Below are positions 1 through 64,000 of a stretch of DNA of 64,000 nt, in pieces (within the stretch, counting starts at the first letter, position 1; every line of letters begins with the position of its first letter). Location of the stretch: NCBI GenBank assembly GCA_032622095.1, contig CP136069.1:5814976-5878975 (forward strand). Direction: 5' to 3'. The notes beneath the pieces were generated by a model. The model was not told the origin of the DNA and did no database searches. It saw only the letters and a list, made by a program, of their open reading frames with translations. The position numbers were made by a program, and so were the translations under genes. This DNA comes from Siphonodentalium dalli. Its lineage: Eukaryota; Mollusca; Scaphopoda; Gadilida; Siphonodentaliidae.

Positions 1-52
1 ACTTTTGCCTTGATCTTTTTCTTTTTCTTTGCCTTGTCTCGGCATCTTGGAA

Positions 53-340
53 AATGCGGGACGATCCAGCGATGATGCTGGATTGCGCATTTTCAGTTGG
101 TTGTCCAAGCCCGGGACCTTCCAATGGAGGCATTGGATTGCGGGCTGTTAAGAGAGTACGGGACGGTCCAGTGATTCCACTGGACTGCGTGCTCTCTTCT
201 GTTACTGCCCGGGACGGTCCAATACACCTTATTGGACTGCGGGTCTTTTCTGAAGTGGGATACGGGACGGTCTAGCATGGCCTGCTTGACTGCGTATCCT
301 AAAACCCGGGACGGTCCAATAAGCATATTGAACTGCGGGT
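53..340 (-). repeat. Six tandem hairpin units, 3' UTR of retrotransposon
   Basis: Six imperfect inverted repeats lie about 50 bp apart, at roughly 53-91, 108-146, 154-194, 207-244, 259-298 and 304-340. On the + strand each reads as an outer stem, the core CGGGAC-GTC, a short loop, then GAC-TGCG and the closing stem. Outer and inner stem sequences differ between units but stay paired within each unit, for example ATGCG with CGCAT, GATACG with CGTATC, and ACCCG with CGGGT. The array begins 4 bp past the stop codon of the minus-strand reverse transcriptase, so it probably forms that element's 3' UTR. Stem pairing was checked by eye. Confidence 0.75.
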
Positions 341-344
341 CTTT

Positions 345-2042
345 TCAGCCACAGAGAAGTTGTTTGCGTTGTAAACACTCCCTCATGATGTCACTGCCGT
401 CCATTCTCGCCAGTGTACTTTCCGCCAGATCGCGCAGGCGCTCTCTGATGGGTTCCACGTCCGCGATGGTATGCAGATCTACAATACGGGTGTGATACGG
501 TGCTTGCAGTGCCATTCTCAGGGCTTTGTTTTGGACCACCTGGAGCATTTGGATCGCGCGGTATGATGCCAGGTTGGTGACCACCGATGCGTATTCCATG
601 ATAGGTCTTACAAACGTTTTGAAGACTCTAAGCAGAGTGGCCATGCTAGCTCCCCAGGAAGTTCCCCTCAGCCGTCTGAGAAGATTGACTCGTTGCATGG
701 TCCTCGTGGCTGTCTGCTTAACATGGGTTAGCATGGTGAGTCTGGAGTCCAAGGTGACGCCTAGGAAGGTCACCTCTTTTGCGGCAACTAAGTCAATGCC
801 ACTGACATTCAGTTTGACCACCGAATTGCGTTTTCGTTTCGTGAATATGGCGAATTGTGTTTTGTTTGCATTGAGCTTAATGCGCCATTTCGAGCACCAC
901 CTTTCCAGGTCACCGAGGGCCCGCCTCAGTCTGAGCTCCACATACTTTGTACTGCCATTGGTGATCCACAGACCCAAGTCATCAGCGAACTGCGACAGTT
1001 GCACTTGGTGCCTCGGGTCTATTTCAATGTCATTGACGTAGAAAATATAGAGCAATGGGCTTAGAACCGACCCCTGTGGTGTACCAGTGTTCAGTGGAAC
1101 AGAGTCCGACGATTCTCTGTCCACCCTCACCTTTATTGAGCGGTCGGTGAGGAAAGAGGAGAGAAGCCTTACAAGTTTGACCGGGAGGCCATACTTGTGT
1201 AACTTGTACCGGAGGCCGTTGTGCCAGACGCTGTCGAACGCCTTTTCAACGTCAAGTAGCACTGTACCAGTTACCCAGTTTTTGTGGAAGCCACTGCGTA
1301 TGTCCTCCACAAGGCGGTAGATGTGTTCTACTCCTTCGCATCCGTTTCGGTATGCCCTCTGCCATTTGTTGAAGAATAAATTCTTCTCCAGATGGTTTCG
1401 GAACCGTGATGCAATGATTGCTTCGAATAGCTTGCCGATGCAGCTAAGAAGACTGATTGGTCTATAGTTGCCAGGGTATTTCAGATCTTTGCCATTTTTT
1501 GGTATCATGATGCCGATTGCCTCTTTCCATGCAACTGGAAAGTAACCAATCTTCAGGCAGGTGGTGTACAGCTTGGTAATGTAAGAGAAGAGTTCAGCTG
1601 GAGCTTCTTTGAGTACCCTGTATGGAATTCCATCGTGGCCAGCGGCCGATCTAGACTTGCACTTGGAGAGAATCCCGATGGTTTCTTCCGAAGTGATCTC
1701 TCTAGTGAGATCGTGGTCGTCCCCCACCTCATCACTCACGTTTTCCTGAGGTTTGAATAAGTCCTCATTCAGGCTGACTAGGTTGTCAACTTCCAGTTTC
1801 CAGTCGTCGTCAAATTGAGGGCCAATTTGAACTTGGTGGGCTCGACTGAGTGCGTCTGAAAAAGCGTCCGCTTTTTCCTTTGTGGAGGAAGTTAACGTAC
1901 CGTCAATACGATACACCGGATTCTCAACGTTCCCATTGCTGGGATTTTTTGAGGTGCCAGTCAGGGTTTTGAGCTTTGACCAGAACTCGCGTCCGTTGTT
2001 CCGATCGTGTGTGTTGAGTTCAGAGGTGACATTTTCCCACAT
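345..2042 (-). CDS. 5'-truncated non-LTR retrotransposon reverse transcriptase (jockey/CR1-like)
   Basis: The 565-residue frame encodes the reverse transcriptase part of a LINE-type ORF2. Visible motifs in order are the NYRPISLLS block near residue 192, the catalytic strand with VEKAFDSVW near 265, GTPQGSVLSPLLY near 320, the active site FADD at 352-355, and NANKTQ with FLGVTLDS near 391-430. A VQNKALR-type C-terminal region follows near 503. No apurinic endonuclease domain is present. An in-frame stop lies just upstream once the MITE at 2056-2309 is removed in thought. This is therefore a typical 5'-truncated copy, although its remaining frame has no stops. ATG at 2042 is simply the first in the open segment and is not a demonstrated start. 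The clade assignment is by motif resemblance only. Confidence 0.85.
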   Translation of the reverse strand: MWENVTSELNTHDRNNGREFWSKLKTLTGTSKNPSNGNVENPVYRIDGTLTSSTKEKADAFSDALSRAHQVQIGPQFDDDWKLEVDNLVSLNEDLFKPQENVSDEVGDDHDLTREITSEETIGILSKCKSRSAAGHDGIPYRVLKEAPAELFSYITKLYTTCLKIGYFPVAWKEAIGIMIPKNGKDLKYPGNYRPISLLSCIGKLFEAIIASRFRNHLEKNLFFNKWQRAYRNGCEGVEHIYRLVEDIRSGFHKNWVTGTVLLDVEKAFDSVWHNGLRYKLHKYGLPVKLVRLLSSFLTDRSIKVRVDRESSDSVPLNTGTPQGSVLSPLLYIFYVNDIEIDPRHQVQLSQFADDLGLWITNGSTKYVELRLRRALGDLERWCSKWRIKLNANKTQFAIFTKRKRNSVVKLNVSGIDLVAAKEVTFLGVTLDSRLTMLTHVKQTATRTMQRVNLLRRLRGTSWGASMATLLRVFKTFVRPIMEYASVVTNLASYRAIQMLQVVQNKALRMALQAPYHTRIVDLHTIADVEPIRERLRDLAESTLARMDGSDIMRECLQRKQLLCG

Positions 2043-2055
2043 GCATAATTTTATC

Positions 2056-2309
2056 CAAGCCTTGAAATAGGGTGTCTGTCATTTGCAGAATGAGGTCCCC
2101 AGAGGGTGAATTTAGTGATGCTACCCCGCATAGCGGGTTAGCATCACCAAATTCACCCTCTGGGAACCTCATTCTGCTGAGTTGTAAGCAGAATGAGGTC
2201 CCCAGAGGGTGAATTTGGTGATGCTAGCCCGCTATGCGGGGTAGCATCACTAAATTCACCCTCTGGGGACCTCATTCTGCAAATGACAGGCACGCTATTT
2301 CAAGGCTTG
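2056..2309. mobile_element. Palindromic MITE, family A (hAT-type ends), with 8-bp target duplication
   Basis: Termini are CAAGCCTTGAAATAG and its inverse CTATTTCAAGGCTTG. They are flanked by the 8-bp direct repeat ATTTTATC at 2048-2055 and 2310-2317. The interior consists of two back-to-back palindromic modules of about 90 bp, each starting GAATGAGGTCCCCAGAGG and closing with its complement around a central GCATAGCGGG. An 8-bp duplication fits hAT mobilisation. It inserted next to the truncated 5' edge of the reverse transcriptase. Confidence 0.85.
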
Positions 2310-2317
2310 ATTTTATC

Positions 2318-2925
2318 TAAAAATTTGATTTAAAAAAAAAATGGTATTAAATAATTTATTTTTATATTTAGAATGACTCCTTGCTTAATTTTACAAAACC
2401 AAAGTTTAAATTTAAATTTAAATTTTGAAAAACTAACCCTGTTATAACATCTCCCTAGTCACCACACCGATCCTATTCTTTTATATATTTATAGATAAGT
2501 TTTTTGAATCTGACATTGTACAGAAAAACCTCTCAAAACCAGACCCTCTATGAACCGAATCCATCTCCATTCTGAACAAATTGTCTGGTCTCGAATTCAC
2601 CCAAGTGCATTCTCACTAACAATTACATCTGTAAACAGGAAACTCTATTTTGAACATTGGACGTCTTTTCTAGTCCATAAGTGAATGAATACATAAATTT
2701 TTACCTCAGAAATCTGAACACGGAGAGCGATACCAACGTGTGGTAGATTTGACATACTTGTGATCTTGTTGGCTTTGGTGTATAGACCAGGGATCATTTA
2801 TAAGTTTAGATTTCTGGTCTACATTCAAATCTGGTCAGTGGTTTTCATGACAGCTCATTCATTGTGGCAGGTTAATTAAAACTGTTTTGGTGACAATACA
2901 AACCATCGTGTAGAATGGCTGGTCC
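2318..2925. other. AT-rich stretch, no feature seen
   Basis: I see no coding exon, hairpin or clear repeat here. The SPEF2 exon upstream of 4286 should end in phase 2 at a GT donor, and I could not identify a convincing candidate in this interval. Confidence 0.5.
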
Positions 2926-2933
2926 GAAGGTTG

Positions 2934-3556
2934 TGTGGTTTGGAGAGGTTTTACTCTATAATCTTGTGTGTGGTTTGGAGAGGTTTTGCTATATAATCTT
3001 GTGTGCAGTTTGGAGAGGTTTTACTTATAATCTTGTGTGCGGTTTGGAGAGGTTTTACTTTATAATATTGTGTGTGTTTTGGAGAGGTTTTACTGTATAA
3101 TATTGTGTGTGGTTTGGAGAGGTTTTACTGTATAATTTTGTGTGTGGTTTGGAGAGGTTTTACTTATAATCTTGTGTGCGGTTTGGAGAGGTTTTACTTT
3201 ATAATATTGTGTGTGTTTTGGAGAGGTTTTACTGTATAATCTTGTGTGTGGTTTGGGGAGGTTTTACTGTATAATTTTGTGTGTGGTTTGGAGAGGTTTT
3301 ACTGTATAATATTGTGTGGTTTGGAGAGGTTTTATTTTATAATATTGTGTGTGGTTTGGAGAGGTTTTACTGTATAATCTTGTGTGCAGTTTGGGGAGGT
3401 TTTACTGTATAATTTTGTGTGTGGTTTGGAGAGGTTTTACTGTATAATCTTGTTCAGTTTGGAGAGGTTTCACTGTTTAATCTTTTGTGAGGTTTGGGGA
3501 GGTTTTACTGTATAATATTGTGTGCGGTTTGGAGAGGTTTTACTATATAATCTTGT
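2934..3556. repeat. Minisatellite, ~35-bp unit
   Basis: About 18 imperfect copies of a unit read GTTTGGAGAGGTTTTACTGT followed by ATAATCTTGTGTGTG. Copies vary at ATC/ATA/ATT and by small indels. The frame readable across part of it is a by-product of the repeat. Confidence 0.9.
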
Positions 3557-3630
3557 GATACTGTGAATGGTCTTGATATCTGTGGCACGTCTGTTTTATC
3601 TACAACAAAATGTTATATGGTCGTATTATG

Positions 3631-4260
3631 TGCAGAATGAGGTTCCCAGAGGGTGAATTTAGTTATGCTGACCCACATAGCAGGCTAGCATTACCAAATT
3701 CACCCTCTGGGGACCTCATTCTTCTTAATAGGCCTCATCTACTCTGGAAAGTTTCTTTATTATAAAATTTCTGTAGAAACTTCTTCACATAGATTCTATT
3801 TATTTTTTAGTTTAGTTTCTCTTTTCCCCCAAATTGGCAGACGACACATTGCATAATCAAGGTTCTCAATGGGTGTACATGTACATCACAAAATTCACTT
3901 TGGAAACTTCACATCTGAGTCTATGTCTCCCATAGCAGATAGGGCCATGCAGAATGAAATCCCCAGAGGGTGAATTTGGTGATGCTAGCCCACTATGCGG
4001 GATAGCATCACTAAATTCACCCTCTGGGGACCTCATTCTGCTTAAGCTATACATGAAGACGTCATGGTGTTGGAATTTTAAGTCCCATGGCTATACGTAA
4101 AGTACATCACAATATTCACCATTTGGGAACTTCAATCCAAGACTATGTCTCCCATAGCAGAATATATGAGGTCCCCAGAGGGTGAATTTGGTGATACTAG
4201 CCCATTATGTGGGATGGAATCACTAAATTCACCCTCTGGGGACCTCATTCTCAGGCTTGC
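3631..4260. mobile_element. Composite family A MITE ending 25 nt before exon 1
   Basis: Three family A palindromic modules (about 3631-3722, 3949-4044 and 4158-4252) are separated by inverted spacer sequence related to other long copies in the window. The right end is CAGGCTTG at 4253-4260. The SPEF2 acceptor follows at 4284-4285. No clean target duplication was found. Confidence 0.7.
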
Positions 4261-4285
4261 ATGTGTTGTTCAATTTTCATTCCAG

Positions 4286-4352
4286 GAAAGATTTTCTCGA
4301 GTTTCTAAAGCGCCCAGATCATAAGAAAGAATTTGTGGAACAATGGCAGAAG
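4286..4352 (+). CDS. SPEF2: SPEF2 exon 1 of window
   Basis: Acceptor TTCCAG precedes and donor GTATGA follows. The 67-bp exon begins with one base that completes a split codon, then encodes 22 residues starting KDFLEFLKRP and ending VEQWQK. It is basic and probably helical. It ends in phase 0, matching exon 2. Confidence 0.8.
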
Positions 4353-7300
4353 GTATGAAGCTAATATATGCGGTTTAACCCCTTTCATGACCCATAGAGA
4401 GCCCCCACATAGACTGCAGCAGACGGCACTCTGTAGTGCATGCTTCCATCTGTGTGAGGTTCCCTGTGGGTTAAACATTAAACTTCATATATCGCCTTGG
4501 TTATTATCCCTTTATGACGGGAGCCGCCCTGGTGCAGCATTGAAGATCCTATGCCAGTGCATTCTCTTATGTATACGAGTCTCCAATTGGAAGCCTCTCA
4601 TATATAAGAGATTGCACTGGCTTACAAGGTAATTGTTGTTAGGCCAATGTATTATCTGGTATATGCAAAGCTCCCTGTGGGAGACTCACTGTCACTCACA
4701 TATATAAGAGAATGCATTGGCAGAGGGTTTTCGCAAAATTTCAGGAGGCTCCAGTCATGGAATTGATAACTGCCTACCTTGTTTTGTTTGCAGAGGACAA
4801 ATTTTCCTGTGTTATGACATATATATAGGTTAGGTAATTAAATATTTGATAATTAGGTAATAAATATAATTTGTTTCTTATGAAAAGTCCCAAAACCTTT
4901 AACACCTCGGACATATTTATTTTGTCCTATAAATAGACAATACATAAAATCATTATCAAATGATCATTAGCTCTTGACTTGATTTGTTTCGAAAACACAG
5001 TGTTAAAGATGGTCTATCTCTTCATAAACATAGTTTCCAGGGTATAATATAATTATACCCCTCGCAACGAAGCTCGGGGGGTATACTGGAATCAGCTGAG
5101 CCGTCCGTCCGCCGTCCATCGTCCGTGGACACAAATTTACTCAGTCGGTTTTTTATCAATTTTCGTGAAACTTGGCACAGACATCAACCACCATGGGAAC
5201 CTGTGCACCTGCGATTATGACGTCTGTCGGACTTTTTTTGGTGGAGTTATCCCCCCTTTTTCGACTTAGAAACTTTTCACAACATGTATAATTTTGTCCG
5301 AGCTTTTATTCCTACATTTTTAGGTCAATTTTTTTTAACTTGGCACAGATATTTAGTACCATGGGAACCTGTGCACCTGCGATTGTGACGTCTGTTCGAC
5401 ATTTTTTGGTGGAGTTATCCCCCTTTTTCAACTTAGAATTTTTTTTGCAACATGCATAATTTTGTCCAAGCTTTTATTCCTACATTTTTCGGTAATAGGT
5501 TTAAGATTAGGGTTACGGTTGTGCACCTGCAATGGGAACTGTTTTTTTTATTATTTTAACTAAATGTTTACTGACATGTGAAACATCTTATTTTAAAAAC
5601 ACGTGGGGTATCCTTAGTCTGATTGGGACAGTCACCGATTTTATATAAATATTTTCTTTTATAATACTCTAATCAAATGGGACATTATTTCTTTGCTATT
5701 TTTAGATAGAGTTACGCTGCAGGCTACGCTCCAAACAAACCCGAGTCATAAAAAGTCCCACATTGATTGTATGTATATTATACCAGAAAATTTGAAATAA
5801 AATAAATATTAATTGATGGAAGCATTTTCCGGATTCATATTTATTATTATTTACCCTGGAAACTATGTAAAACTTGTTATAGGAATAAATAATTCATGTA
5901 TGTTCCAGTGAAACGAGTTAAATCTTACTTTGATTTAAGGATTACAATGATGTTCCCGATGACATGAGAGAAGACGATGAGACAAAAGCTGAGATCCACC
6001 AAACAGTAACAGATCTGCGTGAAAAACTCTGGAACATCTGTGATGATCGTAAGGATAAAGCCGAAACTGAGCGTGAAACAGTAATGAATGATGGTTGGCT
6101 TGACGACAGATTCGGAGTTCTCAGTAATTTCTACATTACACTGATGCAGGTATGTTCTTTGTTTGGATCCAGGATTTGTCCTACTGATTGTTGCCGTATA
6201 TTTTTCGTTTAACAATTTACCCAACAAAACGCCCAGAAAAATAGCCCAAATGAAGCTGCAACAGCCTAAATTATCTTGGGTCTGTCTCAATAGAACCATA
6301 CAAATATGGATATCATTGGAACCGGCTCATTGACCACATTGTGATAGTTACAGTTATGCCCTGTGCCAATGTATTCTCTTATATATGCGAGTCGACCATA
6401 GGTCGCCTTGCATATATAAGAGAATGCATTGGCCTTAAAAAATTCATTTTTTAACACTTTTTACCATTTTTTTCTTACATTCTTTAACAATTTTATGCTG
6501 GAGTAAGCTGGATGATAATTTTTTCTTACATTTTTTAACAATTTTTATAATATTTTTCTAATATGTGTTAAGCCAATGCATTCTCTTATATATGCGAGGC
6601 GACCTATGGTCGACTCGCATATATAAGAGAATGCATTCGCACAGGGCCGTTTTGTTGGGTAAAGGGTTAACAATTTTCGGGTGACTTATTTCGCTCAGTT
6701 CCTTGCTTTTCAGTCAATTTTTTTTGGTCCGACTTTTATAGTGGAGTTTTACCCTTTTATAGTGGAGTTATATCCTTTTATAGTGGAGTTATATCCTTTT
6801 ATAGTGGAGTTATATCCTTTTATAGTGGGAGTTATACCCTTTTATAGTGGATTATATCCTTTTATAGTGGAGTTATACCCTTTTATAGTGGAGTTTTACC
6901 CTTTTATAGTGGAGATATACCCTTTTATATTGGAGTTATACCCTTTTATAGTGGAGTTATACACTTTTATAGTTGAGTTATACCCTTTTAAGTGGAGTTA
7001 TACCCTTTTATAGTGGAGTTATACCCTTTTATAGTGGAGTTATATCCCTTTATAGTGGAGTTATACCCTTTCATAGTGGAGTTATACCCTTTTATAGTGG
7101 AGTTATACCCTTTTTCGACTTGGAAGATTTTCACAACATGCATAATTTTGTCCGAGCTTGTATTCCTACACTTTCGATCAATTTAAAAAAAACTTGGCAC
7201 AATATTTACCATTATGCGAACCTGTGCACCTGTGGTTATGAGCTCAATCAAATATTTTTAGTGGAGTTTTTTACTTTTCGACTTAACACGCTTAAAGATG

Positions 7301-10300
7301 CATACTCCGATTAAGTGCTCAATTACTATTTATTTGGATTCGGGTGTGAAAAATATTTTATTCGAGTCGAACCCATCTATCAAAGCTCAGAGTTATTAGA
7401 TATCAATTTTTGAAATCTATTATTTTTTACTATCAAGACTTATCAGTGGCCCAGTAAAAAGTCAACGAGCAGACGGTCTCGGACCAAATTGCAGATGAAG
7501 ATGGATAACTCTAGGCTTTTTGTTGATAATAAGGCAAAATTTCGTCGAACAACATGTTGATAAATACCACGTTTCCGTAATTTTATTCAAGTTGACATTG
7601 GTTAGCATTATTTTTGGCAATTAATCGATTCTGATAAGTAAGTAGCATTTCTAAAAATGTTGTTGTTGTTGGAATCTGATTATATGGGGACCATCAAATC
7701 GGATTGAGTACCTTTAATTTTGTTCCAGCTTGTATTCCTTATGTTTTTTTGTTTTTTTTGAAAAACAATTATTTGAATATGGCTATGCTTAACCCTTTAC
7801 CCAACAAACCGGCCAAAAACGGCCAAATAAAGCTGCAACAGCCTAAATTATCTTGGGTCTGTCTCAATAAAACCATACAAATATGGATATCATTGGAACC
7901 GGCTCATTGACCACATTGTGATGGTTACAGTTATGCCCTGTGCCAATGCATTCTCTTATATATGCGAGTCGACCATAGGTCGCCTCGCATATATAAGAGA
8001 ATGCATTGGCCTAAATAAAAAAAAAAATTTAACACTTTTTACCATTTTTTCTTACATTATTTAACAATTTTATAATTTTTAATGTGTTAAGCCAATGCAT
8101 TCTCTTATATATGCGAGGCGACCTATGGTCGACTCGCATATATAAGAGAATGCATTGGCACAGGGCCGTTCTGTTGGGTAAAGGGTTAATGTAAACCAAT
8201 TCACTGCAAGGGTATCCTTAGTCCCATTGGGACAGTCCCAACTCAAATTTTAAAAAAGTTTTCTCAATTTGTTTTTAAGACATGCTCATTTCTCCATTGT
8301 TTCTATTTATTTCTATAATCTGTTATAAAAGTCTTAGAGTGTTCCGTTATTTTCAGGCCGAAGTTGACAGACTTCAGGATTCTGTGAGACTAATGAAGGA
8401 TTACTATAAGGGTCTCGATGGACATATACCCGACCAACTTGATGTCAACTACTCCAGATTACCGCTAATAGAGGTAAGTGATCATCTACAATAATGCCCT
8501 AAATAATCAACTCCTTAACTGCGGCAGAATTGTGTTTTTTTTTCTTCAGGATTTAGTCAGAAAAATTATTGCCATTCATCAGAGAGCTCTCAGTGAGAGC
8601 TTTCCGATGAATGGCAACAAGCCATATTTCCAACTAAATCCTGAAAAATTACCCATAATTCTGCTTTGGTTAAGGAGTTAATTACTCAGGGCATTAATTT
8701 ACCTTACTGCTAGATCATGCCATGAATCTCTACTCTAACGCCCACAGAGATTATATTCCACCAGCACAAAACCTGGGAACTTTTTGAAGTTTTGAAAGGA
8801 ACCTTATAAAGTCGAAAAAATCATGCGATGAATATATTTCTTAGTTATTATCTATTCCCGTTTAATGTATGTAGCCGTAGATGAAGGTCTCAACTCGAAA
8901 TTGCATGCTTTTCCATGCCTTTTGTGAGCCGATATCACAATAAACATTGAATTAATTACCAAAAACATGGGTTGGCGATTATCGCAATACGATAGGGGAA
9001 CACTGTGTGCATAACGTAACTATCACATGTATAACATACTCTGATAACAACTTATCGCCAAATTCATGCTTCAAACATTTTAAACATATCATCTTTGGTT
9101 TCTTTTATTTTATTTTATTGAAAATGAATATTAAATGGGGTGATAAATATATATATAACGGCAAATAGAATCAAATTAGCCATTTTCCCGTGAAACTTAG
9201 GACAGGCAAGCCAGGCACAAAAATTGGTTAAATATGAGTACGATCGTCGAAGTGTTCCCCTATCATATTGCAATAATTGCCAACCAAAAACATGGCGCTG
9301 CTAAATATTTGCGTGGTTGAAAATGGACATGTATTGATTCCATGGAGGATAATCAACATAGACACTTCCGACACAACACAAACCTATAAAGGGAGACACA
9401 TTTTGGAATCATCTTGAATCTTGAACAGGCATCTCGTAGCGCACCTCCCAATATAAAATTTGTTGTAAAAAGTCACATATAAAAACCTGCCTCCCGCAAA
9501 ATTTTCCCCATAAAAATTAAGACATAAAAACCTGCCTCCCGGTAAATTTTGGTAAAAATAATAAAAATAAATACCTGCCTCCCGCCTTGTTATGCCCCCG
9601 ATCTCCGATGGAGATTTGGGGGTATATAGTGGAGCCCTCCGTCCGTCCGTCCGTCCGTCCTTCCTTGCGTCCTTCCGTCTGTCCGTCCGTCCTTCCGTCC
9701 GTACGAACGTTTCAACTCATAACTTTGGTTTTGCTAACTCAATTCAGTTGATCTATGGTATGCTAATAGACCAGCCGGGGGGACAAGATTTCCCCATAAC
9801 TGCGGTTTCATCCGCCCATTTTTTCCAGAGTTACGCACCTTTTTGGACTTAGAAAATTGTCTGTACGAACGTTTCAACTCATAACTTTGGTTTCGCTAAC
9901 TCAATTCAGTTGATCTTTGGTATGCTAATAGACCAGCCGGGGGGACAAGATTTCCCCATAACCGTGGTTTCGTACGCCCATTTTTTCCAGAGTTACGCCC
10001 CTTTTTGGACTTAGGAAATTCAGGTTTTCTGCTACTTTTTTTGGTTTCCAGATAATAACTTGATTTTGGATTGTTTACTCATGAAATAGAGAATAATCAA
10101 TTGGTTTCGATGATTACGTGACATAATTCACGAGGGGAGCCGGGCCTGGTAAAACCCGAGTGAGCAGAGCGAACGAGGGTTTTACCAATAGGACCGGCTA
10201 CCCGAGTGAATTATGTCACGTAATCATCGAAACCAATTGATTATTCTGTTTATTACACACTTTCAACCACTAAAAGTCGCTAATTTTAAAGAGTAGATGT

Positions 10301-13300
10301 GACAAAATAGGCCCAGATCAGCTGATTCTCCCATTTTGAACCCCAACGTAAACTGAACGCGCGTGCTGTTACGCGGAAGGATACATAATTTAAATAATTG
10401 TGACGTAACGATATCGATTGACATTATTATTTTCATTCACTTCGGCGCAATTCATTTTTTAAGTTTCGGAAATTACAGGATATTTTCAGTCACAATTGTG
10501 TTTATTCTGATCAAAAAAGCATGACACTTGGAACGGAATGTTGTCAAGATTCTGTTGGTATGTGTAAATAGTGTTGGTTCATACAGGAAATGTTTGGAAA
10601 TCGTTCTAAAAGTAGAAAACTTAATTTCGAATGTGACGATATAATTTAATCATCGTAAATAAACACTTGGAGAGGAACACGTAGAAGTTCATTATTTACT
10701 GTTCACATGGAATTTTCAAAGCTCATTCGACTGGAATTTGCCGTCATCCTCATCATCTGATTCGATAATTGGTAATATTCTTCTTCGTTTTACGGGTGTA
10801 TTTATAACTCCTTCCGCATAATCGTTGGCAAGTCCCTTTTGTTGCTCGATTTCAGTCATGTTTGATCCGTAGAAATTGAAGTGGAATGTGCAGTCCCTGT
10901 TATCTCTTATCACGACTCTCTTGTTAGAGTCCATGCCTGATTTTGTTACTGTCATTGACTTTTGGGAAGAGGCGACAAAGTTTGTGTCCAGTTCAAAGTT
11001 TTGGTTATTTGTTGACACCGATGATGTTGAAATACATGTGGAATCATAATTCATTTCATGTTGAGCTTGATCAAGTTGATTATTCATACTAGTAACTGTA
11101 GAACATGACGCAGAAGCATGGTTCTGAGATACTGGTTTTGGTGCCATTGAATGTCGATACGGAACAACCGCAGAACTGGCTGACTCCAGGGGGCGCATTA
11201 GAGAAGTTGATATTGATTTCTGTTGCTTTTCATTCAACTTACTGTAATTGTTTGCACTGCCTACATTCCTGTGTCCACTTATTTGGATAGTACAATTAGC
11301 AGGCAGTCCCATATCGTTACATTTCTGCATCATATGTTTGCGTACACTGTGGTTTGTTATTTTCCTTGTATCTTCTTTCTGCATTATTTCATCACATTTT
11401 GATTTCTTTTTCTTTACAAGACCATAAATATGGTTCACTCCCATAGGACAATTTTTGAACCAAGGTAGATTGGGATTTTTCGTATAGTTTATCTCAAGGA
11501 AGAATGGCGAGTCAGGTGTACACATGGCAGGAGTTCTTTTGTCTCTATATATTTTGTAAGCCCGTACTGGACAGCGTTGCATATCTTCCATATAGTGCCA
11601 TGCCTTTGGTTTAAATTTCCTAATATTTGTTGGATCTGTGCCTGTTCGAGTTTTAGTTTGCCGCTCACGTACATGCTCCAAATATTCATCACCATCCTCA
11701 TCTGTAGAAAGGCTTATGTCACCCCATGTTAGGCTACGTTGTTCTCTGCCACCGCGCATTCCAAGAACCATTGAGAATGTTACATGAAGGAAATTCACTA
11801 TCTGATTGGGTGTGTCGATTCCCATCTGACCTGTCTTGAAGAAGTTTTCAATGTCTTCATCAGTCAATTCATCTGATTCATTCGGTTTATTACCACGACC
11901 AAGAGATTTTAGATATTTCATCTTTGCAACAACAGCCTTGTTACAGTGTGGAAAGAGAGGGTTCTTATTGACAGTGTGGGGATAGTGCTGTGACCGTAAA
12001 TAACGCTCCAAACTGGACACAAATCCTCGAATAGTCGAAGGTTCATAATCGTCCCCATTGGTTTTTTTGACAACACTGAGGAAATTCCCAAATAACAAGT
12101 CCAATGTTTTAGTTTCCATCAAATCTGGCTTGGTATCTACTCCCTGCTCACTACAGAATACACTAAACAGACGCATGTCACTTTCAGTTTTTTTACGTGT
12201 GTTCAAATTTTCTTGATCAGCAATAAAGTCTGAAATGGCTCCCTGATCTATCAGCCCAAACCGACTGTTAGTAGGCCTAACGCCTGAGCTCAAAACACCT
12301 TCACCTTGTTCAAGTTGTTGTTGACTGTTCATTTCGGTACGAAGTCGAAATGTACCAGTTTCACTTTCAGAGTTCGAGCCGGCCAATACTGGCATAATTG
12401 TATCAGATAATTCTGTAATTTCATCACTGTTGCTCTCAAGTGGTCTATTTGGAGGTGGAAGCTCTTCAAATTCTGATAAAATGAAATATCTCGTGAAATC
12501 GTCGATGTCTGTATTGTCAGACATTTTGACAGCGCAGATGACAGCTCAAACACGCGCTTCCTGTTTACGTAAACAAAAATAGTTCCGGCTTAGGGCGGGG
12601 CTACGGGAACTGTCAAAAATCGCGTGCTCTCGCCGGTGACGTAATTCACAGGTGTGACATTATCACTTTTAATTCAACGAGAAATCCTTATAAATCACGA
12701 CTAAGTGTGTAATAATAACATATAACTTTACAAAGTGCCATTTAATAAGCATTTGCACAAAAATAAGTAAAATCCTCTCTGATTGTACAGTCGGGGGCGT
12801 TACCTCCGCCCAGCGGTGCACTTGTTTTGAAAATAAAGGTGCCTGAGAAACATAATTAAGTTAATGTGGCCTAACTAAGAAATATATAATTTTTTTCGAC
12901 TTTATAAGGTTCCCTGTCAAGCCTGCAAATAGCGTGCCTGTCATTTGCAGAATGAGGTCCCTAGAGGGTGAATTTAGTGATGCTATCCCGCATAGCGGGC
13001 TAGCATCACTAAATTCACCCTCTGGGGAGATCATTCTGCTAAGGCCCTCAACTGCTATGGCAGACCTAGGATCAGATTGAAGTTCCCCAGTTGAAGTTGG
13101 TGATGTTCACCCATTGGGCGCCTCGATTATGGATTTAATCTTCTGCAAATTAGGGGATATAGAAACTTCCCAGATGGGAAAACGTAACTAAAAACAATGT
13201 TAATTGGATACCATAGATACTTCCCAGAAGATGAGGCCTAAGCAGAATGAGGTCCCCAGAGGGTGAATTTAGTGATGCTAGCCCGCTATGCGGGATAGCG

Positions 13301-16300
13301 TTACTAAATTCACCCTCTGGGGACCTCATTCTGCAATTTCGCATATAAAAGAGAATATATTGGCTTAACAATCCCACATGGAGCCTCGCATATATTGGCT
13401 TATCAATATTTACCTTGACTGTGTCCCATAGGGAGCCTTGAATATATAAGAGAATTTATTGGCTTAACAATATTTATCTTGAACTTGTAAGCCAGTGCAT
13501 TCTCTTATATATGCGAGGCTCCCTATGGGAGAATTTCACATAAAAGAGAATGCACTGGATCTTTAATTCGGCCATTTTCAGATAAGTTTGTTACTTCCCG
13601 TTGATGATGGACATGCCACATTTATATACGACGGGAACGCAGCCAATTTGAATTTTCGGACAGGTTCTATGCCTCCCAATTTTGACGGACATACCACAAC
13701 TATGATTCTTCGGTCCAAGAGATCATTATTGATTGATATAACCTATACATAGTCAGGGGAATTTTGTGATATGCATATAATACTAAAATATCAGCCACAG
13801 AGATAAAAACTTAGCTGTTATGATAACGCAGGAATCTGTAAATTATAGTAATTCATGCGCCCGCCACGATCTCGGAGGAATCCGGTACCTCTCGCTGACA
13901 ACAATGGCACCTTCGATGATTATATAAACAAAATAACCTGGCCACGACTGTGTGTGGGATTTAAAGTTGCACATGTTGTGCTTTGTAAGTGGACTCCATG
14001 GTGGAAGCAATTCATGAGATTCAGGGTTCTCTACAATTTGCAAACTGTCTGTTCATCATTAGCAGAATATAAGCTTCCGTGAGCAAGGCACCTTACCTTG
14101 TTTGTGGGCCCAGGACACTGTGGCATCATTTCCGCATTAGAAACAAAACTTTCTCTTGCCCTTTTGCTCTACGCGAGGTTTCCGTCCTCGCTGAGCTCGC
14201 CTTAGGACACCTGCGTTATGTTTTAAACCGCAGTCTCCGGAGAACAGACATTCTACTGAAAGGATGCACTTCGTACTCGATAAGCTCTAATCGTACCATA
14301 TTCGAAGCAACTCAGTCATTTATACTTTCTGCAAATAGATTCAAATAAACTTATTATCCAACGTTAACTAACACTTCAAAGTTATCCTCTCGAACTGCTA
14401 ATTGAATGAATCGAATCATTGCATCATGCAACCTGAGAAAAATAGCTGTGTCTATATAGGCATAACGATCAAGTGACTCCTCTCGACTGGCAATTCGTTT
14501 GGCTAATCCATAAGTAATAGTAAAATGAATCAAACGTTAATTTAAAATTTATAAATTATACTGATATATACAGAGCAGTGATCTCATTTTTTTTAAATTT
14601 GTCATAATGTCTTGTTTCTTTTTTCATTCTCTAAATTCGACATTTACTTCATCCATGTCTTAGTTTCCCACTTCATATCTCTTGTCTCCTGCCTCTCGAT
14701 CTCTAATTCTATCATTTCAATACCAAATCCTCTTCTCTCGCAGACTTATCATACTTACATATATATATGGACATCATCTTGTAAATTGTTGTATAAATCT
14801 GGGATACAAAATAATGTTTACACCACACTGTGGCATCACCCATTGCTCATTCTAAATATGGGCACCATAAAACAAAAAAGCATGTCCCGTCATGAAAGGG
14901 TTAATTATCTCTGATTTAAACATTTTTTCCCAGTTGCCAGTTGATCGACCAGAATCACCGGAGAAACCTCCGAGCGAAGCTGCTCCAACCACGCCCACTC
15001 CAGAAGAACCACCCGGCACGGCTAAATCTGACCGGTCAAAGTCTCCCAAAGAACGAGCAAAGTCTCCCAAAGAAAGATCAAAATCACCAAAGGACCGCAA
15101 GTCTCCAAGGTCCAAATCCCGAACTCCATCTGCGAAAAAGCGAGACAAAAGCAAAGAAAAAGAGAAACCTGTGGAGGCAGCTGATACCTCAAGTTCTGAC
15201 GCTGATTTACATTTGAGAATAAGGTACACACTATTTCACAGCTCTATCATTTCTATTGTTAGAGTAATGCCCTAAGTAATCGACTCCGTAACCACAGCAG
15301 AATTATGGGTAACTTTTCAGGATTTAGTCGGAAATATGGCTTGTTGCCATTCATCGGAAAGCTCTCACCGAGAGCTCCAAGCCGTTTCGCCCTCCAGCGA
15401 TGGCGATGGGGGTTCAAATCCACATGTTTCCATCGTGAACTTTGTAACTGAAAATCATTATCTGGTGGAGTTGCCAGTTACTCGCTGATGGTTTGCCGCA
15501 CATGGTCGACGAGTTTATCAGCCATTGAAATCACTGTTTGGTTAGCCGTAAGTGTTCGGATTTTCCTCTAACCTCTAAAACTGGCAATGTCGTGATATGG
15601 CCTTAGTCGCTGAAAGCTACATATAAACCCCAATCAATCAATCAACCAAATTGAACCAATGCAAATTTTTAAACAATCTGTAACTGTTTGGGTATGGCCA
15701 AGTAGCCACTAATGGCCAACTCGGAGAGCTTTCCGATGAATGGCAACAAGCCATATTTCCGACTAAATCCTGAAAAGTTACCCATAATTCTGCTGTGGTT
15801 AAGGAGTCGATTACTTCGGGCATTACTGCAGGGTTGAAGTTCATTCATGCTTGCAATATTCAGATACTGATTTACATTTGAGAATAAGGTAGGGTTGAAG
15901 TTCATTCATGCTTGCAATATTCAGATACTGATTTACATTTGAGAATAAGATAGGGTTGAAGTTCATTCATGCTTGCAATATTCAGATGCTGATTTACATT
16001 TGAGAATAAGATAGGGTTGAAGTTCATTCATGCTTGCAATATTCAGATACTGATTTACATTTGAGAATAAGGTAGGGTTGAAGTTCATTCATGCTTGCAA
16101 TATTCAGATACTGATTTACATTTGAGAATAAGATAGGGTTGAAGTTCATTCATGCTTGCAATATTCAGATGCTGATTTACATTTGAGAATCAGCCCTGGG
16201 AATTAGCGTCGGCAATCGGCAGTGCCGAGGCAAAAGCCGACGTGAAATGAATTTGCGTCGGCATTTTTTTAGCCGAGGCAAATAAATGAAGACATGATCA

Positions 16301-19300
16301 ATTGGGAAGTGAAATGAGTGTTTGTTGTCAATTGTTGAAGCTTTAGTAATGTCCTGTTCCGTTTTACAATCGCGTTTTGTATTAATTCCATATTCGTGAT
16401 CGGCACATGTCCTCAAAATCATTTTACTTGCGACTTCCATTCATTGACACACTCAACTAATTGTGTCAATAAAAAATGACAACTGGTCCGTCTCCAAGTA
16501 ACCGGTTACGATTTTCGGAGCAAGCTACACCAACATGAAAGGAGGTCATTGTGTCACGTGCGTGCGCAGTGTTGAGTGTTTATTGAGATCGTTAAAACGA
16601 AAATATCCTAAATGGAGCCCCACAATGACATTGCCACAGTAAAACACTGTGTGTTCCGATATAAAGCACGTGGCGCGTCCCCCTAATAATGAGATAATCC
16701 TGATAAAAACGTGCGCAAACGTCATGGATACACGGTCGGAAACAGATGAGTCCACTTCAAAGGCATGCGGGGAGAGGAAACTCAGGAAATGTGTATTTAT
16801 GGTGCGTCCCCTGATAATGAGATAATCCTAACAATCACGTGCGCGAAAGTAATAATTACTCGGCTTGGCTTAGTGATCCTTAGTAGTCAGATGCGGCCAC
16901 TTTCAAATGCGGGGAGGTAAACACCTGGCTCGCCTTGCTATTTTCATTTTTGGGAATTCCTACTTTCACATTGTTGATGAATTTGACGGTTCACTTCTGG
17001 AACAAATTATTTCATAGAAAAATAAATGAACGCGCGTAAGTAGCGTACAGGGGGGATTTCCGCCTGAAATAATAAACGTGCGTGCAACTGGTGCATGCAG
17101 GCACGTTATTTGGCCGCTAACGTTATCTATTTGGCGTACAAACTTTGAGTACACAATTACAGGAAGTCGAGATAATCGTCTGCGAAATAAAAAAAAGTTT
17201 TGCATCGGACGCAATTTGAAATTGAATGAAATAAATTAAACTAGTCTTTAATATACACATTAGTAATTACAATGGTAAAAAAGAAAACTGTTGACGGATG
17301 GGAGCTCGGGTGTATACAATATGAATTAGAAGGAGATGGGGATACAGTTAAAAACGTATACTGTTCTCTATGTAGGGAGTTTGGCCAAAGTCAGATGAGG
17401 GGACCGTTCATGAAGATGAAAGGTGCAGTTGATAAAATAGTCGAAAAATGGATAGAGGGCACTACGAACATTAAAAAATCAAGTGCGGTGGATCATATTG
17501 CAAAATCCACCATGCACAGAATTGCGATGACTGCAAATAAAGAGCAAAATGATGGCAATGGCCCCGACAAACAAAATGAAAATAACACTGTGACGCCACA
17601 AATCACAATTCCACAGTTGGTAGCAAAAATAACTCTTGCCCAAAGACATCAACTAACCAAGAAATTTCAGCTAGTTCATTATCTGGCTGTGAAGTGTCGC
17701 CCTCTCCAAGATTACACAAGTTTTATGAAATTTGAGAAAGATGTCCACCATGTTGACATTGGCGGCGGATATGCAGATAGACGGGCCGCAAAGACAATGT
17801 TGAAATTCATTGCCGATCACATTAGGGAGGAAGGAATCACAAGACCCCTGAATGAAGGTTCAAGCCACTATTTCTCCCTGTTTTACGATGGATCGAGCTC
17901 TGCTAAAGCTAAAGATGAAAAAGAAGTATATGTAATAAAAACATGCCAGAATGGAGCTGCCAGGTTTCACATTGCTTCATTGGAGGAGCCAACTGACACA
18001 AATGCGCCTGGATTAAAACAATCATTGGACCAAAGTATGAGAAAGCTAAACTTCAATTTCGACAGAAAAACAAGGCAGGTTGGAAACGGCAGTGACGGAG
18101 CTGCAGTAAATATTGCTCTATTCAAACTGGAGAAAGAGGAACTTGGACCACACCTCATCAAAGGTTGGTGCGCCAATCATAAGGCAGAATTGGGTATACA
18201 CGACGCATTCAAAAATGCCTCACTCAATACGCAATGTGAAGAAATAATGGGAAATATGTTCCAATTCTTCAAGAAGGCAACTCTCAAATGGCGGCTTTTT
18301 AAACGGCAAGCAGAATTTCTGGAAATTAGACACTTGAAATATAAGAGAGTTTCTGGTACTCGTTGGGTTGCCCATCAAGTTGACTGTACTCTGAACTTTC
18401 TCCGGAACATGCCAATACTTCTGGGTTTTTTACATCAACAAATCTCCAAACCACACAACAAGACAATGAAGGATGCAGCTCCAACAATGCAGGGACACTT
18501 AAAATTGGCTTCAGACTTGAAGGTGCTGATTTATTTGGCTATCAGACATGACATCCTTGCTTACTTATCACCATTTAGCCAAATGTTGGAAAACAGGAAA
18601 CTTCTTGCACCAGAGGCAATCACAGCAATGAAAAATTCCATAAATGTAATAAAATCTCTTCATGACATATTGCTTGATAAAGGACATTCATCATTCTATG
18701 TGGAACATTTATTTCCAACAATTAGCAAGTTTATATTACCCTATCTTGAAGATGATGATGTGGGTATGGCTCAACGAGAAACGAGACAGGACACGGATAA
18801 TGCTAAAGGAAATTCTCTTGATGATACAGTTAGTGAATTAGAAGACAAGAAACAGATGTTTCATGGTTATGCGATGTCCAACAAACTCCAGTTATCTCTT
18901 GGTAAAGTTGCATCAGAGATAACAGGTGTATTGGGGAAGTTAACAGTGAATTTGAATGACAGATTTGCAGACTTTTTGGAAAACCCAATTATCCTTGCAG
19001 CGGCCAAAATCTTGAACACGAAGTTGTACAAATATAGCTCCAGAGATGATATCTTGCAAGATGTAAAAGTGATTGCTGGTCACTTTGAATATATCCTCAA
19101 AGCAAATGGATGTGATTTACCAAGGTTAAGTCAAGAATTCAGCTGTCTGTATTCGCACATAACTACTTTCTTGTCAGAAGCATCAAATGAACAGGCGTGG
19201 CAGCAAATGTTTTTACTTGCTGGCCCTGACTCACAAATGAATATTGACAACATCTTGCACATAGCAGAAATATGTATTGTGCTACCAATAAGTAGTGCTG

Positions 19301-22300
19301 ACATAGAAAGAGTGTTCTCATCATTTGCAAGAATTTTATCCAAGGATCGCTTATCACTGACCAATAGTTCATTGGAAACACTATTAATAGTCAGACACAA
19401 CAACTTTGATGGATTCATTGCATCTGAATATGATCCGATCATCGATAAATTTCTGAGTCAGCATCCTGATGGTTCCACTCGGAAACGCAAGGCCAGGGTT
19501 GAAGGCCACAAGAAACATACACGCATATCCAAGCATGCGAGAACGGGCTGTGCAAAACAAAATTGTTTGTTTCTGCACAAAGACTATGAGCAGCATCACG
19601 AAGCAGTGGTAGATGACGATCCAAATGTAAATTCAACTAAATGTGCAGAATCTGATGAAAATGACTCGGACTTTACAGTCAGCGACATTGATCTGAATGA
19701 AATCTCTTCCAGTGATTCTGATTCCGAAGATTCTGATAGTGATGTTAACTGAATAGTTATACTCTGACAGTGAACTGAATGGTGACTTAATTAAATAGAT
19801 TAAAATTATCACACAATTTGTATCGTTTTGTTTTTGTGTTTTTTGAACTGACTGATTATGTGCAATACACTGGCGTTGAAGGGGTAACTCTCAACATGAA
19901 CATTACAAAAAGTGCTGAAGGGTACACAGGTTTGAAAATGTGCTGAAGGGTACAATTATGTATTATGATCGGCACTAATCGTAATGCAGTTACTTTAACT
20001 GTTTTCCTGAAATGCAGTTTGTTTTCAGTTCAATGTTCTTTGGAACACCATGCTGTACAATTATTCTCTAACTAAAATCATGGCAGACACAAAAACTGTA
20101 CATCATTAAGACATTTTTTAGAATGATATTTCGAACCCTGTGTGCACTTCGGCACTTTTTTTGGTGAGAGTTACCCCTTCAGCAATAGTAGAAGTACCAG
20201 TTGTTGAGAAATTTTCATGTTAAAATATTTGAGTTTCAATGATTGAATGATTCTATTTTTTAACCCACATAAAATCATGCTGAGAAAGTTTAAAATCTTT
20301 AAAACACATACTCACTCAGTTCAAAACAAACAAATAATTGATAAAACAAATTCCCCTCGTGCATTCAAACCATGAATGGTCATGACTCATTCATAATAAA
20401 ATTCACTTCAGATCAGTGAGTGATAACCCTACATGCATATGCCCAGCCCATTGTAATAGATCTAATCATCATACCCCACCACTTGGGGCACATAAATTGA
20501 ATGAAGTGAATGATACTCAGAGAGAAAATGACTTTAATAATGAAGTCTTTTCTGAAATAAAGCTTTCACAACATGATATTTTAACTTGTGAACAATAATT
20601 CATCATAATATAATAACATGAACACCTTATTGAAAATTGCCTAGGCCAAAGTGAAAAATGCCTAGGCAAAATGATTTTGCCTAGGCAATTTTTTCGCCTA
20701 GGAAAATTTTCCTTAATTCCCAGGGTTGAGAATAAGATAGGGTTGAAGTTCATATTTGCATGCGATATTCAGATGCTGATTGGGGTTGTAGTTAATACAT
20801 GCGATATTCAGATGCTGATTGGGGTTGTAGTTAATACATGCGATATTCAGATGCTGATTGGGGTTGTAGTTAATACATGCGATATTCAGATGCTGATTGG
20901 GGTTGTAGTTAATACATGCGATATTCAGATGCTGATTGGGGTTGTAGTTAATACATGCGATATTCAGACGCTGATTTACATTTGAGAATAAGATAGGGTT
21001 GTAGTTCATATTTGCATGCGATATTCAGATGCTGATTAGGGATGTAGTTCATACATGCGATATTCAGATGCTGACTCTCATTATCCGTAGGGAGTCTCGC
21101 ATATATAAGAGAATACAGTGGCCTATCAATATCTACCTTGACCATGTAATATAAGCCAGTGCATTCCCTTGTATATGTGAGAAAGGACTGGCACATGATC
21201 TTTAATGCTGCACCAGCGCAGCTCCCGTCATGAAAGGGTTAATGCTGCACCAGCGCAGCTCCCGTCATGAAAGGGTTAATGCTGCACCAGCATAGCTCAC
21301 TTCATGAAAGGGTTAATGCTGCACCAGCATAGCTCACTTCATGAAAGGGTTAATGCTGCACCAGCATAGCTCACTTCATGAAAGGGTTAATGCGGCACCA
21401 GCATAGCTCACTTCATGAAAGGGTTAATGCTGCACCAGCATAGCTCACTTCATGAAAGGGTTAATGCTGCACCAGCATAGCTCACTTCATGAAAGGGTTA
21501 ATGCTGCACCAGCATAGCTCACTTCATGAAAGGGTTAATGCTGCACCAGCATAGCTCACTTCATGAAAGGGTTAATGCTGCACCAGCATAGCTACTTCAT
21601 GAAAGGGTTAATGCTGCACCAGCATAGCTCACTTCATGAAAGGGTTAATGCTGCACCAGCATAGCTCACTTCATGAAAGGGTTAAAAGTAGTAAATTAAA
21701 ACCTCAATCTGATTTTGATCGTCTGCACAAGCCTTGATATAGGGTGTCTGTCATTTGCAGAATGAGGTCCCCAGAGGGTGAATTTAGTGATGCTATCCCG
21801 CTACTAAATTCACCCTCTGGGGACCTCATTCTGCAAATGACAGACACCCTATTTCAAGGCTTGCGTCTGCTAATTCACCCACTTTTACAGGATTCCTTTG
21901 GTTCCTCGGAGGCCTCTGTCGCCCGACGCAGAAGGAAAACCAGCCGCGGCCGCGTCCAAAGATAAGAAGGATAAAAAGAAGAAGGATGATGGGATAGAGA
22001 GTCCGACCCCACCGACCGATCCCGATGAGAAACTAGTATTCGATGCATTTATGATCGGTCTCCATGCTGTTGCTGGCTTGGTGAGTACAGTAATGCCATA
22101 AGTAATTGACTCCTTAACCGCAGGAGAATTATGGGTAACTTTTCAGGATTTAGTCGAAAATATGGCTTGTTGCCATTCATCAGAAAGCTCTCCTCGATAT
22201 GTTATATGTTATTTTTGTTTTTTATGATCGGTCTCCATGCTGTCGCTGGCTTGGTGAGTACAGTAATGCCCTAAGTAATCGAACTCCTTAACCACACCAG

Positions 22301-25300
22301 AATTATTACTTATGGCATTACTGTATCTTGTTCCACACCATTAATGTGAGGCAACAAGTCTGAGTTTAGTGTGTCTGTCATTTGCAGAATGAGGTCCCCA
22401 GAGGGGGAATTAAGTGATGGTATCACACATAGCGGGCTAGCATCACCAAATTCACCCTCTGGGGACCTCATTCTGCATGGCCTCATCTGCTATGGGAGAC
22501 ATGGACTCAGATTGAAGTTCCCAAATGAGGTCCCCAGAGGGGGAATTTAGTGATGGTATCCCACATAGCGTGCCTAAACTAAAAATTAAATAGAATCTAT
22601 GTGAAGAAGTTTCTATAAAAAATTTATAATAAAGAAACTTTCCAGAGTAGATGAGGCCTAAGCAGAATGATGTCCCCAAATGGAGAATAATTTTGTTCAA
22701 AGTAGTAACTTTTACAATATTATATCCAAATTGACAACACACACCATCATTCTTATATAAGAATTAAGTGCAGTGATTCTTGATGGCGAAATCGTTATTT
22801 TATTGCCAATAGATGCGAATTGAGTGGTAAATATTTACAATTGGACATAGTTCTGACGATGTTTTCTATGGAGTGTTACGGTCGATTTGCTTCAAATTTT
22901 CGGCGATGTTAGTAGAATGTTACATTCCTCTAGTTGGCATAGCATCTGATTACTAACTTATCAGTTTCACGCACCCGAACAAGTATATAATATGTCTTTA
23001 ACCCTTTCAGTGCCAAGTTCGATTTTTGTATCAACCCATATTTCCTTGATCATTTTTCAAATTTAGTGATTATAATAATGTGATACATTGATGGAAAGAG
23101 CTCTTTCCATCAATGTATCACATTATTATAATCAATAAATTTGAAAAATGATCAAGGAAATATGGGTTGATACAAAAATCGGACTAGGCACTGAAAGGGT
23201 TATTCAATCATGTAGGTTGTGACAGAAATTGCAGCCAAGGAAGCAGAGGATGAAGCAGACAAGCAGAGAGAAATGGAAAAACAAAAAGAAAATGAGAAGG
23301 CGAATGCTGGAAAGAAGAAAGACAAAGACAAGGGAGGGAAGAAAGGAAAGAGCAGGAGTCCATCACCCAAGAAGAAGAAGGAAGCAGCAGAGGCTCCATC
23401 CGCTACACCACCATGTATGTATTAACAACCCCCCCCCCACATCCGCTACACCCCCATGTATGTATTAACCCCTCCCCCATCCGCTACACCACCATGTATG
23501 ATTGTATTAACCCGACTCTCAAATTCACTACACCCCATTAAGTCCCCCCACTCTGCTACACCCCCATATATATATATATATTACCTCCGTAATCCATTAC
23601 ACCCCCATGTATGTGTTAACTCCCCCCCCCCAATCTGCTGCACCCCATATGTATATATTACCCCCGTAATCCATTATGTATGTGATAACACCCCTCCCCA
23701 AATTTGCTACACACCATATATGTTTTAACCCCCCCTCTCAAATCCACTACACCCCATGTATGTATTAACCTCCCCCTCCAATCTGCTGCACCCTCATATA
23801 TGTAATAACCCTCCCCAATCTGATACACCCCCCATATATATATTACCCCCCCCCAATCCACTACACCCACATGTATGTATTAATCCCATTCCCAAATCTG
23901 CTACACCCCCATGTTTATGTTGGCTAGTATCACTAAATTCACTCTGGGGACCTCATTCTGCTTAGGCCTCATCTATAGTCTCAAATTAACATGGTTTTTT
24001 GTTACTTTTTCCCTTTTGTTCAGTTTCTATATCCCCTAATTTGCAGAAGATAAATTGCATAATCGAGGTGACTGATGGGTTAACATCACCAACTTCAACT
24101 GGGGAAATTCAATCTGATCCTAGGTCTTCCATAGCAGTTGAGGCCTAAGCAAAATGAGGTCCCCAGAGGGTGAATTTGGTGACGCTAACCTGATGTGAGG
24201 GATAGAATCACTAAATTCACCCTCTGGGAACCTCATTCTGCAGTAACTACATGATAATATTTTTTCAAAGAGGAAGATAGGTCATTCAATAAACCTCAAT
24301 ATTTCAGTGTCAGAGGCAGAGAGTGAAATAGAGAAACAGAAGAAAGAAATTAAAGATAGAATGAAAGAAGAATATGTGTTTGCATTGCAGGCAGAAGGTG
24401 GGTATATAGTCGAGAGAAACATGAATACGTGTTTGCATTGCAGGCAGAAGGTGGCTATATACAGTAATGCTCTAAATAATCGACTCCTTAACCACAGCAG
24501 AATTATGGGTAACTTTTCAGGATTTAGTCGGAAATATGGCTTGTTGCCATTCATCGGAAAGCTCTCACTGAGAGCTTTCCGATGAATGGCAACAAGCCAT
24601 ATTTCCGACTAAATCCTGAAAATTCTGCTGTGGTTAAGGGGTCCATTACTTAGGGCATTATTACCTCTGGTCTAGACCTCCATCTGTACATCGGTTCATG
24701 CACCCAAATGTCCATCTGTATGAATCTCACATTTTGCACTATTATTAGCTCAACTTTGCTTTGTTTGAGCTATTGCCATGGGTTGGCTGTTGATATTGAC
24801 ATGTAGATGGGAACAATTCATTATGGGGTCATTCGGCAAAATAAAACATGGCTGCCACAGCCCTCGAAATTCACACATTTTCTCCACGGCAGTGTATTGC
24901 CGTGGCAAAATTAGATCCCCACGGCAATTTTAATTCACATTCCCAATGTAGTTATTCTACATTATAATGATTCTACTATCATTTGAGTACATCGATTGTG
25001 TCTGACAGCTAGCGCTGGGACGGTTTTGGGGTTTTTCCTAACCGGTTAACCACGGGCATTAACCTAATCATAACCAGTTAACTGCGACCATCATTACCCT
25101 ACGTATGAGATTGAATACATGCACTGGTCACTGTTTATTACGCGTCCCGGAAACGTTGATAAACATACGATCACAAACGATGCCTTGGTCGTACCATGCG
25201 GTCCCGTTATGGCAATTAAATAGTGGTAAATGTGTATAAATTAATTAAGTTTTGAGCCCAAACAACTAAAATATAATATATATTAGTAGTGCGCTAGTAT

Positions 25301-28300
25301 ATCGATGTTTACGGGAGTTCCGCACCGCATAAACAACGCTTGCTTTCAAAACCTTCAGCGACGAAATATAGTTCCTTCCGCATGTATATCCCGGGCAGAT
25401 TAGCCCAAGCATGTGTACTACAGGGTACTGAAGGTAGGTATACTATTGTTTAGTAATATTTACTAGTGTTTGGGTATAGGTAGGTATGTATTAATCACAG
25501 TGGCTCCACGATGTTACTTCAATTATTTAATAAACAAATTCAAACAAAATTAAATTGTCGTGATTCATTACACAAGCCCCAGCCAGTGTTTAGGAAATAA
25601 ATTTATCGAACACATCACTAGATATATTCTGAGTTCCCACTCCCAGTAGGCCATACCAAGGGCTTGCATTCCCCCCCCCCCCCCCCCCCCCCCCTGAGAA
25701 TCAGCGGTGGACGGATAAGTATCAAGATTTAATTTAATGAATAAAAAAATTATATATACATCAAATCTGTCCGAGTTATCATTCCCAAAATTATTGAAAA
25801 TGGGCCGACAATAAGCACAACCATCCCATTCACACTGTCATTAATTTTAAGTGAGTGATACTCCGTGTCAAGCTCTGCGACTGGCCAGGTGTCGTGTCAA
25901 TTGCGACAGATCAAAGGATCAAAGGAGACGCAATCTGCATGCTGTACACGCAGTGTTCATTGTGATTGATGTCTCAAAACATAAACAACCTGTCATGATT
26001 GATGATTGGCATTCACTGAATAGATTTCTGGGACGTGGGTGATTTAAGTTGACAAGATGTTTATGCAGGCACTTGATATGTATCGGGCCATTGTGTGTGT
26101 GGCAGTTGCGCAATTTTAACACTTTTGAGGTAAATACACGTGGTTGTGAATTACGTCACGTCACGTGGATCCAGGCTGAAGTTAACCTGACCCTTCAGAT
26201 GCCGCGTACGTTAGTGATACCGGAGTTATAGCGTGCACGTTATGTTTTTTGACTGACCGCAGTGCCCGATCCGCCGAATGTGAACATGTTATCAACTGTT
26301 ACGGCAGTCCGTGGCCCACGGCAGTCAATTGCCGTGGCGAATATTGAAGCCTACGGCGATTGCCACGGCAATGCCGGTTGCCGTGGTGAATTTCGAGGGC
26401 TGCTGCCAGTGGCAATCTTGGATTTCAAAATTCAATCTTGGATTTTACTCTTTGCATAAATTTGTCATGGTTGTTAACATTGACATGTAAATGGGAACGA
26501 ATCATTTTGGGGTCATTTGGTCATAAAACATGGCCGTGCCAGCCATCTTGGATTTTACGCTTTGCATGACTAAATCCTTTGACTTGGGCTGCATGTCGTA
26601 CCTTTGGTCGGATCATTATGAAATTTGTCATGGCTGTTGACATTGACATGTAGATGGGAACGAGTCATTTTGGGATAATTCGGCATAAAACATGCTGGCA
26701 GCCATCTTGGATTTTACTCTTTGCATAACAAAATCCTTGGGCACAACCTACAGACCACATCTCTCATCTGATCATCACCAAACTTCACATGGATCATCGG
26801 GGTGGCCTCCAGATGGGAGCTATAAAAGTTTTTTGAATTTCATTGAAAAACATGGCTGCCAGTGGCCATCTTGTATTTTATTCTTTGTATGACTAAATCC
26901 TTTGGTACACCCTACAGATGACACCGTATTTGTCCGATCGTCAATAAACTTGACAGGGATCTTCAGGAAGACATCTAATTTTTATGAATTTCATTAAAAA
27001 ACATGCCACCAGCAGCCATAACATGCCACCAGCCGCCATTTTAGATTTTACTCATTGCAATCTATAGTCCACTTCCCTTATCTGATCATAACCAAACTTC
27101 ATATTGATCTACTAGACGGGAGCTATCAAATGTTTTTGAATTTCATTGGAAAACATGGCCACCAGTGGCCATCTTGGATTCTACATTATATATATCTCTT
27201 CATGTTGATGTCTAGTATATTATACTTAGACATTTCAACTTTCCGCATTCCTAATCGCTCCATTGAAATAACACATCAAATTATCCCCCCCTCGAAGTTG
27301 AGCTACAGTGTCATTGACATTTGTATTTGTTATTTTGTTGGACAAGAAAAAAGATGCACTCATAAAAAGATTTGAAAACAAATCAGTTATTCAATTGTAT
27401 TGTATACGTCCGTGAAAAAACGTTTCCAGATGATATCTTTAGTAAGACTAAACTGAATGGTATGCATTTTTACTGGCACAAGTTACCAGTCAACTTCAAA
27501 TTTGGGTTCTTCTTGCCTATTTTTGCCGGAGTTATGTTTCTTGTCGACTTATAATTTGCCATTTATTTTGTTTCCAAATGATAACTTTAGTTTCAGTTAT
27601 CTGATTATTTAAAAATTTGGTATATGGATTACTAATATGTGACCCGCCATATCAACTCCAGTCGTAAGTCGGGATTTTTTTACCCTGTGCCAATGCATTC
27701 TCTTATATATGCGAGTCGACCATAGGTCGCCTCGCATATATAAGAGAATGCATTGGCCTAACAATTTTTTTTAAATAAATGTTTCTTACAATTTTTAGGA
27801 CATAAAATAAAAACATCCATTACCCTGCAGGGAGCCCCACACATATATAGAAGCATATAGAAGAGTGTCGTCTGCTCATGTTTGTCTGGGGCTCTGAATG
27901 GGTGAAATTATAAAATTGTTAAAGAATACAAGAAAAAATTATTAAAATTGTAAAAAATTGTTAGGCCAATGCATTCTCTTATATATGCGAGGCGACCTAT
28001 GGTCGACTCGCATATATAAGAGAATGCATTGGCACAGGATAAACAAAATCCCGACTTACGACTGGATTTGATATGGCGGGTCACATATATGAAAATACAG
28101 TCAAGTTTGAATTTGGGTTCCGTCCGCCTATTTTAACCGAAGTTATGGTCCTTGTTGACTTATAATTTGACAGTTTCCTGGTGTCAGCTTTTGTCAAATT
28201 TGGCATATGGATTACTAGTTATGGCCCTTTGTTGAAATTACCATGACGTATTTTTCAAAAGGCACTCATGGCAGTGCATTATCAGACAATGGGCCACCAT

Positions 28301-31300
28301 GGATGGGATTAAAGAGGGTATTTGAAGGTATGGACATAATTATATAGAATATTAGATGTTAAATAAAACAGAAATATTCATTAATTATGGGACCACAAAA
28401 TGAGCATTTAATTTTGCCAATTTATTTTTTTAATTTGGCCAAAAAAATCTGAATTGGTAAAAACAATTTACCAAAATATTTCTCAGCACAGCGTGAACAG
28501 TTGTGACTCATTATTTAAGAACTGTCAACATGTTCGCTGCAAATGAAGCTAACATCCGGGACCGCCCCTGTGGTGTCTACGGTGATTTTAGTGGCCATAA
28601 CCTTGTGGGGAGTGGTCATATAAAGCCATCGATACACGCACAGTGGTCACAGCTGAACAGAAGTGGCGATATTAACCCATAGCAATGATCTTTTCTCATT
28701 TGTTACAGATTCAACATGCCGTAAGCGACTTGAGCTCATCAAACACACAGCGTTTTGCATTATGCAGGACTTAAAGAAAAAAGGCGACAATGCATTTAAT
28801 GATATGAACGACTGGCTCGGGGCTAGATTCCTCAAAGAAATTGAGAGGTATATACATAAGGGCATAGTGGCTGACACTATCTAGACAGCTTTACAGCATA
28901 TATATTTAGACTAGAATCTTAGAATATCATATTTCGCAAGAAAAAAAACAAAAATAACATATAACATATACGGTAATGCCCAAAGTAATTGACCACTTAA
29001 CCACAGCAGAATTATGGGTAATTTTTCAGGATTTAGTCGGAAATATAGCTTGTTGCCATTCATCGGAAAGCTCTTGGCGAGAGCTTTCCGATGAATGGCA
29101 ACAAGCCATTCTGCTGTGGTTAAGTGGTCAATTACTTTGGGCATTAACGTAAGCCGATCTTCTGTTCTCATTCTATAAATTTGCCAATTTTAAAAACTTT
29201 AAAAAAATTATATTCTGTATTAAAGATATTAATGGGTATTGGTGTTAAAATAGTCACAAATGGTAAAACAGCCATAAACAGAAAGAATATTAAAATATGG
29301 GCAGATTTTGTTCTTATACCAATCATAAATATTGCGTAAATAGTATTTTATTGTCAAGTTCGTACACTATGTTATGTAAAGAAAAGCAAAAATTGAACTT
29401 CTTGCTTCTATTGTACAGTAATGCTTTAAATAATCAACTCCTTAACCACAGTAGAATTATAGGTAATTTTTCAGGATTTAGTCGGAAATATGCCTTGTTG
29501 CCATTCACCGGAAAGCTCTCAGTGCATTTATCTGGGTTTGAATAAAATTGATATGATCTTACTTGCAGGATGAGTTAGTGCTGAGTTCACCAGCATCTCT
29601 CAGTGAGAAAATTACCCATAATTCTTCTGTGGTTAAGGAGTTGATTATTCAGGGCATTACTATATGGCTCTCTCCTATTAGGAGATAAACATACCCTGTT
29701 GAGTTGTACATTCTGGGATTCGGGCATGAAAACAGTTTGTGAACGAGTGTACGTTTATCTTCATTGTAATTCAATCTAGCAAGGAATTTGCAAAAAAACT
29801 GTATAAAAAGTATCATTTAGTCGTTTTCATGACACGAATCGAGACTTTCATTTTGCTGTTGTCACCGTGCACAAGTCGTTGGGTTTGTTCATTGCGTTAC
29901 TCGGAACACTGTTCCGTAACCATTTCCTGTGGGGCGGGTTGGCTCTTTTCGCTACTCCGTTCTGCGCCGATGAAATTGTACCGTGCCACATTCAGATTTG
30001 ATGCACGCTGAAGCGGCCGATGAACGGTATCTATAGACAACAACGCGCGGGTGTGCTCGTTTCGCTACTCGTTCTGTGCCAATGAAATTTGACCGTGCTA
30101 CATTCAGATTTGATGCACGCTGAAGCGGCCGATGTCGGTGAATCGAAAACTAATGTTATCCGCGCTCGGCCAATCAGAATGCTTGTTTTTAGTGACAAAT
30201 ACTCAATTGAATTACAATTGTTTTTCTCTGAAACGCTGCACAATTTGAAGTAATTTTCCATCAAAATATGTTCTGTTATTTTCTGGTAAAATTAACCTAT
30301 TGCTAGATTCTGTTTGTATGAAATACTTTTGAACTTCTTGCTCAAGCCTTGAAATAGTGTGTCTGTCATTTGCAGAATGAGGTCCCCAGAGGGTGAATTT
30401 AGTGATGCTACCCCGCATAGCGGGCTAGCATCACCAAACTCACCATCTGGAAACCTCATTCTGCCGAGATGTAAGCAGAATGAGGTCCCCAGAGGGTGAA
30501 TTTGGTGATGCTAGCCCACTATGCGGGGTAGCATCACTAAATTCACCCTCTGGGAACCTCATTCTGCAAATGACAGACACTATTTCAAGGCTTGTTCTTG
30601 CTTGTATTTTCAGCATTGACCAGATGGCCGAACTCATAAGACATGCAATTGAAGCTCGAGAGAAACTGAGGCAAACCGTCCTTCTCAAACAAGAAGAATT
30701 CTTTATCGATGAGGTATGAATACTTATTATATTAACCTAGAGTTCATATATTCGAATCGTAAGTAGGAGAGAAACTGAGGCAAACTGTCCTTCTCAAACA
30801 AGAAGAATTCTTTATCGATGAGGTATGAATGCTGTGATGTGAAACACTCTGGTTGATCAAATAGAAATGTAGAATAATCTTGCTCAATGTTGTTATTTCT
30901 ACAAATATTAATCCAAGTTGACAACACACACTTCCATTCTTTTATATTAATTAAATGCAATGACTCTCAATTGTCGTACTCATTTGTGTGAGTATATTGC
31001 CGATAGTTGTTCTAGAATCATGATGTAAATATTTACAAATGAGCGTAGTTTTCAGCGATAATATAGCTCCTGTGTACTAACTTATCAGTTTCGAGAACTC
31101 GAGCAAGTCCATAATATGTCTTTAACATGGAGTTCATTCATTGGAATTGTAACACATTTGGAATTACAGGAGCCGGTTCCAATGATATCCATATTTGTAT
31201 GGTTCTATTGAGACAGACCGAAGATATTTTAGGCTGTTGAAGATTTATTTGGCCGGTTTGTTGGGTAAAGGGTTAAAACCACCATAAACAGAATAATAAG

Positions 31301-34300
31301 AACATTATAGACATATTTTGTTCTTCTACCAATCATAGATATCACATATCTTACATTCTTTAACAATTTTATAATTTTTAATGTGTTAAGCCAATGCATT
31401 CTCTTATATATGCGAGGCGACCTATGGTCGACTCGCATATATAAGAGAATGCATTGGCACAGGGCCCTTCTGTTGGGTAAAGGGTTAAGATCGTACACTG
31501 TGTTAGAATACCAATCATAGATATCACATATATAGCATGTTAACCCTTTACCCAACAAAACGGCCAAAATCGGCCAAATAAAGCTTCAACAGCCTAAATT
31601 ATCTTCGGTCTGTCTCAATAGAACCATACAAATATGGATATCATTGGAACCGGCTCCTTGACCACATTGTGATAGTTACAGTTATGCCCTGTGCCAATGC
31701 ATTCTCTTATATATGCAAGTCGACCATAGGTCGCCTCGCATATATAAGAGAATGCATTGGCCTAAAAAAAATCTTTTTTTACCATTTTTTCTTACATTCT
31801 TTAACAATTTTATAATTTTTAATGTGTTAAGCCAATGCATTCTCTTATATATGCGAGGCAACCTATGGTCGACTCGCATATATAAGAGAATGCATTGGCA
31901 CAGGGCCCTTCTGTTGGGTAAGGGGTTAAGATCGTACACTGTGTTAGAAATCAAAAGCCATGTTATGATAGAGTACAGTATGTAAAGAATGTGTCATAAG
32001 CAAAACACTCAACACCGAGGAGACCCCACTGTCTGAACTTTGGTTAAAACTGCCACCATGCTGTTCACAACATACCAGTATAGCCCTCACTAAATCCTCG
32101 CCACTCGATATTTCGATGTTGAATGGGTCATAGTGAATCACTCTGCCAAATAATTTGCCATGATGTGGAGTGTTTTGCTTATCATACACTATTTATGTGC
32201 TGTATGAAAACAAACAATCGGCTCACAGAAGTGTGTTTTGTGGATAATATCGTGTTCATACTATCATTATACTATACTACATGTATTAGTATATTCTTGA
32301 GGAAATTTTCATAATTTGATAACTTTTATTTTAAATAATAACCTACAACCATGGCCATTCGTGCCTTTAACCCTTTCAGTGCCAGGGGCCGATCTCATCG
32401 GCCCTAATTTACAGTCTGTAAAATCGGCCCTAAAAAAATAAAATAAATAAAAAATAATTTCTTTTTTTTTGGGTTGAATTTTTTTGGGTATGCTTAGGTG
32501 ACACTCCACAGTTTCAACAGGTAGGGGCCCAGAACTAGGGGGCCCATAGATTCATTGAAATTTATCTGGATTATGATCCAAAACCATATAGACAATATAT
32601 GTATGCCTGAAATTAGCGCAGAATAGGCATTCAGAATTTGATACATAATTTCCATAATATATGGGCTATCAAGAGTTATGGCCCTTGATCTTTTGATTGA
32701 AAATGTGATTTTTATTCAAAAAATGACCAAAATATTGCATTTACATGCCCAAGGGGCACGAATACCAGATTTTTTCAAGCATGGTCACCTATGTTGGTTC
32801 AAAGGCCTCTGCCTTCCAACATCAATGTGAAAAAATTTCAAACTTTCGCCGTTTACAATTCCAGAAAATCAATTTTTAATGCAGATGACAAATTTTGGGT
32901 GCTAAAAAATTGACCCAGTATCTAGAGCCACTGTTTCGCAGAAAACGCTACTGCTGTCTATGGGTGGGATCAAGGTCACTTGCACTTAATTTTTTCATCA
33001 GTCTAGAACACCTTCTAAAATTACACAAATTCATATCCCACCTTGTCTCAATATACATACCACATGAATGGTGCCAGAAACCACTAGCACTTTATATCTA
33101 TAAAATCACCCAGGGCTACTGATCATTCGAAACTGTGGAGTGTCACCTTAAGCATGCTATAGCGAATTTAAAAACAAACTGGATAAAACATTAGGGGCAT
33201 GTTATAACTCAAAACTATCACCAAGTATTCATAGTAATAATTTTGATGCCCATGAAAAACGTGAGATTCCCTGGTGCCCACTAAAACCTACAAAATAAGT
33301 CTGTTAACCCTTTACCCAACAAACCGGCCAAAACCGGCCAAATAAAGCTTCAACGGCCTAAAATATCTTCGGTCTGTCTCAATAGAACCATACAAATATG
33401 GATATCATTGGAACCGGCTCCTTGACCACATTGTGATAGTTACAGTTATGCCCTGTGCCAATGCATTCTCTTATATATGCGAGTCGACCATAGGTCACCT
33501 CGCATATATAAGAGAATGCATTGGCCTAAAAAAAATCTTTTTTTAACACTTTTTACCATTTTTTCTTACATTCTTTAACAATTTTATAATTTTTAATGTG
33601 TTAAGCCAATGCATTCTCTTATATATGCGAGGCGACCTATGGTCGACTCGCATATATAAGAGAATGCATTGGCACAGGGCCGTTCTGTTGGGTAAAGGGT
33701 TAAAGAATATAAGAAAAAATTATTAAAATTGTAAAAAATTGTAAAAAATAATAACAAATGATGAAAAATTGTTAGGCCAATGCATTCTCTTATATATGCG
33801 AGGCGACCTCTGGTCGACTCGCATATATAAGAGAATGCATTGGCACAGGGTATATGGGTTGATACAAAAATCGGACCTGGCACTGAAGGGTTAAATTCTA
33901 TACCGTGAATAGCTACAGGTTTTCATCTCTGGCTTGGACCTTGGAACCTTTGAGTATAGAACATTTTGAATTTTATCTAATTGAGTTATTATGGAAATAT
34001 TTATGTAAATGTTTTCCTGAGTCAAATGTAGGAAGTTTCTATATTGCTTGGAATGATCATACAGCATTAAAGGGACTAATAATAAAGGCCTTCAAAGTGA
34101 GAAATACAGTAATGCTCTAAATAATTGACTCCTTAACCACAGCAGAATGATTGGTAATTTTTCAGGATTTAGTCGTAAATATGGCTTGTTGCCATTCATC
34201 GGAAAGCTTTCAGTGCATTTATCTGGGTTTGAATACAATTGATATGATCTTACTTGCAGGATGAGTTAGTGCTGAGTTAACCCACAGGGAGCCTCACACA

Positions 34301-37300
34301 GATGGAAGCATGCACTACAGAGTGCCGTCTGCTCAGTCTGTGTGGGGCTCTCTATGGGATATTGATATCTTACTTGCAGGATGAGTTAGTGCTGAGTTCA
34401 CCAGCGCCTCCAACAAGTCCACCGCCGACGGAGCTACAGATGGTTGACTTATTCACGGTCGATCAAATTATGGCCATCCACAATCAGGTATGATGCTGTA
34501 TGATGCCGTTTATTATTACCTCAAATTTACTTTGTAAAGTTTGAGCTATTGCTGTTGGTTGGTGTCTTACGTCCGTCCGTAACCAACAATTTCCTTTGGC
34601 TCACTCTACAGGCTGGTTTCCTCTTCCGATCATCACCAAATTTAATATGGATCTTCGTGGTGACCTCTAGATGGGAGCCATCAATTTTTTTCCAAATTTA
34701 AAAAAAAACATGGCCGGTGGCAGCCATTTTTAGTTTCCATCAGTATACCCTGCAGCCTGCATTTATTGGAGAAATGTTTTGAAAATTTGCAGGCATGTTT
34801 AGGATCACCTCTAGATGGGATATATCAAATTTTAGCAATGTTCGATGAAAAACATGGCTGCCAGCAGCATTCTTGAATTATACTCTTTGCATGACTAAAT
34901 TCTTTGGCACACCCTACCACCCTACAAACCACTTCCCTCATCCGATCATCACCAAACTTTATAAAGGATCTTCATGGTGACTTCTAGATGGGAGCCATCG
35001 ATTTGTTTTTCGAAATTCATGGCTGCCAGTGGCTATTTTGGATTTTACTCTTTGCATGACTATATCCTTCGGCACAGGCCACATCCCGCATCCGATGGTC
35101 ACCAAACTTAATTTTGGATCCTAGGGATGACTTCTAGATGGGAGCCATCGATTATTCACGAAATTCATTAAAATACATGGCGGCCAGCAGCCATCTTTGA
35201 TTTTACTCTTTGCTTGACTAAATCCTTTGGCACACCTACATGCCACATCCCTCATCCAATTGTCATCAAAATTCATATGGATCTTCAGGGTGTCCTCTAG
35301 ATAGGAGCCATCAATTATTTCCGAAGTTTGTTACAAAACATGGCTGCCAGCAACCATCTTAAATTTCAAATTTGAATCCACCCGCTCACCCTGCAGCCCA
35401 CATGTATTGGTGAAATGTTTCAAATGAAAATAAATTCATCTACAAAATACAAGACCTTTAATGTAACTTTTTGGCTTTCTTTATCATTGTTCAGAAAAAA
35501 TTATCTCCTTCCCAAATTGAGCTACAGTTACCTATGGGGGTGGTGCTGGATGCTGTGGGCTATCAGGGGAAGGGGCTCTAATAAGGGTGGGTCTAGCAGA
35601 TAAATACTGCAGCTACAGTAATGCTGTAAATAATCAACTCCTTAACCTCAGCAGAATTATGGGTAACTTTTCATGATTTAGTCGGAAATATGGCTTGTTG
35701 TCATTCATCGGAAAGCTCTCCCCGAGAGCTTTCCGATGACTGGCAACAAGCCATATTTCCGACTAAATCCTGAAAAGTTACCCATAATTCTGCTGTGGTG
35801 AAGGAGTCGATTATTTAGAGCATTACTCTATTCATTGGTAGCATTCAAGTCTAGATATAGTGTGTTTGACATTTGCAAAATGAGGTTCACAGAGGGTGAA
35901 TTTAGTGACCTTTTTCTAAATGGCAGGCTAGCATCACCAAATTCACCCTCTGGGGACCTTATTCTGCTTAGGCCTCAACTGCTATGGGGGACCTAGGATC
36001 AGGTTGAAGTTGGTGATGTTCACCCATTAGTCACCTTGATTATGCAATTTATCTTCTGCAAATAAGGCCATTAAAAATTTAAGTCTGGGTTCACGGGCCC
36101 CGCCCGCATCTCTAAAAGTCTGCCGCATCAAAACTATTTATCGCAATCTCAAATTTTGTTTTTCCCCTCCATACGCTAGTGATAGGGACTTATTTTTGGA
36201 TCACCGGTCACATTTCTAAGAGTACCGGTTATATTTACTTCCGTTGACAAAGCACATGCTCTTATATTATCGTTTGTCTATTTTTCCGCAATTTTTGACT
36301 AATTAAAATGGGAAAATGAATTTTTTTTCTGTGGGCATTACGTCGGGGATCACAGTTATCCTGCAGTGGAATGTATATGGAGGGTTAACCGAAGGAACAT
36401 CTGTTGGTGAACTTTATGAGACAATAAAATGCAATAAATCTGATGATTTTGGCGAAATCCCGAAAATTCCAAACGATTTGAAAGACATGTTTTGATAGCA
36501 ATGGTGGGATACCAGTTATCTTTTGTTAATTAAAAAAAAAAATGAAGTTATTCACAAATACTTTCTTCTTCTTGAAGTTACTCCCAATGAATTCAACCAA
36601 TTTATCAGAACTGTCACTTTGACACCACATGCACAGACATGTACCCACATCAGCAGCCATCAGTACAAAAGTATAATGGTATAAACCGGTATATAGGATT
36701 CTTGTGGAACACTAGAAAAATAAATTCAGTGTCACTGAGAATCATGGGCGTAGCCAGCATTTTGAAAAGGCGGGTTCGAATATTAATTTCATGGGCATAG
36801 GACATCGGCGCCTCCCTGGGAAAATTCTGAAAAATTGAACCTATCGAGAGCGAATCTGGAGCATATTTTTATAATATCTGCGCCTATAATTGATTTTTGG
36901 ATTGTATCTACCGATTATGTGAGGATATATGGCATGATAGAGTTTGTCTTCGTACATATATAATGTACAGTAGTACTAATGTTTGTTCACGTGCCCACGT
37001 GTAGTATCGACTCAACAATAAAGAACAATGATCAAACCCAACCATCCCAAAATATAATCTATATGTGGGATGACTGGGATCTTACTCGAACTTGTTACGG
37101 TATCATATTGGCTGAAGTGGTGTATAATATATTGAATTGAACGACAATTTATAAAGGTTGAATCATTTAGTGATCATATGTCGGCGAATAAACTCTGCAA
37201 TGCCAATGACACTGAAACTGCTTTCACACTCGCATGATGTAGCTGGAGTTGTGCAGACAAGCTTCAGAAGAGCATATAAATTTGGGTAGATGGCTGGTCT

Positions 37301-40300
37301 ACATATCTCTAGGGCAGCGGCATAAGACTTGGGCGTATGATCCACAGCCATTTCCCTACACCTCTTTTGCCACGAGAAGTATTCATCTTCAACGCCAATC
37401 GGAATCCTCGGTACTTTCCGTCGATTCCTCGGAATGTAAGAAATAGGTAAGCCGATTCGACGAGGGTGACAATTGCTTCAACGCATTCGGCACTGGGCAA
37501 ATCCGGCAGATACTGCACCACAGATGGCTTGATGTCATCGAACGTCGAATCTTTTTCATGTATAACCGATGACCCCCCCCCCCAACTTGAATGTTGAGTA
37601 TATACGATTGTACTTGTATAAAATTGCTATTGCATTATTTATATTAGAGCATACCACCCCCTCCCCTAGAACTCGGAATAATAATAATGTAAGTCACAGA
37701 GCACATGTTACAGTCAATTCATGTGCAATTGCAGGAGACAACAATGGTGTGTTTCAATTTCATCTTACAATACCCTTAGTTTATGGAGTGACTAGACATA
37801 TTTGTAATTTGTCATATTCTATAAATGTTCCCAGTTTACCACTGCAGCGCTGCTTCCTCAGGTAATAGCATAGTCGAGACATGTAGGTGAAGGTCCCACG
37901 ACAGCTTCGGAATGCATGATTTAGGTCAATTTGTTGAACAGAATTTTCAAGATTTTGCATATATACTCATGTAATTTCTCCCAGATAATATATTCAATAT
38001 TTATTGTGCCGTGAACTTAAAAAATCATGGAATCTCGTGTTGCGACCAACCCTCCGGCCACCATTTACATATACAATTTAAGAGCCTTTAGCACCTATCT
38101 ACATAGGCTACTATTTACACATTTAAAAATTTTGTCAGAGCCTCCGGCCACTATTTACATTTTTTTAAATTTGGACATAGCCTCTGGTTACTATTTACAC
38201 ATTTCGTCGGGGTCTTTTGACGTGTGATCAGATTCTACGGAAACACAATTGTCAATACATTTTCCGAAATGCTAAAGTGCCCTCGTCGCCTGACTCCCAG
38301 GGTTCGACGGTTCGTTCGCTCGGGCAACTTCGGTCTTCGCTAGACACTACGCCGCCCTAATGATCAGCTCAAACTGCCCATTAGGGCGGCTGACGGCCTG
38401 CCATACCCTGTGTAGAGCTATCTATTTCACAACATTTTTCATCTAAACAATGAATGCTAGCCTTAACCTCACCATATATTTTCAGTCGGTACTCCCCGCC
38501 ACAAGTTGACGCCAAAAGTTCCCTGTGTCGGTGTATCTAAATCCTTTAATCGGACATTTCTAAACTGTTTAATGTTGGTCACCCGGATAAGTCGTCCATC
38601 TTCACGTTCTTGTTGACATTTTACACAAGGCCACGTGCTCGGAAGAACTACTGGGTAATTTACTACGTCCGGTTTGGCCTATAGTCCATTTCACGAATAA
38701 CCGTTAACTGATTTCAAGATTTTATTGTTAGCAAACCATTACAACGGTGTGAGTGTGTAATATAGTGAAACATCCTAGTTGAACCAAGCGAACAATATAA
38801 CTTCTGTCTTGTGTATATAGTATTACAGCATAGTGTTAAATGTTAGTAATTATGTAGGCCTTGAAGATTTACCTGCATATCTATAGCTAGGAAGGCCTAC
38901 ATACAAAATCTCATTTTATGGTATATGTGGCTTTGTAGATGTTCGCCAATCGCCATGGCTGCATGCATGTGTCATAGACATGATACCTATAAGTATTCAT
39001 CGTATTTTGTTTCTTTTTATTGGCTTGGTATGCAAACTGACATTAAATTGGACATTTTCGACAAATTTGTTGTTAGATCGGACAATGGAATATTTAAGTC
39101 ATCTATATGGACGAAGGAACGATCACTAGATCTTATTGAACCATGCACGATGCCCAGCGACTGATAAGTTCACATCGAATGACATGCCCGCAGCAGTTTT
39201 TATCTCAAATAAATTGTTATCAAAAGTTCAAAACACATATTTCTGGCCGAGAAATAAGCGGAGTAAGTGTGATCATCATTTATCCACGCACTTGACAAAT
39301 GTGGACCTGGTTTCTATTCGACACAAGCATGGAACATTGATATAAATCTATAAGTTTCATTTTTGTCTAACAAACGGACAACTTTAATAGCTTCAAATTT
39401 TCGCGTGACGGTAATGACGGGGTACAGGGATGTCGATTTTTGATACATATCAGCAAATCAAAAATTACATATATCATTGAAAGATGCATCTCCTGAATAT
39501 ACGGGATATGAAGATCACTCCGTTTTATCCGGAAATGTATCTGCTAACCGATAAAACAATCTCACTTCTTATAATTTCACTTTTAACAAATCGTGTGGTG
39601 GGTGAGAGACATCTCATTTTAGTGATTATGGGGTATAAAAGGACGTAAAAAAATCTCAATAGAACTAGTATATATAGATGTTCATCGAGCGTTAGCTCAT
39701 AACGCGAAACATAGACTGGTCAGTTTGGTTTTCTGACATTTACGACAATTTTGTCGCATAAAATAAATAAAAATACGATGAGAAACTGGAAATGTTTATG
39801 CACATTCCGGACGGGATATATGTCCCTGACACATATTTGAAATTTCACGGAAAATATGAAAGATAACAAAGTTATAGCCTAATTAGTTTTATAGACCCGT
39901 TCTAAATATCCCATAGAAAATGCATGCCGACGATATGCAGGAGTGCGTAGAAATACCAAGCAGAACCAAGTTGGATAAAACTAAGGCGGAAAATGTTTTG
40001 TGCTGTATAATGGAGAAATAAACCATAATAATGCAACATGACGTGATTTTATTTGAGTTTTGTTGACTATATAGCGAGTGTAAATCTAAAAAAAAACAGT
40101 GCGGCGATCGCGAAAACTTTTCAGCTTGGTACACAGGTCCCTGGCACAATAGACCCCAAAACCCAAAGACATATATATAAGACTTATATATATGTCTTTG
40201 GGTGTTTGGGGTCTATTGTGCCAGGGACCTATGGCTTGGTAAGCCTATTTTGTCATTTACAGATCGCTGTGTTTGGATACTTTCCGTCCCAGAACGCAAC

Positions 40301-43300
40301 ATAAGCTCCATCCTGAGTTCAGTCTCCTACACATGACTTACCCTGCTAGCACCTACATGGAATGTGAAGCAATGTCGTATTTATTTATTTTAGAAGCAAA
40401 TTTGATACCTCCTATATACATATTTATTTTAGATTTTTGTAGGTTACAGCTAATTCTGCATTATTCTGAGAAACAGAAATGTCCATATTCGTTTGAAAAT
40501 GGTCTAGGTCAAGCCAGAATGAATTATTATTATTTATTATTATTACAAAACACTTCTATAAAAAAAATATTTTATTTAAAAAAATACACATGCCTGCAGC
40601 CACAGCGTTACGACATCTCTTCGCGCGGAGACTAAACTCTGTCTGCAGCTTGAACGCAACAGTCAATAGTTATTCGTGAAATGGACTATAGGCCAAACCG
40701 GACGTAGTAAATTACCCAGTAGTTCTTCCGAGCACGTGGCCTTGTGTAAAATGTCAACAAGAACGTGAAGATGGACGACTTATCGAGGTCACCAACATTA
40801 GACAGTTTAGAAATGTCCGACTAAAGGATTTAGATACACCGACACAGGGAACTTTTGGCGTCAAATTATGGCGGGGAGTACCGACTGAAAATATATGGTG
40901 AGATAATAAGGCCAGCATTCATTGTTTAGTTGAAAAATGTTGTGAAATAGATACCTCAACGCAGGGTATGGGGGGGCCGTGCGGCACTAGAAATGATGAA
41001 ATACATTTCTAGTGCCATCGGGTCTAGTCTTCGCACTCTTCGGGGGTTCGTTAACTTAACGTCGAACCTGAATTAGTCAGGTGACGAGGGCACTCTGTTT
41101 TCCAGGTCGGGTTCGTCTGAACCCATCGAACCCTCGCTGGCTACACCCATGCTGAGAATTGTTCCCGATGGTGGATATTCATGGGCATCGTAGTAAATAA
41201 ATACATGCAGAGCAATTTATGGCACTGCTACATTTGAATCAGCTTTCTCAGAAATCCTAATTCAATTGTCAGAAGTGTTTGTAATTTGAGTGGTGTGTGT
41301 TTCTCTACATGTGTGGTTACATTGTACAGTTCTGATATTTGATGGGAGACATTGAGCGGTTCTGACTTTATAAACCATATCCCTCACCCTATCATGAATA
41401 GAACCAGACAAAACTCATGCTATGCCTTTCCTCAATAGCCATTTAGAGCCTTGCTTTGGGAATTGGGGCAACAGAGGTGTCAGAATATTCCCAAGTATTG
41501 AGCTATACATGTGATTACACAGAGACAAGTTGTATTACCTGGAATCATGAAAAAAGATTATTTGATTTTGAGGTATGTTTTGAAGAATTTAAAATAAATA
41601 ATAAATATAAAAAGCCTCCCTCCCTCATCAAAAAATTTAGACATAATTGCCCGTGAACCCAGACTTTAATTTTTAATGGCCTAAGGGATATATAAACTAA
41701 ACAAAATAATAGAAGGGAAAATGTAGCTATAAGCAATGTCAAAGGCCCTCTTAATTTTGAATTCCAAGATCACATTATATCTCATATATATTTTGAAGAC
41801 CTCTGTTTGTATGTATGTTTGTCTGTCTGTCATTGATACAAATCTACGATTCTCGACCGATCGGGACGAAACTTGGTACGTGTGTGTAGTTTGACCAGGC
41901 GGTGGACGTTGTCGTATTGGCGAGCCCGTGTGGCGCCCGCTTCGCGCATGCGCAGACGAGATCTCGGAAACGGGTGGAGCTATCGACTTGAAATTTGCTA
42001 TGTGAATATATCTTGCCCCGGATACGAATTTTATCGGGTCGCCGAGCTCGCGCGACGCCAGCTTCGCGCATGCGCAGACCAGATCTCGGAAACGGGTAGA
42101 GCTATCGACTTGAAATTTGGTTTTTGAATAGCCCGGACAACGTCGGGCTCATCGACTTGAAATTTAGTTTTTGAATAGCCCGGACAACGTCGGGCTCATC
42201 GGCTAGTCTACTATATATTTTGGGACTTCTGTTTGTTTGTTGTTTGTCTGTTAGCTATGGCCGGGAAAACTGTCAGACGGATTGAGCCCAAACTTCCTAT
42301 CTAAGGGTAAAATCCCAGATGGAATGTCATCGCACCGCTTCTGAGAACGTCAGAGCACTCATTATCCAATCCCCCGCCACCGCAATGGGTAGTTCATGGG
42401 ATAATCGCATGATAGTTAAAGAGCGTTCGGATCCGCAGTGTTGTTGATAAAGAGCGTGTATGTGTCCAGACATGAGCGTGTTGTGTCTGTGTACAGACAT
42501 GAGCGTGTTGTGTGATTCTGTGTTCGTACTTAGGGGTTCCTGGCAATGAGGGAGATTTTCATCGCGTCAGTTTTTCCACCCGAGGTGACCTTCACCTTGA
42601 AACGGGTACCCACAAATGATCTAATATATATTTTGGGACTTCTGTCTGTTTGATTGTCTGTTAGCTATGGCCAGGAAAACTGCTGGACGGATTTCGACGA
42701 AATTTGATACCTACAGGTAATTTTGTCCGGGGAGTGTTTTGGACGGGTCAAATTGTGACTCCGACCTGACCTTGACCTTCAAAATGGTCAATTCAAGGTC
42801 AAAGCCCTGCTAGTAACATATATATGCCGTATTGTATATTAATTGAAAGAGGAAGCTCCAAAACATTGTATTATCAACTTATCGGGGGTAATAACCTGTG
42901 AACATGTTGTTTTTGTTGAGATACCGAAATCTTTTCTATACGGCAAGGTCTATTATTTTCAATGGAAGGGGAATAACTCTATACCCTGCTGGACAAAACA
43001 AGTGTCCATTGACACCGCGGTGTATTTGCCGTTCGGCCGCGGTGTCAGAGTTTGTAACTGCAGTTGAGCACCGCAGCCGAACGACAAGCACACTGTGGCC
43101 GAACGGCAACTACCCTCGTGGCCGAATGACATGTACACCAAGGTTAGATTTCTGGTTTGTATCGTCTTTTTTCAGTTTAATGAAAGTACACCGCGGCAAC
43201 TACACCATGTCAAATGGCAAGTACACCGTGGCGCAACTGTAGTTAGCTGGTGGAGCCGAGGTGTACATGTAGTTGTATTTCGGCCGTGGTGGCAATGCTA

Positions 43301-46300
43301 ACCGCACCGCTGTTAAGTGGACACTTGTTTTGTCCAGCAGGGTATCTTAGTCGAACAAATCGTTTGCGGAGACGTTTATATATTCACCATTTTACAGTTC
43401 AGATCATCAGCTCCTAATGGTGTAATGTCGAACAAATCGTTTGTGGAGACGTTCGAGATGATGGTATCGGTGAGTCACGGAATGGAGAACTTACCGGACA
43501 TGTGGATGTCCGTCACTCCAGCCCAGGTAATTAATTATTCATCTGTTCATATACAATTACAACTCGGCTAAAAATGGCTGATAGATTTATTTTTGCATTT
43601 CACCCATACAGAGCCCCAGACAAACATGAGCAGACGACACTCTTCTATATGCTTCTATATATATGTGGGGCTCCCTGCAGGGTAATGGATGTTTTTTTAT
43701 TTTATGTCCTAAAAATTGTAAGAAACATTTATTTAAAAAACATGATAAAAAATTGTTAGGCCAATGCATTCTCTTATATATGCGAGGCGACCTATGGTCG
43801 ACTCGCATATATAAGAGAATGCATTGGCACAGGGTAAATAAATATAATACGCGATTTCAGCTTGACAAATCTGACTTAATTAAGAGGCTTTTGATCCCAA
43901 CTACAGTAAATGCCCTAAATAATCGACTCATTAGCCACAGCAGAATTATGGGTAACTTTTCAGGATTTAGTCGGAAATATGGCTTTTTGTCATTCATTGG
44001 AAAGCTATCCCCGAGAGTTTTCCGATGAATGGCAACAAGCCATATTTCCGACTAAATCCTGAAAAGTTACCCATAATTCTGCTGTGGTGAAGGAGTCGAT
44101 TACTTAGGGCATTACTGTATTTTATACCATAATTGCCTGTTCTATTGTGTGTATAACACCTATAATGTGACCTATGTTGTAAATATCATCTTTACACCCT
44201 ACTGTGGGTATAAATTTCTACTGTGGTGTAAATGTTTAAACGTAATTGTCATGATATCAATTAGATATGAGGAAAATTGCCTGAATTTCAATCAAATGTA
44301 GCTTGCTAGTGCTATATTAACTAGGAAACATATGAATGATAATTCCAAGTGACTGATCACTCAGAAACAAGATGACGTCATGACATTAATGTAAGCATCA
44401 CTACGCGTGACTCCTATAGCATCGTGTTTGTGTCTCTGGGTGAGGATAAACATTCAAAGTAAACAGCGGGGTAGTTGAATGCGGGAACAAAATTACAAAA
44501 ATAATAATTATGGCATAAATAAAATAAACGCATAGTAGCCGAGAGTACAAATTTTAACCACTCTCCAAAAGGCTCGTGGTTAAATCCACAGTTCCACTCC
44601 TGGTGAAAATTTGGTATTCTCGGCTACAATGCATGTATTTTATATGTATTCATCCCTTCACATTTGTATCTGATCACAAATGCAATGATTTTATAATGAA
44701 ACAAACTATCTTTTACAGAGTTAGTTTTATATATTTTCAACATTCTTGCAATTAACTAACGATTACAATTTAAATTTTGCAATACAAATGAGTATGTAGA
44801 TTGAAAATAATTGAAAAGAAAAAAAATGACCATAAATTATATTTTTTATATTTATAAGTCTACTTTATATGCCATATAATAATTACAGTAATGCCCTAAG
44901 TAATCGAGAGCTTTCCGATGAATGGCAACAAGCCATATTTCCGACTAAATCCTGAAAAGTTACCCATAATTCTGATGTGGTTAAGAAGTCGATTACTTAG
45001 GGCATTATGGTCTGTGGTTTCTAACACATTTTAAAATGGGACATGGAATTACTAGTATGACGTTGACTGATTCTTATCTTTGAGGATGGGCTTACTGACC
45101 GGTGTATACAGTATGACGTTGACTGATTCTTATCTTTGAGGATGGGCTTACTGACCGGTGTATACAGTATGACGTTGACTGATTCTTATCTTTGAGGATG
45201 GGCTTACTGACCGGTGTATACAGTATGACGTTGACTGATTCTTATCTTTGAGGATGGGCTTACTGACCGATGTATACAGTATGACGTTGACTGATTCTTA
45301 TCTTTGAGGATGGGCTTACTGACCGGTGTATACAGTATGACGTTGACTGATTCTTATCTTTGAGGATGGGCTTACTGACGGGTGTATACAGTATGACGTC
45401 TTATTTTTCAGATTCAGGAGATCTCTAACGGTTTGTCGGCTGACTCAGAGTATGTTGACTGGAGGCGTTTCTTACTGTCTATCGCCCAGCCCATCCCAAC
45501 ACCATCACAAGCTCAGCTGCTCGAGACGCTCACGCTGTTTAAAGACATGGATCAAAAGAGGAGTGGATTTGTTACACGGGAGCAATATGATAGGGTGAGT
45601 TCATCAATATAATAGCAACCACCAAGGGTGCTTATACCCAAGGCAGGTGAATGACGTCATATAATTTTTTCTATATCCATCAGTGATTTTTCAAGATCAC
45701 AGGTATAGATTTTGGAGAAATTGTCATGTGACTTCCGGTTAGCAACCGTGTGGAGATTGCAAAAAAACGCGGAATTGGAAATGAAGCATTGCGATAAAAG
45801 TGAAAGTAACTATGTACTTCACACACGAAGAATTCACATGTGATTTAAGTCTATTACTTTCAATTAGACCAATTTCGTTGGTCAGCTTAATGAAAATGAA
45901 AAATGAAGAAGTCATGACGATAATCCAGACAAGATTTAACAATCCACGACACGTCTGGTCAATTTTGCATGTTGTCTCCATCGTGACCACTGCATGATGT
46001 TACATGAATTATTCTTAGCGTTATGTCGCCGAAAAAAGGCAAATTTGTGGCACATCATGTGTGGTTGCTCCACTACGTGTCACGTACGATTCATATTAAA
46101 GTGGATTCGTTAGGCTAAAAAAAAAAAAGGTTTTGATTCTCAGGCATAGTTTCATCGAAAAAAATGGCCCTCGTTGGACCATTTTATTTTGATGAGGCCA
46201 TGCCTGAGAATCAAAACTTTTTTTTTTTTTAAATACAATGGTGTATTTGTGGATATTCGACAATAGACCATAGGCAACGATACCTATCAGGTACAGTAAT

Positions 46301-49300
46301 GCCCTAATTAATCGACTCCATAACCACAGCAGAATTATGGGTAACTTTTCAGGATTTAGTCGGAAATATGGCTTGTTGCCATTCATCGACTAAATCCTGA
46401 AAAGTTACCCATAATTCTGCTGTGGTTAAGGAGTCGCCTATTTATAGCATTACTGTAAGTAAGTAACACTGCAAGATAGAGTTTCCCCCTTGCTATACTA
46501 ATGCGATCGAAGGTACTCAAACCGGAGCGCAATACAGTTTGACAAGCAGTGTATTTTGACCATGTTTATGATGGTTATTTGAAGTTTTATTGTCTATCAT
46601 CCATTGCGGTACATATTCAGTCTCTAATTAGTCAGCGGAATAAGTGAATCAAGACTTTCTATGATAGTTTGAAGATCACTTTATCTTTTCGTTTCGACTG
46701 TATTTATATTCCGTATTCTGTGTGTTGTTAAAAATGATAGTGCCAATGTTAAAATCATATCAATATATATATCATTCTTTGTAATCCCTATATGATGTCC
46801 AGGTAGTACAATGTCATAATTTGTGATTTTTATATCAGATTAAATCAGTTTATATCCATTACAAAGTTCCCTACATTTTTCTGGACCTGGGAAGGTATAA
46901 TAAGCAAGGCTTGAAATAGGGTGTCTGTCATTTGCAGAATGAGGTTCCCAGAGGGTGAATTTAGTGATGCTACCCCGCATGGTGGGCTAGCATCACCAAA
47001 TTCACCCTCTGGGAACATCATTCTGCTGAGGTGTAAGCAGAATGAGGTCCCCAGAGGGTGAATTTGGTGATGCTAGCCTGCTATGCGGGGTAGCATCACT
47101 AAATTCACCCTCTGGGGACCTCAATCTGCAAATGACAGGCACACAATTTCAAGGCTTGTACCCATGTATACTATGCCAGTCTATAGGCAGAAAAAACCTC
47201 TCTCTCTCATTGATTGATTTTCAAAAGAAATTGCCTGAGAATCAAATATCTTTTTTTGTTTGGCCTTACCCTGGAGCAATGTAATAGGGTGAGTTCATCA
47301 TTATTATAAAGTGGATTCGTTACCCGGGAGCACTATGATAGGGTGAAGTTCATTAATAAATAGTATCATTCCAAAAATTATATCTCTCATTTTTGAAAAT
47401 GATATGATAGTTCATCAAATAAAAATAATATGTTTGAAAATGATATGATAGTGTGAGTTCATCATTAACTCTTTACCCAACAGAAGGGCCCTGTGCCAAT
47501 GCATTCTCTTATATATGCGAGTCGACCATAGGTCGCCTCGCATATATAAGAGAATGCATTGGCTTAACACATTAAAAATGATAAAATTGTTAAAGAATGT
47601 AAGAAAAAATGGTAAAAAGTGTTAAATAAAGATTTTTTTTAGGCCAATGCATTCTCTTATATATGCGAGGCGACCTATGGTCGACTCGCATATATAAGAG
47701 AATGCATTGGCACAGGGCTAACCGTAACTATCACAATGTGGTCAAGGAGCCGGTTCCAATGATATCCATATTTGTATGGTTCTATTGAGACAGACCGAAG
47801 ATATTTTAGGCTGTTGAAGCTTTATTTGGCCGGTTTTGGCCGTTTTGTTGGGTAAAGGGTTAATAATACAATTTTCCTTTCCACCAGATGGCGCTGTGGT
47901 TCGACAGTAATGGAGAAGTTATTGCCGATGAATCGGGAAAGGATATATTCAACAGAATCGGAAATCTCAAGAAAATTCTGTTCGACATTTTTGCTGACCT
48001 AAACAAAAATCCTCCTGTTCTTCATTACACGAGTATGGTAAGTAAATAGATAAAGAAAATAAACTGTGTATCAACAGAATTCAGATGCTAATCTCAAATC
48101 CTTGAAAGTTTGGGAATTTCAGAATAATGGAAAATAGCACCTTCTGCCTGCTTCTTCACCTCACTATTGAACATTTTTTTTAACTCTATAACACTTAACT
48201 CTTTCATGACTGGAGTTTCCTGTAATATTGCGAAAACCCTGTGCCAATGCATTCTCTTATATATACGAGTCTCCCATAGGGAGCCTGAGCCTCGCATATA
48301 TAAGAGAATGCATTGGCCTAACAATATTTATCTTGTAAGCCATCACATTCTCTTATATATGCGAGGCTATGGGAGACTTACATACTTAAGAGAATGCATT
48401 GGCACAGGGTCTTTAATGCTGTTCCAGCGCAGCTCCCTTCCTGAATTTTTGCAAAAACCCTGATGCCAATGCATTCTCTTATATATGCGAGTCGTCCATA
48501 GGTCGCCTCGCATATATATAAGGGAATGCATTGGCAAAACAATTTTTATATTATTTTATATAATTGTTAAAGAATGTAAAAAAGAATGTAAGAAAAAATT
48601 ATAAAAATTGATAAAGAATGTAAGAAAAAATTATAAAAATGATAAAATTGTTATTAAAAGAAAATAAAAAATGATAAAAATTGTTGAAGAGTGTAAGAAA
48701 TAATGAAAAAAAATGATAAAAATTGTTAAAGAATGTAAGAAAAATTTATAAAAAATGATAAAAAATTGTTAGGCCAATGCATTCTCTTATATATGCAAGG
48801 CGACCTATGGTGGACTCGCATATATAAGAGAATGCTTGGCACAAGGTCTTTAATGTTGTGCCAGCGCAGACCCCATCATGAAAGGGATAAATTATGAACC
48901 ACTACTCAGAAGTCATCACAGGGTTGAGAAATGTCAACTATAATATGTTATGTATCCAGTGTCTTTATAGTTCACATGTTTTTGAGTTCCTGAAATCACC
49001 ATGATGGGAGCTGCGCTGGCGCAGCATGAAAAATCCTGTGCCAGCGCATTCTCATAAATACGAAAAATTTATAGGTTGTTTCTTTATTTATTTAACTTTT
49101 TGTTGTATTTGTATATCGTGTAATAATCTTTGGCCACCGTCAAGTCTGGATATAGTGAACCACTAACTTCACCCTATGGGAACCTTATTCTGCTTAAGCC
49201 TCAACTGTTATTATGGGAGACCTAGGATCAGATTAAAGTTTCCCAGTTGATGAGATTAAAGTTCCCCAGTTGAAGATGGTGATGTTCACCCATTAGTTGC

Positions 49301-52300
49301 CTCGATTATGCAATTTATCTTCTTAAAATTAGGGGATATAGAAGAGAAAAAGTAACTAAAAACAATGTTAATTTGAGAATTTAGACACTTTTCAGAAGAT
49401 GAGGCCTAAGCAGAATGAGGTCCCCAGAGTGTTAATATTTGGTGATGATAGCCTGCTGTGCAGGGTAGCATCACTAAATTAACCCTCTGGGGACCTCATT
49501 CTGCAAATGTCGGACACTATCATTTGATGTCTCACCTGTTTTCTTTTTGACACTTTATGCTGTTGATTACAGTTGCTGTATTTTGCTGCGGCGCCCAATG
49601 GTAACGAGGGAATACTGCGAGCGTTGAGTGTGACATCGGAGACTCACATGCCGAGGTTACAGAAGGCATGTACAACACCGTCAGATAGAGGCAGTATCAT
49701 GGGAGAGTAAGTCAATTACAAGCTTGAGTTTAGCGTGCCTGTCATTTGCAGAATGAGGGCCCCAGAGGGTGAATTTAGTGACGCTATCCCACATAGCAGG
49801 CTAGCATCACTAAATTCACCATCTGGGCCTCAGTCTGCTTAGGCCTCATCTTCTCTGGAAAGTTTCTATATTATCAAATTTCTATAGAAACTTCTTCACA
49901 TAGATTCTATTTCTTTTTTAGAAATAAAAACACAGTGTATAATCGAGGTTCCCAATGGGTGTACATCACAATATTCACCATTTGGGAACATCAATCTGAG
50001 TCTATGTTGCCCATAGCAGATGAGGCCATGCAGAATGAGGTCCCCAGAAGGTGAATGTAGTGATGCTAGCCCGCTATGGTGGAATTTTGATGGGCATATT
50101 TTGCCACGCCCTTGGGGGGGGGGGGGGGGGGGTTTCAATCAACTGATTTGTCAAAGCCAAATTAGGAAGCATTAAGATATTTGAATTATCTCACTTAGTT
50201 GTGTACTGTGCTTACCTGTTGTATCATTTCTGAGTATGATATAACCATTTTTAGTGACTTGAGAACACTGTATGCATCACCAGGTTGGACGATGCGCTGG
50301 TGATGTTTCTGCGCACGCATGTTACTACGGATCATGATTATATCGCTCGTGGTTCTTGACTATTTATTTTTCATTTAAAATCTAGTGTTTAAATCACGTT
50401 TGGAATGAGAATGCCACTTTTAAACACACTATTTTGTTTAACATAATTTTCTATCCGTTTGTTTCTTTTATGTTTTGGACAGAAATCATTATTTTGTTAA
50501 AGTCCCACTTAATTTTTGAGTCACAGTTTATTTTTTTTTATAGTGACTTGATATATGGTTTTAATAACAATCTATGCCATAAAATATGATTAAAATACTA
50601 TCATTCATTACCATTTGTTTTATGGTTTATGGCAATTATGCCAAAGGGATGTCAGGAATGATAACTTATTGGCAAGGTCCGCAAGCACACTACGATGACC
50701 TTTAACTATATTTATCGGGAACTACAGGTATATATACTCATCCAATGCATGCTACGATGACCTTTATCTATATTTGTGTAACTATGGGTGTGTAACTTCT
50801 CTGTATACTCAATATATACATGTATATGCCTTATACTATTATCGCATAATTAAAACTTCACATAACCGATGAATAATCAACCGTTCTACTATCCTAACTG
50901 TTTTTGTTGACTTTTAGATAGCCGTGGGTTCACGCCTTCCGGTTACCAGTCGATGCATCACGCGGGTTTTGATCTGCCTGCTCGGTGTGTCGGTGTGGTG
51001 CTTGCGGACCTTGCCAATAAGTTATCATTCCTGACATCCCCTTTGGCATAATTGCCATAAACCATAAAACAAATACTATAATTCATTACCATTTGGAACG
51101 TCTGTCTCAGAAGGGGCCCTTTAGGTTACACTGGTGTAAATGTTTTCCCTTTAGGTTACACTGGTGTAAATGTTTTCCCTTTAGGTTACACTGGTGTAAA
51201 TGTTTTCCCTTTAGGTTACACTGGTGTAAATGTTTTCCCTGTAGGTTACACTGGTGTAAATGTTTTCCCTTTAGGTTACACTGGTGTAAATGTTTTCCCT
51301 TTAGGTTACACTGGTGTATCCCTTTAGGTTACACTGGTGTAAATGTTTTCCCTTTAGGTTACACTGGTGTAAATGTTTTCCCTTTAGGTTACACTGGTGT
51401 AAATGTTTTCCCTTTAGGTTACACTGGTGTAAATGTTTTCCCTGTAGGTTACACTGGTGTAAATGTTTTCCCTTTAGGTTACACTGGTGTAAATGTTTTC
51501 CCTTTAGGTTACACTGGTGTATCCCTTTAGGTTACACTGGTGTAAATGTTTTCCCTTTAGGTTACACTGGTGTAAATGTTTTCCCTTTAGGTTACACTGG
51601 TGTATCCCTTTAGGTTACACTGGTGTAAATGTTTTCCCTGTAGGTTACACTGGTGTAAATGTTTTCCCTTTAGGTTACACTGGTGTAAATGTTTTCCCTT
51701 TAGGTTACACTGGTGTATCCCTTTAGGTTACACTGGTGTAAATGTTTTCCCTTTAGGTTACACTGGTGTAAATGTTTTCCCTTTAGGTTACACTGGTGTA
51801 AATGTTTTCCCTTTAGGTTACACTGGTGTAAATGTTTTCCCTGTAGGTTACACTGGTGTAAATGTTTTCCCTTTAGGTTACACTGGTGTAAATGTTTTCC
51901 CTTTAGGTTACACTGGTGTATCCCTTTAGGTTACACTGGTGTAAATGTTTTCCCTTTAGGTTACACTGGTGTAAATGTTTTCCCTTTAGGTTACACTGGT
52001 GTATCCCTTTAGGTTACACTGGTGTAAATGTTTTCCCTGTAGGTTACACTGGTGTAAATGTTTTCCCTTTAGGTTACACTGGTGTAAATGTTTTCCCTTT
52101 AGGTTACACTGGTGTATCCCTTTAGGTTACACTGGTGTAAATGTTTTCCCTTTAGGTTACACTGGTGTAAATGTTTTCCCTTTAGGTTACACTGGTGTAA
52201 ATGTTTTCCCTTTAGGTTACACTGGTGTAAATGTTTTCCCTGTAGGTTACACTGGTGTAAATGTTTTCCCTTTAGGTTACACTGGTGTAAATGTTTTCCC

Positions 52301-55300
52301 TTTAGGTTACACTGGTGTATCCCTTTAGGTTACACTGGTGTAAATGTTTTCCCTTTAGGTTACACTGGTGTAAATGTTTTCCCTTTAGGTTACACTGGTG
52401 TAAATGTTTTCCCTTTAGGTTACATTGGTGTAAATGTTTTCCCTTTAGGTTACACTGGTGTAAATGTTTTCCCTTTAGGTTACACTGGTGTAAATGTTTT
52501 CCCTTTAGGTTACGCTGGTGTAAATGTTTTCCCTTTAGGTTACGCTGGTGTAAATGTTTTCCCTTTAGGTTACGCTGGTGTAAATGTTTTCCCTTTAGGT
52601 TACGCTGGTGTAAATGTTTTCCCTTTAGGTTACGTGGTGTAAATGTTTTCCCTTTAGGTTACGCTGGTGTAAATGTTTTCCCTTTAGGTTACGCTGGTGT
52701 AAATGTTTTCCCTGTAGGTTACGCTGGTGTAAATGTTTTCCCTGTAGGTTACACTGGTGTAAATGTTTTCCCTGTAGGTTACACTGGTGTAAATGTTTTC
52801 CCTTTAGGTTACACTGGTGTAAATGTTTTCCCTGTAGGTTACACTGGTGTAAATGTTTTCCCTTTAGGTTACACTGGTGTAAATGTTTTCCCTTTAGGTT
52901 ACACTGGTGTAAATGTTTTCCCTTTAGGTTACACTGGTGTAAATGTTTTCCCTTTAGGTTACACTGGTGTAAATGTTTTCCATAGGCATCAGTGCTAACG
53001 TTTTAGCGTATACTGTTGGCAATATAAATTTTGGGTCCCAAATTTTCTTTAAATCTAAAAATTGACATTTGGGGAAACTTTTTACACAAAAAAATAATAT
53101 CAGGAAATTCGCCTTCAAATCTTGTGTTTTCGTAACTAGTGTCAGAACCGCATAAAAAAATACTGTCATATTTTAGACCACGCCAAAAAATTCAAACTTC
53201 ACTAAAAAGGGTTAAATCCTGTGCCAATGGCTATTTTACCTACATGTATGGGAAATCATAGGGAGAGGTGTGATGGGATATCATAGGGAGAGGTGTGATG
53301 ATTTTACCTATGGAGAAATCATAGGAAAGAGGTGTGATGATTTTTATGCAAAAAGCACACAAGGCTATTGACCAATCAGGGCCCATTGTATATTTTATTC
53401 TCTCCTATATATTCCTCCCGCATCTGCTAGATGTCACTCCGAACCATATTTACACCAGTGTAACCCATAGAGTAATAGAAAATAGCTCAAATCATAAAAT
53501 CATTTCCCCCGTTATGGCTCCCAGAATGCAACAGAATTCAAACTTTTGTTTATTTTCAATGGAAGGGGAGTAACACTATATCGAAATGTATATAGTTATT
53601 CCCCTTCCATTGAAAATAATACGCATTGTGTTATAACTTGAGCACAGAACAGACATCAGTGTCTCAACAAAAACAACAATTGTTCACAGTTTATTACATC
53701 AAATAAGTTGAAAATACAATGTTTTGGAGCTTCATCTTTCAAATCATATATAATATGGTATATATTTTATATAATGTGAACTGGGGGGTTCGAAAATTTA
53801 AAAAGTGGGCCTTAACCCTTTGAGTGCCAGGTCCGATTTTTGTATCAACCCATATACCCTGTGCCAATGCATTCTCTTATATATGCGAGTCGACCATAGG
53901 TCGCCTCGCATATATAAGAGAATGCATTGGCTTAACAATTTTTTTTTTTTTTTACAATTTTTTACAATTTTAATATATTTTATTATATTCTTTAACAGAC
54001 TTATTGTGTAGGTTTAGGGCCGATAATATCGCTCCCTGGCACTCAAAGGGTTAAATTTTAATAAAAACACATTTTGTTTTGCTATTTATAGGTCTAGTTT
54101 ATTAGTCATAATTGTTTTTTATTAAACTTTTCCAACAAAGAAAAAACCAATGATAAATTAGATATTGGTCTGGAACCAAAAATCAGATTCACTCTTCAAA
54201 CTATGTTGGATAAGCCTTTCTATACTAAATACTCATTGATGAGTAGTTACCTTATTAACCCTTTCTATACTAGTGCATCATTGAGGAGTAGTTATCCCAT
54301 AGGAAATGTTCAGATAATAAGTTTAAACCTTTCTATACTAAAGAATCATTGATGAGTAGTTTAATATCCCATTGGAAATGTTCAGATAATAAGTTTAACC
54401 CTTTCTATACTAATGCATCATTGATGAGTAGTTATCCCATAGGAAATGTTCAGATAATACGTTTAAACCTTACTATACTAATGCATCATTGATGAGCAAT
54501 TATCCCATAGGAAATGTTCAGATAATAAGTTTAAACCTTTCTATACTAAAGAATCATTGATGAGTAGTTATCCCATTGAAATGTTCAGATAATAAGTTTA
54601 ACCCTTTCTATACTAATGCATCATTGATGAGTAGTTATCCCATAGGAAATGTTCAGATAATATGTTTAAACCTTACTATACTAATGCATCATTGATGAGC
54701 AATTATCCCATAGGAAATGTTCAGATAATAAGTTTAACCCTTCCTATACTAAAGAATCATTGATGAGTAGTTATCCCATTGGAAATGTTCAGATAATAAG
54801 TTTAACCCTTTCAATACTAAAGCATCACTGATGAGTAGTTATCCCATAGGAAATGTTCAAATAATAAGTTTAACCCTTTCAATACTAAAGCATCACTGAT
54901 GAGTAGTTATCCCATAGGAAATGTTCAAATAATAAGTTTAACCCTTTCTATACTAAAGCATCACTGATGAGTAGTTATCCCATAGGAAATGTTGCGATAA
55001 TAAGTTTAACCCTTTCAATACTAAAGCATCATTGATGAGTAGTTATCCCATAGTAAATGTTCAGATAATAAGTTTAACCCTTTCAATACTAAAGCATCAT
55101 TGATGAGTAGTTATCCCATAGTAAATGTTCAGATAATAAGTTTAACCCTTTCAATACTAAAGCATCACTGATGAGTAGTTATCCCATAGTAAATGTTCAG
55201 ATAATAAGTTTAACCCTTTCAATACTAAAGCATCATTGATGAGTAGTTATCCCATAGTAAATGTTCAGATAATAAGTTTAACCCTTTCAATACTAAAGCA

Positions 55301-58300
55301 TCACTGATGAGTAGTTATCCCATAGGAAATGTTCAGATAATAAGTTTAACCCTTCCTATACTAAAGCATTATTGGTGAGTAGTTATCCCATAGGAAATGT
55401 TCAGATAATAAGTTTAACCCTTTCAATACTAAAGCATCACTGATGAGTAGTTATCCCATAGGAAATGTTCAAATAATAAGTTTAACCCTTTCTATACTAA
55501 AGCATCACTGATGAGTAGTTATCCCATAGGAAATGTTCAAATAATAAGTTTAACCCTTTCAATACTAAAGCATCACTGATGAGTAGTTATCCCATAGGAA
55601 ATGTTCAGATAATAAGTTTAACCCTTTCAATAACTAAAGCATCACTGATGAGTAGTTATCCCATAGGAAATGTTCAGATAATAAGTTTAACCCTTTCAAT
55701 ACTAAACTTTTCTAAAGCATCATTGATGAGCAATTATCCCATAGGAAATGTTCAGATAATAAGTTTAACCCATTCTATACTAAATACTCATTAGTGAGTA
55801 GTTATCCCTAACTTTACTAAATTAACGAGTAGTTCCAATAGGAAATGTTCAGATAATAAGTTTAACCCTAACTTTACTAAATTAACGAGTAGTTCCTATA
55901 GGAAATGTTCAGACAATAAGTTTAACCCATTCTATACTAAATACTCATTAGTGAGTAGTTATCCCTAACTTTACTAAATTAATGAGTAGTTCCAATAGGA
56001 AATGTTCATACAATAAGTTTAACAAACAACCATAGACCGTTTGTTGAACTTATTATCTGAACATTTCCATCCCATAAATACGACTCCTTCTGCACTTTTA
56101 TTATATGTTGTCTGCTTTTTTGCCTGAAAACCCCTCCAGATGAATAATAGACCATTCCATCTTATTTTGTTACGACAGAATGGGAGGATCGATTTAGTGT
56201 AGAAAACCCTGTTAACCCTTTCAGTACCAAGTCCGATTACCCTGCATGGAGCCTCACACATATATAGAAGCATATAGAAGAGTGTCATCTGCTCATGTTT
56301 GTCTGGGGCTCTGTATGGGTGAAATTATAAAATTGTTAAAGAATACAATAACAAATTATTAAAATTGTAAAAAAAAATTAGGCCAATGCATTCTCTTATA
56401 TATGCGAGGCGACCTATGGTCGACTCGCATATATAAGAGAATGCATTGGCACAGGGCTCTAAGAGCTCTTTCCATCAATGTATCACATTATTATAATCAA
56501 TAAATTTGAAAAATGATCAAGGAAATATGGGTTGATACAAAAATCGGTCTCACTGAAAGGGTTAAATGACCTGAGAACTATATATTTCTGGATGGCTCCA
56601 TGAGTTTCTGGATGGCTCCATGAGTTTCTGGATGGCTCCATGAGTTTCTGGATGGCTCCATGAGTTTCTGGATGGCTCCATGAGTTTCTGGATGGCTCCT
56701 TGAGTTTCTGGGTGGCTCCATGAGTTTATGGATGGCTCCATGAGTTTATGGATGGCTCCATGAGTTTCTGGATGGCTCCATGAGTTTCTGGATGGCTCCA
56801 TGAGTTTCTGGATGTCTCCATGAGTTTCTGGATGGTTTTCTGGATGGCTCCTTGAGTTTCTGGATGGCTTCATGAATAATATGCTTTTTTCTTTAGGGCA
56901 GAGATTTTGGATGAAGCTGTGAAGACGCCAGAGCCAGCTTATCTACCAGAGGATATCTCGCAGGAAGCCAACAACGCTCATGTACCAATAGAGGCGCTAT
57001 ATAAGGTGTGTAATATACGCTCTATATCAGGTGTGTAATATACGCTCTATATCAGGTGTGTAATATACACTCTATATAAGGTGTGTAATATCCACAATGC
57101 TATGTACCAATAGAGGCGCTATATAAGGTGTGTAATATACACTCTATATAAGGTGTGTAATATACACTATATAAGGTGTGTAATATACGCTCTATATAAG
57201 GTGTGTACTATACACAATGCTCATGTACCAATAGAGGCGCTATATCAGGTGTGTAATATACTCTCTATATCAGGTGTGTAATATACACTCTATATCAGGT
57301 GTGTAATATACGCTCTATATCAGGTGTGTAATATACACTCTATATAAGGTGTGTACTATACACAATGCTCATGTACCAATAGAGGCGCTATATAAGGTGT
57401 GTAATATACTCTATATCAGGTGTGTACTATACACAATGCTCATGTACCAATAGAGGCGCTATATCAGGTGTGTAATATACTCTCTATATAAGGTGTGTAC
57501 TATACACAATGCTCATGTACCAATAGAGGCGCTATATCAGGTGTGTAATATACTCTCTATATAAGGTGTGTACTATACACAATGCTCATGTACCAATAGA
57601 GGCTCTCTATAAGGTGTGTACTATCCGCTCGATATAAGGTGTGTACTATACGCTCGCTAAGGTATGTACTATCCACAATGCTCATGTTCCAATAGAGGCT
57701 CTCTATAAGGTGTGTACTATCCGCTCTCTAGTAGGTGTGTACTATCCGCTCTCTATAAGATGTGTACTATGCGCTCTATGTAAGGTGTGTACTATACACT
57801 CTCTGTAAGGTTTGCCCACACGGCATGCTAGCATCACTAAATTCACCCTCTGGGGACCTCATTCTGCTTTCTACATTCAAGCCTGCAAATAGTCTGTATG
57901 TCATTTGCAGAATGAGCTCTCCAGAAGGAAAATTTAGTGGTGCTACCCCGCACAGCATGCTAGCATCACTAAATTCACCCTCTAAGGACCTCATTCTGCT
58001 CAGGCCTCATCTTCTAGGAAATATATATAGTCTCAAATTAACATTGTTTCGAGTTACTTTTTCCTTTCTGTTCAGTTTCTATATCCCCTAATTTGCAGAA
58101 GATAAAATGCATATTCGAGGTGACTAAATGAGTGAACATCACCAACTTCAACTGGGGAACTTTAATCTGATCCTAGATCTCCCATAGCAGTTGAGGCCTG
58201 AGCAGAATGAGATTCCCAGAGCTCGAGGGTGCATTTGGTGACACTAGCCCACTGTGCACTAAATGCACCCTTTGGGGACCTCATTATGCAAAAGTCAGAC

Positions 58301-61300
58301 ACACTATATCCAGGATTGGTATGGTTCTTTCCATAGATAGTCTGAAGCTGTAAAATGCAGAATTGGAGATTAATTCTTCCCTGACTGGAGTTACCTCCCT
58401 TATTAATTCTTCCATGACTGGAGCTTCCTGAAATTTTGCACCAAAAAAAAACCTGTGTGCCGATGCATTCTCTGATATATGCGAGTCTCCTAAAGGGGGG
58501 GGGGTCACATATATAAGAGAATACATTGGCCTAACAGTATTTACCATGACCTTGTAAGCCTTAAAGACTTAAAGATACAAGACTCCCTATGGGAGACTCG
58601 CATATATAAGAGAATGCACTGGCACAGGATCTTTAATGCTGCATCATTGCAGCTCCAGTCATGAAATTAAACTCAAGAGTGGAGAGCAGTGCTAATGAAC
58701 ATGTTTTGATGTTTACATGTTCATTCTAGAGTTATTCTTTTGCATTTATCATTCAATTCAGTTATATGTAACGCACTTTAGTTACCATTCAACTCAGTTA
58801 TATGTAACACACTTTAGTTACCATTCAACTCAGTTATATGTAACACACTTTAGTGATCATTCAACTCAGTTATATGTAACACACTTTAGTTATCATTCAA
58901 CTCAGTTATATGTAACACACTTTAGTGATCATTCAACTCAGTTATATGTAACACACTTTAGTTATCATTCAACTCAGTTATATGTAACACACTTTAGTGA
59001 TCATTCAACTCAGTTATATGTAACACACTTTAGTTACCATTCAACTCAGTTATATGTAACACACTTTAGTTACCATTCAACTCAGTTATATGTAACACAC
59101 TTTAGTTATCATTCAACTCAGTTATATGTAACACACTTTAGTTACCATTCAACTCAGTTATATGTAACACACTTTAGTTACCATTCAACTCAGTTATATG
59201 TAACACACTTTAGTTATCATTCAACTCAGTTATATGTAACACACTTTAGTTATCATTCAACTCAGTTATATGTAACACACTTTAGTGATCATTCAACTCA
59301 GTTATATGTAACACACTTTAGTTATCATTCAACTCAGTTATATGTAACACACTTTAGTACAAGCTCTTGTTTATTTTTGGCATAGAAGCTGTTTTAGTTC
59401 TGTTCATCTGCAACGTATTGTTAACTCTTTGAGTGCCAGGGGCCGATCTCATCGGCCCTAATTTACGCTCTGTAAAATCGGCCCTAAAAAAAATTAAAAA
59501 AATTGTATTTTTTTATCTTAGATTTTTTTTTTTTTTTTGGTTGAATTTATTTTGGGAATGCTTAAGCATGCCATAGCGAATTTAAAACAAACTGGATAAA
59601 ACCATAGGGGCGTGTTATAACTCAAAACTATCACCAAGTATTCATAGTAATAATTTTGATACCCATGAAAAACGTAAGATTCCCTGGCACTAAACCTACA
59701 AAATAAGTCTGTTAAAGAATATAAGAAAAAATTATTAAAATTGTAAAAAATAATAACAAATGATGAAAAATTGTTAGGCCAATGCATTCTCTTATATATG
59801 CGAGGCGACCTATGGGTCGACTCGCATATATAAGAGAATGCATTGGCACAGGGTATATGGGTTGATACAAAAATCGGACCTGGCACTCAAAGGGTTAAAA
59901 CTGGAACGATTCTCTCACTCAACTTGAATTTTTAATGGACCATCATGATTTATACTTGAAATTAAAAGATTTTTTGTTATGTTCACCTATAGGTACTGCA
60001 TCATGGTGAAACAACGCGAGGAGACAGTCATAGGTTCAGTGTCTCGGCTGATCCTCAAGAAACCACATCAAAGGTAATGTTCTCACTAGGGTATTATCAA
60101 CTTAGGTCAAAACAAAAAACTTCTCTGTTTCCGATAACAATGGGATAATTTTCAAGACAGGCAGGCAGGGATTTTTTTTTTTAGAATTTTTTTTAAACCT
60201 TTCAGCCGTAAGTGATATAATAGTGTAGACAGCCCCATGGAATATGATAGATCAATGTGCATTAAAAATGAGCCAAGCATTGTGTAAAAACATGCTGTCC
60301 CTTGAATTCATTCACTCTGCAGTATGATCTCTACCAATAACTGACTTATTTTTGCTTTCGGGATTGGCGAAAAAACAATAAATATTCACATTGACACTCT
60401 AACAGGTAACTTTTGACTAGCCTTCTGGACAAAATTGAAAAAAAAAATTGAGGCAGGCAAGAAAATCTCAGCCAGGCAGGGTATCGGAAACAAAGAGGGT
60501 TTTTTTTTTGCCTAATGTTCTCACTAGGGTAGCCACGAATATGAGTTTTCATTTTCAATTGACCGTTATAATCAACGGTTAGTCGATTAATCGTTCATAT
60601 ATGCGGCCTATATTACACCCAGGTATATAAACAAGTGATAAATGCGAAATTATAATAACTACTTTACATCCAGTTATAAACTGTCAGTCAGCAGGCTTGT
60701 CATTCTAAGGCTCCCGCCCATCATCGGCCACCTGAACTCAAATTTGCGCAGCCGGTAAATTAACGCCCTCCTCGTCGCTATTCCCGCGGACGAGATATTT
60801 TTATAATATCTGTCCAGTCAATCAGTGTTACCCATGAACATGCATCGCATGTGGAATTGTCGCATACTTATTGAAAATGGACTATAGTTAGTTTTGCAGA
60901 GAAACCCATTGTGTACCGATTACGTCACCTGACATATATATAGAGCACTTAGTTTATTTCACGGGCTGCTTGTTACTGTACTTTTGGATCTGTTATTCAA
61001 AGTACATGCATCAGGGTTGAGTGGGGGTATGTAGGCCTATAGGTAGACAATGCCAGATATTTGAGCTTTTGTGTGGTTGTATAACCTGGACATAGGTCGG
61101 AAATATGGCTTGTTGCCATTCATCGGAAAGCTCTCGGGGGAACTCAATAAGTTAGGGGTACAACTCCAAGCCGTTTTGCCCTCCAGCGATGGCGATGGGG
61201 GGTTCAAATCCACATGTTTCCATCGTGGACTTTGTAACTGAAAATCGTTATCTCGTGGAGTTGCCAGTTACTCGCTGGTGGTTTGCTGCACATGGTCAAC

Positions 61301-63250: not shown

Positions 63251-63290
63251 AGTCATCATTAATATCATCATCGGGAATGAACTGAACAGT

Positions 63291-63684
63291 CAAGTCTGAG
63301 TTTAATGTGCCAGTCATTTACAGAATGAGGTCCTCTGTTGGTGAATTTAGTGACGCTCTCCTGCATTGTGGGCTAGAATCACAAAGTTCACCCTCTGCAG
63401 ACCTCATTCTGCTTAGACCTCATCTGCTATGGGAGACATAGACTCAGATTGAAGTTCCCAAATGGTGAATATTGTGATGTACACCCGTTGGGAACCTCGA
63501 TTGTGTAGAAGTTTCTAAAGAAATTTGATAATAAAGAAACTTTCAAGAGAAGATGAAGCCTAAGCAGAATGAGGTATCATAGGGTGAATTTAGTGATGCT
63601 AGCCCGATGTGTGGGATAGCGTCACTGAATTCACCATTTGGGGACCTCATTCTGCAACTTACAGGCAAACTAAACTCAGGCTTG
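63291..63684. mobile_element. Family A MITE, long form, just after SPEF2 stop
   Basis: CAAGTCTGAGTTTAATGTG to CAAACTAAACTCAGGCTTG, with two outer modules and a central spacer that is itself palindromic (TTGAAGTTCCCAAATGG). The flanks TGAACAGT and CGTACAGT agree at 6 of 8 bases. Confidence 0.8.
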
Positions 63685-63814
63685 CGTACAGTACTAAAAC
63701 TGCTGACTAAAATCATCATCCGACATCGTCCCCATGAGACAGACCAAGGTCAACAAACACCGTACTTATTATCAAAAATCATCAGCAGTCACTGAATCTC
63801 AGAGATATCATTCA

Positions 63815-64000
63815 TTAACCCTTTACTCAACAAACCGGCCAAAAACGGCCAAATAAAGCTTCAACAGCCTAAAATATCTTGGGTCTGTCTCAATAGAACC
63901 ATACAAATATGGATATCATTGGAACCGGCTCCTTGACCACATTGTGATAGTTACAGTTATGCCCTGTGCCAATGCATTCTCTTACAATTTTATAATTTTT
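63815..64000. mobile_element. piggyBac-like MITE, family B, cut by window end
   Basis: Starts TTAACCCTTTACTCAACA and includes the GATATCATTGGAACCGGC block and the start of the first palindrome. The palindrome arm jumps to an AT tail at 63985, so this copy is internally deleted. Confidence 0.85.

Follow-up and report, generated by a model that had tools for sequence, protein, structure and literature searches.

The edges of several SPEF2 exons recur in the neighbouring introns of the window (the whole stretch of 64,000 nucleotides that was analysed), and these repeats are real but were over-read when an earlier note saw in them the possible mark of a process acting at splice junctions. We consider it probable that they arose by ordinary local duplication, i.e. 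by repair-mediated copying and minisatellite growth that were subsequently filtered by selection. On this reading the process belongs to a type already known, for which the available part of Pace et al. (2009, PMC2671141) offers a comparison, and a splice-junction-specific process is not needed.

The + strand of the window encodes the 3′ portion of an animal SPEF2 gene. The solved SPEF2 structure 9ijj matches it with an E value of 1.7e-91, and 9ijj together with six SPEF2-like proteins, one of them from the nemertean Tubulanus polymorphus, served to place the exons. Both the identity of the gene and the exon number given in the earlier note held: 18 exons with AG/GT borders join into a single frame of 830 residues with zero internal stops, whose identity to three SPEF2-like relatives is 58, 52 and 49% in the alignment. 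The introns range from 893 to 8910 bp.

Each exon plus 40 bp of flank was searched against the window on both strands, as was all sequence in the form of 150-bp tiles. Local copies were found for 8 of the 35 exon edges, comprising seven of the 17 donors and one of the 18 acceptors (Table 1); this is the count that replaces the "about ten of 18 exons" of the earlier note. The tail and donor of exons 4, 5, 6, 7, 9, 12 and 15 recur downstream in the following intron, all of them as originally described. The two copies of an acceptor plus exon head, likewise as described, concern exon 10 alone and lie upstream of it, within introns 9 and 8, respectively. Exon-derived copies are direct in every case; the inverted matches with E < 0.05 (exon 4 to 16-56 and exon 13 to 37920-37955) are weak and far away. 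Template and copy are 77 to 4814 bp apart, with the exception of one exon 4 copy at 5769 bp, and the copies diverge from the exons by ∼3-15%, the exon 6 array excepted. They include 3, 11, 11 and 21 bp of intron sequence for exons 4, 7, 9 and 12, respectively, and longer intron parts for exons 5, 6 and 15.

Table 1. Exon-edge copies in the SPEF2 window and the elements associated with them.
Feature	Positions	Strand	Remarks
Exon 4 tail and donor, recurring stretch	15194-15226	+	Exon 4 is 14934-15223
MITE A with extra interior sequence	15261-15829	.	Starts 37 bp past the exon 4 donor; right end abuts the array
61-bp minisatellite with six exon 4 tail copies	15830-16190	+	TRF period 61; GT kept in 2/6
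Related 39-bp array with one more exon 4 tail copy (20963-20995)	20726-21082	+	
Exon 5 tail and donor region with second tail and donor copy (22221-22263)	22048-22324	+	
∼40-bp minisatellite beginning in exon 6 (end 23414) and carrying the exon 6 donor	23394-23898	+	
Exon 7 tail and donor (24363-24408) with second copy (24416-24461)	24363-24461	+	91%
Exon 9 tail and donor (30658-30724) with copy (30767-30833)	30658-30833	+	97%
Exon 10 acceptor and head copy (29547-29599) between MITE A arms, intron 8	29415-29663	+	
Exon 10 acceptor and head copy (34238-34282) behind a MITE A left arm	34106-34282	+	Exon 10 is 34380-34487
Exon 11 internal 27-bp copy (43350-43376) of 43427-43453	43350-43453	+	
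Exon 12 tail and donor, source	45562-45615	+	Exon 12 ends at 45594
Exon 12 tail and donor, two copies (47266-47308, 47310-47363)	47266-47363	+	
Minisatellite from inside exon 15 (end 57005), exon tail and GT-bearing units	56971-57804	+	

The individual cases differ in extent. The exon 4 segment exists in seven copies of 30-33 bp, of which the seventh, in the 39-bp array, adds to those noticed previously. Because P0001 and P0002 have a three-residue gap in the alignment exactly at the end of exon 4, the tail of this exon may itself derive from the repeat, and the direction of copying is ambiguous here. The exon 5 copy reaches 94.5% over 73 bp (22221-22293), 33 bp of which are exon, and the exon 6 array overlaps its exon by just 17-21 bp. 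The exon 7 pair came from the tile search and was not listed by the per-exon search. Exon 12 has a short third copy (47443-47467, E 0.002). For exon 11, the 27-bp copy is real, yet it is not the head with a splice site that had been assumed, since its source starts 29 bp inside the exon (start 43398). The internal copy of exon 17, already regarded as weak, is not convincing (E 0.012, 27 bp at 85%, within chance for a scan with 18 queries).

Other minisatellites stay outside exons: the one at 45054-45399 ends 12 bp short of the exon 12 acceptor and the one at 56585-56875 ends 21 bp short of the exon 15 acceptor, and two long ones, 51117-52981 (30-bp unit, ∼64 copies) and 54255-55942 (60-68-bp units), together fill roughly half of intron 14. 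The literature searched, in which subscription papers were thinly covered, yielded no account of an exon tail plus donor that had expanded into a minisatellite.

The strong favouring of exon edges on which the earlier note built its case did not withstand a per-base comparison with the background. Local direct-repeat families were present at 8 of the 35 edges (23%) and at 29% of random unmasked noncoding 42-mers (p 0.84), a comparison for which the edge counts were entered by hand from the exon and tile searches and in which the two criteria are close, not identical. The 29% consist of 25% arrays and 4% short families of two or three copies. Array-type families were depleted at edges (3/35 against 25%, p 0.013), whereas short ones exceeded their background (5/35 against 4%, nominal p 0.012, post hoc and in one gene). 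Coverage gave no excess either: tiles with a local direct match made up 35% of exon tiles and 44% of intron tiles, or 32% and 31% without distant hits. The self-alignment and placement test that had been proposed returned no overall edge excess per base and an excess for short families only. In the self-alignment with repeats left unmasked, miniature inverted-repeat elements (MITEs) and arrays swamp the signal.

Counting by event, we used three nulls, namely circular shift, random unmasked placement and random placement that also excluded arrays. An exon label was assigned to ten direct families, or to nine once the array 45054-45399 is removed. Nine of 29 families touch exons, compared with 4.4, 5.6 and 2.6 expected under the three nulls (p 0.026, 0.047 and 0.001). 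Among the short families, six of 17 do so, against 1.3, 1.5 and 2.0 (p 0.001, 0.004 and 0.010). At edges, we counted seven of 29 families against 3.8, 5.2 and 1.9 (p 0.04, 0.20 and 0/1000), a count that misses the masked exon 5 donor and exon 10 acceptor (our own number of edge families is eight) and takes in the array 45054-45399, whose overlap with exon 12 is only 8 bp. Large families stood at four of 12 against 3.0, 4.2 and 0.6 (p 0.31, 0.72 and 0.002) and short families at three of 17 (p 0.048, 0.065 and 0.123). All these p values are nominal, since the gene was chosen for its pattern.

MITEs crowd the same places. The donors of exons 5, 3, 4, 7 and 8 are followed by MITE A after 6, 14, 37, 63 and 122 bp, respectively, and the acceptor of exon 10 is preceded by it at a distance of 97 bp. 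MITE B, a second foldback family with an AATGAGG core, is found no more than 65 bp from the acceptors of exons 1, 5, 7, 9 and 14 (its right ends at 4251, 21863, 24242, 30594 and 49532 are 19-65 bp before them) and 12 bp past the exon 14 donor. Altogether, 12 of 40 intronic MITE copies are no more than 100 bp from an edge, against 4.2 under uniform placement (p 0.0005) and 6.2 under a growing-intron null (p 0.0075), which inserts elements at random and asks whether the longer exposure of old sequence yields clustering at edges; it accounts for part, not all, of the excess. Element boundaries and MITE families were set by hand for these distances and for the MITE A comparison below. A count in repeat-removed coordinates gave a very small p, which we do not rely on because introns almost without unique sequence inflate it. 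Family D had no excess within 100 bp of edges (2/18), nor had arrays that touch no exon (2/12, p 0.17 and 0.27). Since MITEs that copy no exon also crowd the edges, closeness to exons is not peculiar to the exon copies. Besides, MITE A seems to favour donors (five of six within 130 bp; contrast with MITE B p 0.08 by hand), and one copy in intron 12 (46293-46456) sits in a donor-like site, with CAG-GTA before and TAAGTAAGT after it. Intron 4 also holds an unbroken frame of 835 codons (17245-19749) that matches the Pfam hAT dimerisation domain PF05699 (E 1.1e-5) and is probably an autonomous hAT transposon.

Some of the exon copies are tied to MITE A. This element has ∼12 copies in the window, with a standard copy of 213 bp; its ends start with CAGT and several copies have TA on both sides. 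Intact copies possess terminal inverted repeats and TA flanks, several others have altered ends, and an intact copy folds as one long hairpin (z -24.8). By its ends we take this TA-flanked MITE to be Tc1/mariner-like. Four of the nine exon-derived families (exons 4, 5, 7 and 10) lie in or against MITE A (0-1 bp), and none of the 20 intron-only families does (Fisher p 0.005 by hand), the closest of these being 43 bp away. This comparison used 11 of the 12 MITE A copies, kept the array 20726-21082 separate from the exon 4 family, and pooled the intron part of the exon 10 copy (family 29525-34261) with exon 10. The families of exons 6, 9, 11, 12 and 15 are at least 450 bp from any listed MITE A copy.

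The contacts are of two kinds: the exon 5 and 10 copies interrupt MITE A beside its palindrome centre, and those of exons 4 and 7 only abut it (the second exon 7 copy against the element at 24461-24664). At the exon 5 locus, the left arm extends as far as position 109 of 213 and is followed by 23 unrelated bases (22198-22220), which would fit filler, and then by the exon tail and donor; past the copy, the left arm restarts (positions 4-44), and of the right arm its final 20 bases follow. The element at 34106 has the left arm to position 104 of 213, a short intron stretch and then the exon 10 acceptor and head, and at 29415 a copy of this same stretch lies between both MITE A arms. The structures at exon 5 and 34106 would fit a break at the hairpin centre that was filled from neighbouring DNA, a mechanism we infer from their arrangement, and the copy at 29415 might be a second event or the transposition of a loaded element.

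Under the local-duplication reading, breaks would occur at hairpin-forming MITEs, where either the centre of the palindrome or an end cut by transposase would be affected, and elsewhere in the introns. Repair would fill them with a few tens of bases copied from the closest DNA, and some of the copies would later slip into arrays. Exon edges would serve as templates since the MITEs of SPEF2 sit near exons, and selection would keep the harmless results, that is donor-side, direct copies. Four observations count against this reading: five of the nine exon-derived families are far from MITE A, short families exceed all three nulls at exons (p 0.001-0.010), the growing-intron null leaves part of the MITE excess at edges standing, and the exon-derived copies are all direct, where plain break repair should yield inverted copies too, barring selection. 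Of the causes proposed in the earlier note, a local replication or repair process stands to the extent that a repair-type process could make such copies, and not as an action on splice-junction DNA as such.

Selection could indeed have shaped which copies survived. Donors were copied more often than acceptors (7/17 against 1/18, Fisher p 0.018). A downstream copy of a donor would leave the first donor in place and the mRNA normal, while an upstream copy of an acceptor would put the wrong acceptor first; splicing to the exon 10 copy at 34238 would lead to a stop after six codons. As regards orientation, the 16 local inverted families all stay clear of exons, and an inverted copy next to an exon could base-pair with that exon once transcribed. 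The contrast in orientation has p 0.008 with all 16 inverted families and ∼0.06 (one-sided, by hand) without palindromes, as eight of the 16 are self- or near-self-palindromes. The tolerance for duplications suggested in the earlier note may therefore have a part in the survival of copies, though hardly through the spare splice site it was meant to preserve. That copies are retained as such spares is scarcely credible to us: the donor GT is intact in the copies of exons 5, 7 and 9 and in three of exon 12, and units with a GT occur frequently in the exon 15 array, yet the GT is kept in just two of the seven exon 4 copies and missing from five. Use of the distal donors of exons 4, 5, 6, 9, 12 and 15 would run into a stop within 17 residues (for exon 6 the donor position is about five bases off, and only the stop was used, not the frame), and that of exon 7 would add a 53-bp extension and shift the frame. 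Given these stops and the frame shift, the distal donors are not in-frame spares, and we rejected this explanation on the frames and the lost GT.

Two further explanations seem unlikely to us, and equally so. If exon-intron junctions were fragile, transcription- or splicing-linked breakage, e.g. from R-loops at donors, would raise duplication there, in line with the excess of short families at exons (6/17) and edges (5/35 against 4%) and with the preponderance of donors over acceptors. However, there is no overall excess per base (p 0.84), arrays are rarer at edges than in the background, the copied stretches continue past the junction, four of the nine exon-derived families adjoin or lie within MITE A, and one short family, that of exon 11, is exon-internal. 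Alternatively, duplication might be random with MITE A irrelevant, the pattern reflecting a gene chosen in hindsight and the slower fading of the exon member of each pair. The lack of excess by coverage, the all-family edge test, which is weak (p 0.04 and 0.20) with two of the three nulls, and the fact that a single gene was selected for its pattern would all agree with this. On the other hand, when decay of the exon side was simulated in 200 trials each, the pairs of exons 5, 7 and 9 stayed detectable in all, that of exon 12 in 94% and that of exon 11 in 77% (the exon 10 value of 0.00 was disregarded, its copy lying partly in masked sequence). Because decayed pairs stay detectable, the excess of short pairs does not come from slower decay of exons alone, and the tie to MITE A (4/9 against 0/20) also speaks against pure chance. 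An assembly artefact appears highly improbable: long arrays are difficult to assemble, but the ∼3-15% divergence from the exons outside the exon 6 array argues against simple assembly duplication, and some copies are inside a MITE with both arms. RNA-mediated copying was rejected on account of the extension of copies past the junction, and whole-exon duplication on account of the copied pieces being parts of exons.

Beyond local duplication as we favour it, a bolder interpretation, which we put forward tentatively and hold to be rather unlikely, is that the first 100 bp of introns in this lineage form a hot zone for insertion of palindromic MITEs and for break repair, where exon edges would be recopied and selection would leave donor-side direct copies. 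If true, this would be the opposite of the TE-poor zone beside mammalian exons. Should the clustering at edges extend genome-wide, exon flanks may gather rather than repel mobile DNA, and palindromic MITEs may seed splice-site-bearing duplications that provide raw material for new donors and minisatellites. At present, the case stands as a worked example of known processes in a single gene, and what deserves further attention is that hairpin MITEs and short duplications gather next to exons.

Several known systems invite comparison. Like introners, as depicted in the available part of one account (PMC9860276), the elements here are MITE-like and near splice sites; unlike them, none makes up an intron or ends at splice sites, the listed elements measuring at most ∼650 bp with their nearest end at least 6 bp from an exon. 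Introners were rejected since no element spans an intron. MITE A resembles TA-flanked MITEs in being short, with terminal inverted repeats from CAGT and TA on both sides, and differs from them in that it is nearly all one palindrome. Mammalian TEs are under-represented near exons in human and mouse, according to the portion available of the respective study (PMC3088655); by the same measure, the distance of intronic TEs to exons, the 100 bp nearest an exon hold more of MITEs A and B here than expected. With the short tandem duplications or "doublets" of Messer and Arndt and of Thomas et al., as cited in the accessible part of PMC2671141, the copies share that they are short, local and direct, whereas several of ours bear a splice site. 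The closest parallel is provided by the 824 human duplications of Pace et al. (2009), copied from within 5 kb into transposable elements, which, as the available sections describe them, come mostly from less than 5 kb away and in a few cases from exon or intron pieces (PMC2671141). Common to both are short nearby pieces in interrupted transposable elements, exon and intron templates included; in SPEF2, unlike there, some copies abut the element and do not interrupt it, the exon-derived copies are all direct and three have grown into minisatellites. By analogy with what that partial view of the human set conveys, the exon 5 and 10 copies would work like these repair-mediated duplications and are candidate members of the same class.
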